Assembly (NCBI RefSeq): GCF_021134715.1
Contig: NC_060019.1
Coordinates: 6,386,001-6,450,000, forward strand
Origin: Daphnia pulex
Taxonomy: Eukaryota; Arthropoda; Branchiopoda; Diplostraca; Daphniidae
Length of the DNA: 64,000 bases
Reading direction: 5' to 3'
Below, piece after piece: positions 1-64,000 of this stretch (positions are counted from its first letter, which is position 1; each line of letters opens with the position of its first letter). The notes below the pieces were generated by a model. That model had not been told where the DNA came from, did not search any database, and worked only from the letters and a program-made list of their open reading frames with translations. A program made the position numbers and the translations under genes.

Positions 1-28
1 ATATGTATTTTTTTCGAATATGTATTTT

Positions 29-66
29 CTTGAGTCAGGTGCCTTAGACCGCTCGGCCATCCTGAC
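29..66 (-). pseudogene. tRNA-Leu 5'-exon fragment (first of 42)
   Basis: This is a 38-nt copy of tRNA-Leu(CAA) from base 1 to base 37, ending where the intron starts in the full gene. It keeps the A box but has no intron, 3' exon or B box, so it should not make a tRNA. Two bases of the anticodon stem differ from the full gene. The other 38-nt copies start at 1186, 3306, 4463, 5620, 6779, 7937, 10057, 11214, 12371, 13528, 14684, 15833, 16990, 18147, 19305, 20743, 21900, 23057, 24214, 25371, 26528, 27685, 28842, 30000, 31157, 32313, 33470, 38631, 42297, 43455, 47652, 48809, 49967, 52273, 56134, 58439 and 61916. Shorter 30-nt copies start at 39788, 40937, 51124 and 57290. All are on -. Confidence 0.9.
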
Positions 67-220
67 CTCATCAGATCTACCTAAATTCCTTTGCATTACA
101 GATGTGGGATTAAAACTCTTCTAACTCATTCAAGAGTTCCTTGTCCTAGGATGTTTATACCAGGAAACAATTGTATTATGTTGTATTGATTTGGAATATG
201 TATTTTCCCAAAGGATTTCA

Positions 221-292
221 TCTCATATTGTCTAGTGGTTAGGATACCTGGCTCTCACCCAGGAGGCCCGGGTTCATTTCCCGGTATGGGAA
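221..292 (+). tRNA. tRNA-Glu (CTC), U1
   Basis: Cloverleaf of 72 nt. The acceptor stem pairs TCTCATA with TATGGGA (one G-U pair), the A box is TAGTGGTTAGG, the anticodon loop CTCTCAC reads CTC, the T-arm follows and the discriminator is A. The T-loop reads TTCATTT, so the nearly invariant A58 of the B box is T; this class may be weak or inactive. Downstream lie T4, T4 and T5 runs within about 50 nt, good pol III terminators. The gene converges on the Gly gene of the same unit. Confidence 0.85.
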
Positions 293-651
293 AAGAGGAA
301 CCGTACAATTTTGCAAGTTTTGGCCATTTTTGTCAAATACATCTGGCAAACAGTTTCTGCGATTCCAGAACTATTGCAATCGGCTTGACTTACATACATA
401 CGAGCCAAAATCTTTCTAGTACATTAGATATACTAAGTACATCAGCATGTTTCCATCGAGACCCCTTCAGAAAATGGTTTCTTTGCAAGAAATATCGCCA
501 AGGAATAAGAAATTACATCTATGTCAATTATTCATATGTGAACGAAAAAGAGATGAACAACTATATTTTACCAAAAGAGTAACATTTGTGTAAATTGACT
601 TCAATTCCGTAGGTTGACTAGTCTGCTAAGAATTAGCAATAATAGCTAAAC

Positions 652-723
652 TGCGATGGCCGAGAATCGAACTCGAGTCAATTGCTTGGAAGGCAACTAT
701 CCTAACCACTATACCACCATCGC
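652..723 (-). tRNA. tRNA-Gly (TCC), U1
   Basis: Cloverleaf of 72 nt with acceptor GCGATGG/CCATCGC, loop CTTCCAA (anticodon TCC), B box AGTTCGATTCT and discriminator A. It matches the animal tRNA-Gly(TCC) pattern closely. Two bases differ from the array consensus (T-stem side and D-arm). There is no T4 run for about 80 nt downstream. A TGACG/CGTCA inverted repeat abuts the 5' end. Confidence 0.85.
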
Positions 724-908
724 TTGACGTAAGTTAGCGTCATCCTTTCCGTATTGTCACATCTTTTTAAATTACAGAAAATCGACCAGTATTACCACTT
801 GATGACCTTGTATCGTGGTACATTAAGCATTCTCTATCACTATATCAAAGCAATCTCTCTAATTATGTTGCAACGCGATGATCATGTGTATTCAGATAAC
901 GATATGTT

Positions 909-1027
909 TGTCAGGAGTGGGATTTGAACCCACGCCTTCATTGAAGACCAGAATACTGCAACTTCTCTTATTGAAGCAAGGATTCCGTCCTTGAGTCTGG
1001 CGCCTTAGACCGCTCGGCCATCCTGAC
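909..1027 (-). tRNA. tRNA-Leu (CAA) with intron, U1
   Basis: This 119-nt gene has an 83-nt mature part and a 36-nt intron at 954-989, placed after base 37 as in other eukaryotic Leu(CAA) genes. The acceptor is GTCAGGA/TCCTGAC, the loop CTCAAG carries CAA, the T-arm has GGGTTCAAATCCC and the discriminator is A. The intron contains a TTG that can pair with the anticodon, as expected for splicing. All stems pair. The nearest T4 run is about 125 nt downstream. Confidence 0.9.
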
Positions 1028-1378
1028 CACATCAGATCTACCTAAATTCCTTTGCCCTACAAATGTGGCATTAAAATTCTTCTAACTCATTCAAGAGTTC
1101 CTTGCCCTAGGCGAATTATACCAGGACAACAATTGTATTACGTTTTATTGCGTTTGAATATGTATTTTTTTCGAATATGTATTTTCTTGAGTCAGGTGCC
1201 TTAGACCGCTCGGCCATCCTGACCTCATCAGATCTACCTAAAATCCTTTGCATTACAGATGTGGGATTAAAACTCTTCTAACTCATTCAAGAGTTCCTTG
1301 TCCTAGGCTGTTTATACCAGGACAACAATTGTATTATGTTGTATTGATTTGGAATATGTATTTTCCCAAAGGATTTCA
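1028..1378. repeat. 196-bp tandem duplication of the Leu 5' flank (type example)
   Basis: The region between Leu and the next Glu is two diverged copies of about 196 bp in tandem. Each runs from a Leu 5' exon through a CATCAGATCTACC block to a GAATATGTATTTT block. The first copy belongs to the full Leu gene. The second begins with the 5'-exon fragment at 1186. Short units have lost one copy, as their length difference shows. Confidence 0.85.
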
Positions 1379-1450
1379 TCTCATATTGTCTAGTGGTTAG
1401 GATACCTGGCTCTCACCCAGGAGGCCCGGGTTCATTTCCCGGTATGGGAA
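1379..1450 (+). tRNA. tRNA-Glu (CTC), U2
   Basis: T58 class (T-loop TTCATTT); stems otherwise as U1. Confidence 0.85.
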
Positions 1451-1809
1451 AAGAGGAACCGTACAATTTTGCAAGTTTTGGCCATTTTTGTCAAATACAT
1501 CTGGCAAACAGTTTCTGCGATTCCAGAACTATTGCAATCGGCTTGACTTACATACATACGAGCCAAAATCTTTCTAGTACATTGGATATACTAAGTACAT
1601 CAGCATGTTTCCATCGAGACCCCTTCAGAAAATGGTTTCTTTGCAAGAAATATCGCCAAGGAATAAGAAATTACATCTATGTCAATTATTCATATGTGAA
1701 CGAAAAAGAGATGAACAACTATATTTTACCTAAAGAGTAACATTTGTGTAAATTGACTTCAATTCCGTAGGTTGACTAGTCTGCTAAGAATTAGCAATAA
1801 TACCTAAAC

Positions 1810-1881
1810 TGCGATGGCCGAGAATCGAACTCGGGTCAATTGCTTGGAAGGCAACTATGCTAACCACTATACCACCATCGC
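1810..1881 (-). tRNA. tRNA-Gly (TCC), U2
   Basis: Consensus copy: every stem pairs and both internal promoter boxes are intact. Confidence 0.92.
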
Positions 1882-2066
1882 TTGACGTAAGTTAGCGTCA
1901 TCCTTTCCGTATTGTCACATCTTTTTAAATTACAGAAAATCGACCAGTATTACCACTTGATGACCTTGTATCGTGGTACATTAAGCATTCTCTATCACTA
2001 TATCAAAGCAATCTCTCTAATTATGTTGCAACGCGATGATCATGTGTATTCAAATAACGATATGTT

Positions 2067-2185
2067 TGTCAGGAGTGGGATTTGAACCCACGCCTTCATT
2101 GAAGACCAGAATACTGCAACTTCTCTTATTGAAGCAAGGATACCGTCCTTGAGTCTGGCGCCTTAGACCGCTCGGCCATCCTGAC
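2067..2185 (-). tRNA. tRNA-Leu (CAA) with intron, U2
   Basis: Exons are consensus; one base differs in the intron. The unit is short and has no 5'-exon fragment. Confidence 0.9.
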
Positions 2186-2340
2186 CACATCAGATCTACC
2201 TAAATTCCTTTGCCCTACAAATGTGGCATTAAAATTCTTCTAACTCATTCAAGAGTTCCTTGTCCTAGGCTGTTTATACCAGGACAACAATTGTATTATG
2301 TTGTATTGATTTGGAATATGTATTTTCCCAAGCGATTTCA

Positions 2341-2412
2341 TTCCATATTGTCTAGTGGTTAGGTTACCTGGCTCTCACCCAGGTGGTCCGCGTTCAATTC
2401 CCGGTATGGGAA
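2341..2412 (+). tRNA. tRNA-Glu (CTC), U3
   Basis: The T-stem reads CCGCG/CCCGG (one mismatch) and the variable region differs. The T-loop is normal (TTCAATT). Confidence 0.8.
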
Positions 2413-2771
2413 AAGAAGAACTGGACAATTTTGCAAGTTTTGGCCATTTTTGTCAAATACATCTGTCAAACAGTTTCTGCGTTTCCAGAACTATTGCAAT
2501 CGGCTTGACTTACATACATACGATTCAAAATCTTTCTAGTACATTGGATATACTAAGTACATCAGCATGTTTCCATCGAGACTCCTTCAGAAAATGGTTT
2601 CTTTGCAAGAAATATCGCCAAGGAATAAGAAATTACATCTATGTCAATTATTCATATGTGAACGAAAAAGAAATGAACAACTATATTTTACCTAAAGAGT
2701 AACATTTGTGTAAATTGACTTCAATTCCGTTGGTTGACTAGTCTGCTAAGAAATAGCAATAATAGTTAAAC

Positions 2772-2843
2772 TGCGATGGCCGAGAATCGAACTCGGGTCA
2801 ATTGCTTGGAAGGCAACTATGCTAACCACTATACCACCATCGC
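2772..2843 (-). tRNA. tRNA-Gly (TCC), U3
   Basis: Consensus copy. Confidence 0.92.
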
Positions 2844-3028
2844 TTGACGTAAGTTAGCGTCATCATTTTCGTATTGTCACATCTTTTTAAATTACAGAAA
2901 ATCGACCAGTATTACCACTTGATGACCTTGTATCGTGGTACATTAAGCATTCTCTATCACTATATCAAAGGAATCTCTCTAATTATGTTGCAACGCGATG
3001 ATCACATGTATTCAGATAACGATATGTT

Positions 3029-3147
3029 TGTCAGGAGTGGGATATGAACCCACGCCCTCAATGAAGACCAGAATACTGCCACTTCTCTTATTGAAGCAAG
3101 GATTCCGTCCTTGAGTCTGGCGCCTTAGACCGCTCGGCCATCCTGAC
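3029..3147 (-). tRNA. tRNA-Leu (CAA) with intron, U3
   Basis: The B box reads GGTTCATATCC, so A58 is T; further changes lie near the variable arm and in the intron. Probably weak or a pseudogene. Confidence 0.75.
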
Positions 3148-3497
3148 CACATCAGATCTACCTAAATTCCCTTGCTCTACAGATGTGGCATTAAAATTCT
3201 TCTAACTCATTCAAGAGTTCCTTGCCCTAGGCGATTTATACCAGGACAACAATTGTATTACGTTCTATTGCCTTTGAATATGTATTTTTTTCGAATATGT
3301 ATTTTCTTGAGTCAGGTGCCTTAGACCGCTCGGCCATCCTGACCTCATCAGATCTACCTAAATTCCTTTGCATTACAGATGTGGGATTAAAACTCTTCTA
3401 ACTCATTCAAGAGTTCCTTGTCCTAGGATGTTTATACCAGGAAACAATTGTATTATGTTGTATTGATTTGGAATATGTATTTTCCCAAAGGATTTCA

Positions 3498-3569
3498 TCT
3501 CATATTGTCTAGCGGTTAGGATACCTGGCTCTCACCCAGGAGGCCCGGGTTCATTTCCCGGTATGGGAA
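3498..3569 (+). tRNA. tRNA-Glu (CTC), U4
   Basis: T58 class, with a D-arm change (TAGCGG). Confidence 0.8.
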
Positions 3570-3928
3570 AAGAGGAACCGTACAATTTTGCAAGTTTTGG
3601 CCATTTTTGTCAAATACATCTGGCAAACAGTTTCTGCGATTCCAGAACTATTGCAATCGGCTTGACTTACATACATACGAGCCAAAATCTTTCTAGTACA
3701 TTGGATATACTAAGTACATCAGCATGTTTCCATCGAGACCCCTTCAGAAAATGGTTTCTTTGCAAGAAATATCGCCAAGGAATAAGAAATTACATCTATG
3801 TCAATTATTCATATGTGAACGAAAAAGAGATGAACAACTATATTTTACCTAAAGAGTAACATTTGTGTAAATTGACTTCAATTCCGTAGGTTGACTAGTC
3901 TGCTAAGAATTAGCAATAATAGCTAAAC

Positions 3929-4000
3929 TGCGATGGCCGAGAATCGAACTCGGGTCAATTGCTTGGAAGGCAACTATGCTAACCACTATACCACCATCGC
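3929..4000 (-). tRNA. tRNA-Gly (TCC), U4
   Basis: Consensus copy. Confidence 0.92.
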
Positions 4001-4185
4001 TTGACGTAAGTTAGCGTCATCCTTTCCGTATTGTCACATCTTTTTAAATTACAGAAAACCGACCAGTATTACCACTTGATGACCTTGTATCGTGGTACAT
4101 TAAGCATTCTCTATCACTATATCAAAGCAATCTCTCTAATTATGTTGCAACGCGATGATCATGTGTATTCAGATAACGATATGTT

Positions 4186-4304
4186 TGTCAGGAGTGGGAT
4201 TTGAACCCACGCCTTCATTGAGGACCAGAATACTGTAACTTCTCTTATTGAAGCAAGGATTCCGTCCTTGAGTCTGGCGCCTTAGACCGCTCGGCCATCC
4301 TGAC
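4186..4304 (-). tRNA. tRNA-Leu (CAA) with intron, U4
   Basis: One change in the variable-arm region and one in the intron; stems are otherwise intact. Confidence 0.88.
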
Positions 4305-4654
4305 CACATCAGATCTACCTAAATTCCTTAGCCCTACAGATGTGGCATTAAAATTCTTCTAACTCATTCAAGAGTTCCTTGCCCTAGGCGATTTATACCA
4401 GGACAACAATTGTATTACGTTCTATTGCCTTTGAATATGTATTTTTTTCGAATATGTATTTTCTTGAGTCAGGTGCCTTAGACCGCTCGGCCATCCTGAC
4501 CTCATCAGATCTACCTAAATTCCTTTGCATTACAGATGTGGGATTAAAACTCTTCTAACTCATTCAAGAGTTCCTTGTCCTAAGCTGTTTATACCAGGAC
4601 AACAATTGTATTATGTTGTATTTATTTGGAATATGTATTTTCCAAAGGATTTCA

Positions 4655-4726
4655 TCTCATATTGTCTAGTGGTTAGGATAACTGGCTCTCACCCAGGTGG
4701 TCCGCGGTCAATTCCCGGTATGGGAA
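4655..4726 (+). tRNA. tRNA-Glu (CTC), U5
   Basis: The T-loop reads GTCAATT, so the invariant T54 is G, and the T-stem has a mismatch. Probably not functional. Confidence 0.7.
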
Positions 4727-5085
4727 AAGAAGAACTGGACAATTTTGCAAGTTTTGGCCATTTTTGTCAAATACATCTGGCAAACAGTTTCTGCGTTTCT
4801 AGAACTATTGCAATCGGCTTGACTTACATACATACGAGCCAAAATCTTTCTAGTACATTAGATATACTAAGTACATCAGCATGTTTCCATCGAGACTCCT
4901 TCAGAAAATGGTTTCTTTGCAAGATATATCGCCAAGGAATAAGAAATTTCATCTATGTCAATTATTCATGTGTGAACGAAAAAGAAATGAACAACTATAT
5001 TTTACCTAAAGAGTAACAATTGTGTAAATTGACTTCAATTTCGTAGGTTGACTAGTCTGCTAAGAATTAGCAATAATAGCTAAAC

Positions 5086-5157
5086 TGCGATGGCCGAGAA
5101 TCGAACTCGGGTCAATTGCTTGGAAGGCAACTATGCTAACCACTATACCACCATCGC
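5086..5157 (-). tRNA. tRNA-Gly (TCC), U5
   Basis: Consensus copy. Confidence 0.92.
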
Positions 5158-5342
5158 TTGACGTAAGTTAGCGTCATCCTTTCCGTATTGTCACATCTTT
5201 TTAAATTACAGAAAATCGACCAGTATTACCACTTGATGACCTTGTATCGTGGTACATTAAGCATTCTCTATCACTATATCAAAGCAATCTCTCTAATTAT
5301 GTTGCAACGCGATGATCATGTGTATTCAGATAACGATATGTT

Positions 5343-5461
5343 TGTCAGGAGTGGGATTTGAACCCACGCCTTCATTGAAGACCAGAATACTGCAACTTCT
5401 CTTATTGAAGCAAGGATACCGTCCTTGAGTCTGGCGCCTTAGACCGCTCGGCCATCCTGAC
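5343..5461 (-). tRNA. tRNA-Leu (CAA) with intron, U5
   Basis: Consensus exons; same intron variant as U2. Confidence 0.9.
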
Positions 5462-5812
5462 CACATCAGATCTACCTAAATTCCTTTGCCCTACAAATGT
5501 GGCATTAAAATTCTTCTAACTCATTCAAGAGTTCCTTGCCCTAGGCGAATTATACCAGGACAACAATTGTATTACGTTCTATTGCGTTTGAATATGTATT
5601 TTTTTCGAATATGTATTTTCTTGAGTCAGGTGCCTTAGACCGCTCGGCCATCCTGACCTCATCAGATCTACCTAAATTCCTTTGCATTACAGATGTGGGA
5701 TTAAAACTCTTCTTACTCATTCAAGAGTTCCTTGTCCTAGGCTGTTTATACCAGGACAACAATTGTATTATGTTGTATTGATTTGGAATATGTATTTTCC
5801 CAAAGGATTTCA

Positions 5813-5884
5813 TCTCATATTGTCTAGTGGTTAGGATACCTGGCTCTCACCCAGGAGGCCCGGGTTCATTTCCCGGTATGGGAA
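5813..5884 (+). tRNA. tRNA-Glu (CTC), U6
   Basis: T58 class. Confidence 0.85.
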
Positions 5885-6243
5885 AAGAGGAACCGTACAA
5901 TTTTGCAAGTTTTGGCCATTTTTGTCAAATACATCTGGCAAACAGTTTCTGCGATTCCAGAACTATTGCAATCGGCTTGACTTACATACATACGAGCCAA
6001 AATCTTTCTAGTACATTGGATATACTAAGTACATCAGCATGTTTCCATCGAGACTCCTTCAGAAAATGGTTTCTTTGCAAGAAATATCGCCAAGGAATAA
6101 GAAATTACATCTATGTCAATTATTCATATGTGAACGAAAAAGAGATGAACAACTATATTTTACCAAAAGAGCAACATTTGTGTAAATTGACTTCAATTCC
6201 GTTGGTTGACTAGTCTGCTAAGAAATAGCAATAATAGTTAAAC

Positions 6244-6315
6244 TGCGATGGCCGAGAATCGAACTCGGGTCAATTGCTTGGAAGGCAATTATGCTAACCA
6301 CTATACCACCATCGA
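6244..6315 (-). tRNA. tRNA-Gly (TCC), U6
   Basis: The first base of the tRNA is T rather than G, losing pair 1-72. One further change lies next to the anticodon stem. Confidence 0.8.
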
Positions 6316-6500
6316 TTGACGTAAGTTAGCGTCATCATTTTCGTATTGTCACATCTTTTTAAATTACAGAAAATCGACCAGTATTACCACTTGATGACCT
6401 TGTATCGTGGTACATTAAGCATTCTCTATCACTATATCAAAGCAATCTCTCTAATTATGTTGCAACGCGATGATCATGTGTATTCAGATAACGATATGTT

Positions 6501-6619
6501 TGTCAGGAGTGGGATATGAACCCACGCCTTCATTGAAGACCAGTATACTGCAACTTCTCTTATTGAAGCAAGGATTCCGTCCTTGAGTCTGGCGCCTTAG
6601 ACCGCTCGGCCATCCTGAC
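6501..6619 (-). tRNA. tRNA-Leu (CAA) with intron, U6
   Basis: T58 in the B box, and an A-A mismatch at the base of the anticodon stem (31-39). Confidence 0.72.
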
Positions 6620-6971
6620 CACATCAGATCTACCTAAATTCCCTTGCTCTACAGATGTGGCATTAAAATTCTTCTAACTCATTCAAGAGTTCCTTGCCCT
6701 AGGCGATTTATACCAGGACAACAATTGTATTACGTTCTATTGCCTTTGAATATGTATTTTTTTTCGAATATGTATTTTCTTGAGTCAGGTGCCTTAGACC
6801 GCTCGGCCATCCTGACCTCATCAGATCTACCTAAATTCCTTTGCATTACAGATGTGGGATTAAAACTCTTCTAACTCATTCAAGAGTTCCTTGTCCTAGG
6901 CTGTTTATACCAGGACAACATTTGTATTATGTTGTATTGATTTGGAATATGTATTTTCCCAAAGGATTTCA

Positions 6972-7043
6972 TCTCATATTGTCTAGTGGTTAGGATACCT
7001 GGCTCTCACCCAGGAGGCCCGGGTTCATTTCCCGTTATGGGAA
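6972..7043 (+). tRNA. tRNA-Glu (CTC), U7
   Basis: T58 class, with an extra G-to-T change at the T-stem/acceptor junction. Confidence 0.78.
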
Positions 7044-7402
7044 AAAAGGAACCGTACAATTTTGCAAGTTTTGGCCATTTTTGTCAAATACATCTGGCAA
7101 ACAGTTTCTGCGATTCCAGAACTATTGCAATCGGCTTGACTTACATACATACGAGCCAAAATCTTTCTAGTACATTGGATATACTAAGTATATCAGCATG
7201 TTTCCATCAAGACCCATTCAGAAAATGGTTTCTTTGCAAGAAATATCGCCAAGGAATAAGAAATTACATCTATGTCAATTATTCATATGTGAACGAAAAA
7301 GAGATGAACAACTATATTTTACCTAAAGAGTAACATTTGTGTAAATTGACTTCAATTCCGTAGGTTGACTAGTCTGCTAAGAATTAGCAATAATAGCTAA
7401 AC

Positions 7403-7474
7403 TGCGATGGCCGAGAATCGAACTCGGGTCAATTGCTTGGAAGGCAACTATGCTAACCACTATACCACCATCGC
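7403..7474 (-). tRNA. tRNA-Gly (TCC), U7
   Basis: Consensus copy. Confidence 0.92.
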
Positions 7475-7659
7475 TTGACGTAAGTTAGCGTCATCCTTTC
7501 AGTATTGTCACATCTTTTTAAATTACAGAAAATCGACCAGTATTACCACTTGATGACCTTGTATCGTGGTACATTAAGCATTCTCTATCACTATATCAAA
7601 GCAATCTCTCTAATTATGTTGCAACGCGATGATCATGTGTATTCAGATAACGATATGTT

Positions 7660-7778
7660 TGTCAGGAGTGGGATTTGAACCCACGCCTTCATTGAAGACC
7701 AGAATACTGCAACTTCTCTTATTGAAGCAAGGATTCCGTCCTTGAGTCTGGCGCCTTAGACCGCTCGGCCATCCTGAC
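7660..7778 (-). tRNA. tRNA-Leu (CAA) with intron, U7
   Basis: Consensus in exons and intron. Confidence 0.92.
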
Positions 7779-8129
7779 CACATCAGATCTACCTAAATTC
7801 CTTAGCCCTACAGATGTGGCATTAAAATTCTTCTAACTCATTCAAGAGTTCCTTGCCCTAGGCGATTTATACCAGGACAACAATTGTATTACGTTCTATT
7901 GCCTTTGAATATGTATTTTTTTCGAATATGTATTTTCTTGAGTCAGGTGCCTTAGACCGCTCGGCCATCCTGACCTCATCAGATCTACCTAAATTCCTTT
8001 GCATTACAGATGTGGGATTAAAACTCTTCTAACTCATTCAAGAGTTCCTTGTCCTAGGCTGTTTATACCAGGACAACAATTGTATTATGTTGTATTGATT
8101 TGGAATATGTATTTTCCCAAAGGATTTCA

Positions 8130-8201
8130 TCTCATATTGTCTAGTGGTTAGGATAACTGGCTCTCACCCAGGTGGTCCGCGGTCAATTCCCGGTATGGGA
8201 A
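8130..8201 (+). tRNA. tRNA-Glu (CTC), U8
   Basis: G54 class like U5, with a T-stem mismatch. Confidence 0.7.
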
Positions 8202-8560
8202 AAGAAGAACTGGACAATTTTGCAAGTTTTGGCCATTTTTGTCAAATACATCTGTCAAACAGTTTCTGCGTTTCTAGAACTATTGCAATCGGCTTGACTT
8301 ACATACATACGAGCCAAAATCTTTCTAGTACATTAGATATACTAAGTACATCAGCATGTTTCCATCGAGACTCCTTCAGAAAATGGTTTCTTTGCAAGAA
8401 ATATCGCCAAGGAATAAGAAATTACATCTATGTCAATTATTCATATGTGAACGAAAAAGAGATGAACAACTATATTTTACCAAAAGAGTAACATTTGTGT
8501 AAATTGACTTCAATTCCGTTGGTTGACTAGTCTGCTAAGAAATAGCAATAATAGTTAAAC

Positions 8561-8632
8561 TGCGATGGCCGAGAATCGAACTCGGGTCAATTGCTTGGAA
8601 GGCAACTATGCTAACCACTATACCACCATCGC
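8561..8632 (-). tRNA. tRNA-Gly (TCC), U8
   Basis: Consensus copy. Confidence 0.92.
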
Positions 8633-8817
8633 TTGACGTAAGTTAGCGTCATCATTTTCGTATTGTCACATCTTTTTAAATTACAGAAAATCGACCAGTA
8701 TTACCACTTGATGACCTTGTATCGTGGTACATTAAGCATTCTCTATCACTATATCAAAGCAATCTCTCTAATTATGTTGCAACGCGATGATCATGTGTAT
8801 TCAGATAACGATATTTT

Positions 8818-8936
8818 TGTCAGGAGTGGGATATGAACCCACGCCTTCATTGAAGACCAGTATACTGCAACTTCTCTTATTGAAGCAAGGATTCCGTCCT
8901 TGAGTCAGGTGCCTTAGACCGCTCGGCCATCCTGAC
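8818..8936 (-). tRNA. Chimeric tRNA-Leu (CAA), U8
   Basis: The 3' exon and intron come from a T58-type Leu gene. The 5' exon carries the two anticodon-stem differences typical of the 38-nt fragments, and the downstream flank is the fragment-type flank. This looks like the product of exchange between a Leu gene and a fragment, and it shortens the unit. The anticodon stem is mismatched, so the gene is probably inactive. Confidence 0.75.
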
Positions 8937-9091
8937 CTCATCAGATCTACCTAAATTCCTTTGCATTACAGATGTGGGATTAAAACTCTTCTAAATCATT
9001 CAAGAGTTCCTTGTCCTAGGCTGTTTATACCAGGACAACAATTGTATTATGTTGTATTGATTTGGAATATGTATTTTCCCAAGCGATTTCA

Positions 9092-9163
9092 TTCCATATT
9101 GTCTAGTTGTTAGGTTACCTGGGTCTCACCCAGGTGGTCCGCGTTCAATTCCCGGTATGGGAA
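9092..9163 (+). tRNA. tRNA-Glu (CTC), U9
   Basis: D-arm change (TAGTTG), base 32 is G, and the T-stem has the CCGCG mismatch. Confidence 0.7.
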
Positions 9164-9522
9164 AAGAAGAACTGGACAATTTTGCAAGTTTTGGCCATTT
9201 TTGTCAAATACATCTGTCAAACAGTTTCTGCGTTTCCAGAACTATTGCAATCGGCTTGACTTACATACATACGATTCAAAATCTTTCTAGTACATTGGAT
9301 ATACTAAGTACATCAGCATGTTTCCATCGAGACTCCTTCAGAAAATGGTTTCTTTGCAAGAAATATCGCCAAGGAATAAGAAATTACATCTATGTCAATT
9401 ATTCATATGTGAACGAAAAAGAAATGAACAACTATATTTTACCTAAAGAGTAACATTTGTGTAAATTGACTTCAATTCCGTTGGTTGACTAGTCTGCTAA
9501 GAAATAGCAATAATAGTTAAAC

Positions 9523-9594
9523 TGCGATGGCCGAGAATCGAACTCGGGTCAATTGCTTGGAAGGCAACTATGCTAACCACTATACCACCATCGC
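9523..9594 (-). tRNA. tRNA-Gly (TCC), U9
   Basis: Consensus copy. Confidence 0.92.
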
Positions 9595-9779
9595 TTGACG
9601 TAAGTTAGCGTCATCATTTTCGTATTGTCACATCTTTTTAAATTACAGAAAATCGACCAGTATTACCACTTGATGACCTTGTATCGTGGTACATTAAGCA
9701 TTCTCTATCACTATATCAAAGCAATCTCTCTAATTATGTTGCAACGCGATGATCATGTGTATTCAGATAACGATATGTT

Positions 9780-9898
9780 TGTCAGGAGTGGGATATGAAC
9801 CCACGCCTTCATTGAAGACCAGTATACTGCAACTTCTCTTATTGAAGCAAGGATTCCGTCCTTGAGTCTGGCGCCTTAGACCGCTCGGCCATCCTGAC
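9780..9898 (-). tRNA. tRNA-Leu (CAA) with intron, U9
   Basis: T58 in the B box and the 31-39 mismatch, as U6. Confidence 0.72.
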
Positions 9899-10248
9899 CA
9901 CATCAGATCTACCTAAATTCCCTTGCTCTACAGATGTGGCATTAAAATTCTTCTAACTCATTCAAGAGTTCCTTGCCCTAGGCGATTTATACCAGGACAA
10001 CAATTGTATTACGTTCTATTGCCTTTGAATATGTATTTTTTTCGAATATGTATTTTCTTGAGTCAGGTGCCTTAGACCGCTCGGCCATCCTGACCTCATC
10101 AGATCTACCTAAATTCCTTTGCATTACAGATGTGGGATTAAAACTCTTCTAACTCATTCAAGAGTTCCTTGTCCTAGGCTGTTTATACCAGGAAACAATT
10201 GTATTATGTTGTATTGATTTGGAATATGTATTTTCCCAAAGGATTTCA

Positions 10249-10320
10249 TCTCATATTGTCTAGTGGTTAGGATACCTGGCTCTCACCCAGGAGGCCCTGG
10301 TTCATTCCCCGGTATGGGAA
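10249..10320 (+). tRNA. tRNA-Glu (CTC), U10
   Basis: T-loop TTCATTC (T58); one T-stem base changed. Confidence 0.78.
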
Positions 10321-10679
10321 AAGAGGAACCGTACAATTTTGCAAGTTTTGGCCATTTTTGTCAAATACATCTGGCAAACAGTTTCTGCGATTCCAGAACT
10401 ATTGCAATCGGCTTGACTTACATACATACGAGCCAAAATCTTTCTAGTACATTGGATATACTAAGTACATCAGCATGTTTCCATCGAGACCCCTTCAGAA
10501 AATGGTTTCTTTGCAAGAAATATCGCCAAGGAATAAGAAATTACATCTATGTCAATTATTCATATGTGAACGAAAAAGAGATGAACAACTATATTTTACC
10601 AAAAGAGTAACATTTGTGTAAATTGACTTCAATTCCGTAGGTTGACTAGTCTGCTAAGAATTAGCAATAATAGCTAAAC

Positions 10680-10751
10680 TGCGATGGCCGAGAATCGAAC
10701 TCGAGTCAATTGCTTGGAAGGCAACTATGCTAACCACTATACCACCATCGC
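10680..10751 (-). tRNA. tRNA-Gly (TCC), U10
   Basis: One base differs from consensus beside the T-stem, as in U1. Confidence 0.88.
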
Positions 10752-10936
10752 TTGACGTAAGTTAGCGTCATCCTTTCCGTATTGTCACATCTTTTTAAAT
10801 TACAGAAAATCGACCAGTATTACCACTTGATGACCTTGTATCGTGGTACATTAAGCATTCTCTATCACTATATCAAAGCAATCTCTCTAATTATGTTGCA
10901 ACGCGATGATCATGTGTATTCAGATAACGATATGTT

Positions 10937-11055
10937 TGTCAGGAGTGGGATTTGAACCCACGCCTTCATTGAAGACCAGAATACTGCAACTTCTCTTATT
11001 GAAGCAAGGATTCCGTCCTTGAGTCTGGCGCCTTAGACCGCTCGGCCATCCTGAC
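10937..11055 (-). tRNA. tRNA-Leu (CAA) with intron, U10
   Basis: Consensus copy. Confidence 0.92.
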
Positions 11056-11406
11056 CACATCAGATCTACCTAAATTCCTTTGCCCTACAAATGTGGCATT
11101 AAAATTCTTCTAACTCATTCAAGAGTTCCTTGCCCTAGGCGAATTATACCAGGACAACAATTGTATTACGTTCTATTGCGTTTGAATATGTATTTTTTTC
11201 GAATATGTATTTTCTTGAGTCAGGTGCCTTAGACCGCTCGGCCATCCTGACCTCATCAGATCTACCTAAATTCCTTTGCATTACAGATGTGGGATTAAAA
11301 CTCTTCTAACTCATTCAAGAGTTCCTTGTCCTAGGCTGTTTATACCAGGACAACATTTGTATTATGTTGTATTGATTTGGAATATGTATTTTCCCAAAGG
11401 ATTTCA

Positions 11407-11478
11407 TCTCATATTGTCTAGTGGTTAGGATACCTGGCTCTCACCCAGGAGGCCCGGGTTCATTTCCCGGTATGGGAA
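11407..11478 (+). tRNA. tRNA-Glu (CTC), U11
   Basis: T58 class. Confidence 0.85.
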
Positions 11479-11837
11479 AAGAGGGACCGTACAATTTTGC
11501 AAGTTTTGGCCATTTTTGTCAAATACATCTGGCAAACAGTTTCTGCGATTCCAGAACTATTGCAATCGGCTTGACTTACATACATACGAGCCAAAATCTT
11601 TCTAGTACATTGGATATACTAAGTACATCAGCATGTTTCCATCAAGACCACTTCAGAAAATGGTTTCTTTGCAAGAAATATCGCCAAGGAATAAGAAATT
11701 ACATCTATGTCAATTATTCATATGTGAACGAAAAAGAGATGAACAACTATATTTTACCTAAAGAGTAACATTTGTGTAAATTGACTTCAATTCCGTAGGT
11801 TGACTAATCTGCTAAGAATTAGCAATAATAGCTAAAC

Positions 11838-11909
11838 TGCGATGGCCGAGAATCGAACTCGGGCCAATTGCTTGGAAGGCAACTATGCTAACCACTATAC
11901 CACCATCGC
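11838..11909 (-). tRNA. tRNA-Gly (TCC), U11
   Basis: One variable-region base differs; otherwise consensus. Confidence 0.9.
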
Positions 11910-12093
11910 TTGACGTAAGTTAGCGTCATCCTTTCCGTATTGTCACATCTTTTTAAATTACAGAAAATCGACCAGTATTACCACTTGATGACCTTGTATC
12001 GTGGTACATTAAGCATTCTCTATCACTATATCAAAGCAATCTCTCTAATTATGTTGCAACGCGATGATCATGTGTATTCAATAACGATATGTT

Positions 12094-12212
12094 TGTCAGG
12101 AGTGGGATTTGAACCCACGCCTTCATTGAAGACCAGAATACTGCAACTTCTCTTATTGAAGCAAGGATTCCGTCCTTGAGTCTGGCGCCTTAGACCGCTC
12201 GGCCATCCTGAC
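12094..12212 (-). tRNA. tRNA-Leu (CAA) with intron, U11
   Basis: Consensus copy; a 1-bp deletion lies in its 3' flank. Confidence 0.92.
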
Positions 12213-12563
12213 CACATCAGATCTACCTAAATTCCTTTGACCTACAAATGTGGCATTAAAATTCTTCTAACTCATTCAAGAGTTCCTTGCCCTAGGCGAA
12301 TTATACCAGGACAACAATTGTATTACGTTCTATTGCGTTTGAATATGTATTTTTTTCGAATATGTATTTTCTTGAGTCAGGTGCCTTAGACCGCTCGGCC
12401 ATCCTGACCTCATCAGATCTACCTAAATTCCTTTGCATTACAGATGTGGGATTAAAACTCTTCTAACTCATTCAAGAGTTCCTTGTCCTAGGCTGTTTAT
12501 ACCAGGACAACAATTGTATTATGTTGTATTGGTTTGGAATATGTATTTTCCCAAGGGATTTCA

Positions 12564-12635
12564 TTCCATATTGTCTAGTGGTTAGGATACCTGGCTCTCA
12601 CCCAGGTGGTCCGCGTTCAATTCCCGGTATGGGAA
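12564..12635 (+). tRNA. tRNA-Glu (CTC), U12
   Basis: CCGCG T-stem mismatch; acceptor TTCCATA. Confidence 0.8.
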
Positions 12636-12994
12636 AAGAGGAACCGTAAAATTTTGCAAGTTTTGGCCATTTTTGTCAAATACATCTGTTAAACAGTTTC
12701 TGCGTTTCTAGAACTATTGCAATCGGCTTGACTTACATACATACGAGCCAAAATCTTTCTAGTACATTGGATATACTAAGTACATCAGCATGTTTCCATC
12801 GAGACTCCTTCAGAAAATGGTTTCTTTGCAAGATATATCGCCAAGGAATAAGAAATTTCATCTATGTCAATTATTCATGTGTGAACGAAAAAGAAATGAA
12901 CAACTATATTTTACCTAAAGAGTAACAATTATGTAAATTGACTTCAATTCCGTAGGTTGACTAGTCTGCTAAGAATAAGCAATAATAGCTAAAC

Positions 12995-13066
12995 TGCGAT
13001 GGCCGAGAATCGAACTCGGGTCAATTGCTTGGAAGGCAACTATGCTAACCACTATACCACCATCGC
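12995..13066 (-). tRNA. tRNA-Gly (TCC), U12
   Basis: Consensus copy. Confidence 0.92.
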
Positions 13067-13251
13067 TTGACGTAAGTTAGCGTCATCATTATCGTATTGT
13101 CACATCTTTTTAAATTACAGAAAATCGACCAGTATTACCACTTGATGACCTTGTATCGTGGTACATTAAGCATTCTCTATCACTATATCAAAGCAATCTC
13201 TCTAATTATGTTGCAACGCGATGATCATGTGTATTCAGATAACGATATGTT

Positions 13252-13371
13252 TGTCAGGAGTGGGATTTGAACCCACGCCTTCATTGAAGACCAGAATACT
13301 GCAACTTCTCTTATTGAAGCAAGGATTCGAATCTTTGAGTCTGGCGCCTTAGACCGCTCGGCCATCCTGAC
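13252..13371 (-). tRNA. tRNA-Leu (CAA), variant intron, U12
   Basis: This copy is 120 nt. Base 37 is A instead of G, and the 5' end of the intron is rewritten (GATTCGAATCC block), one base longer than usual. The anticodon CAA and the exon stems are unchanged. U13 and U15 share the variant. Confidence 0.88.
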
Positions 13372-13720
13372 CACATCAGATCTACCTAAATTCCTTTGCC
13401 CTACAGATGTGGCATTAAAATTCTTCTAACTCATTCAAGAGTTCCTTGCCCTAGGCGATTTATACCAGGACAACAATTGTATTACGTTCTATTGCGTTTG
13501 AATATGTATTTTTTTAATATGTATTTTCTTGAGTCAGGTGCCTTAGACCGCTCGGCCATCCTGACCTCATCAGATCTACCTAAATTCCTTTGCATTACAG
13601 ATGTGGGATTAAAACTCTTCTAACTCATTCAAGAGTTCCTTGTCCTAGGCTGTTTACACCAGGACAACAATTGTAATATGTTGTATTGATTTGGAATATG
13701 TATTTTCCAAAGCGATTTCT

Positions 13721-13792
13721 CCCCATATTATCTAGTGGTTAAGATACCTGGCTCTCACCCAGGAGGCCCAGGTTTAATTCCCGGTATGGGAA
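13721..13792 (+). tRNA. tRNA-Glu (CTC), U13
   Basis: The T-loop reads TTTAATT, so the invariant C56 is T. Pair 1-72 is C-A and the D-stem is changed (TTATC). Probably weak. Confidence 0.7.
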
Positions 13793-14150
13793 AGGAGGAA
13801 TGTAAAATTTTGCAAGTTTTGGCCATTTTTGTCAAATACATCTGGCAAACAGTTTCTGCGTTTCCAGAACTATTGCAATCGGCTTGACTTACATACATAC
13901 GAGCCAAAATCTTTCTAGTACATTGGATATACTAATTACATCAGCATGTTTCCATCGAGAATCATTTAGAAAATGGTTTCTTTGCAAGAAATATCGCCAA
14001 GGAATAAGAAATTACATCTATGTCAATTATTCATATGTGAACGAAAAAGGGATGAACAACTATATTTTACCTAAAGAGTAACATTTGTGTAAATTGAATT
14101 CAATTCCGTAGGTTGACTAGTCTGCTAAGAATTAGCAATAATAGCTAAAC

Positions 14151-14222
14151 TGCGATGGCCGAGAATCGAACTCGGGTCAATTGCTTGGAAGGCAACTATG
14201 CTAACCACTACACCACCATCGC
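14151..14222 (-). tRNA. tRNA-Gly (TCC), U13
   Basis: One D-arm base differs; stems intact. Confidence 0.9.
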
Positions 14223-14407
14223 TTGAAGTAAGTTAGCGTCATCATTTTCGTAATGTCACATCTTTTTAAATTACAGAAAATCGACCAGTATTACCACTTG
14301 ATGACCTTGTATCGTGGTACATTAAGCATTCTCTATCACTATATCAAAGCAATCTCTCTAATTATGTTGCAACGCGATGATCATGTGTATTCAGATAACG
14401 ATATGTT

Positions 14408-14527
14408 TGTCAGGAGTGGGATTTGAACCCACGCCTTCATTGAAGACCAGAATACTGCAACTTCTCTTATTGAAGCAAGGATTCGAATCTTTGAGTCTGG
14501 CGCCTTAGACCGCTCGGCCATCCTGAC
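14408..14527 (-). tRNA. tRNA-Leu (CAA), variant intron, U13
   Basis: Same 120-nt intron variant as U12. Confidence 0.88.
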
Positions 14528-14876
14528 CACATCAGATCTACCTAAATTCCTTTGCCCTACAGATGTGGCATTAAAATTCTTCTAACTCATTCAAGAGTTC
14601 CTTGCCCTAGGCGATTTATACCAGGACAACAATTGTATTACGTTCTATTGCGTTTGAATATGTATTTTTTTAATATGTATTTTCTTGAGTCAGGTGCCTT
14701 AGACCGCTCGGCCATCCTGACCTCATCAGATCTACCTAAATTCCTTTGCATTACAGATGTGGGATTAAAACTCTTCTAACTCATTCAAGAGTTCCTTGTC
14801 CTAGGCTGTTTACACCAGGACAACAATTGTAATATGTTGTATTGATTTGGAATATGTATTTTCCAAAGCGATTTCT

Positions 14877-14948
14877 CCCCATATTATCTAGTGGTTAAGA
14901 TACCTGGCTCTCACCCAGGAGGCCCAGGTTTAATTCCCGGTATGGGAA
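14877..14948 (+). tRNA. tRNA-Glu (CTC), U14
   Basis: Same T56 variant as U13; the two units are recent tandem copies. Confidence 0.7.
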
Positions 14949-15298
14949 AGGAGGAATGTAAAATTTTGCAAGTTTTGGCCATTTTTGTCAAATACATCTG
15001 GCAAACAGTTTCTGCGTTTCCAGAACTATTGCAATCGGCTTGACTTACATACATACGAGCCAAAATCTTTCTAGTACATTGGATATACTAATTACATCAG
15101 CATGTTTCCATCGAGAATCATTTAGAAAATGGTTTCTTTGCAAGAAATATCGCCAAGGAATAAGAAATTACATCTATGTCAATTATTCATATGTGAACGA
15201 AAAAGGGATGAACAACTATATTTTACCTAAAGAGTAACATTTGTGTAAATTGAATTCAATTCCGTAGGTTGACTAGTCTGCTAAGAATTAGCAATAAT

Positions 15299-15370
15299 AG
15301 CGATGGCCGAGAATCGAACTCGGGTCAATTGCTTGGAAGGCAACTATGCTAACCACTACACCACCATCGC
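15299..15370 (-). tRNA. tRNA-Gly (TCC), U14
   Basis: An 8-bp deletion directly downstream of the gene changes the discriminator from A to T. The body matches U13. Confidence 0.85.
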
Positions 15371-15555
15371 TTGAAGTAAGTTAGCGTCATCATTTTCGTA
15401 ATGTCACATCTTTTTAAATTACAGAAAATCGACCAGTATTACCACTTGATGACCTTGTATCGTGGTACATTAAGCATTCTCTATCACTATATCAAAGCAA
15501 TCTCTCTAATTATGTTGCAACGCGATGATCATGTGTATTCAGATAACGATATGTT

Positions 15556-15674
15556 TGTCAGGAGTGGGATTTGAACCCACGCCTTCATTGGAGACCAGTA
15601 TACTGCAACTTCTCTTATTGAAGCAAGGATTCCGTCCTTGAGTCTGGCGCCTTAGACCGCTCGGCCATCCTGAC
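15556..15674 (-). tRNA. tRNA-Leu (CAA) with intron, U14
   Basis: 31-39 mismatch and one variable-arm change. Confidence 0.82.
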
Positions 15675-16025
15675 CACATCAGATCTACCTGAATTCCTTT
15701 GCCCTACAGATGTGGCATTAAAATTCTTCTAACTCATTCAAGATTTCCTTGCCCTAGGCGATTTATACCAGGACAACAATTGTATTACGTTCTATTGCGT
15801 TTGAATATGTATTTTTTTCGAATATGTATTATCTTGAGTCAGGTGCCTTAGACCGCTCGGCCATCCTGACCTCATCAGATCTACCTAAATTCCTTTGCAT
15901 TACAGATGTGGGATTAAAACTCTTCTAACTCATTCAAGAGTTCCTTGTCCTAGGCTGTTTACACCAGGACAACAATTGTATTATGTTGTATTGATTTGGA
16001 ATATGTATTTTCCCAAAGGATTTCA

Positions 16026-16097
16026 TCTCATATTGTCTAGTGGTTAGGATACCTGGCTCTCACCAAGGAGGCCTGGGTTCAATTCCCGGTATTGGAA
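16026..16097 (+). tRNA. tRNA-Glu (CTC), class B, U15
   Basis: Class B is defined by a mismatch in the anticodon stem (CCTGG/CAAGG) and one in the acceptor stem (TATTGGA). The A and B boxes are intact, so it could be transcribed, but the RNA would fold poorly. Confidence 0.7.
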
Positions 16098-16456
16098 AAG
16101 AGGAACTGTACAATTTGGCAAGTTTTGGCCATTTTTGTCAAATACATCTGTCAAACAGTTTCTGCGTTTCTAGAACTATTGCAATCGGCTTGACTTACAT
16201 ACATACGAGCCAAAATCTTTCTAGTACATTGGATATACTAAGTACATCAGCATGTTTTCATCGAGACCCCTTCAGAAAATGGTTTCTTTGCAAGAAATAT
16301 CGCCAAGGAATAAGAAATTACATCTATGTCAATTATTCATGTGTGAACGAAAAAGAAATGAACAACTATATTTTACCTAAAGAGTAACAATTATGTAAAT
16401 TGACTTCAATTCCGTAGGTTGACTAGTCTGCTAAGAATAAGCAATAATAGCTAAAC

Positions 16457-16528
16457 TGCGATGGCCGAGAATCGAACTCGGGTCAATTGCTTGGAAGGCA
16501 ACTATGCTAACCACTATACCACCATCGC
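16457..16528 (-). tRNA. tRNA-Gly (TCC), U15
   Basis: Consensus copy. Confidence 0.92.
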
Positions 16529-16713
16529 TTGACGTAAGTTAGCGTCATCATTATCGTATTGTCACATCTTTTTAAATTACAGAAAATCGACCAGTATTAC
16601 CACTTGATGACCTTGTATCGTGGTACATTAAGCATTCTCTATCACTATATCAAAGCAATCTCTCTAATTATGTTGCAACGCGATGATCATGTGTATTCAG
16701 ATAACGATATGTT

Positions 16714-16833
16714 TGTCAGGAGTGGGATTTGAACCCACGCCTTCATTGAAGACCAGAATACTGCAACTTCTCTTATTGAAGCAAGGATTCGAATCTTTGA
16801 GTCTGGCGCCTTAGACCGCTCGGCCATCCTGAC
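16714..16833 (-). tRNA. tRNA-Leu (CAA), variant intron, U15
   Basis: Same 120-nt intron variant as U12. Confidence 0.88.
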
Positions 16834-17182
16834 CACATCAGATCTACCTAAATTCCTTTGCCCTACAGATGTGGCATTAAAATTCTTCTAACTCATTCAA
16901 GAGTTCCTTGCCCTAGGCGATTTATACCAGGACAACAATTGTATTACGTTCTATTGCGTTTGAATATGTATTTTTTTAATATGTATTTTCTTGAGTCAGG
17001 TGCCTTAGACCGCTCGGCCATCCTGACCTCATCAGATCTACCTAAATTCCTTTGCATTACAGATGTGGGATTAAAACTCTTCTAACTCATTCAAGAGTTC
17101 CTTGTCCTAGGCTGTTTACACCAGGACAACAATTGTAATATGTTGTATTGATTTGGAATATGTATTTTCCAAAGCGATTTCT

Positions 17183-17254
17183 CCCCATATTATCTAGTGG
17201 TTAAGATACCTGGCTCTCACCCAGGAGGCCCAGGTTTAATTCCCGGTATGGGAA
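17183..17254 (+). tRNA. tRNA-Glu (CTC), U16
   Basis: T56 variant, as U13. Confidence 0.7.
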
Positions 17255-17612
17255 AGGAGGAATGTAAAATTTTGCAAGTTTTGGCCATTTTTGTCAAATA
17301 CATCTGGCAAACAGTTTCTGCGTTTCCAGAACTATTGCAATCGGCTTGACTTACATACATACGAGCCAAAATCTTTCTAGTACATTGGATATACTAATTA
17401 CATCAGCATGTTTCCATCGAGAATCATTTAGAAAATGGTTTCTTTGCAAGAAATATCGCCAAGGAATAAGAAATTACATCTATGTCAATTATTCATATGT
17501 GAACGAAAAAGAGATGAACAACTATATTTTACCTAAATAGTAACATTTGTGTAAATTGAATTCAATTCCGTAGGTTGACTAGTCTGCTAAGAATTAGCAA
17601 TAATAGCTAAAC

Positions 17613-17684
17613 TGCGATGGCCGAGAATCGAACTCGGGTCAATTGCTTGGAAGGCAACTATGCTAACCACTATACCACCATCGC
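17613..17684 (-). tRNA. tRNA-Gly (TCC), U16
   Basis: Consensus copy. Confidence 0.92.
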
Positions 17685-17869
17685 TTGAAGTAAGTTAGCG
17701 TCATCATTTTCGTAATGTCACATCTTTTTAAATTACAGAAAATCGACCAGTATTACCACTTGATGACCTTGTATCGTGGTACATTAAGCATTCTCTATCA
17801 CTATATCAAAGCAATCTCTCTAATTATGTTGCAACGCGATGATCATGTGTATTCAGATAACGATATGTT

Positions 17870-17988
17870 TGTCAGGAGTGGGATTTGAACCCACGCCTTC
17901 ATTGAAGACCAGTATACTGCAACTTCTCTTATTGAAGCAAGGATTCCGTCCTTGAGTCTGGCGCCTTAGACCGCTCGGCCATCCTGAC
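17870..17988 (-). tRNA. tRNA-Leu (CAA) with intron, U16
   Basis: 31-39 mismatch; otherwise consensus. Confidence 0.85.
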
Positions 17989-18339
17989 CACATCAGATCT
18001 ACCTGAATTCCTTTGCCCTACAGATGTGGCATTAAAATTCTTCTAACTCATTCAAGATTTCCTTGCCCTAGGCGATTTATACCAGGACAACAATTGTATT
18101 ACGTTCTATTGCGTTTGAATATGTATTTTTTTCGAATATGTATTATCTTGAGTCAGGTGCCTTAGACCGCTCGGCCATCCTGACCTCATCAGATCTACCT
18201 AAATTCCTTTGCATTACAGATGTGGGATTAAAACTCTTCTAACTCATTCAAGAGTTCCTTGTCCTAGGCTGTTTACACCAGGACAACAATTGTATTATGT
18301 TGTATTGATTTGGAATATGTATTTTCCCAAAGGATTTCA

Positions 18340-18411
18340 TCTCATATTGTCTAGTGGTTAGGATACCTGGCTCTCACCAAGGAGGCCTGGGTTCAATTCC
18401 CGGTATTGGAA
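18340..18411 (+). tRNA. tRNA-Glu (CTC), class B, U17
   Basis: Two stem mismatches, as U15. Confidence 0.7.
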
Positions 18412-18770
18412 AAGAGGAACTGTACAATTTGGCAAGTTTTGGCCATTTTTGTCAAATACATCTGTCAAACAGTTTCTGCGTTTCTAGAACTATTGCAATC
18501 GGCTTGACTTACATACATACGAGCCAAAATCTTTCTAGTACATTGGATATACTAAGTACATCAGCATGTTTTCATCGAGACTCCTTCAGAAAATGGTTTC
18601 TTTGCAAGAAATATCGCCAAGGAATAAGAAATTACATCTATGTCAATTATTCATGTGTGAACGAAAAAGAAATGAACAACTATATTTTACTTAAAGAGTA
18701 ACATTTGTGTAAATTGACTTCAATTCCGTTGGTTGACTAGTCTGCTAAGAAATAGCAATAATAGTTAAAC

Positions 18771-18842
18771 TGCAATGGCCGAAAATCGAACTCGGGTCAA
18801 TTGCTTGGAAGGCAACTATGCTAACCACTATACCACCATCGC
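18771..18842 (-). tRNA. tRNA-Gly (TCC), G-U variant, U17
   Basis: Acceptor 3' side CCATTGC and T-stem TTCGG replace two Watson-Crick pairs with G-U pairs. All stems can still form. Confidence 0.85.
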
Positions 18843-19027
18843 TTGACGTAAGTTAGCGACATCATTTCCGTATTGTCACATCTTTTAAAATTACAGAAAA
18901 TCGACCAGTATTGCCACTTGATGACCTTGTATCGTGGTACATTAAGCATACTCTATCACCATATCAAAGCAATCTCTCTTATTATGTTGCAACGCGATGA
19001 TCATGTGTATTCAGATAACGATATGTT

Positions 19028-19146
19028 TGTCAGGAGTGGGATTTGAACCCACGCCTTCATTGAAGACCAGAATACTGCAACTTCTCTTATTGAAGCAAGG
19101 ATTCCGTCCTTGAGTCTAACGCCTTAGACCGCTCGGCCATCCTGAC
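19028..19146 (-). tRNA. tRNA-Leu (CAA) with intron, U17
   Basis: Two changes at the D-arm/anticodon-stem junction weaken the anticodon stem. Confidence 0.8.
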
Positions 19147-19496
19147 CACATCAGATCTACCTAAATTCCTTTGCCCTACATATGTGGCATTAAAATTCTT
19201 CTAACTCATTCAAGAGTTCCTTGCCCTAGGCGATTTATACCAGGACAACAATTGTATTACGTTCTATTGCGTTTGAATATGTATTTTTTTCGAATATGTA
19301 TTTTCTTGAGTCAGGTGCCTTAGACCGCTCGGCCATCCTGACCTCATCAGATCTACCTAAATTCCTTTGCATTACAGATGTGGGATTAAAACTCTTCTAA
19401 CTCATTCAAGAGTTCCTTGTCCTAGGCTGTTTATACCAGGAAACAATTGTATTATGTTGTATCGATTTGGAATATGTATTTTCCCAAAGGATTTCA

Positions 19497-19568
19497 TCTC
19501 ATATTGTCTAATGGTTAGGATACCTGGCTCTCACCCAGGAGGCCCGGGTTCATTCCCCGGTATGGGAA
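19497..19568 (+). tRNA. tRNA-Glu (CTC), U18
   Basis: T58 class with a D-arm change (TAATGG). The spacer behind it is cut at about 19736 by an inverted segment. Confidence 0.75.
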
Positions 19569-19736
19569 AAGAGGAACCGTACAATTTTGCAAGTTTTGGC
19601 CATTTTTGTCAAATACATCTGGCAAACAGTTTCTGCGTTTCCAGAACTATTGCAATCGGCTTGACTTACATACATACGAGCCAAAATCTTTCTAGTACAT
19701 TGGATATACTAAGTACATCAGCATGTTTCCATCGAG

Positions 19737-19874
19737 AGCAAAATTGTCCAGTTTTTCTTTTCCCATACCGCGAATTGAACCCGCCCTCCTGGGTGAGAGC
19801 CAGGTATCCTAACCACTAGACAATATGGAATGAAATCGCTTGGGAAAATACATATTCCAAATCAATACAACATA
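19737..19874. repeat. Inverted 138-bp array segment
   Basis: The segment is the reverse complement of array sequence from about 70 bp upstream of a tRNA-Glu to just past its 3' end. Forward array sequence resumes at 19875 with the TTGGCCATTTT block of the spacer. It puts two Glu copies in opposite orientation about 190 bp apart, so it can form a hairpin. Confidence 0.85.
19760..19830 (-). tRNA. tRNA-Glu (CTC), inverted copy
   Basis: This is the only Glu gene on -. It is 71 nt, class C (one base short in the variable region), with an extra T-stem mismatch. Probably a poor gene. Confidence 0.7.
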
Positions 19875-20208
19875 ATTTGGCCATTTTTGTCAAATACATC
19901 TGTCAAACAGTTTCTGCGTTTCTAGAACTATTGCAATCGGCTTGACTTACATACATACGAGCCAAAATCTTTCTAGTACATTGGATATACTAAGTACATC
20001 AGCATGTTTCCATCGAGACTCCTTCAGAAAATGGTTTCTTTGCAAGAAATATCGCCAAGGAATAAGAAATTTCATCTATGTCAATTATTCATGTGTGAAC
20101 GAAAAAGAAATGAACAACTATATTTTACCTAAAGAGTTACATTTGTGTAAATTGACTTCAATTCCGTAGGTTGACTAGTCTGCTAAGAATTAGCAATAAT
20201 AGCTAAAC

Positions 20209-20280
20209 TGCGATGGCCGAGAATCGAACTCGGGTCAATTGCTTGGAAGGCAACTATGCTAACCACTATGCCACCATCGC
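20209..20280 (-). tRNA. tRNA-Gly (TCC), U18
   Basis: One D-arm base differs from consensus. Confidence 0.88.
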
Positions 20281-20465
20281 TTGACGTAAGTTAGCGTCAT
20301 CATTTCCCTATTGTCACGTCTTTTTAAATTACAGAAAATCGACCAGTATTACCATTTGATGACCTTGTATCGTGGTACATTAAGCATTCTCTATCACTAT
20401 ATCAAAGCAATCTCTCTAATTATGTTGCAACGCGATGATCATGTGTATTCAGATAACGATATGTT

Positions 20466-20584
20466 TGTCAGGAGTGGGATTTGAACCCACGCCTTCATTG
20501 AAGACCAGAATACTGCAACTTCTCTTATTGAAGCAAGGATTCCGTCCTTGAGTCTGGCGCCCTAGACCGCTCGGCCATCCTGAC
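20466..20584 (-). tRNA. tRNA-Leu (CAA) with intron, U18
   Basis: One D-arm base differs. Confidence 0.88.
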
Positions 20585-20934
20585 CACATCAGATCTACCT
20601 AAATTCCTTTGCCCTACAGATGTGGCATTAAAATTCTTCTAACTCATTCAAGAGTTCCTTGCCCTAGGCGAATTATACCAGGACAACAATTGTATTACGT
20701 TCTATTGCGTTTGAATATGTATTTTTTTCGAATATGTATTTTCTTGAGTCAGGTGCCTTAGACCGCTCGGCCATCCTGACCTCATCAGATCTACCTAAAT
20801 TCCTTTGCATTACAGATGTGGGATTAAAACTCTTCTAACTCATTCAAGAGTTCCTTGTCCTAGGCTGTTTATACCAGGAAACAATTGTATTATGTTGTAT
20901 TGATTTGGAATATGTATTTTCCCAAAGGATTTCA

Positions 20935-21006
20935 TCTCATATTGTCTAGTGGTTAGGATACCTGGCTCTCACCAAGGAGGCCCGGGTTCAATTCCCGGTA
21001 TTGGTA
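20935..21006 (+). tRNA. tRNA-Glu (CTC), class B, U19
   Basis: Class B mismatches; the discriminator is T. Confidence 0.68.
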
Positions 21007-21365
21007 AAGAGGAACTGTACAACTTGGCAAGTTTTGGCCATTTTTGTCAAATACATCTGTCAAACAGTTTCTGCGTTTCTAGAACTATTGCAATCGGCTT
21101 GACTTACATACATACGAGCCAAAATCTTTCTAGTACATTGGATATACTAAGTACATCAGCATGTTTCCATCGAGACTCCTTCAGAAAATGGTTTCTTTGC
21201 AAGAAATATCGCCAAGGAATAAGAAATTTCATCTATGTCAATTATTCATGTGTGAATGAAAAAGAAATGAACAACTATATTTTACCTAAAGAGTAACATT
21301 TGTGTAAATTGACTTCAATTCCGTAGGTTGACTAGTCTGCTAAGAATTAGCAATAATAGCTAAAC

Positions 21366-21437
21366 TGCGATGGCCGATAATCGAACTCGGGTCAATTGCT
21401 TGGAAGGCAACTATGCTAACCACTATACCACCATCGC
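21366..21437 (-). tRNA. tRNA-Gly (TCC), U19
   Basis: One T-stem mismatch. Confidence 0.82.
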
Positions 21438-21622
21438 TTGACGTAAGTTAGCGTCATCATTTCCGTATTGTCACGTCTTTTTAAATTACAAAAAATCGAC
21501 CAGTATTACCACTTGATGACCTTGTATCGTGGTACATTAAGCATTCTCTATCACTATATCAAAGCAATCTCTCTAATTATGTTGCAACGCGATGATCATG
21601 TGTATTCAGATAACGATATGTT

Positions 21623-21741
21623 TGTCAGGAGTGGGATTTGAACCCACGCCTTCATTGAAGACCAGAATACTGCAACTTCTCTTATTGAAGCAAGGATTCC
21701 GTCCTTGAGTCTGGCGCCTTAGACCGCTCGGCCATCCTGAC
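21623..21741 (-). tRNA. tRNA-Leu (CAA) with intron, U19
   Basis: Consensus copy. Confidence 0.92.
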
Positions 21742-22092
21742 CACATCAGATCTACCTAAATTCCTTTGCCCTACAGATGTGGCATTAAAATTCTTCTAAC
21801 TCATTCAAGAGTTCCTTGCCCTAGGCGAATTATACCAGGACAACAATTGTATTACGTTGTATTGCGTTTGAATATGTATTTTTTTCGAATATGTATTTTC
21901 TTGAGTCAGGTGCCTTAGACCGCTCGGCCATCCTGACCTCATCAGATCTACCTAAATTCCTTTGCATTACAGATGTGGGATTAAAACTCTTCTAACTCAT
22001 TCAAGAGTTCCTTGTCCTAGGCTGTTTATACCAGGACAACAATTGTATTATGTTGTATTGATTTGGAATATGTATTTTCCCAAGCGATTTCA

Positions 22093-22163
22093 TTCCATAT
22101 TGTCTAGTGGTTAGGATACCTGGCTCTCACCCAGGAGGGCGGGTTCAATTCCCGGTATGGGAA
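22093..22163 (+). tRNA. tRNA-Glu (CTC), class C, U20
   Basis: Class C is 71 nt: the variable/T-stem region reads AGGGCGGG, one base short, leaving four of five T-stem pairs. The B box is intact. Confidence 0.78.
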
Positions 22164-22522
22164 AAGAAGAACTGGACAATTTTGCAAGTTTTGGCCATTT
22201 TTGTCAAATACATCTGTCAAACAGTTTCTGCGTTTCTAGAACTATTGCAATCGGCTTGACTTACATACATACGAGCCAAAATCTTTCTAGTACATTGGAT
22301 ATACTAAGTACATCAGCATGTTTCCATCGAGACTCCTTCAGAAAATGGTTTCTTTGCAAGAAATATCGCCAAGGAATAAGAAATTTCATCTATGTCAATT
22401 ATTCATGTGTGAACGAAAAAGAAATGAACAACTATATTTTACCTAAAGAGTAACATTTGTGTAAATTGACTTCAATTCCGTAGGTTGACTAGTCTGCTAA
22501 GAATTAGCAATAATAGCTAAAC

Positions 22523-22594
22523 TGCGATGGCCGAGAATCGAACTCGGGTCAATTGCTTGGATGGCAACTATGCTAACCACTATACCACCATCGC
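22523..22594 (-). tRNA. tRNA-Gly (TCC) with A33, U20
   Basis: The anticodon loop reads CATCCAA: the universally conserved U33 is A. Everything else is consensus. The tRNA may be made, but decoding should be impaired. Confidence 0.78.
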
Positions 22595-22779
22595 TTGACG
22601 TAAGTTAGCGACATCATTTCCGTATTGTCACATCTTTAAAAATTACAGAAAATCGACCAGTATTGCCACTTGATGACCTTGTATCGTGGTACATTAAGCA
22701 TTCTCTATCACTATATCAAAGCAATCTCTCTAATTATGTTGCAACGCGATGATCATGTGTATTCAGATAACGATATGTT

Positions 22780-22898
22780 TGTCAGGAGTGGGATTTGAAC
22801 CCACGCCTTCATTGAAGACCAGAATACTGCAACTTCTCTTATTGAAGCAAGGATTCCGTCCTTGAGTCTGGCGCCTTAGACCGCTCGGCCATCCTGAC
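22780..22898 (-). tRNA. tRNA-Leu (CAA) with intron, U20
   Basis: Consensus copy. Confidence 0.92.
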
Positions 22899-23248
22899 CA
22901 TATCAGATCTACCTAAATTCCTTTGCCCTACAGATGTGGCATTAAAATTCTTCTAACTCATTCAAGAGTTCCTTGCCCTAGGCGAATTATACCAGGACAA
23001 CAATTGTATTACGTTGTATTGCGTTTGAATATGTATTTTTTTCGAATATGTATTTTCTTGAGTCAGGTGCCTTAGACCGCTCGGCCAACCTGACCTCATC
23101 AGATCTACCTAAATTCCTTTGCATTACAGATGTGGGATTAAAACTCTTCTAACTCATTCAAGAGTTCCTTGTCCTAGGCTGTTTATACCAGGAAACAATT
23201 GTATTATGTTGTATTGATTTGGAATATGTATTTTCCCAATGGGTTTCA

Positions 23249-23320
23249 TCTCATATTGTCTAGTGGTTAGGATACCTGGCTCTCACCAAGGAGGCCCGGG
23301 TTCAATTCCCGGTATTGGAA
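23249..23320 (+). tRNA. tRNA-Glu (CTC), class B, U21
   Basis: Class B mismatches. Confidence 0.7.
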
Positions 23321-23679
23321 AAGAGGAACTGTACAATTTGGCAAGTTTTGGCCATTTTTGTCAAATACATCTGTCAAACAGTTTCTGCGTTTCTAGAACT
23401 ATTGCAATCGGCTTGACTTACATACATACGAGCCAAAATCTTTCTAGTACATTGGATATACTAAGTACATCAGCATGTTTCCATCAAGACTCCTTCAGAA
23501 AATGGTTTCTTTGCAAGAAATATCGCCAAGGAATAAGAAATTACATCTATGTCAATTATTCATGTGTGAACGAAAAAGAAATGAACAACTATATTTTACC
23601 TAAAGAGTAACATTTGTGTAAATTGACTTCAATTCCGTTGGTTGACTAGTCTGCTAAGAAATAGCAATAATAGCTAAAC

Positions 23680-23751
23680 TGCAATGGCCGAAAATCGAAC
23701 TCGGGTCAATTGCTTGGAAGGCAACTATGCTAACCACTATACCACCATCGC
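23680..23751 (-). tRNA. tRNA-Gly (TCC), G-U variant, U21
   Basis: Same two G-U replacements as U17. Confidence 0.85.
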
Positions 23752-23936
23752 TTGACGTAAGTTAGCGACATCATTTCCGTATTGTCACATCTTTAAAAAT
23801 TACAGAAAATCGACCAGTATTGCCACTTGATGACCTTGTATCGTGGTACATTAAGCATTCTCTATCACTATATCAAAGCAATCTCTCTAATTATGTTGCA
23901 ACGCGATGATCATGTGTATTCAGATAACGATATGTT

Positions 23937-24055
23937 TGTCAGGAGTGGGATTTGAACCCACGCCTTCATTGAAGACCAGAATACTGCAACTTCTCTTATT
24001 GAAGCAAGGATTCCGTCCTTGAGTCTGGCGCCTTAGACCGCTCGGCCATCCTGAC
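23937..24055 (-). tRNA. tRNA-Leu (CAA) with intron, U21
   Basis: Consensus copy. Confidence 0.92.
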
Positions 24056-24405
24056 CATATCAGATCTACCTAAATTCCTTTGCCCTACAGATGTGGCATT
24101 AAAATTCTTCTAACTCATTCAAGAGTTCCTTGCCCTAGGCGAATTATACCAGGACAACAATTGTATTACGTTGTATTGCGTTTGAATATGTATTTTTTTC
24201 GAATATGTATTTTCTTGAGTCAGGTGCCTTAGACCGCTCGGCCAACCTGACCTCATCAGATCTACCTAAATTCCTTTGCATTACAGATGTGGGATTAAAA
24301 CTCTTCTAACTCATTCAAGAGTTCCTTGTCCTAGGCTGTTTATACCAGGAAACAATTGTATTATGTTGTATTGATTTGGAATATGTATTTTCCCAATGGA
24401 TTTCA

Positions 24406-24477
24406 TCTCATATTGTCTAGTGGTTAGGATACCTGGCTCTCACCAAGGAGGCCCGGGTTCAATTCCCGGTATTGGAA
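24406..24477 (+). tRNA. tRNA-Glu (CTC), class B, U22
   Basis: Near-identical to U21. Confidence 0.7.
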
Positions 24478-24836
24478 AAGAGGAACTGTACAATTTGGCA
24501 AGTTTTGGCCATTTTTGTCAAATACATCTGTCAAACAGTTTCTGCGTTTCTAGAACTATTGCAATCGGCTTGACTTACATACATACGAGCCAAAATCTTT
24601 CTAGTACATTGGATATACTAAGTACATCAGCATGTTTCCATCAAGACTCCTTCAGAAAATGGTTTCTTTGCAAGAAATATCGCCAAGGAATAAGAAATTA
24701 CATCTATGTCAATTATTCATGTGTGAACGAAAAAGAAATGAACAACTATATTTTACCTAAAGAGTAACATTTGTGTAAATTGACTTCAATTCCGTTGGTT
24801 GACTAGTCTGCTAAGAAATAGCAATAATAGCTAAAC

Positions 24837-24908
24837 TGCAATGGCCGAAAATCGAACTCGGGTCAATTGCTTGGAAGGCAACTATGCTAACCACTATACC
24901 ACCATCGC
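24837..24908 (-). tRNA. tRNA-Gly (TCC), G-U variant, U22
   Basis: As U17. Confidence 0.85.
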
Positions 24909-25093
24909 TTGACGTAAGTTAGCGACATCATTTCCGTATTGTCACATCTTTTAAAATTACAGAAAATCGACCAGTATTGCCACTTGATGACCTTGTATCG
25001 TGGTACATTAAGCATTCTCTATCACTATATGAAAGCAATCTCTCTAATTATGTTGCAACGCGATGATCATGTGTATTCAGATAACGATATGTT

Positions 25094-25212
25094 TGTCAGA
25101 AGTTGGATTTGAACCCACGCCTTCACTGAAGACCAGCATACTGCAACTTCTCTTATTGAAGCAAGGATTCCGTCCTTGAGTCTGGCGCCTTAGACCGCTC
25201 GGCCATCCTGAC
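25094..25212 (-). tRNA. tRNA-Leu (CAA) with intron, U22
   Basis: Changes in the 3' acceptor/T-stem junction, the variable arm and at base 39 (A-G). Probably weakened. Confidence 0.75.
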
Positions 25213-25563
25213 CACATCAGATCTACCTAAATTCCTTTGCCCTACAGATGTGGCATTAAAATTCTTCTAACTCATTCAAGAGTTCCTTGCCCTAGGCGAA
25301 TTATACCAGGACAACAATTGTATTACGTTGTATTGCGTTTGAATATGTATTTTTTTCGAATATGTATTTTCTTGAGTCAGGTGCCTTAGACCGCTCGGCC
25401 ATCCTGACCTCATCAGATCTACCTAAATTCCTTTGCATTACAGATGTGGGATTAAAACTCTTCTAACTCATTCAAGAGTTCCTTGTCCTAGGCTGTTTAT
25501 ACCAGGACAACAATTGTATTATGTTGTATTGATTTGGAATATGTATTTTCCCAAGCGATTTCA

Positions 25564-25634
25564 TTCCATATTGTCTAGTGGTTAGGATACCTGGCTCTCA
25601 CCCAGGAGGGCGGGTTCAATTCCCGGTATGGGAA
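25564..25634 (+). tRNA. tRNA-Glu (CTC), class C, U23
   Basis: 71 nt, as U20. Confidence 0.78.
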
Positions 25635-25993
25635 AAGAAGAACTGGACAATTTTGCAAGTTTTGGCCATTTTTGTCAAATACATCTGTCAAACAGTTTCT
25701 GCGTTTCTAGAACTATTGCAATCGGCTTGACTTACATACATACGAGCCAAAATCTTTCTAGTACATTGGATATACTAAGTACATCAGCATGTTTCCATCG
25801 AGACTCCTTCAGAAAATGGTTTCTTTGCAAGAAATATCGCCAAGGAATAAGAAATTTCATCTATGTCAATTATTCATGTGTGAACGAAAAAGAAATGAAC
25901 AACTATATTTTACCTAAAGAGTAACATTTGTGTAAATTGACTTCAATTCCGTAGGTTGACTAGTCTGCTAAGAATTAGCAATAATAGCTAAAC

Positions 25994-26065
25994 TGCGATG
26001 GCCGAGAATCGAACTCGGGTCAATTGCTTGGATGGCAACTATGCTAACCACTATACCACCATCGC
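25994..26065 (-). tRNA. tRNA-Gly (TCC) with A33, U23
   Basis: Second copy with loop CATCCAA. Confidence 0.78.
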
Positions 26066-26250
26066 TTGACGTAAGTTAGCGACATCATTTCCGTATTGTC
26101 ACATCTTTAAAAATTACAGAAAATCGACCAGTATTGCCACTTGATGACCTTGTATCGTGGTACATTAAGCATTCTCTATCACTATATCAAAGCAATCTCT
26201 CTAATTATGTTGCAACGCGATGATCATGTGTATTCAGATAACGATATGTT

Positions 26251-26369
26251 TGTCAGGAGTGGGATTTGAACCCACGCCTTCATTGAAGACCAGAATACTG
26301 CAACTTCTCTTATTGAAGCAAGGATTCCGTCCTTGAGTCTGGCGCCTTAGACCGCTCGGCCATCCTGAC
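26251..26369 (-). tRNA. tRNA-Leu (CAA) with intron, U23
   Basis: Consensus copy. Confidence 0.92.
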
Positions 26370-26719
26370 CATATCAGATCTACCTAAATTCCTTTGCCCT
26401 ACAGATGTGGCATTAAAATTCTTCTAACTCATTCAAGAGTTCCTTGCCCTAGGCGAATTATACCAGGACAACAATTGTATTACGTTCTATTGCGTTTGAA
26501 TATGTATTTTTTTCGAATATGTATTTTCTTGAGTCAGGTGCCTTAGACCGCTCGGCCATCCTGACCTCATCAGATCTACCTAAATTCCTTTGCATTACAG
26601 ATGTGGGATTAAAACTCTTCTAACTCATTCAAGAGTTCCTTGTCCTAGGCTGTTTATACCAGGAAACAATTGTATTATGTTGTATTGATTTGGAATATGT
26701 ATTTTCCCAATGGATTTCA

Positions 26720-26791
26720 TCTCATATTGTCTAGTGGTTAGGATACCTGGCTCTCACCAAGGAGGCCCGGGTTCAATTCCCGGTATTGTAA
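26720..26791 (+). tRNA. tRNA-Glu (CTC), class B, U24
   Basis: Class B plus one more acceptor change. Confidence 0.66.
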
Positions 26792-27150
26792 AAGAGGAAC
26801 TGTACAATTTGGCAAGTTTTGGCCATTTTTGTCAAATACATCTGTCAAACAGTTTCTGCGTTTCTAGAACTATTGCAATCGGCTTGACTTACATACATAC
26901 GAGCCAAAATCTTTCTAGTACATTGGATATACTAAGTACATCAGCATGTTTCCATCAAGACTCCTTCAGAAAATGGTTTCTTTGCAAGAAATATCGCCAA
27001 GGAATAAGAAATTACATCTATGTCAATTATTCATGTGTGAACGAAAAAGAAATGAACAACTATATTTTACCTAAAGAGTAACATTTGTGTAAATTGACTT
27101 CAATTCCGTTGGTTGACTAGTCTGCTAAGAAATAGCAATAATAGCTAAAC

Positions 27151-27222
27151 TGCAATGGCCGAAAATCGAACTCGGGTCAATTGCTTGGAAGGCAACTATG
27201 CTAACCACTATACCACCATCGC
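27151..27222 (-). tRNA. tRNA-Gly (TCC), G-U variant, U24
   Basis: As U17. Confidence 0.85.
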
Positions 27223-27407
27223 TTGACGTAAGTTAGCGACATCATTTCCGTATTGTCACATCTTTTAAAATTACAGAAAATCGACCAGTATTGCCACTTG
27301 ATGACCTTGTATCGTGGTACATTAAGCATTCTCTATCACTATATCAAAGCAATCTCTCTAATTATGTTGCAACGCGATGATCATGTGTATTCAGATAACG
27401 ATATGTT

Positions 27408-27526
27408 TGTTAGGAGTGGGATTTGAACCCACGCCTTCACTGAAGACCAGCATACTGCAACTTCTCTTATTGAACCAAGGATTCCGTCCTTAAGTCTGGC
27501 GCCTTAGACCGCTCGGCCATCCTGAC
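27408..27526 (-). tRNA. tRNA-Leu, anticodon TAA, with intron, U24
   Basis: The loop reads CTTAAG instead of CTCAAG, changing the anticodon from CAA to TAA, which is still a leucine anticodon (reads UUA). The intron stays after base 37, and its TTG can still pair with TAA by one G-U pair. One acceptor 3' base (G-U possible) and base 39 differ. The Leu identity features of the scaffold are unchanged, so charging with Leu is expected if it is expressed. Confidence 0.8.
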
Positions 27527-27877
27527 CACATCAGATCTACCTAAATTCCTTTGCCCTACAGATGTGGCATTAAAATTCTTCTAACTCATTCAAGAGTTCC
27601 TTGCCCTAGGCGAATTATACCAGGACAACAATTGTATTACGTTCTATTGCGTTTGAATATGTATTTTTTTCGAATATGTATTTTCTTGAGTCAGGTTCCT
27701 TAGACCGCTCGGCCATCCTGACCTCATCAGATCTACCTAAATTCCTTTGCATTACAGATGTGGGATTAAAACTCTTCTAACTCATTCAAGAGTTCCTTGT
27801 CCTAGGCATTTTATACCAGGACAACAATTGTATTATGTTGTATTGATTTGGAATATGTATTTTCCCAAGCGATTTCA

Positions 27878-27948
27878 TTCCATATTGTCTAGTGGTTAGG
27901 ATACCTGGCTCTCACCCAGGAGGGCGGGTTCAATTCCCGGTATGGGAA
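27878..27948 (+). tRNA. tRNA-Glu (CTC), class C, U25
   Basis: 71 nt, as U20. Confidence 0.78.
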
Positions 27949-28307
27949 AAGAAGAACTGGACAATTTTGCAAGTTTTGGCCATTTTTGTCAAATACATCT
28001 GTCAAACAGTTTCTGCGTTTCTAGAACTATTGCAATCGGCTTGACTTACATACATACGAGCCAAAATCTTTCTAGTACATTGGATATACTAAGTACATCA
28101 GCATGTTTCCATCGAGACTCCTTCAGAAAATGGTTTCTTTGCAAGAAATATCGCCAAGGAATAAGAAATTTCATCTATGTCAATTATTCATGTGTGAACG
28201 AAAAAGAAATGAACAACTATATTTTACCTAAAGAGTTACATTTGTGTAAATTGACTTCAATTCCGTAGGTTGACTAGTCTGCTAAGAATTAGCAATAATA
28301 GCTAAAC

Positions 28308-28379
28308 TGCGATGGCCGAGAATCGAACTCGGGTCAATTGCTTGGAAGGCAACTATGCTAACCACTATACCACCATCGC
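28308..28379 (-). tRNA. tRNA-Gly (TCC), U25
   Basis: Consensus copy. Confidence 0.92.
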
Positions 28380-28564
28380 TTGACTTAAGTTAGCGACATC
28401 ATTTCCGTATTGTCACATCTTTACAAATTACAGAAAATCGACCAGTATTGCCACTTGATGACCTTGTATCGTGGTACATTAAGCATTCTCTATCACTATA
28501 TCAAAGCAATCTCTCTAATTATGTTGCAACGCGATGATCATGTGTATTCAGATAACGATATGTT

Positions 28565-28683
28565 TGTCAGGAGTGGGATTTGAACCCACGCCTTCATTGA
28601 AGACCAGAATACTGCAACTTCTCTTATTGAAGCAAGGATTCCGTCCTTGAGTCTGGCGCCTTAGACCGCTCGGCCATCCTGAC
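28565..28683 (-). tRNA. tRNA-Leu (CAA) with intron, U25
   Basis: Consensus copy. Confidence 0.92.
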
Positions 28684-29034
28684 CACATCAGATCTACCTA
28701 AATTCCTTTGCCCTACAGATGTGGCATTAAAATTCTTCTAACTCATTCAAGAGTTCCTTGCCCTAGGCGAATTATACCAGGACAACAATTGTATTACGTT
28801 CTATTGCGTTTGAATATGTATTTTTTTCGAATATGTATTTTCTTGAGTCAGGTGCCTTAGACCGCTCGGCCATCCTGACCTCATCAGATCTACCTAAATT
28901 CCTTTGCATTACAGATGTGGGATTAAAACTCTTCTAACTCATTCAAGAGTTCCTTGTCCTAGGCTGTTTATACCAGGACAACAATTGTATTATGTTGTAT
29001 TGATTTGGAATATGTATTTTCCCAAAGGATTTCA

Positions 29035-29106
29035 TCCCATATTGTCTAGTGGTTAGGATACCTGGCTCTCACCCAGGAGGCCCGGGTTCATTCCCCGGTA
29101 TGGGAA
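29035..29106 (+). tRNA. tRNA-Glu (CTC), U26
   Basis: Perfect acceptor stem (TCCCATA/TATGGGA), but the T-loop is TTCATTC (T58). Confidence 0.8.
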
Positions 29107-29465
29107 AAGAGGAACCGTACAATTTTGCAAGTTTTGGCCATTTTTGTCAAATACATCTGGCAAACAGTTTCTGCGTTTCCAGAACTATTGCAATCGGCTT
29201 GACTTACATACATACGAGCCAAAATCTTTCTAGTACATTGGATATACTAAGTACATCAGCATGTTTCCATCGAGACCCCTTCAGAAAATGGTTTCTTTGC
29301 AAGAAATATCTTCAAGGAATAAGAAATTACATCTATGTCAATTATTCATATGTGAACGAAAAAGAAATGAACAACTATTTTTTACCTAAAGAGTAACATT
29401 TCTGTAAATTGACTTCAATTCCGTAGGTTGACTAGTCTGCTAAGAATTAGCAATAATAGCTAAAC

Positions 29466-29537
29466 TGCGATGGCCGAGAAGCGAACTCGGGTCAATTGCT
29501 TGGAAGGCAACTATGCTAACCACTATACCACCATCGC
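29466..29537 (-). tRNA. tRNA-Gly (TCC), U26
   Basis: The T-loop reads TTCGCTT: A58 is C, damaging the B box. Confidence 0.75.
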
Positions 29538-29722
29538 TTGACGTAAATTAGCGTCATCCTTTCCGTATTGTCACGTCTTTTTAAATTACAAAAAATCGAC
29601 CAGTATTACCACTTGATGACCTTGTATCGTGGTACATTAAGCATTCTCTATCACTATATCAAAGCAATCTCTCTAATTATGTTGCAACGCGATGATCATG
29701 TGTATTCAGATAACGATATGTT

Positions 29723-29841
29723 TGTCAGGAGTGGGATTTGAACCCACGCCTTCATTGAAGACCAGAATACTGCAACTTCTCTTATTGAAGCAAGGATTCC
29801 GTCCTTGAGTCTGGCGCCTTAGACCGCTCGGCCATCCTGAC
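29723..29841 (-). tRNA. tRNA-Leu (CAA) with intron, U26
   Basis: Consensus copy. Confidence 0.92.
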
Positions 29842-30191
29842 CATATCAGATCTACCTAAATTCCTTTGCCCTACAGATGTGGCATTAAAATTCTTCTAAC
29901 TCATTCAAGAGTTCCTTGTCCTAGGCGAATTATACCAGGACAACAATTGTATTACGTTCTATTGCGTTTGAATATGTATTTTTTTCGAATATGTATTTTC
30001 TTGAGTCAGGTGCCTTAGACCGCTCGGCCATCCTGACCTCATCAGATCTACCTAAATTCCTTTGCATTACAGATGTGGGATTAAAACTCTTCTAACTCAT
30101 TCAAGAGTTCCTTGTCCTAGGCTGTTTATACCAGGAAACAATTGTATTATGTTGTATTGATTTGGAATATGTATTTTCCCAATGGATTTCA

Positions 30192-30263
30192 TCTCATATT
30201 GTCTAGTGGTTAGGATACCTGGCTCTCACCAAGGAGGCCCGGGTTCAATTCCCGGTATTGGAA
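30192..30263 (+). tRNA. tRNA-Glu (CTC), class B, U27
   Basis: Class B mismatches. Confidence 0.7.
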
Positions 30264-30622
30264 AAGAGGAACTGTATAATTTGGCAAGTTTTGGCCATTT
30301 TTGTCAAATACATCTGTCAAACAGTTTCTGCGTTTCTAGAACTATTGCAATCGGCTTGACTTACATACATACGAGCCAAAATCTTTCTAGTACATTGGAT
30401 ATACTAAGTACATCAGCATGTTTCCATCAAGACTCCTTCAGAAAATGGTTTCTTTGCAAGAAATATCGCCAAGGAATAAGAAATTACATCTATGTCAATT
30501 ATTCATGTGTGAACGAAAAAGAAATGAACAACTATATTTTACTTAAAGAGTAACATTTGTGTAAATTGACTTCAATTCCGTTGGTTGACTAGTCTGCTAA
30601 GAAATAGCAATAATAGCTAAAC

Positions 30623-30694
30623 TGCAATGGCCGAAAATCGAACTCGGGTCAATTGCTTGGAAGGCAACTATGCTAACCACTATACCACCATCGC
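30623..30694 (-). tRNA. tRNA-Gly (TCC), G-U variant, U27
   Basis: As U17. Confidence 0.85.
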
Positions 30695-30879
30695 TTGACG
30701 TAAGTTAGCGACATTATTTCCGTATTGTCACATCTTTTAAAATTACAGAAAATCGACCAGTATTGCCACTTGATGACCTTGTATCGTGGTACATTAAGCA
30801 TTCTCTATCACTATATCAAAGCAATCTCTCTAATTATGTTGCAACGCGATGATCATGTGTATTCAGATAACGATATGTT

Positions 30880-30998
30880 TGTCAGGAGTGGGATTTGAAC
30901 CCACGCCTTCACTGAAGACCAGCATACTGCAACTTCTCTTATTGAAGCAAGGATTCCGTCCTTAAGTCTGGCGCCTTAGACCGCTCGGCCATCCTGAC
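30880..30998 (-). tRNA. tRNA-Leu, anticodon TAA, with intron, U27
   Basis: Second copy with loop CTTAAG. The acceptor stem is fully paired here, unlike U24, so this is the better candidate for a working Leu(TAA). Base 39 is G (A-G mismatch), and one variable-arm base differs. Confidence 0.82.
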
Positions 30999-31349
30999 CA
31001 CATCAGATCTACCTAAATTCCTTTGCCCTACAGATGTGGCATTAAAATTCTTCTAACTCATTCAAGAGTTCCTTGCCCTAGGCGAATTATACCAGGACAA
31101 CAATTGTATTACGTTCTATTGCGTTTGAATATGTATTTTTTTCGAATATGTATTTTCTTGAGTCAGGTTCCTTAGACCGCTCGGCCATCCTGACCTCATC
31201 AGATCTACCTAAATTCCTTTGCATTACAGATGTGGGATTAAAACTCTTCTAACTCATTCAAGAGTTCCTTGTCCTAGGCTGTTTATACCAGGACAACAAT
31301 TGTATTATGTTGTATTGATTTGGAATATGTATTTTCCCAAGCGATTTCA

Positions 31350-31420
31350 TTCCATATTGTCTAGTGGTTAGGATACCTGGCTCTCACCCAGGAGGGCGGG
31401 TTCAATTCCCGGTATGGGAA
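31350..31420 (+). tRNA. tRNA-Glu (CTC), class C, U28
   Basis: 71 nt, as U20. Confidence 0.78.
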
Positions 31421-31779
31421 AAGAAGAACTGGACAATTTTGCAAGTTTTGGCCATTTTTGTCAAATACATCTGTCAAACAGTTTCTGCGTTTCTAGAACT
31501 ATTGCAATCGGCTTGACTTACATACATACGAGCCAAAATCTTTCTAGTACATTGGATATACTAAGTACATCAGCATGTTTCCATCGAGACTCCTTCAGAA
31601 AATGGTTTCTTTGCAAGAAATATCGCCAAGGAATAAGAAATTTCATCTATGTCAATTATTCATGTGTGAACGAAAAAGAAATGAACAACTATATTTTACC
31701 TAAAGAGTAACATTTGTGTAAATTGACTTCAATTCCGTAGGTTGACTAGTCTGCTAAGAATTAGCAATAATAGCTAAAC

Positions 31780-31851
31780 TGCGATGGCCGAGAATCGAAC
31801 TCGGGTCAATTGCTTGGAAGGCAACTATGCTAACCACTATACCACCATCGC
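31780..31851 (-). tRNA. tRNA-Gly (TCC), U28
   Basis: Consensus copy; the 5' flanking inverted repeat is disrupted. Confidence 0.92.
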
Positions 31852-32035
31852 TTGACATAGTTAGCGACATCATTTCCGTATTGTCACATCTTTAAAAATT
31901 ACAGAAAATCGACCAGTATTGCCACTTGATGACCTTGTATCGTGGTACATTAAGCATTCTCTATCACTATATCAAAGCAATCTCTCTAATTATGTTGCAA
32001 CGCGATGATCATGTGTATTCAGATAACGATATGTT

Positions 32036-32154
32036 TGTCAGGAGTGGGATTTGAACCCACGCCTTCATTGAAGACCAGAATACTGCATCTTCCCTTATTG
32101 AAGCAAGGATTCCGTCCTTGAGTCTGGCGCCTTAGACCGCTCGGCCATACTGAC
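32036..32154 (-). tRNA. tRNA-Leu (CAA) with intron, U28
   Basis: One acceptor mismatch (GTCAGTA) and intron changes. Confidence 0.8.
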
Positions 32155-32505
32155 CACATCAGATCTACCTAAATTCCTTTGCCCTACAGATGTGGCATTA
32201 AAATTCTTCTAACTCATTCAAGAGTTCCTTGCCCTAGGCGAATTATACCAGGACAACAATTGTATTACGTTCTATTGCGTTTGAATATGTATTTTTTTCG
32301 AATATGTATTTTCTTGAGTCAGGTGCCTTAGACCGCTCGGCCATCCTGACCTCATCAGATCTACCTAAATTCCTTTGCATTACAGATGTGGCATTAAAAC
32401 TCTTCTAACTCATTCAAGAGTTCCTTGTCCTAGGCTGTTTATACCAGGACAACAATTGTATTATGTTGTATTGATTTGGAATATGTATTTTCCCAAAGGA
32501 TTTCA

Positions 32506-32577
32506 TCCCATATTGTCTAGTGGTTAGGATACCTGGCTCTCACCCAGGAGGCCCGGGTTCAATTCCCGGTATTGGAA
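32506..32577 (+). tRNA. tRNA-Glu (CTC), U29
   Basis: All arms are canonical except one acceptor mismatch (TCCCATA/TATTGGA). Confidence 0.8.
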
Positions 32578-32935
32578 AAGAGGAATGTATAATTTTGCAA
32601 GTTTTGGCCATTTTTGTCAAAAACATCTGGCAAACAGTTTCTGCGTTTCCAGAACTATTGCAATCGGCTTGACTTACATACATACGAGCCAAAATCTTTC
32701 TAGTACATTGGATATACTAAGTACATCAGCATGTTTCCATCGAGACTCCTTCAGAAAATGGTTTCTTTGCAAGAAATATCACCAAGGAATAAGAAATTAC
32801 ATCTATGTCAATTATTCATATGTGAACGAAAAAGAAATGAACAACTATATTTTAACTAAAGAGTAACATTTGTGTAAATTGACTTCAATTCCGTAGGTTG
32901 ACTAGTCGTCTAAGAAATAGCAATAATAGCTAAAC

Positions 32936-33007
32936 TGCGATGGCCGAGAATCGAACTCGGGTCATTTGCTTAGAAGGAAACTATGCTAACCACTATACCA
33001 CCATCGC
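32936..33007 (-). tRNA. tRNA-Gly scaffold with TCT anticodon, U29
   Basis: The loop reads CTTCTAA, so the anticodon is TCT, which belongs to Arg. The anticodon stem has lost pairs through nearby changes. The A and B boxes are intact. It may be called tRNA-Arg by an anticodon-based tool, but the body is Gly and it is most likely a decaying copy. Confidence 0.65.
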
Positions 33008-33192
33008 TTGTCGTAAGTTAGCGTAATCATTTCCGTATTGTCACATCTTTTTAAATTACAGAAAATCGACCAGTATTACCACTTGATGACCTTGTATCGT
33101 GGTACATTAAGCATTCTCTATCACTATATCAAAGCAATCTCTCTAATTATGTTGCAACGCGATGATCATGTGTATTCAGATAACGATATGTT

Positions 33193-33311
33193 TGTCAGGA
33201 GTGGGATTTGAACCCACGCCTTCATTGAAGACCAGAATACTGCAACTTCTCTTATTGAAGCAAGGATTCCGTCCTTGAGTCTGGCGCCTTAGACCGCTCG
33301 GCCATCCTGAC
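33193..33311 (-). tRNA. tRNA-Leu (CAA) with intron, U29
   Basis: Consensus copy. Confidence 0.92.
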
Positions 33312-33662
33312 CACATCAGATCTACCTAAATTCCTTTGCCCTACAGATGTGGCATTAAAATTCTTCCAACTCATTCAAGAGTTCCTTGCCCTAGGCGAAT
33401 TATACCAGGACAACAATTGTATTACGTTCTATTGCGTTTGAATATGTATTTTTTTCGAATATGTATTTTCTTGAGTCAGGTGCCTTAGACCGCTCGGCCA
33501 TCCTGACCTCATCAGATCTACCTAAATTCCTTTGCATTACAGATGTGGGATTAAAACTCTTCTAACTCATTCAAGAGTTCCTTGTCCTAGGCTGTTTATA
33601 CCAGGACAACAATTGTATTATGTTGTATTGATTTGGAATATGTATTTTCCCAAGCGATTTCA

Positions 33663-33733
33663 TTCCATATTGTCTAGTGGTTAGGATACCTGGCTCTCAC
33701 CCAGGAGGGCGGGTTCAATTCCCGGTATGGGAA
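33663..33733 (+). tRNA. tRNA-Glu (CTC), class C, U30
   Basis: 71 nt, as U20. Confidence 0.78.
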
Positions 33734-34092
33734 AAGAAGAACTGGACAATTTTGCAAGTTTTGGCCATTTTTGTCAAATACATCTGTCAAACAGTTTCTG
33801 CGTTTCTAGAACTATTGCAATCGGCTTGACTTACATACATACGAGCCAAAATCTTTCTAGTACATTGGATATACTAAGTACATCAGCATGTTTCCATCGA
33901 GACTCCTTCAGAAAATGGTTTCTTTGCAAGAAATATCGCCAAGGAATAAGAAATTTCATCTATGTCAATTATTCATGTATGAACGAAAAAGAAATGAACA
34001 ACTATATTTTACCTAAAGAGTAACATTTGTGTAAATTGACTTCAATTCCGTAGGTTGACTAGTCTGCTAAGAATTAGCAATAATAGCTAAAC

Positions 34093-34164
34093 TGCGATGG
34101 CCGAGAATCGAACTCGGGTCAATTGCTTGGAAGGCAACTATGCTAACCCCTATACCAACATCGC
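34093..34164 (-). tRNA. tRNA-Gly (TCC), U30
   Basis: One acceptor and one D-arm change. Confidence 0.72.
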
Positions 34165-34349
34165 TTGACGTTACTCAGCGACATCATTTCCGTATTGTCA
34201 CATCTTTTTGAATTACAGAAAATTAACCAGTATTACCACTTGATGACATTGTATCGTGGTACATTAAGCATTCTATATCACTATATCAAAGCAATCTCTC
34301 TAATTATGTTGCAACGCGATGATCATGTGTATTCAGATAACGATATGTT

Positions 34350-34468
34350 TGTCAGGAGTGGGATTTGAACCCACGCCTTCATTGAAGACCAAAATACTAC
34401 AACTTCTCTTATTGAAGCAAGGATTCCGTCCGTGAGACTGTCGCCTTAGACCACTCGGCCATCCTGAC
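34350..34468 (-). tRNA. tRNA-Leu scaffold with CAC anticodon, U30
   Basis: The loop reads CTCACG, so base 36 is C and the anticodon is CAC, a Val anticodon. The anticodon stem has several mismatches. Leu body, acceptor stem and intron are retained. Copies at 55857 and 61639 share the change. Confidence 0.65.
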
Positions 34469-34623
34469 CACATCAGATCTACCTAAATACCTTTGCCCTA
34501 CAGATGCTGCATTAAAATTATTCTAACTCATTCAAGAGTTCCTTGTCCTAGGCTGTTTATACCAGGACAACAATTGTATTATGTTGTATTGATTTGGAAT
34601 ATGTATTTTCCCAAGCGATTTCA

Positions 34624-34695
34624 TCCCTTTTTGTCTAGTGGTTAGGATACCTGGCTCTCACCCAGGAGGCCCGGGTTCAATTCCCGGTATGGGAA
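34624..34695 (+). tRNA. tRNA-Glu (CTC), U31
   Basis: The acceptor 5' side reads TCCCTTT, giving two mismatches; the rest is canonical. It is the last array gene before the non-array block. Confidence 0.7.
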
Positions 34696-35022
34696 AAGAG
34701 GAATGTAAAATTTTGCAAGTTTTTGCCATTTTTGTCAAATACGTCTGGAAAACAGTTTCTGCGTTTCCAGAACTATTGCAATCGGCTTGACTTACATACA
34801 TACGAGCCAAAAACTTTCTAGTTCATTGGATAAACTAAGTACATCAGCATTTTTCCATGGAGACTCCTTCAGAAAATGGTTTCTTTGCAAGAAATATCGC
34901 CAAGGAATAAGAAATTACATCTATGTCAATCACAAATGTGCTGTGTGGAAAATTCCTTTTTCGCTTTAGAATCAACCTCGCGTATGCTTTTACCTGTAAA
35001 CACGTATTGTTTATAAAAATGC

Positions 35023-35208
35023 ATGCCCCATAAATACGAGAAGACGCTTGTTTTTCTTTTTTTGGTGGCAACCGGCGAGGCGGCGCCACCTCCAAATCCA
35101 CCCATGACTCTTCAGGAGGAGACTCACAAAGCTGTGAAGCATGCTGCCGAAACTTTTAGGAATAAGCATCAGAGAGCTTTACTTGGCAGTTCTTCAAACT
35201 CTAATTAA
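35023..35208 (+). other. Short ORF of unknown meaning (61 aa)
   Basis: The start MPHKYEK leads into a proline-rich piece and a charged helix-like tail ending at LLGSSSNSN. A GTAAGG donor-like site follows the stop by about 12 bp. Local GC is higher than in the surroundings. The copy at 44047-44232 differs by a few residues. It could be a fragment of a gene or element exon. I recognise no family. Confidence 0.25.
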
Positions 35209-35990
35209 TTTGACTAAGGTAAGGATTGGTTACACTTTAATAACTAAAAAATAAAAAAATGTGTTGCATTATTGTTTTTAAATGTCAATGGTGTACAAGA
35301 GAATCAGCTTTTGCACCATTCCAAAATTTAATAACTGAAATAACCAACCAAGAAAATGTCGATGTCCGTTCTTCTAGGATCACTACTTCCTCAAAAGGAT
35401 CATTTTACGAAAAATGCTGAACATGTGAAATTAAATTTCGTCGACAGGTACAAAAAAGGTCTTGAATTCAAATTAGATTTATTGTGACTATATTTTTTCT
35501 TCGTATAGATTTTGGTCTGTCCTAACCATTAGACAGAAGGACTAGAAGAAATTTCTGGTAAAGTTTTGAAAACTCCTAAGTGTTTACGTCTTCGTGTATG
35601 AAAGCTGTTATTTATAGAGAAACACGATTTTTTCCGGGGAACCCATGAAAAAATGGACCTGCAATCTGTTGGAAATTGTCTAATCAAAACTATTTAGTCA
35701 GACCTTATCTTTTGTCGCTGATCTGCCAATTCTTATCTTTTGTGTCGTGTAGATCTGTTTGTATGAATGTGTTGAAGAATTGCTAACTTCTAAAACACAA
35801 TTACATAGATTTAGTTGTGTTTTACATTACGAAAATCAGTCAAGTTACCAATATTAAATGTCGCCCTCTTTTCATGTAAAGTAAAGATTTTTACAAATTT
35901 CGTAACGGTGAGGCAATAGTTTGGACACGTACAAATGGTATCCCTGACCCATTCGACCAGTTCAAAAACCAACACTCTGATTGAAACTTT

Positions 35991-36026
35991 CTACATTACA
36001 ATTGTATTTTAGAAATTGTAATGTAG
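35991..36026. repeat. 13-bp-arm inverted repeat
   Basis: CTACATTACAATT and its exact reverse complement flank a 10-bp loop. The second copy of the block (from about 45015) has one mismatch. Confidence 0.8.
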
Positions 36027-36871
36027 CACAACACATTTTTAAGTAACAGTAATACTTTGGCAATGCAGTCGTCACAGCAAACGAGTCCATCTTCTTCACA
36101 TATTTTTGTCCTCTCTCCAAGATAATGAGACAGCATTGAATTGCGACAAAAAGTAATTACTATGATTACTTTGAAACAATAATTACATTACGACGAGGAT
36201 ATGATTACTATGTTTGTTCACACCAATTCAAAATGCGTCATCTGTGAATAAACAACCGGAAACGTTACTCACAACAAAGCAAATTTACAAAATGTTTCAA
36301 TTTTTAACATAAGGGATTTAAATTTTAAAAAACAATACCTTGCATAGACCCACCATTCGATTTGGCTGAGTAGAATTTCTCTCGCTATCGGGTAGACCAG
36401 CATGATATGGTGCCGGGGAGAAACCAAATTTGGAGAAGGATTATAGCTTCAATTGCTTCTTCATCTTTTCCAAATTTCTTCTGATCAATTGGGAAAATAG
36501 ATACGCTGACCAATGAAATGTAACGATCAAGGGTGCTGTTTAACACTTCGTATTCCTGTTATTGCAATACGCGAAAATCATGGCAATAACTTTAAAAAAC
36601 AAAAAAAGCAATTGTCACTTTTGCTGATGAACAATCACTCGCTTCCAAAGTTTCCAACCATGAATATATTGACTCATACAGATTAAAAGAGCAATGAACA
36701 GCACTAAGAGTATAAAAAACAATTGTTTGAGCCATCATCTTATTTCAATTAGACACCACAAATGAAAATAACCCTAAAATAACATTTACTGATAGGTGTA
36801 CTTGTGATGAAACATTAGAATCGGTATAATTATTCATTTCTTGCACTTCTTTTAATACATGTAAAAAATAT

Positions 36872-37990
36872 TTGATGAAAAGTAAATACGAAAAGAAAAA
36901 ATCAAAAAATAAAATTGTTTTCCAAGATTACTCCTATCCCCCAATATCCTTCTTCCCATACTTATGCGATTCGCTATTCACCATCGTAACAGACCCAATC
37001 ACTCTTGAATACCTCGTTAGTAAACATGAATCGACAAGCCGCCTAACAAGATGGGCTATCTACTTTCAACAGTTCGACATGGAGATCAAATACTGGCCCG
37101 GAAAACTGAATCTAATGCTGATGCGTTTAACCGCATACCGGTATACCTGATTGTGTCTAATAATCGCAATTGACGAATGGATAATCGCTCAACACAAAGA
37201 AAGTTTCTGCCAAATATTAATGGTAGAAAAAAATAAGCCAAAGAAATTCGACCAGGAAGACAAATTTCAAATCCTACCCAAAAGCCTTCTGGCCTCTCCA
37301 GGAGGAAGGATAGTAGTACTTGCGAAACTATGCAAGGTAATCCTGGTAACTTTTCACAGCCATGAATTAGCAGCTCATCAAGGTATTGAAAAGACTGTAG
37401 AAAACATGCGTGGTAAATAATTTTGGCCAAAATTAGCAAAAGATGTTCGGATTCAAATAATAAATTGCCTGATATGTGCTAAAAGGAAAGTTTCCGGGAC
37501 CTGAAAAACTCCTCTCCAACCATTCCTCATTGCAGAATACAACTGGCAATGAATGACGCGAGATACTCAGGGCCCCGTATGTTTCAGCAGTCAAAAGGGT
37601 AATACCCATATCTATTGGTCATAAAACGTAATCTTAACGCAATACGTAACTCGCTAATCGATCGCATTCCCACTGAAAAGCACAACAGCCCAATCATGGG
37701 AAAATTTACCAACATGTGTTGAACGAATAAGGTATTCCTTCTGAAATCCTAACTGACGAAGGTTCCAACTTCATGTCAAACGCAAAAAACTCGGAATCAA
37801 ACAACTCCGTACAACAATTTTTTTCATCCACAATGGCAGGGTCGAACAGTGAACATCAAACAATCATTGATATGGTTACTTTACCCCAGAGAACAAAGCG
37901 TGAAGAGAATTCTTTCAGCATTGGACCAGAAGCAAACCAAAATCTTCTGGATTTCACAACATTGATTAATCGTCTGTAAGTTCAACGTAA
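36872..37990 (+). mobile_element. Ty3/gypsy LTR retrotransposon fossil, copy 1
   Basis: Translated pieces resemble the end of a Ty3/gypsy RNase H domain (LTRWAIYFQQFDMEIKYWPGK), then the integrase zinc-finger region (HSHELAAHQGIEKTVENM) and part of the integrase core. The order matches a gypsy pol 3' half. The copy is broken several times over and partial: no gag, protease or full reverse transcriptase is visible, and I could not find paired LTRs. It predates the 9-kb duplication that copied it to 45895. Confidence 0.75.
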
Positions 37991-38611
37991 AGAAGTAACA
38001 TTTCTTCTTGAAGCTCGCGTATTCGTGGAATCAACCGTAAAAAATTTAACCGTGGTTACAGCGAATCACACAAAGCAAAAGAAACTCTGGTAAGGCACTC
38101 TATAAAACCCGTTTCAGTAAAGAAAATTTGCATTTTATTATATGAAAATAGATACTAAAAACGCCGTTGTAGACGACTCTGCAATTTCTGATTCCCTTTG
38201 CAACCTTCATATAGTGAACTAGCAAGTTGCCTCAAAGAAACTGATTCGGAGGTTTAACCATAAAGCCTTACAGTTCATATCATATCGCATCAGGAGCATG
38301 CATTCAATGGATGTTGTAGTAAAATCAAGCGTTCACACTGCTGGTAACCCGTTACCATTTATTGTTTTAATTACATTAAATTAAACGTTAATCATATTTT
38401 CTGTCAGATGGGATACTGTCAGATGACGTGGGTTTCGGGAAAATGCGGTCTATGATAGCATTGATCGTACGTTAAAAATAAATGCCGAGTTGAATCAATT
38501 TTCTGGTGTAATAGCTTTAATTTTCTGTCCTAAAATTGTCGTAGCGAAAGCGAGTCATCCGCTATACGATTTTCTTTAAACATGTTTTAGCATGAATTGA
38601 TTGATCATTTT
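37991..38611. other. Non-array block, right part
   Basis: AT-rich sequence between the gypsy remnant and the resumption of the array in a T-run near 38612. I see no gene, LTR end or tRNA in it. Confidence 0.5.
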
Positions 38612-38823
38612 TTTTTTAAATATGTATTTTCTTGAGCCTGGTGCCTTAGACCGCTCGGCCATCCTCACCTCATCAGATCTACCTAAATTCCTTTGCATTA
38701 CAGATGTGGGATTAAAACTCTTCTAACTCATTCAAGAGTTCCTTGTCCTAGAATGTTTATACCAGGACAACAATTGTATTATGTTGTATTGCTTACTAAT
38801 ATTTATTTTCCCAAGCGATTTCA

Positions 38824-38895
38824 TCCCATATTGTCTAGTGGTTAGGATACCTGGCTCTCACCCAGGTGGTCCGCGTTCAATTCCCGGTATGGGAA
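38824..38895 (+). tRNA. tRNA-Glu (CTC), U32
   Basis: Perfect acceptor stem; CCGCG T-stem mismatch. Confidence 0.82.
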
Positions 38896-39254
38896 AAGAA
38901 GAACTGGACAATTTTGCAAGTTTTGGCAATTTTTGTCAAATACATCTGGCAAACAGTTTCTGCGTTTCCAGAACTATTGCAATCGGCTTGACTTACATAC
39001 ATACGAGACAAAATCTTTCTAGTACATTGGATATACTAAGTACATCGACATGTTTCCATCGAGACTCCTTCAGAAAATGGTTTCTTTGCAAGAAGTATCG
39101 CCAAGGAATAAGAAATTACATCTATGTCAATTATTCATGTGTGAACGAAAAAGAAATGAACAACTATATTTTACCTAAAGAGTAACATTTGTGTAAATTG
39201 ACTTCAATTCCGTAGGTTGACTAGTCTGCTAAGAAATAGCAATAAGAGCTAAAC

Positions 39255-39326
39255 TGCGATGGCTGAGAATCGAACTCGGTTCATTTGTTTGGAAGGCAAC
39301 TATGCTACCCACTATACCAAGATCGC
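39255..39326 (-). tRNA. tRNA-Gly (TCC), degenerate, U32
   Basis: Mismatches in the acceptor (GCGATCT), D-arm and T-stem. Anticodon TCC kept. Confidence 0.6.
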
Positions 39327-39511
39327 CTGACGTAAGTTAGCGTCATCATTTCCGTATTGTCACATCTTTTTAAATTAAAGTAAATCGACCAGTATTACCA
39401 CTTGATGACCTTGTATCTTGGTACATTAAGCATTCTCTATCACTATATCAAAGCAATCTCTCTAATTATGTTGCAACGCGATGATCATGTGTATTCAGAT
39501 AACGATATGTT

Positions 39512-39630
39512 TGTCAGGAGTGGGATTTGAACAGACGCCTTCATTGAAGACCAGAATACTTCAACTTCTCTTATTGAAGCAAGGATTCTGTCCTTGAGTC
39601 TGGCGCCTTAGACCGCTCGGCCATCCTGAC
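39512..39630 (-). tRNA. tRNA-Leu (CAA), degenerate, U32
   Basis: T-stem changed (GTCTG before TTC), weakening the B-box arm. Confidence 0.68.
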
Positions 39631-39972
39631 CTCATCAGATCTACCTAAATTCCTTTGCCCTACAGATGTAGCATTAAAATTCTTCTAACTCATTCAAGAG
39701 TTCCTCGCCCTAGTCGATTTATACCAGGACAACAATTGTATTACGTTCTATTGCGTTTGAATATGTATTTTTTTTAATATGTATTTTCTTTAGTCAGGTG
39801 CCTTAGACCGCTCGGCCTTCATCAGATCTACCTAAATTCCTTTGCATTACAGATGTGGGATTAAAACTCTTCTAACTCATTCAAGAGTTCCTTGTCCTAG
39901 GCTGTTTATACCAGGACAACAATTGTATTATGTTGTATTGCTTACTAATATTTATTTTCCCAAGCGATTTCA

Positions 39973-40044
39973 TCCCATATTGTCTAGTGGTTAGGATACC
40001 TGGCTCTCACCCAGGTGGTCCGCGTTCAATTCCCGGTATGGGAA
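39973..40044 (+). tRNA. tRNA-Glu (CTC), U33
   Basis: Identical to U32. Confidence 0.82.
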
Positions 40045-40403
40045 AAGAAGAACTGGACAATTTTGCAAGTTTTGGCAATTTTTGTCAAATACATCTGGCA
40101 AACAGTTTCTGCGTTTCCAGAACTATTGCAATCGGCTTGACTTACATACATACGAGACAAAATCTTTCTAGTACATTGGATATACTAAGTACATCGACAT
40201 GTTTCCATCGAGACTCCTTCAGAAAATGGTTTCTTTGCAAGAAGTATCGCCAAGGAATAAGAAATTACATCTATGTCAATTATTCATGTGTGAACGAAAA
40301 AGAAATGAACAACTATATTTTACCTAAAGAGTAACATTTGTGTAAATTGACTTCAATTCCGTAGGTTGACTAGTCTGCTAAGAAATAGCAATAAGAGCTA
40401 AAC

Positions 40404-40475
40404 TGCGATGGCTGAGAATCGAACTCGGTTCATTTGTTTGGAAGGCAACTATGCTACCCACTATACCAAGATCGC
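40404..40475 (-). tRNA. tRNA-Gly (TCC), degenerate, U33
   Basis: Identical to U32. Confidence 0.6.
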
Positions 40476-40660
40476 CTGACGTAAGTTAGCGTCATCATTT
40501 CCGTATTGTCACATCTTTTTAAATTAAAGTAAATCGACCAGTATTACCACTTGATGACCTTGTATCTTGGTACATTAAGCATTCTCTATCACTATATCAA
40601 AGCAATCTCTCTAATTATGTTGCAACGCGATGATCATGTGTATTCAGATAACGATATGTT

Positions 40661-40779
40661 TGTCAGGAGTGGGATTTGAACAGACGCCTTCATTGAAGAC
40701 CAGAATACTTCAACTTCTCTTATTGAAGCAAGGATTCTGTCCTTGAGTCTGGCGCCTTAGACCGCTCGGCCATCCTGAC
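40661..40779 (-). tRNA. tRNA-Leu (CAA), degenerate, U33
   Basis: Identical to U32. Confidence 0.68.
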
Positions 40780-41121
40780 CTCATCAGATCTACCTAAATT
40801 CCTTTGCCCTACAGATGTAGCATTAAAATTCTTCTAACTCATTCAAGAGTTCCTCGCCCTAGTCGATTTATACCAGGACAACAATTGTATTACGTTCTAT
40901 TGCGTTTGAATATGTATTTTTTTTAATATGTATTTTCTTTAGTCAGGTGCCTTAGACCGCTCGGCCTTCATCAGATCTACCTAAATTCCTTTGCATTACA
41001 GATGTGGGATTAAAACTCTTCTAACTCATTCAAGAGTTCCTTGTCCTAGGCTGTTTATACCAGGACAACAATTGTATTATGTTGTATTGATTTGGAATAT
41101 GTATTTTCCCAATGGATTTCA

Positions 41122-41193
41122 TCCCATATTGTCTAGTGGTTAGGATACCTGGCTCTCACCCAGGAGGCCCGGGTTCAAATCCCGGTATGGGAA
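41122..41193 (+). tRNA. tRNA-Glu (CTC), canonical, U34
   Basis: One of about five fully canonical Glu copies: acceptor TCCCATA/TATGGGA, all stems paired, T-loop TTCAAAT. The MITE lies 128 bp downstream. Confidence 0.93.
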
Positions 41194-41321
41194 AAGAGGA
41201 ATGTAAAATTTTTCAAGTTTTGGCCATTTTTGTCAAAAAAATCTGTCAAACAGTTTCTGCGTTTCCAGAACTATTGCAATCGGCTTGACTTACATACATA
41301 CGAGCCAAAATCTTTCTAGTA

Positions 41322-41531
41322 CAGTATCTTTCAAAAAAATCCGAAAACGATTTTTTTTCAAATAGCCTAATTTAATGTTAATTATTTTTTTTTAACTTCC
41401 AACATTTTACATAATGTGTAGAATTGATTACTTTACAAAGTTCATGTTTTAAAATTAAGCATAAAATACAAAAATATTTTTAAAAAATAAAAAAAGTGAC
41501 GGAAGCATTCGGATTTATATGAAAGATACTG
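41322..41531. mobile_element. Tc1/mariner-type MITE, 210 bp
   Basis: Inverted ends begin CAGTATCTTTC and extend imperfectly to a TCCGAA motif. A TA duplication flanks the element (41320-41321 and 41532-41533), and the empty site CTAGTACATTGG is seen in the other units. It is non-coding. Its ends resemble those of the larger element at 52683, so both may have used one transposase family. Confidence 0.88.
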
Positions 41532-41763
41532 TACATTGGATATACTAAGTACATCAGCATGTTTCCATCGAGACCCCTTCAGAAAATGGTTTCTTTGCAA
41601 GAAATATCGCCAAGGAATAAGAAATTACATCTATGTCAATTATTCATATGTGAACGAAAAAGAAATGAACAACCATATTTTACCTAAAGAGTAACATTTG
41701 TGTAAATTGACTTCAATTCCGTAGGTTGACTAGTCTGCTAAGAATAAGCAATAATAGCTAAAC

Positions 41764-41834
41764 TGCGATGGCCGAGTATCGAACTCGGGTCAATTGCTTG
41801 GAAGGCAACTATGCTAACCACTATACACCATCGC
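41764..41834 (-). tRNA. tRNA-Gly (TCC), 71 nt, U34
   Basis: One base is missing between the acceptor and D-arm, and one T-loop/stem base is changed. Confidence 0.68.
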
Positions 41835-42019
41835 TTGACGTAAGTTAGCGTTATTATTTCCGTATTGTTACATCTTTTTAAATTACAGAAAATCGACCAG
41901 TATTACCACTTGATGACCTTGTATCGTGGTACATTAAGCATTCTCTATCACTATATCAAAGCAATCTCTCTAATTATGTTGCAACGCGATGATCATGTGT
42001 ATTCAGATAACGATATGTT

Positions 42020-42138
42020 TGTCAGGAGAGGGATTTGAACCCACGCCTTCATTGAAGACCAGAATACTGCAACTTCTCTTATTGAAGCAAGGATTCCGTC
42101 CTTGAGTCTGGCGCCTTAGACCGCTCGGCCATCCTGAC
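42020..42138 (-). tRNA. tRNA-Leu (CAA) with intron, U34
   Basis: One T-stem change. Confidence 0.85.
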
Positions 42139-42489
42139 CACATCAGATCTACCTAAATTCCTTTGCCCTACAGATGTGGCATTAAAATTCTTCTAACTCA
42201 TTCAAGAGTTCCTTGCCCTAGGCGAATTATACCAGGACAACAATTGTATTACGTTCTATTGCGTTTGAATATGTATTTTTTTCGAATATGTATTTTCTTG
42301 AGTCAGGTGCCTTAGACCGCTCGGCCATCCTGACCTCATCAGATCTACCTAAATTCCTTTGCATTACAGATGTGGGATTAAAACTCTTCTAACTCATTCA
42401 AGAGTTCCTTGTCCTAGGCTGTTAATACCAGGACAACAATTGTATTATGTTGTATTGATTTGGAATATGTATTTTCCCAAAGGATTTCA

Positions 42490-42561
42490 TCCCATATTGT
42501 CTAGTGGTTAGGATACCTGGCTCTCACCCAGGAGGCCCGGGTTCAATTCCCGGTATGGGAA
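42490..42561 (+). tRNA. tRNA-Glu (CTC), canonical, U35
   Basis: All stems and boxes are canonical (T-loop TTCAATT). Confidence 0.94.
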
Positions 42562-42919
42562 AAGAGGAATGTATAATTTTGCAAGTTTTGGCCATTTTTG
42601 TCAAATACATCTGGCAAACAGTTTCTGCGTTTCCAGAACTATTGCAATCGGCTTGACTTACATACATACGAGCCAAAATCTTTCTAGTACATTGGATATA
42701 CTAAGTACATCAGCATGTTTCCATCGAGACTCCTTCAGAAAATGGTTTCTTTGCAAGAAATATCACCAAGGAATAAGAAATTACATCTATGTCAATTATT
42801 CATATGTGAACGAAAAAGAAATGAACAACTATATTTTAACTAAAGAGTAACATTTGTGTAAATTGACTTCAATTCCGTAGGTTGACTAGTCTGCTAAGAA
42901 TAAGCAATAATAGCTAAAC

Positions 42920-42991
42920 TGCGATGGCCGAGTATCGAACTCGGGTCAATTGCTTGGAAGGCAACTATGCTAACCACTATACCACCATCGC
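42920..42991 (-). tRNA. tRNA-Gly (TCC), U35
   Basis: One change at the T-loop/T-stem border. Confidence 0.85.
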
Positions 42992-43177
42992 TTGTCGTAA
43001 GTTAGCGTCATCATTTCCGTATTGTCACATCTTTTTAAATTACAGAAAATCGACCAGTATTACCACTTGATGACCTTGTATCGTGGTACATTAAGCATTT
43101 CTCTATCACTATATAAAAGCAATCTCTCTAATTATGTTGCAACGCGATGATCATGTGTATTCAGATAACGATATGTT

Positions 43178-43296
43178 TGGCAGGAGTGGGATTTGAACCC
43201 ACGCCTTCATTGAAGACCAGAATACTGCATCTTCTCTTATTGAAGCAAGGATTCCGTCCTTGAGTCTGGCGCCTTAGACCGCTCGGCCATCCTGAC
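43178..43296 (-). tRNA. tRNA-Leu (CAA) with intron, U35
   Basis: One base of the acceptor 3' strand is changed and one intron base differs. Confidence 0.82.
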
Positions 43297-43454
43297 CACA
43301 TCAGATCTACCTAAATTCCTTTGCCCTACAGATGTGGCATTAAAATTCTTCTAACTCATTCAAGAGTTCCTTGCCCTAGGCGAATTATACCAGGACAACA
43401 ATTGTATTACGTTCTATTGCGTTTGAATATGTATTTTTTTCGAATATGTATTTT

Positions 43455-43492
43455 CTTGAGTCAGGTGCCTTAGACCACTCGGCCATCCTGAC
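43455..43492 (-). pseudogene. Chimeric Leu 5'-exon fragment
   Basis: One end carries the fragment-type bases. The other end (CCACTCGG and the flank behind it) matches the U30-type Leu gene. This fits an exchange that removed one unit from the second copy of the 9-kb duplication. Confidence 0.75.
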
Positions 43493-43647
43493 CACATCAA
43501 ATCTACCTAAATACCTTTGCCCTACAGATGTGGCATTAAAATTATTCTAACTCATTCAAGAGTTCCTTGTCCTAGGCTGTTTATACCAGGACAACAATTG
43601 TATTATGTTGTATTGATTTGGAATATGTATTTTCCCAAGCGATTTCA

Positions 43648-43719
43648 TCCATTTTTGTCTAGTGGTTAGGATACCTGGCTCTCACCCAGGAGGCCCGGGT
43701 TCAATTCCCAGTATGGGAA
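43648..43719 (+). tRNA. tRNA-Glu (CTC), U36
   Basis: Counterpart of U31. Acceptor TCCATTT gives several mismatches, and the T-stem has one. Confidence 0.62.
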
Positions 43720-43954
43720 AAGAGGAAGGTAAAATTTTGCAAGTTTTTGCCATTTTTGTCAAATACGTCTGGAAAACAGTTTCTGCGTTTCCAGAACTAT
43801 TGCAATCGGCTTGACTTACATACATACGAGCCAAAATCTTTCTAGTTCATTGGATAAACTAAGTACATCAGCATTTTTCCATGGAGACTCCTTCAGAAAA
43901 TGGTTTCTTTGCAAGAAATATCGCCAAGGAATAAGAAATTACATCTATGTCAAT

Positions 43955-46900
43955 CACAAATGTGCTGTGTGGAAAATTCCTTTTTCGCTTGAGAATCAAC
44001 CTCGCGTATGCTTTTACCTGTAAACACGTATTGTTTATAAAAATGCATGCCCCATAAATACGAGAAGACGCTTGTTTTTCTTTTTTCGGTGGCAACCGGC
44101 GAGGCGGCGCCACCTCCAAATCCACCCATGACTGTTCAGGAGGAGACTCACAAAGCTGTGAAGCATGCTGCCGAAACTTTTAGGAATAAGCATCAGAGAG
44201 CTTTACTTGGCAGTGCTTCAAACTCTAATTAATTTGACTAAGGTAAGGATTGGTTACACTTTAATAACTAAAAAATAAAAAAATGTGTTGCATTATTGTT
44301 TTTAAATGTCAATGGTGTACAAGAGAATCAGCTTTTGCACCATTCCAAAATTTAATAACTGAAATAACCAACCAAGAAAATGTCGATGTCCGTTCTTCTA
44401 GGATCACTACTTCCTCAAAAGGATCATTTTACGAAAAATGCTGAACATGTGAAATTAAATTTCATCGACAGGTACAAAAAAGGTCTTGAATTCAAATTAG
44501 ATTTATTGTGACTATATTTTTTCTTCGTATAGATTTTGGTCTGTCCTAACCATTAGACAGAAGGACTAGAAGAAATTTCTGGTAAAGTTTTGAAAACTCC
44601 TAAGTGTTTACGTCTTCGTGTATGAAAGCTGTTATTTATAGAGAAACACGATTTTTTCCGGGGAACCCATGAAAAAATGGACCTGCAATCTGCTGGAAAT
44701 TGTCTAATCAAAATTATTTAGTCAGACCTTATCTTTTGTCGCTGATCTGCCAATTCTTATCTTTTGTGTCGTGTAGATCTGTTTGTATGAATGTGTTGAA
44801 GAATTGCTAACTTCTAAAACACAATTACATAGATTTAGTTGTGTTTTACATTACGAAAATCAGTCAAGTTACCAATATTAAATGTCGCCCTCTTTTCATG
44901 TAAAGTAAAGATTTTTACAAATTTCGTAACGGTGAGGCAATAGTTTGGACACGTACAAATGGTATCCCTGACCCATTCGACCAGTTCAAAAACCAACACT
45001 CTGATTGAAACTTTCTACATTACAATTGTATTTTAGAAATTTTAATGTAGCACAACACATTTTTAAGTAACAGTAATACTTTGGCAATGCAGTCGTCACA
45101 GCAAACGAGTCCATCTTCTTCACATATTTTTGTCCTCTCTCCAAGATAATGAGACAGCATTGAATTGCGACAAAAAGTAATTACTATGATTACTTTGAAA
45201 CAATAATTACATTACGACGAGGATATGATTACTATGTTTGTTCACACCAATTCAAAATGCGTCATCTGTGAATAAACAACCGGAAACGTTACTCACAACA
45301 AAGCAAATTTACAAAATGTTTCAATTTTTAACATAAGGGATTTAAATTTAAAAAAAACAATACCTTGCATAGACCCACCATTCGATTTGGCTGAGTAGAA
45401 TTTCTCTCGCTATCGGGTAGACCAGCATGATATGGTGCCGGGGAGAAACCAAATTTGGAGAAGGATTATAGCTTCAATTGCTTCTTCATCTTTTCCAAAT
45501 TTCTTCTGATCAATTGGGAAAATAGATACGCTGACCAATGAAATGTAACGATCAAGGGTGCTGTTCAACACTTCGTATTCCTGTTATTGCAATACGCGAA
45601 AATCATGGCAATAACTTTAAAAAACAAAAAAAGCAATTGTCACTTTTGCTGATGAACAATCACTCGCTTCCAAAGTTTCCAACCATGAATATATTGACTC
45701 ATACAGATTAAAAGAGCAATGAACAGCACTAAGAGTATAAAAAACAATTGTTTGAGCCATCATCTTATTTCAATTAGACACCAAATGAAAATAACCCTAA
45801 AATAACATTTACTGATAGGTGTACTTGTGATGAAACATTAGAATCGGTATAATTATTCATTTCTTGCACTTCTTTTAATACATGTAAAAAATATTTGATG
45901 AAAAGTAAAGACGAAAAGAAAAAATCAAAAAATAAAATTGTTTTCCAAGATTACTCCTATCCCCCAATATCCTTCTTCCCATACTTATGCGATTCGCTAT
46001 TCACCATCGTAACAGACCCAATCACTCTTGAATACCTCGTTAGTAAACATGAATCGACAAGCCGCCTAACAAGATGGGCTATCTACTTTCAACAGTTCGA
46101 CATGGAGATCAAATACTGGCCCGGAAAACTGAATCTAATGCTGATGCGTTTAACCGCATACCGGTATACCTGATTGTGTCTAATAATCGCAATTGACGAA
46201 TGGATAATCGCTCAACACAAAGAAAGTTTCTGCCAAATATTAATGGTAGAAAAAAATAAGCCAAAGAAATTCGACCAGGAAGACAAATTTCAAATCCTAC
46301 CCAAAAGCCTTCTGGCCTCTCCAGGAGGAAGGATAGTAGTACTTGCGAAACTATGCAAGGTAATCCTGGTAACTTTTCACAGCCATGAATTAGCAGCTCA
46401 TCAAGGTATTGAAAAGACTGTAGAAAACATGCGTGGTAAATAATTTTGGCCAAAATTAGCAAAAGATGTTCGGATTCAAATAATAAATTGCCTGATATGT
46501 GCTAAAAGGAAAGTTTCCGGGACCTGAAAAACTCCTCTACAACCATTCCTCATTGCAGAATACAACTGGCAATGAATGACGCGAGATACTCAGGGCCCCG
46601 TATGTTTCAGCAGTCAAAAGGGTAATACCCATATCTATTGGTCATAAAACGTAATCTTAACGCAATACGTAACTCGCTAATCGATCGCATTCCCACTGAA
46701 AAGCACAACAGCCCAATCATGGGAAAATTTACCAACATGTGTTGAACGAATAAGGTATTCCTTCTGAAATCCTAACTGACGAAGGTTCCAACTTCATGTC
46801 AAACGCAAACAACTCGGAATCAAACAACTCCGTACAACAATTTTTTTCATCCACAATGGCAGGGTCGAACAGTGAACATCAAACAATCATTGATATGGTT

Positions 46901-47631
46901 ACTTTACCCCAGAGAACAAAGCGTGAAGAGAATTCTTTCAGCATTGGACCAGAAGCAAACCAAAATCTTCTGGATTTCACAACATTGATTAATCGTCTGT
47001 AAGTTCAACGTAAAGAAGTAACATTTCTTCTTGAAGCTCGCGTATTCGTGGAATCAACCGTAAAAAATTTAACCGTGGTTACAGCGAATCACACAAAGCA
47101 AAAGAAACTCTGGTAAGGCACTCTATAAAACCCGTCTCAGTAAAGAAAATTTGCATTTTATTATATGAAAATAGATACTAAAAACGCCGTTGTAGACGAC
47201 TCTGCAATTTCTGATTCCCTTTGCAACCTTCATATAGTGAACTAGCAAGTTGCCTCAAAGAAACTGATTTGGAGGTTTAACCATAAAGCCTTACAGTTCA
47301 TATCATATCGCATCAGGAGCATGCATTCAATGGATGTTGTAGTAAAATCAAGCGTTCACACTGCTGGTAACCCGTTACCATTTATTGTTTTAATTACATT
47401 AAATTAAACGTTAATCATATTTTCTGTCAGATGGGATACTGTCAGATGACGTGGGTTTGGGGAAAATGCGGTCTATGATAGCACTGATCGTACGTTAAAA
47501 ATAAATGCCGAGTTGAATCAATTTTCTGGTGTAATAGCTTTAATTTTCTGTCCTAAAATTGTCGTAGCGAAAGCGAGTCATCCGCTATACGATTTTCTTT
47601 AAACATGGTTTAGCATGAATTGATTGATCAT
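43955..47631. repeat. Second copy of the non-array block
   Basis: It matches 34931-38611 nearly base for base with scattered substitutions and small indels, at an offset of about 9021-9024 bp. The gypsy fossil, the 61-aa ORF (44047-44232) and the inverted repeat are all present. Both ends lie at the same array positions as in copy 1, so the block was duplicated with the array, not inserted twice. Confidence 0.93.
45895..47013 (+). mobile_element. Ty3/gypsy LTR retrotransposon fossil, copy 2
   Basis: Same pol 3' remnants (RNase H end, integrase) as at 36872. Broken like copy 1; a duplicate of the fossil, not an independent insertion. Confidence 0.75.
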
Positions 47632-47844
47632 TTTTTTTAAATATGTATTTTCTTGAGCCTGGTGCCTTAGACCGCTCGGCCATCCTGACCTCATCAGATC
47701 TACCTAAATTCCTTTGCATTACAGATGTGGGATTAAAACTCTTCTAACTCATTCAAGAGTTCCTTGTCCTAGAATGTTTATACCAGGACAACAATTGTAT
47801 TATGTTGTATTGCTTACTAATATTTATTTTCCCAAGCGATTTCA

Positions 47845-47916
47845 TCCCATATTGTCTAGTGGTTAGGATACCTGGCTCTCACCCAGGTGGTCCGCGTTCA
47901 ATTCCCGGTATGGGAA
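47845..47916 (+). tRNA. tRNA-Glu (CTC), U37
   Basis: As U32: CCGCG T-stem mismatch. Confidence 0.82.
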
Positions 47917-48275
47917 AAGAAGAACTAGACAATTTTGCAAGTTTTGGCAATTTTTGTCAAATACATCTGGCAAACAGTTTCTGCGTTTCCAGAACTATTG
48001 CAATCGGCTTGACTTACATACATACGAGACAAAATCTTTCTAGTACATTGGATATACTAAGTACATCGACATGTTTCCATCGAGACTCCTTCAGAAAATG
48101 GTTTCTTTGCAAGAAATATCGCCAAGGAATAAGAAATTACATCTATGTCAATTATTCATGTGTGAACGAAAAAGAAATGAACAACTATATTTTACCTAAA
48201 GAGTAACATTTGTGTAAATTGACTTCAATTCCGTAGGTTGACTAGTCTGCTAAGAAATAGCAATAAGAGCTAAAC

Positions 48276-48347
48276 TGCGATGGCTGAGAATTGAACTCGG
48301 GTCATTTGTTTGGAAGGCAACTATGCTAACCACTATACCACGATCGC
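48276..48347 (-). tRNA. tRNA-Gly (TCC), U37
   Basis: Acceptor GCGATCG has one mismatch, the T-stem has one, and the B box is GTTCAATTC. Confidence 0.7.
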
Positions 48348-48532
48348 CTGACGTAAGTTAGCGGCATCATTTCCGTATTGTCACATCTTTTTAAATTAAA
48401 GTAAATCGACCAGTATTACCACTTGATGACCTTGTATCTTGGTACATTAAGCATTCTCTATCACTATATCAAAGCAATCTCTCTAATTATGTTGCAACGC
48501 GATGATCATGTGTATTCAGATAATGAAATGTT

Positions 48533-48650
48533 TGTCAGGAGTGGGATTTGAACAGACGCCTTCATTGAAGACCAGAATACTTCAACTTTCTTATTGAAGC
48601 AAGGATTCTGTCTTTGAGTCTGGCGCCTTAGACCGCTCGGCCATCCTGAA
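48533..48650 (-). tRNA. tRNA-Leu (CAA), degenerate, U37
   Basis: 118 nt with a 1-nt shorter intron. First base is T instead of G, T-stem changed, base 37 is A. Confidence 0.62.
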
Positions 48651-49001
48651 CTCATCAGATCTACCTAAATTCCTTTGCCCTACAGATGTAGCATTAAAAT
48701 TCTTCTAACTCATTCAAGAGTTCCTCGCCCTAGGCGATTTATACCAGGACAACAATTTTATTACGTTCTATTGCGTTTGAATATGTATTTTTTTCGAATA
48801 TGTATTTTCTTGAGTCAGGTGCCTTAGACCGCTCGGCCATCCTGACCTCATCAGATCTACCTAAATTCCTTTGCATTACAGATGTGGGATTAAAACTCTT
48901 CTAACTCATTCAAGAGTTCCTTGTCCTAGGCTGTTTATACCAGGACAACAATTGTATTATGTTGTATTGATTTGGAATATGTATTTTCCCAAAGGATTTC
49001 A

Positions 49002-49073
49002 TCCCATATTGTCTAGTGGTTAGGATACCTGGCTCTCACCCAGGAGGCCCAGGTTCAATTCCCGGTATGGGAA
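49002..49073 (+). tRNA. tRNA-Glu (CTC), U38
   Basis: Canonical except one T-stem mismatch (CCAGG/CCCGG). Confidence 0.88.
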
Positions 49074-49432
49074 AAGAAGAACTGTACAATTTTGCAAGTT
49101 TTGGCTATTTTTGTCAAATACATCTGGCAAACAGTTTCTGCGTTTCCAGAACTATTGCAATCGGCTTGACTTACATACATACGAGCCAAAATCTTTCTAG
49201 TACATTGGATATACTAAGTACATCAGCATGTTTCCATCGAGACTCCTTTAGAAAATGGTTTCTTTGCAAGAAATATCGCCAAGGAATAAGAAATTACATC
49301 TATGTCAATTATTCATGTGTGAACGAAAAAGAAATGAACAACTATATTTTACCTAAAGAGTAACATTTGTGTAAATTGACTTCAATTCCGTAGGTTGACT
49401 AGTCTGCTAAGAAATAGCAATAAGAGCTAAAC

Positions 49433-49504
49433 TGCGATGGCTGAGAATTGAACTCGGGTCATTTGTTTGGAAGGCAACTATGCTAACCACTATACCACGA
49501 TCGC
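49433..49504 (-). tRNA. tRNA-Gly (TCC), U38
   Basis: Same variant as U37. Confidence 0.7.
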
Positions 49505-49689
49505 CTTACGTAAGTTAGCGGCATCATTTCCGTATTGTCACATCTTTTTAAATTAAAGTAAATCGACCAGTATTACCACTTGATGACCTTGTATCTTGGT
49601 ACATTAAGCATTCTCTATCACTATATCAAAGCAATCTCTCTAATTATGTTGCAACGCGATGATCATGTGTATTCAGATAATGAAATGTT

Positions 49690-49808
49690 TGTCAGGAGTG
49701 GGATTTGAACAGACGCCTTCATTGAAGACCAGAATACTTCAACTTCTCTTATTGAAGCAAGGATTCTGTCTTTGAGTCTGGCGCCTTAGACCGCTCGGCC
49801 ATCCTGAA
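49690..49808 (-). tRNA. tRNA-Leu (CAA), degenerate, U38
   Basis: As U37, but with the normal 119-nt length. Confidence 0.64.
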
Positions 49809-50159
49809 CTCATCAGATCTACCTAAATTCCTTTGCCCTACAGATGTAGCATTAAAATTCTTCTAACTCATTCAAGAGTTCCTCGCCCTAGGCGATTTAT
49901 ACCAGGACAACAATTTTATTACGTTCTATTGCGTTTGAATATGTATTTTTTTCGAATATGTATTTTCTTGAGTCAGGTGCCTTAGACCGCTCGGCCATCC
50001 TGACCTCATCAGATCTACCTAAATTCCTTTGCATTACAGATGTGGGATTAAAACTCTTCTAACTCATTCAAGAGTTCCTTGTCCTAGGCTGTTTATACCA
50101 GGACAACAATTGTATTATGTTGTATTGATTTGGAATATGTATTTTCCCAAAGGATTTCA

Positions 50160-50231
50160 TCCCATATTGTCTAGTGGTTAGGATACCTGGCTCTCACCCA
50201 GGAGGCCCGGGTTCAATTCCCGGTATGGGAA
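50160..50231 (+). tRNA. tRNA-Glu (CTC), canonical, U39
   Basis: Fully canonical. Confidence 0.94.
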
Positions 50232-50590
50232 AAGAGGAACTGTACAATTTTGCAAGTTTTGGCTATTTTTGTCAAATACATCTGGCAAACAGTTTCTGCG
50301 TTTCCAGAACTATTGCAATCGGCTTGACTTACATACATACGAGCCAAAATCTTTCTAGTACATTGGATATACTAAGTACATCAGCATGTTTCCATCGAGA
50401 CTCCTTTAGAAAATGGTTTCTTTGCAAGAAATATCGCCAAGGAATAAGAAATTACATCTATGTCAATTATTCATGTGTGAACGAAAAAGAAATGAACAAC
50501 TATATTTTACCTAAAGAGTAACATTTGTGTAAATTGACTTCAATTCCGTTGGTTGACTAGTCTGCTAAGAAATAGCAATAATAGTTAAAC

Positions 50591-50662
50591 TGCGATGGCC
50601 GAGAATCGAACTCGGGTCAATTGCTTGGAAGGCAACTATGCTAACCATTATACCACCATCGC
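50591..50662 (-). tRNA. tRNA-Gly (TCC), U39
   Basis: D-loop change TAATGG within the A box. Confidence 0.82.
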
Positions 50663-50847
50663 TTAACGTGAGTTAGCGACATCATTTGCGTATTGTCACA
50701 TCTTTTAAAATTACAAAAAATCGACCAGTATTACCACTTGATGACCTTGTATCGTGGTACATTAAGCATTCTCTATCACTATATCAAAGCAATCTCTCTA
50801 ATTATGTTGCAACGCGATGATTATGTGTATTCAGATAACGATATGTT

Positions 50848-50966
50848 TGTCAGGAGTGGGATTTGAACCCACGCCTTCATTGAAAACCAGAATACTGCAA
50901 CTTCTCTTATTAAAGCAAGGATTCCGTCCTTGAGTCTGGCGCCTTAGACCGCTCGGCCATCCTGAC
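50848..50966 (-). tRNA. tRNA-Leu (CAA) with intron, U39
   Basis: One variable-arm and one intron change. Confidence 0.87.
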
Positions 50967-51308
50967 CACATCAGATCTACCTAAATTCCTTTGCCCTACA
51001 GATGTGGCATTAAAATTCTTCAAACTCATTCAAGAGTTCCTTGCCCTAGGCGATTGATACCAGGACAACAATTGTATTACGTTCTATTGCGTTTGAATAT
51101 GTATTTTTTTTAATATGTATTTTCTTTAGTCAGGTGCCTTTGACCGCTCGGCCTTCATCAGATCTACCTATATTCCTTTGCATTACAGATGTGGGATTAA
51201 AACTCTTCTAACTCATTCAAGAGTTCCTTGTCCTAGGCTGTTTATACCAGGACAACAATTGTATTATGTTGTATTGATTTGGAATATGTATTTTCCCAAG
51301 CGATTTCA

Positions 51309-51380
51309 TCCCATATTGTCTAGTGGTTAGGATACCTGGCTCTCACCCAGGAGGCCCGGGTTCAATTCCCGGTATGGGAA
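51309..51380 (+). tRNA. tRNA-Glu (CTC), canonical, U40
   Basis: Fully canonical. Confidence 0.94.
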
Positions 51381-51738
51381 AAGAGGAATGTAAAATTTTT
51401 CAAGTTTTGGCCATTTTTGTCAAATACATCTGTCAAACAGTTTCTGCGTTTCCAGAACTATTGCAATCGGCTTGACTTACATACATACGAGCCAAAATCT
51501 TTCTAGTACATTGGATATACTAAGTACATTAGCATGTTTCCATCGAGACTCCTTCAGAAAATGGTTTCTTTGCAAGAAATATCGCCAAGGAATAAGAAAT
51601 TACATCTATGTCAATTATTCATGTGTGAACGAAAAAAAAATGAACAACTATATTTTACCTAAAGAGTAACATTTGTGTAAATTGACTTCAATTCCGTTGG
51701 TTGACTAATCTGCTAAGAAATAGCAATAATAGTTAAAC

Positions 51739-51810
51739 TGCGATGGCCGAGAAACGAACTCGGGTCAATTGCTTGGAAGGCAACTATGCTAACCACTATA
51801 CCACCATCGC
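51739..51810 (-). tRNA. tRNA-Gly (TCC), U40
   Basis: T-loop TTCGTTT: A58 is T, B box damaged. Confidence 0.77.
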
Positions 51811-51995
51811 TTGACGTAAGTTAGCGTCATCATTTTCGTATTGTCAAATCTTTTTAAATTACAGAAAATCGACCAGTATTACCACTTGATGACCTTGTAT
51901 CGTGGTACATTAAGCATTCTCTATCACTATATCAAAGCAATCTCTCTAATTATGTTGCAACGCGATGATCATGTGTATTCAGATAACGATATGTT

Positions 51996-52114
51996 TGTCA
52001 GGAGTGGGATTTGAACCCATGCCTTCATTGAAGACCAGAATACTGCAACTTCTCTTATTGAAGCAAGGATTCCGTCCTTGAGTCTGGCGCCTCAGACCGC
52101 TCGGCCATCCTGAC
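51996..52114 (-). tRNA. tRNA-Leu (CAA) with intron, U40
   Basis: One variable/T-stem change and one D-loop change. Confidence 0.83.
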
Positions 52115-52463
52115 CACATCAGATCTACCTAAATTCCTTTGCCCTACAGATGTGGCATTAAAATTCTTCTAACTCATTCAAGAGTTCCTTGCCCTAGGCG
52201 AATTATACCAGGACAAAAATTGTATTACGTTCTATTGCGTTTGAATATGTATTTTTTTCGAATATGTATTTTCTTGAGTCAGGTGCCTTAGACCGCTCGG
52301 CCATCCTGACCTCATCAGATCTACCTAAATTCCTTTGCATTACAGATGTGGGATTAAAACTCTTCTAACTCATTCAAGAGTTCCTTGTCCTAGGCTGTTT
52401 ATACCAGGAAACAATTGTATTATGTTGTATTGATTTGGAATATGTATTTTCCAAAGGATTTCA

Positions 52464-52535
52464 TCTCATATTGTCTAGTGGTAAGGATACCTGGCTCTCA
52501 TCCAGGAGGCCCGGGTTCAATTCCCGGTATGGGAA
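52464..52535 (+). tRNA. tRNA-Glu (CTC), U41
   Basis: D-arm TGGTAAGG and base 38 T; stems otherwise paired. Confidence 0.82.
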
Positions 52536-53221
52536 AAAAGGAACTGTACAATTTGGCAACTTTTGGCCATATTTGTCAAATACATCTGGCAAACAGATTC
52601 TGCGTTTCCAAAACTATTGCAATCGGCTTGACTTACATACATACGGGCCAAAATCTTTCTAGTACATTGGATATACTAAGTACAGTATGGTCCAAAAAAA
52701 TCCGAACAACCTAAAAGCCACCTATCAGTCATGCGGGAACTATGTTATGCTTTTTGGTCCTAATTTTGGGGGCTAAGAACAAAGCGAAAGGTGGGAATAA
52801 GGAAAAAGGAGTAATAGGCTCATTTAGCCACCGGTCATGCCTTTCCCCCCAAAAAAATTATGAATGAAACCAGACAGGCTGTCTGGAATTTCCTTTGCGG
52901 GTAAAAACGAATAACCGCATTGCAATAGCCTTAGGCTTTATGCCCTAGGCTCACCGTCAATATTTTGACAAGTGACAAGAAAAGGAAAAAGCTGTCCCAA
53001 TCCTGCACCATGAAGCGGGAAAAATTCAAAGTTATCGTAATGTTGCTTTGAATCACGTTTATCATGCAAGTCAATTTTGACCGAATGTCGTGACGTCAAT
53101 GAAATCATTTCATTGGCGATTATTAATCATTTCCTATTTTTTTTCCTATCCCATCATTTAATTAAAGAAGTAATGAAAAACGACAATTTGATTGTCAATT
53201 TAACGAGAATTCATTTTTTAG

Positions 53222-53289
53222 AAATGCCGAGATCTGAACTCGGGACCTCAGGGGTCGGAGATAACTACCGTAACCACTAGACCAACACA
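53222..53289 (-). other. tRNA-like segment, left arm
   Basis: Contains an A-box-like TAGTGGTTACGG and a B-box-like AGTTCAGATCT at tRNA spacing, but the acceptor ends do not pair. It is a tRNA-derived or pol III promoter relic inside the transposon. Confidence 0.6.
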
Positions 53290-53420
53290 GATTGAGTTAT
53301 ACAGTTTTATTTACAAAATAAAAACAAAACAAGAATTTCAATATTTAGTATAATGCCCTTCAGCCTGACAACAGAAGTCTAAACGAGAGACCATTGAATC
53401 AGACAATCTTTCCCAGTATC

Positions 53421-53492
53421 TCAGTCCCAGTCTAGTGGATACGGGGGTTTTCTTCTACCCCTAAAGTCTCGAGTTCAAATCTCGGCATCTCT
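53421..53492 (+). other. tRNA-like segment, right arm
   Basis: A-box-like TAGTGGATACGG, a GGGGT/ACCCC anticodon-like stem with a pyrimidine-rich loop, and a B box AGTTCAAATCT. The acceptor does not close. Its middle differs from the left-arm copy more than the rest of the arm does. Confidence 0.6.
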
Positions 53493-54287
53493 AAAAAATG
53501 AAATCTCGTTTAATTGACAATCAAATTGTCGTTTTTCATTACTTCTTTAATTAAATGATGTGATAGGAAAAAAATAGGAAATGATTAATAATCGCCAATG
53601 AAATGATTTCATTGACATCACGACATTCGGTCAAAATTGACTTGCAAGAAACGTGATTCAAAGCAACATTACGATAACTTTGAATTTTTCCCGCTTTATG
53701 GTGCAGGATTTGGACAGCTTTTTCCTTTTCTTGTTACTTGTCGAAATATTGACGGTGAGCCTAGGGCCTAAGGCCTAAGGCTATTGCAATGCGGTTATTC
53801 GTTTTTACCCGCAAAGGAAATTTCAGACAGCCTGTCTGGTTTCATTCATGATTTTTTTTGGGGGGAAAGGCATGACCGGTGGCTAAATGAGCCTATTACT
53901 CCTTTTTCCTTCTTCCCACCTTTCGCTTTGTTCTTAGCCCCCAAAATTAGGACCAAAAGTGAAACATAGTTTCCCGCAATGTGGGTAGGTGGCTTTCAAA
54001 ATAAAATCGGTGTTCGGATTTTTTTGGACCATACTGTACATCAGCATGTTTCCATCGAGACTCCTTCAGAAAATGGTTTCTTTGCAAGAAATATCGCCAA
54101 GGAACAAGATTCCTTCGGTAATATCCTTCGGTAATTTTTTTAAACGTTAAAGAGACAGAAAATAAAGGTTATGGTAGATTAATACATACTATAACGTTTG
54201 AAAAATTCTGTTTCCCTTTATTCTCTTTCATAATTTATTCTTTATCTTTATAACTAATTGACTAATAATCTGTTAATATTATGAGTG

Positions 54288-54336
54288 GTGCGACTTAGGT
54301 GTGGCGGAGGCTTCGCCCCGCCACCCCACGTCGCAC
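54288..54336. other. GC-rich nested hairpin
   Basis: GTGCGAC pairs with GTCGCAC, and inside it GTGGCGG pairs with CCGCCAC around a GAGGCTTCGC loop. It is the GC peak of an otherwise AT-rich element and recurs at 60070-60118. Confidence 0.75.
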
Positions 54337-54629
54337 TTCATGTTTAGATTAAGTTTTAGCAATATTTATTACTATAGTAACATGGAATTGGAAAAATTAT
54401 TAGTTACATATAAACTATAAAGAAATGGATGTGGTGTTATAGCAGTTAGATTAAACCACCGCTGAAAAAATCTTAATTCAGGCATATAACCTAAGTGATT
54501 TATGATCGGTTCCGAAATCGATACCGATGGTAGCGTCGCTAGCGATATTACCATAGATTTACTTCGTCTTTCGTTACATTGTTTGGTGTACACACCAACC
54601 GGACCACGCTTTCCCTTAGACATTATGTC

Positions 54630-54696
54630 TATGTTAGTCTAATGGTTAGCAACCCGAGCCGCTACTCGTATGGTTCGGGGTTAGAATCTCGATCAA
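54630..54696 (+). other. tRNA-like segment in the insert
   Basis: A-box-like TAGTCTAATGGTTAGC and B-box-like GGGTTAGAATCTC stand at tRNA spacing. No clean acceptor stem or certain anticodon. The second copy is at 60412-60478. Confidence 0.55.
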
Positions 54697-55599
54697 GTCA
54701 TTTAGGAAATTCAAATTTGTAACTTTTGAAAAATTACACTTATAAAACTTTCGGAGGTAAATGGAAGTGGAAGATCGGTGGTAACTCTTCACGACCGCCA
54801 AAAGATCTTGATGACCGTAGAGAGGACAAGGGAAGAAGAGAGAGATGACCCAGAGCTTCAAAATGAGTATGATCAAACATTTTTAAAATGTTCCTCAACT
54901 TCTTGGTTGATGACTAACTGTTAAAAAAAAGGGGAATAGAAATTTTACTTGATCAAAAAATTTATTAAAATCAAGATCATCATTTATTAAAAACAGTAAA
55001 CAAAAAGAGGAAATAATAAGAACAATAAAGACGAAATCGAACAAGAACAATAAAAATAAAATCAAATATCATCAAAATATCAATATCATATCATGAAAAC
55101 TTGTCTTGCTAAGGAAGATTCAAACTTTTTTTCTTTTTGTTTACACTGCTGAGCACTCACTGCACTGACAGTTGGAAGGTTAAGCAAACAAAGCGAATTC
55201 ACTAACTAGGATTCGGCAACCAGCTAGGTAACAAATACGCAAATTAAATTTTTAAAACAGTAATTAAAACAAATGAAAAAATCGTTCCGCAATGTATCAA
55301 ATTTTGACAGAATTATGTACAAAATTTGGTGACGATTGGTCATTCAGGGAAGAAACGTATAAAGGAACACTAAATGGACATTAAACCCTCTGAATTTCAC
55401 TACTAGCTACTACTACCCTACCCCCTATACCCAACACCCTATATTGTTAAGGACCTTCGTATATAAATATACCTCAGGGATAAGAAATTACATCTATGTC
55501 AATTATTCATGTGTGAACGAAAAAGAAATGAACAACTATATTTTACCTAAAGAGTAACATTTGTGTAGATTAGCTAAGAAATAGCTAAAATAGCTAAAC

Positions 55600-55671
55600 T
55601 GCGATGGCCGTGAATTGAACTCGGGTCAATTGCTTGGAAGTCAACTATGCTAACCACTATACTACAATGGC
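55600..55671 (-). tRNA. tRNA-Gly (TCC), degenerate, before U42
   Basis: Acceptor 5' side GCCATTG no longer pairs well, the anticodon stem has one mismatch and the B box is GTTCAATTC. Confidence 0.58.
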
Positions 55672-55856
55672 TTGACGTTACTTAGCGTCATCATTTCCGT
55701 ATTGTCACATCTTTTTGAATTACAGAAAATTGACCAGTATTACCACTTGATGACATTGTATCGTGGTACATTAAGCATTCTCTATCACTATATCAAAGCA
55801 ATCTCTCTAATTATTTTGCAACGCGATGATCATGTGTATTCAGAAAATGATATGTT

Positions 55857-55975
55857 TGTCAGGAGTGGGATTTGAACCCACGCCTTCATTGAAGACCAAA
55901 ATACTACAACTTCTCTTATTGAAGCAAGGATTCCGTCCGTGAGACTGGCGCCTTAGACCACTCGGCCATCCTGAC
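55857..55975 (-). tRNA. tRNA-Leu scaffold with CAC anticodon, before U42
   Basis: Loop CTCACG as at 34350; base 31 is T and the 3' side of the anticodon stem is TTTGG, so two pairs are lost. Confidence 0.65.
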
Positions 55976-56326
55976 CATATCACATCTACCTAAATTCCTT
56001 TGCCCTACAGATGTGGCATTAAAATTCTTCTAACTCATTCAAGAGTTCCTTGCCCTAGGCGATTTATACCAGGACAACAATTGTATTACGTTCTATTGCG
56101 TTTTAATATGTATTTTTTCTTAATATGTATTTTCTTGAGTCTGGTGCCTAAGACCGCTCGGCCATCCTGACCTCATCAGATCTACCTAAATTCCTTTGCA
56201 TTACAGATGTGGGATTAAAACTCTTCTAACTCATTCAAGAGTTCCTTGTCCTAGGCTGTTTATACCAGGACAACAATTGTATTATGTTGTATTGCATTGG
56301 AATATGTATTTTCCCAAAGGATTTCA

Positions 56327-56398
56327 TCCTTTACTGTCTAGTGGTTAGGATCCCTGGCTCTCACCCAGGAGGCCCGGGTTCAATTCCCGGTATGGGAA
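56327..56398 (+). tRNA. tRNA-Glu (CTC), U42
   Basis: Acceptor TCCTTTA and a D-stem change (CTGTC) give mismatches; T-arm canonical. Confidence 0.7.
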
Positions 56399-56756
56399 AA
56401 GAGGAATGTAACATTTTGCAAGTTTTGGCCATTTTTGTCAAATATGTCTGGAAAACAGTTTCTGCGTTTCCAGAACTATTGCAATCGGCTTGACTTACAT
56501 ACATACGAGCCAAAATCTATCTAGTAAATTGGATATACTAATTACATCAGCATGTTTCCATCGAGACTCCTTAAGAAAATGGTTTCTTTGCAAGAAATAT
56601 CGCCAAGGAATAAGAAATTACATCTATGTCAATTATTCATATGTGAACGAAAAAGAAATGAACAACTATATTTTACCTAAAGAGTAACATTTGTGTTAAT
56701 TGACTTCAATTCCGTAGGTTGACTAGTCTGCTAAGAAATAGCAATAATAGCTAAAC

Positions 56757-56828
56757 TGCGATGGCCGAGAATCGAACTCGGGTCAATTGCTTGGAAGGCA
56801 ACTATGCTAACCATTATACCACCATCGC
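56757..56828 (-). tRNA. tRNA-Gly (TCC), U42
   Basis: TAATGG A-box change, as U39. Confidence 0.82.
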
Positions 56829-57013
56829 TTGACGTAAGTTAGCGACATCATTTGCGTATTGTCACATCTTTTAAAATTACAGAAAATCGACCAGTATTAC
56901 CACTTGATGACCTTGTATCGTGGTACATTAAGCATTCTCTATCACTATATCAAAGCAATCTCTCTAATTATGTTGCAACGCGATGATTATGTGTATTCAG
57001 ATAACGATATGTT

Positions 57014-57132
57014 TGTCAGGAGTGGGATTTGAACCCACGCCTTCATTGAAGACCAGAATACTGCAACTTCTCTTATTGAAGCAAGGATTCCGTCCTTGAG
57101 TCTGGCGCCTTAGACCGCTCGGCCATCCTGAC
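57014..57132 (-). tRNA. tRNA-Leu (CAA) with intron, U42
   Basis: Consensus copy. Confidence 0.92.
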
Positions 57133-57474
57133 CACATCAGATCTACCTAAATTCCTTTGCCTTACAGATGTGGCATTAAAATTCTTCAAACTCATTCAAG
57201 AGTTCCTTGCCCTAGGCGATTGATACCAGGACAACAATTGCATTACGTTCTATTGCGTTTGAATATGTATTTTTTTTAATATGTATTTTCTTTAGTCAGG
57301 TGCCTTAGACCGCTCGGCCTTCATCAGATCTACCTAAATTCCTTTGCATTAAAGATGTGGGATTAAAACTCTTCTAACTCATTCAAGAGTTCCTTGTCCT
57401 AGGCTGTTTATACCAGGACAACAATTGTATTATGTTGTATTGATTTGGAATATGTATTTTTCCAATCGATTTCA

Positions 57475-57546
57475 TCCCATATTGTCTAGTGGTTAGGATA
57501 CCTGGCTCTCACCCAGGAGGCCCGGGTTCAATTCCCGGTATGGGAA
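57475..57546 (+). tRNA. tRNA-Glu (CTC), canonical, U43
   Basis: Fully canonical. Confidence 0.94.
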
Positions 57547-57904
57547 AAGAGGAATGTAAAATTTTGCAAGTTTTGGCCATTTTTGTCAAATACATCTGTC
57601 AAACAGTTTCTGCGTTTCCAGAAATATTGCAATCGGCTTGACTTACATACATACGAGCCAAAATCTTTCTAGTACATTGGATATACTAAGTACATTAGCA
57701 TGTTTCCATCGAGACTCCTTCAGAAAATGGTTTCTTTGCAAGAAATATCGCCAAGGAATAAGAAATTACATCTATGTCAATTATTCATGTGTGAACGAAA
57801 AAGAAATGAACAACTATATTTTACCTAAAGAGTAACATTTGTGTAAATTGACTTCAATTCCGTTGGTTGACTAGTCTGCTAAGAAATAGCAATAATAGTT
57901 AAAC

Positions 57905-57976
57905 TGCGATGGCCGAGAATCGAACTCGGGTCAATTGCTTGGAAGGCAACTATGCTAACCACTATACCACCATCGC
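57905..57976 (-). tRNA. tRNA-Gly (TCC), U43
   Basis: Consensus copy. Confidence 0.92.
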
Positions 57977-58161
57977 TTGAAGTAAGTTAGCGTCATCATT
58001 TTCGTAATGTCACATCTTTTTAAATTACAGAAAATCGACCAGTATTACCAATTGATGACCTTGTATCGTGGTACATTAAGCATTCTCTATCACTATATCA
58101 AAGCAATCTCTCTAATTATGTTGCAACGCGATGATCATGTGTATTCAGATAACGATATGTT

Positions 58162-58280
58162 TGTCAGGAGTGGGATTTGAACCCATGCCTTCATTGAAGA
58201 CCAGAATACTGCAACTTCTCTTATTGAAGCAAGGATTCCGTCCTTGAGTCTGGCGCCTCAGACCGCTCGGCCATCCTGAC
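58162..58280 (-). tRNA. tRNA-Leu (CAA) with intron, U43
   Basis: Same two changes as U40. Confidence 0.83.
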
Positions 58281-58627
58281 CACATCAGATCTACCTAAAT
58301 TCCTTTGCCCTACAGATATGGCATTAAAATTCTTCTAACTCATTCAAGAGTTCCTTGCCCTAGGCGAATTATACCAGGACAAAAATTGTATTACGTTCTA
58401 TTGCGTTTGAATATGTATTTTTTTCGAATATGTATTTTCTTGAGTCAGGTGCCTTAGACCGCTCGGCCATCCTGACCTCATCAGATCTACCTAAATTCCT
58501 TTATTACAGATGTGGGATTAAAACTCTTCTAACTCATTCAAGAGTTCCTTGTCCTAGGCTGTTTATACCAGGAAACAATTGTATTATGTTGTATTGATTT
58601 GGAATATGTATTTTCCAAAGGATTTCA

Positions 58628-58712
58628 TCTCATATTGTCTAGTGGTAAGGACTAGTGGTAAGGATACCTGGCTCTCATCCAGGAGGCCCGGGTTCAATTC
58701 CCGGTATGGGAA
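58628..58712 (+). pseudogene. tRNA-Glu (CTC) with 13-bp D-arm duplication, U44
   Basis: A 13-bp tandem duplication (ACTAGTGGTAAGG repeated) lengthens the D-arm and makes the locus 85 nt. The A box is doubled; acceptor, anticodon and T-arms are otherwise as in U41. A tRNA finder may call only the part from the second A box. Confidence 0.8.
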
Positions 58713-59071
58713 AAAAGGAACTGTACAATTTGGCAACTTTTGGCCATATTTGTCAAATACATCTGGCAAACAGATTCTGCGTTTCCAAAACTATTGCAAT
58801 CGGCTTGACTTACATACATACGAGCCAAAATTTTTCTAGTACATTGGATATACTAAGTACATTAGCATGTTTCCATCGAGACTCCTTCAGAAAATGGTTT
58901 CTTTGCAAGAAATATCGCCAAGGAATAAGAAATTACATCTATGTCAATTATTCATGTGTGAACGAAAAAGAAATGAACAACTATATTTTACCTAATGAGT
59001 AACATTTGTGTAAATTGACTTCAATTCCGTAGGTTGACTAGTCTGCTAAGAATTAGCAATAATAGCTTAAC

Positions 59072-59143
59072 TGCGATGGCCGAGAATCGAACTCGGGTCA
59101 ATTGCTTGGAAGGCAACTATGCTAACCACTATACCACCATCGC
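59072..59143 (-). tRNA. tRNA-Gly (TCC), U44
   Basis: Consensus copy. Confidence 0.92.
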
Positions 59144-59328
59144 TTGAAGTAAGTTAGCGTCATCATTTTCGTAATGTCACATCTTTTTAAATTACAGAAA
59201 ATCGACCAGTATTACCACTTGATGACCTTGTATCGTGGTACATTAAGCATTCTCTATCACTATATCAAAGCAATCTCTCTAATTATGTTGCAACGCGATG
59301 ATCATGTGTATTCAGATAACGATATGTT

Positions 59329-59447
59329 TGTCAGGAGTGGGATTTGAACCCATGCCTTCATTGAAGACCAGAATACTGCAACTTCTCTTATTGAAGCAAG
59401 GATTCCGTCCTTGAGTCTGGCGCCTCAGACCGCTCGGCCATCCTGAC
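59329..59447 (-). tRNA. tRNA-Leu (CAA) with intron, U44
   Basis: Same two changes as U40; no fragment follows (short unit). Confidence 0.83.
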
Positions 59448-59602
59448 CACATCAGATCTACCTAAATTCCTTTGCATTACAGATATGGCATTAAAATTCT
59501 TCTAACTCATTCAAGAGTTCCTTGTCCTAGGCTGTTTATACCAGGACAACCATTGTATTATGTTGTATTGATTTGGAATATGTATTCTCCCAAGTGATTT
59601 CT

Positions 59603-59674
59603 CCCCATATTGTCTAGTGGTTAGGATACCTGGCTCTCACCCAGGAGGCCCGGGTTCAACTCCCGGTATGGGTA
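59603..59674 (+). tRNA. tRNA-Glu (CTC), U45
   Basis: Pair 1-72 is C-T; other stems and boxes are intact (T-loop TTCAACT). Confidence 0.82.
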
Positions 59675-59886
59675 AAGAGGAATGCACAACTTTGCAAGTT
59701 TTGGCCATGTTTGTCAAATACATCTGGCAAACAGTTTCTGCGTTTCCAGAACTATTGCAATCGGCTTGACTTACATACATACGGGCCAAAATCTTTCTAG
59801 TACATTGGATATACTAAGTACATCAGCATGTTTCCATCGAGACTCCTTCAGAAAATGGTTTCTTTGCAAGAAATATCGCCAAGGAA

Positions 59887-61261
59887 CAAGATTCCTTCGG
59901 TAATATCCTTCGGTAATTTTTTTAAACGTTAAAGAGACAGAAAATAAAGGTTATGGTAGATTAATACATACTTTAACGTTTGAAAAATTCTGTTTCCCTT
60001 TATTCTCTTTCATAATTTATTCTTTATCTTTATAACTAATTGACTAATAATCTGTTAATATTATGAGTGGTGCGACTTAGGTGTGGCGGAGGCTTCGCCC
60101 CGCCACCCCACGTCGCACTTCATGTTTAGATTAAGTTTTAGCAATATTTATTACTATAGTAACATGGAATTGGAAAAATTATTAGTTACATATAAACTAT
60201 AAAGAAATGGATGTGGTGTTATAGCAGTTAGATTAAACCACCGCTGAAAAAATCTTAATTCAGGCATATAACCTAAGTGATTTATGATCGGTTCCGAAAT
60301 CGATACCGATGGTAGCGTCGCTAGCGATATTATCATAGATTTACTTCGTCTTTCGTTACATTGTTTGGTGTACACACCAACCGGACCACGCTTTCCCTTA
60401 GACATTATGTCTATGTTAGTCTAATGGTTAGCAACCCGAGCCGCTACTCGTATGGTTCGGGGTTAGAATCTCGATCAAGTCATTTAGGAAATTCAAATTT
60501 GTAACTTTTGAAAAATTACACTTATAAAACTTTCGGAGGTAAATGGAAGTGGAAGATCGGTGGTAACTCTTCACGACCGCCAAAAGATCTTGATGACCGT
60601 AGAGAGGACAAGGGAAGAAGAGAGAGATGACCCAGAGCTTCAAAATGAGTATGATCAAACATTTTTAAAATGTTCCTCAACTTCTTGGTTGATGACTAAC
60701 TGTTAAAAAAAAGGGGAATAGAAATTTTACTTGATCAAAAAATTTATTAAAATCAAGATCATCATTTATTAAAAACAGTAAACAAAAAGAGGAAATAATA
60801 AGAACAATAAAGACGAAATCGAACAAGAACAATAAAAATAAAATCAAATATCATCAAAATATCAATATCATATCATGAAAACTTGTCTTGCTAAGGAAGA
60901 TTCAAACTTTTTTTCTTTTTGTTTACACTGCTGAGCACTCACTGCACTGACAGTTGGAAGGTTAAGCAAACAAAGCGAATTCACTAACTAGGATTCGGCA
61001 ACCAGCTAGGTAACAAATACGCAAATTAAATTTTTAAAACAGTAATTAAAACAAATGAAAAAATCGTTCCGCAATGTATCAAATTTTGACAGAATTATGT
61101 ACAAAATTTGGTGACGATTGGTCATTCAGGGAAGAAACGTATAAAGGAACACTAAATGGACATTAAACCCTCTGAATTTCACTACTAGCTACTACTACCC
61201 TACCCCCTATACCCAACACCCTATATTGTTAAGGACCTTCGTATATAAATATACCTCAGGG
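59887..61261. mobile_element. Unclassified 1375-bp insert with tRNA-like segment, copy 2
   Basis: Nearly identical to 54105-55479 at an offset of exactly 5782 bp, including its hairpin and tRNA-like segment. The flanking array on the right is also shared. Confidence 0.65.
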
Positions 61262-61381
61262 ATAAGAAATTACATCTATGTCAATTATTCATGTGTGAAC
61301 GAAAAAGAAATGAACAACTATATTTTACCTAAAGAGTAACATTTGTGTAGATTAGCTAAGAAATAGCTATAATAGCTAAAC

Positions 61382-61453
61382 TGCGATGGCCGTGAATTGA
61401 ACTCGGGTCAATTGCTTGGAAGTCAACTATGCTAACCACTATACTACAATGGC
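61382..61453 (-). tRNA. tRNA-Gly (TCC), degenerate, before U46
   Basis: Duplicate of 55600. Confidence 0.58.
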
Positions 61454-61638
61454 TTGACGTTACTTAGCGTCATCATTTCCGTATTGTCACATCTTTTTGA
61501 ATTACAGAAAATTGACCAGTATTACCACTTGATGACATTGTATCGTGGTACATTAAGCATTCTCTATCACTATATCAAAGCAATCTCTCTAATTATTTTG
61601 CAACGCGATGATCATGTGTATTCAGAAAATGATATGTT

Positions 61639-61757
61639 TGTCAGGAGTGGGATTTGAACCCACGCCTTCATTGAAGACCAAAATACTACAACTTCTCTTA
61701 TTGAAGCAAGGATTCCGTCCGTGAGACTGGCGCCTTAGACCACTCGGCCATCCTGAC
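61639..61757 (-). tRNA. tRNA-Leu scaffold with CAC anticodon, before U46
   Basis: Duplicate of 55857. Confidence 0.65.
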
Positions 61758-62108
61758 CACATCAGATCTACCTAAATTCCTTTGCCCTACAGATGTGGCA
61801 TTAAAATTCTTCTAACTCATTCAAGAGTTCCTTGCCCTAGGCGATTTATACCAGGACAACAATTGTATTACGTTCTATTGCGTTTTAATATGTATTTTTT
61901 CTTAATATGTATTTTCTTGAGTCTGGTGCCTAAGACCGCTCGGCCATCCTGACCTCATCAGATCTACCTAAATTCCTTTGCATTACAGATGTGGGATTAA
62001 AACTCTTCTAACTCATTCAAGAGTTCCTTGTCCTAGGCTGTTTATACCAGGACAACAATTGTATTATGTTGTATTGCATTGGAATATGTATTTTCCAAAA
62101 GGATTTCA

Positions 62109-62180
62109 TCCCTTACTGTCTAGTGGTTAGGATCCCTGGCTCTCACCCAGGAGGCCCGGGTTCAATTCCCGGTATGGGAA
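62109..62180 (+). tRNA. tRNA-Glu (CTC), U46
   Basis: Acceptor TCCCTTA; D-stem change as U42. Confidence 0.72.
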
Positions 62181-62538
62181 AAGAGGAATGTAACATTTTG
62201 CAAGTTTTGGCCATTTTTGTCAAATATGTCTGGAAAACAGTTTCTGCGTTTCCAGAACTATTGCAATCGGCTTGACTTACATACATACGAGCCAAAATCT
62301 ATCTAGTAAATTGGATATACTAATTACATCAGCATGTTTCCATCGAGACTCCTTAAGAAAATGGTTTCTTTGCAAGAAATATCGCCAAGAAATAAGAAAT
62401 TACATCTATGTCAATTATTCATATGTGAACGAAAAAGAAATGAACAACTATATTTTACCTAAAGAGTAACATTTGTGTTAATTGACTTCAATTCCGTAGG
62501 TTGACTAGTCTGCTAAGAAATAGCAATAAAAGCTAAAC

Positions 62539-62610
62539 TGCGATGGCCGAGAATCGAACTCGGGTCAATTGCTTGGAAGGCAACTATGCTAACCACTATA
62601 CCACCATCGC
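62539..62610 (-). tRNA. tRNA-Gly (TCC), U46
   Basis: Consensus copy. Confidence 0.92.
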
Positions 62611-62786
62611 TTGACGTAAGTTAGCGTCATCATTTCCGGATATTCACATCTTTTTAAATTACAGATAATCGACCAGTATTACCACTTGATGACCTTGTAT
62701 CGTGGTACATTAAGCATTCTCTATCACTATATCACTCTAATTATGTTGCAACGCGATGATCATGTGTATTCAGATAACGATATGTT

Positions 62787-62905
62787 TGTCAGGAGTGGGA
62801 TTTGAACCCACGCCTTCATTGAGGACCAGAATACTGCAACTTTTCTTATTGAAGCAAGTATTCCGTCCTTGAGTCTGGCGCCTTAGACAGCTCGGCCATC
62901 CTGAC
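62787..62905 (-). tRNA. tRNA-Leu (CAA) with intron, U46
   Basis: One D-arm change, one variable-arm change and intron changes. Confidence 0.8.
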
Positions 62906-63060
62906 CACATCAGATCTATCTAAATTCCTTTGTCGTACAGATGTGGCATTAAAATTCTTCTAACTCATTCAAGAGTTCCTTGTCCTAGGTTGTTTATACC
63001 AGGACAACCATTGTATTATGTTGTATTGATATGGAATATGTATTTTCCCCAGCGATTGCA

Positions 63061-63132
63061 TCCCATATTGTCTAGTGGTTAGGATACCTGGCTCTCACCC
63101 AGGAGGCCCGGGTTTAATTCCCGGTATGGGAA
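63061..63132 (+). tRNA. tRNA-Glu (CTC), U47
   Basis: Canonical stems, but the T-loop is TTTAATT (C56 is T). Last tRNA of the window. Confidence 0.82.
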
Positions 63133-63449
63133 AAGAGGAATGTAAAATTTTGCAAGTTTTGGCCATTTTTGTCAAATACATCTGGCAAACAGTTTCTGCG
63201 TTTCCAGAACTATTCCAATCGGCTTGACTTACATACATACGAGCCAAAATCTTTCTAGTACATTGGATATACTAAGTACATCAGCATGTTTCCATCGAGA
63301 CTCCTTCAGAAAATGGTTTCTTTGCAAGAAATATCGCCAAGGAATAAGAAATTACATCTATGTCAATTATTCATGTGTGAACGAAAAAGAAATGAACAAC
63401 TATATTTTACCTAAAGAGTAACATTTGTGTAAATTGACTTCAATTCCGT

Positions 63450-64000
63450 ATTAAGAAAACTTTTGATTTCGAATCTAGATTGAGGTGTCGCCGTGGCAGT
63501 TAAAGCAACTATGCTCACTGATGGAAACGACGATTTCAAAAGGCCCAACTTGAGGTTGTTGCAATCTGCTCAGCCGACGAGCGGATTCGACCAAGCAGAT
63601 TGTTTACGTTACATGACTAAACGAATACACGACACAAGGGATTCTTAAAAACATATTTATTGGGGACACTACGCGGAACAGGCCAGGTGTTAACCAAAGC
63701 CATCCCTCAGACTTGCTTACGAAAGTAAGACTTACTCAACACACATAACCGACAGGTTACTGACGGGAGACGACCGACGAGAGACGACGACTGACTACAC
63801 ATAGTCGCTGGCCAGCTTACAACAGTTACGCCCTCTGACGGTACAACAACACGGTAGGGTTCTCACATACGCACACAGATGGGGTGACGGGACAGATTAG
63901 ATGGACGCAGACGAGCCGTCTGCAACATTCGGCCCTTCCTGACTCGATTTGACACCAACATACAAGCACACAAACAAAACTATTTACATATGATACATGC
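63450..64000. other. Non-array flank, possibly an LTR-type element on -
   Basis: Sequence character changes abruptly: higher GC and no array similarity. On -, an AATAAA signal lies near 63650-63665 and a stretch between about 63550 and 63960 is bounded by TG...CA-like ends, as in an LTR. I see no coding domain and no second LTR in the window, so this is only a guess. No tRNA or host gene is visible. Confidence 0.3.

Follow-up and report, generated by a model that had tools for sequence, protein, structure and literature searches.

The locus examined here raises the question of what a long tandem array of tRNA genes represents in an animal genome: a working supply of tRNA, a satellite that carries tRNA sequence as a passenger, a chromatin feature or a product of misassembly. 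The window, a stretch of 64,000 nucleotides of the Daphnia pulex genome (contig NC_060019.1, here C3, positions 6,386,001 to 6,450,000), is almost filled by such an array, which a sequence-only reading had described as 136 tRNA loci of three species in about 47 units. We consider it probable that this is a genuine Pol III tRNA array that grew by unequal exchange of units and blocks and is now partly decaying; it is best read as an array of the kind already known from Entamoeba, human 1q23.3 and Hydractinia.

Array extent, unit structure and inserts

A blastn search with one unit against C3:6326001-6470000 places the array at C3:6382475-6449450, a span of 67 kb running from -3526 to 63450 in window coordinates, with its left edge beyond the window as had been proposed. 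The window holds about 47 head-to-tail units (GC ~38%), mostly of 1157 or 1158 bp, with the unit order Glu(+), Gly(-), Leu(-), and a local blastn census returns 136 tRNA-gene copies: 48 Glu-CTC (46 forward, one inverted at 19760 and one truncated at 58652), 44 Gly-TCC and 44 intron-bearing Leu-CAA. The earlier counts, fixed gene orientation and period of about 1158 bp are thus borne out (Table 1). Among 41 insert-free C3 units, 14 measure 1157 bp, 10 measure 1158 bp and five measure 951-962 bp, the last being short because one copy of a 196-bp sub-repeat is absent; seven further Glu-to-Glu intervals in C3 contain inserts or rearrangements. Rfam (RF00005) reports 134 tRNAs in the window at or above the gathering score, and ARAGORN, run in a bacterial mode that overlooks Leu genes with introns, reports 83. 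What TRF detects is mainly this sub-repeat, in two copies, together with short stretches repeated about twice; it shows no short tandem repeats between genes of the Entamoeba kind. Most units contain the extra copy of the Leu 5' exon, which has no B box since its 3' half is missing. For the real Leu gene, we take the exon/intron split to be that of its animal Leu-CAA homologs.

Table 1. Features of the array, in window coordinates
Feature	Position	Strand	Basis
Array part inside the window; left edge 3526 bp before it	1..63450	.	blastn
Representative repeat unit, 1158 bp	221..1378	+	blastn, unit lengths
tRNA-Glu(CTC) of this unit, one of 48 in window	221..292	+	ARAGORN, Rfam, blastn
First T4 run after Glu, offset 16	309..312	+	
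First T5 run after Gly (offset 102), by position also first T5 after Leu (offset 359)	545..549	-	
tRNA-Gly(TCC) of this unit, one of 44 in window	652..723	-	ARAGORN, Rfam, blastn
tRNA-Leu(CAA) of this unit, 36-nt intron at 954-989, one of 44 in window	909..1027	-	Rfam match
Second copy of Leu 5' exon only, ending at exon/intron border, within 196-bp sub-repeat	1186..1223	-	TRF period 196, blastn
Inverted Glu copy within a unit	19760..19830	-	ARAGORN, blastn
3.67-kb insert with reverse-transcriptase RNase H fragment (PF17917, frame 36830-37147)	34941..38609	.	blastn, Pfam
Short element, 27-nt terminal inverted repeats containing CAGTAT, TA on both flanks	41319..41534	.	
Second copy of 3.67-kb insert, 99.4%	43965..47629	.	
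Fold-back element, terminal inverted repeats (CAGTATGGTCC) related to those of 41319..41534, TA-flanked	52680..54039	.	
1.36-kb insert	54110..55464	.	
Glu copy matching from its position 12 onward only; named Leu by ARAGORN	58652..58712	+	ARAGORN, blastn
Second copy of 1.36-kb insert, 99.9%	59892..61246	.	

Inserts break the array at about 34.9-38.6, 41.3-41.5, 43.9-47.6, 52.7-54.0, 54.1-55.5 and 59.9-61.2 kb. A third copy of the 3.67-kb insert (98.6%) directly adjoins the array on the left, and a further copy of the 1.36-kb insert (99.4%) lies close to the same edge; the short element at 41.3 kb is presumably a Tc1/mariner-like MITE. The copy variation noted in the sequence-only reading is present, and much of it consists of tRNA-gene damage and block duplications.

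A recurrent open frame over Glu and the adjoining spacer was considered as a protein gene and rejected, as the remaining units contain stops and the frame has no coding codon-position pattern. It extends for at least 119 codons from Glu in 25/41 C3 and 27/32 C8 units, a length that 6.3% of 300 simulated sequences also attain, and the one copy tested had no Pfam match. Apart from tRNAs, an Rfam search of the unit for other structured RNAs (E<=1) yielded just two hits, both scoring far under the gathering thresholds of their families.

Related arrays and dispersed genes

The array had been called unusual; as a tandem tRNA array it is real, and it is not single. The same unit type recurs on contig C8 over about 240 kb including inserts (C8:0.67-0.91 Mb), parts of three such units lie on C11, and C10 holds a different array of five tRNA genes. 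A 43-nt Glu core is found with at most three mismatches at 183 places genome-wide, with exact matches on C3, C8 and C11. Outside these arrays we found 13 dispersed genes of the same isoacceptors (4 Glu-CTC, 5 Gly-TCC and 4 Leu-CAA), unlike an organisation of the Entamoeba kind, for which nearly all genes of these isoacceptors would be arrayed and none dispersed; by number, most copies are still in arrays. The five dispersed Gly-TCC genes came from a looser pattern, two canonical Gly-TCC body patterns having matched only at C8 places and nowhere outside the arrays. At the consensus level, array and dispersed Glu are separated by a single compensatory pair (29:41), and array Gly differs from dispersed Gly at 11 sites that include three compensated pairs and add no mismatch. 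Array and dispersed isodecoders can thus be told apart for both Gly and Glu.

Full units were compared between C3 (36 units) and C8 (32 units, sampled from about 55 kb of the ~240-kb locus within 80 kb taken from C8, part of which lies beyond it). Mean divergence was 3.25% within C3, 1.99% within C8 and 6.07% between them, so that units are homogenised relative to the sister array, and the C3-C8 minimum over all these full-length pairs was 4.86%. The closest unit pairs within C3 lie 1, 2, 3, 5, 8 or about 9 units apart. These observations bear on the reading of the array as a few real units inflated by misassembly, which is made extremely improbable by near-identical units at non-adjacent offsets, by variants and inserts specific to single units and their contexts, and by the separate, 6% diverged C8 locus, none of whose sampled full units comes closer than the above minimum. 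The in-window copies of the 3.67-kb insert are, moreover, 0.6% apart while the units adjoining them differ by 1.5-2%.

Gene damage and terminators

Expression would call for sound stems, anticodon, T-loop and terminator. In C3, structural damage affects the majority of Glu copies: 7/49 are intact there vs 28/36 in the C8 sample (Fisher p = 5e-9). Structurally intact Gly copies number 31/46 in C3 vs 27/37 in C8 (p = 0.64), and half of the Leu copies are damaged in both arrays (intact: 23/46 and 18/36). As neither Gly nor Leu differs between the arrays, decay specific to C3 is clear for Glu only.

Among the three array genes, a T4 run within 40 nt is the rule only for Glu, where the first such run lies at offset 15 or 16 in 40/49 C3 copies. 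It is absent from 44/46 C3 and 34/37 sampled C8 copies of Gly and from 44/46 C3 and 36/36 sampled C8 copies of Leu, which argues against normal transcription of both genes, whereas all 13 dispersed genes have a T-run terminator nearby. The first T5 run lies at offset 102 after Gly in 41/46 C3 copies and at offset 359 after Leu in 30/46. This run is a possible shared terminator: Leu and Gly, each without a T-run of its own, could form one Leu-Gly precursor that ends there.

These data qualify the idea of a fully working tRNA factory, in which selection for a supply of Glu-CTC, Gly-TCC and Leu-CAA would keep the copy number high. The mostly intact Glu copies of the C8 sample, the abundance of the Glu core and its exact matches on three contigs, and the long-term constraint on tRNA bodies described below would suit it, but the scarcity of intact Glu genes in C3, the missing terminators of Gly and Leu and the dispersed genes for all three isoacceptors speak against it, and we regard it as unlikely.

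Divergence around the tRNA genes

A new observation is that, between C3 and C8, the flanks of the tRNA genes diverge more than the spacer and the tRNA bodies less. Divergence was 0.035 in tRNA bodies, 0.119 in 30-bp flanks (2.3 times the spacer value), 0.120 in the Leu intron, 0.052 in the spacer and 0.063 in the dead Leu half-copy. In a circular-shift control over all 1158 offsets, a body value as low occurred in 0.5% of shifts and a flank value as high in 0.8%; several tests were made, and p values and shift fractions are nominal throughout. Differences fixed at >90% number 0 in 227 tRNA columns vs 16 in 677 spacer columns. Within C8, flanks (0.029) exceed body and spacer (both 0.018; 2.2% of shifts); within C3, flanks (0.055) exceed the spacer (0.023; 1.2% of shifts) and hardly exceed the bodies (0.045). 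The C3 body signal is weak when pooled, with 13.8% of circular shifts reaching the observed diversity (4.8% for Glu alone, which stands out there only together with the flanks), and segregating sites in C3 occupy 51/132 positions of Glu and its flanks vs 108/677 of the spacer (Fisher p = 3e-8). Constrained bodies beside divergent flanks are as expected of loci that would be transcribed and under constraint, although the spacer blocks 317-340 and 389-436 are conserved more than the tRNA bodies, so that the body/spacer contrast could in part reflect spacer constraint.

The pattern weighs on the reading as an inert tRNA-derived satellite, in which the tRNA sequence would be a passive passenger that never supplied tRNA. 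Such a satellite might show many broken gene copies, genes lacking terminators, a number of inserts and duplicated blocks, as are found here; we nevertheless think it quite unlikely, given the order of divergence from bodies through spacer to flanks, the compensatory nature of stem differences from the dispersed genes, and the half-copy, which cannot be a gene and is unprotected (between C3 and C8, 0.063 as against 0.019 in exon 1 of the Leu gene itself). A chromatin role, as boundary, insulator or replication feature, has been proposed for the human and mouse array (PMC4041453); what counts would then be the tandem Pol III sites and not their tRNA product, and the conserved spacer blocks would suit it. 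Here we hold it to be very unlikely.

Two further candidates were set aside. No strand bias in the mutation spectrum was clear by eye in C3, and the C10 array, considered by its profile as a replicate of the footprint, has raised variation near several tRNA genes but an uneven profile.

Probable origin and decay, and comparison with known arrays

Under the preferred account of a genuine, partly decaying array, unequal exchange, involving one unit or a block of them at a time, would have enlarged it, and transcription of the loci would have lasted long enough to increase mutation locally and for selection to maintain them. Redundancy, provided by the larger C8 locus and by dispersed genes with good terminators, may then have relaxed selection, most visibly on C3 Glu, so that the array would be on its way to becoming a tRNA-derived satellite, perhaps with some copies still producing tRNA. 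A bolder version is possible but doubtful: the replicate arrays would form a natural mutation-accumulation experiment of hundreds of near-identical Pol III loci with the Leu half-copy as control, in which transcription raises mutation within ~30 bp, C3 is turning into satellite, and Leu and Gly are dicistronic with one terminator.

The 1q23.3 array reportedly carries Gly, Glu and Leu isotypes, partly common with those in Daphnia. The likening to known arrays made in the sequence-only reading holds. In the excerpted accounts, tandem tRNA arrays are reported in few eukaryotes (PMC11067881, PMC4041453). The human/mouse 1q23.3 tRNA VNTR is there described with a GC-rich 7.3-kb unit, a CTCF site, five tRNA genes and 9-43 copies (Darrow & Chadwick 2014, PMC4041453). 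Compared by organisation alone, it shares with Daphnia head-to-tail units of several tRNA genes and a retroelement at the border (LTR elements on both sides there, the insert with the RNase H fragment at the left border here), while the Daphnia unit is 1.16 kb long with ~38% GC, three genes and many damaged copies. Entamoeba has several distinct kinds of unit, each holding five tRNA genes at most (Tawari et al., PMC2652664), and Daphnia likewise has at least two kinds, one on C3, C8 and C11 and another on C10; almost all Entamoeba tRNA genes are arrayed with short tandem repeats between them, whereas Daphnia has dispersed copies and the 196-bp two-copy sub-repeat instead. Tandem ncRNA arrays are also described in Hydractinia (and Nematostella), an animal case with roughly evenly spaced tRNA genes like ours; in Hydractinia they cover all 20 amino acids and other ncRNAs, unlike the three tRNA genes of the Daphnia unit, and the excerpted account makes no mention of decay as seen here (PMC11067881). 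Among the Daphnia and crustacean papers listed by search, no title or abstract opening names a tandem tRNA array there, and the word 'Daphnia' is absent from the main text of Bermudez-Santana 2010 (PMC2888827).

One unit type on several contigs with unequal damage makes mutation, selection and homogenisation at Pol III genes open to study in a single genome, and cautions that annotated Daphnia tRNA copies do not equal functional gene dosage. Thornlow et al. are said to have found in 2018 that mutation is elevated beside tRNA genes. The variable flanks and constrained tRNA bodies of the Daphnia arrays resemble such a pattern. The 2018 study is among the work cited in the excerpted text of PMC8113476. 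Unlike that pattern, the one in Daphnia is seen between tandem paralogues of two arrays, and within C3 the body of Glu varies as much as its flanks do.

Array content and related loci

The Daphnia tandem tRNA array is real, and it belongs with the tandem tRNA arrays that earlier papers describe in Entamoeba (PMC2652664), at human and mouse 1q23.3 (PMC4041453), and in Hydractinia and Nematostella (PMC11067881). Its chief novelty lies in the contrast between arrays inside one genome, rather than in the array as such. The sequence-only reading had proposed 136 tRNA loci of three species and a left edge outside the window, and both points were borne out: blastn recovered 136 copies (48 Glu, one inverted and one truncated among them, 44 Gly and 44 Leu; 134 tRNAs by Rfam), and the array, on contig C3, begins to the left of the window, which covers C3:6386001-6450000. 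Its Leu gene is a Leu-CAA with a 36-nt intron, the exon/intron split being placed after the layout of animal Leu-CAA genes. Most units also carry a second Leu 5' exon within a 196-bp sub-repeat, one copy of which is missing in 5 of the 41 insert-free C3 units.

Searches of the genome (133,188,837 bp, 13 contigs) with a single unit gave matches on C3 and C8 among the best-scored candidates. Searches with tRNA fragments, for which totals are full counts and the places named are among the matches listed, found a Gly 49-mer with up to 3 mismatches at 172 places (including C3, C8 and C11), a Glu 43-mer at 183 (its exact matches on C3, C8 and C11), and a Leu 3'-end 40-mer at 171 (with strays at C2, C7 and C3:6500590). 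The 3 kb examined on C11 hold two Glu copies and three each of Gly and Leu. A tandem array on C10 has a 1,423-bp unit unlike that of C3, and further tRNA matches on C12 and C9 point to additional tandem tRNA arrays.

Coordinates of the array, its features and other tRNA loci (C, contigs of assembly GCF_021134715.1)
Feature	Position	Remarks
C3 array	window -3526 to 63450	
Conserved spacer blocks	unit 317-340, 389-436	between Glu and Gly
Half-Leu copy	window 1186-1223	end coincides exactly with exon/intron border
Gly copy	window 32936-33007	anticodon now TCT; called Arg by ARAGORN
Frames right of array	C3:6450326-6451507	
C8 units	C8, 669-871 kb (Gly 49-mer)	units as far as 908,534; 10.8-kb break at 891-902 kb
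C10 array	C10:9815001-9885000 (examined)	Pro-TGG, Leu-AAG (GAG in some copies), Arg-TCG (+); Pro-CGG, Gln-TTG (-); 38 forward Pro-TGG starts within 70 kb
tRNA matches	C12:3983/8345; 2986649/2991011; 4982021-4984901; 5007020-5024558	evenly spaced, 4,362 bp or 1,440 bp
tRNA matches	C9:4495183-4519015	

Gene integrity and terminators

Copies were scored as intact if anticodon and T-loop were kept with no new stem mismatch; any Glu or Gly copy not 72 long was scored as not intact, as was any Leu copy in which an indel precedes the anticodon. The intact share differs between C3 and the sampled C8 units for Glu only (7/49 vs 28/36), with Gly at 31/46 vs 27/37 and Leu at 23/46 vs 18/36. Counting bases from gene end to T-run, the first T4 in C3 lies at offset 15 or 16 in 40 of 49 Glu copies, at 102 in 36 of 46 Gly copies and at 127 in 37 of 46 Leu copies. 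Judged by position (a 185-bp gap, a 72-bp gene and 102), the first T5 following Leu, at offset 359 in 30/46, coincides with the one that comes first after Gly, at 102. Among Leu copies sampled on C8, 15 of 36 have a T4 at offset 58 and 12 at 358, and all 13 dispersed genes (4 Glu, all on C10; 5 Gly, on C4 or C8; 4 Leu), a set from pattern searches that may be incomplete, have one at offset 2-9.

Divergence and array growth

We aligned 69 full units (36 from C3, 32 from C8, 1 from C11), excluding short and insert-bearing ones, and classed columns by position in the reference unit (window 221-1378), with flanks defined as the 30 bp beside a tRNA gene. C3-C8 divergence was 0.035 in tRNA bodies, 0.119 in flanks, 0.120 in the Leu intron, 0.063 in the half-Leu copy and 0.052 in spacer; across all 1158 circular mask shifts (uncorrected here and below), 0.5% gave a body value as low and 0.8% a flank value as high. 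Within C3, diversity reached 0.070 in Glu bodies and 0.055 in flanks (matched or exceeded in 1.2% of shifts) vs 0.023 in spacer, while the value for all bodies pooled was attained by 13.8% of shifts. Within C8, bodies equalled spacer (0.018) and flanks exceeded it (0.029; 2.2% of shifts). In our reading, mutation has been raised locally and the genes were under past constraint, which would now be lifted for C3 Glu; the rival explanation is constraint on the spacer. The pooled C3 value counts against our reading, as do spacer blocks whose C3-C8 conservation exceeds that of the tRNA bodies; no known RNA or protein was found in these blocks.

Among full units (C3 n=36, C8 n=32), mean divergence was 3.25% within C3, 1.99% within C8 and 6.07% between them, with a smallest C3-C8 distance of 4.86%. 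The nearest relatives of C3 units are adjacent, or 2, 3, 5, 8 or about 9 units away, as in the close units at 22093, 25564, 27878 and 31350 (0.26-0.95% apart). Inserts recur likewise: a 3.67-kb insert, which carries an RNase H fragment, has a second copy 9,023 bp away (99.4%) and another abutting the left end of the array (98.6%), and a 1.36-kb insert has one copy 5,782 bp away (99.9%) and one close to that left end (99.4%). Given this spacing of relatives and the insert copies at block offsets, we read the C3 array as having probably grown by unequal exchange of both single units and blocks. Just right of the array, frames resembling retrotransposon integrase and RNase H were noted by eye, with no Pfam match at E<=0.001. 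Two CAGTAT-ended elements lie within the array, at TA targets.
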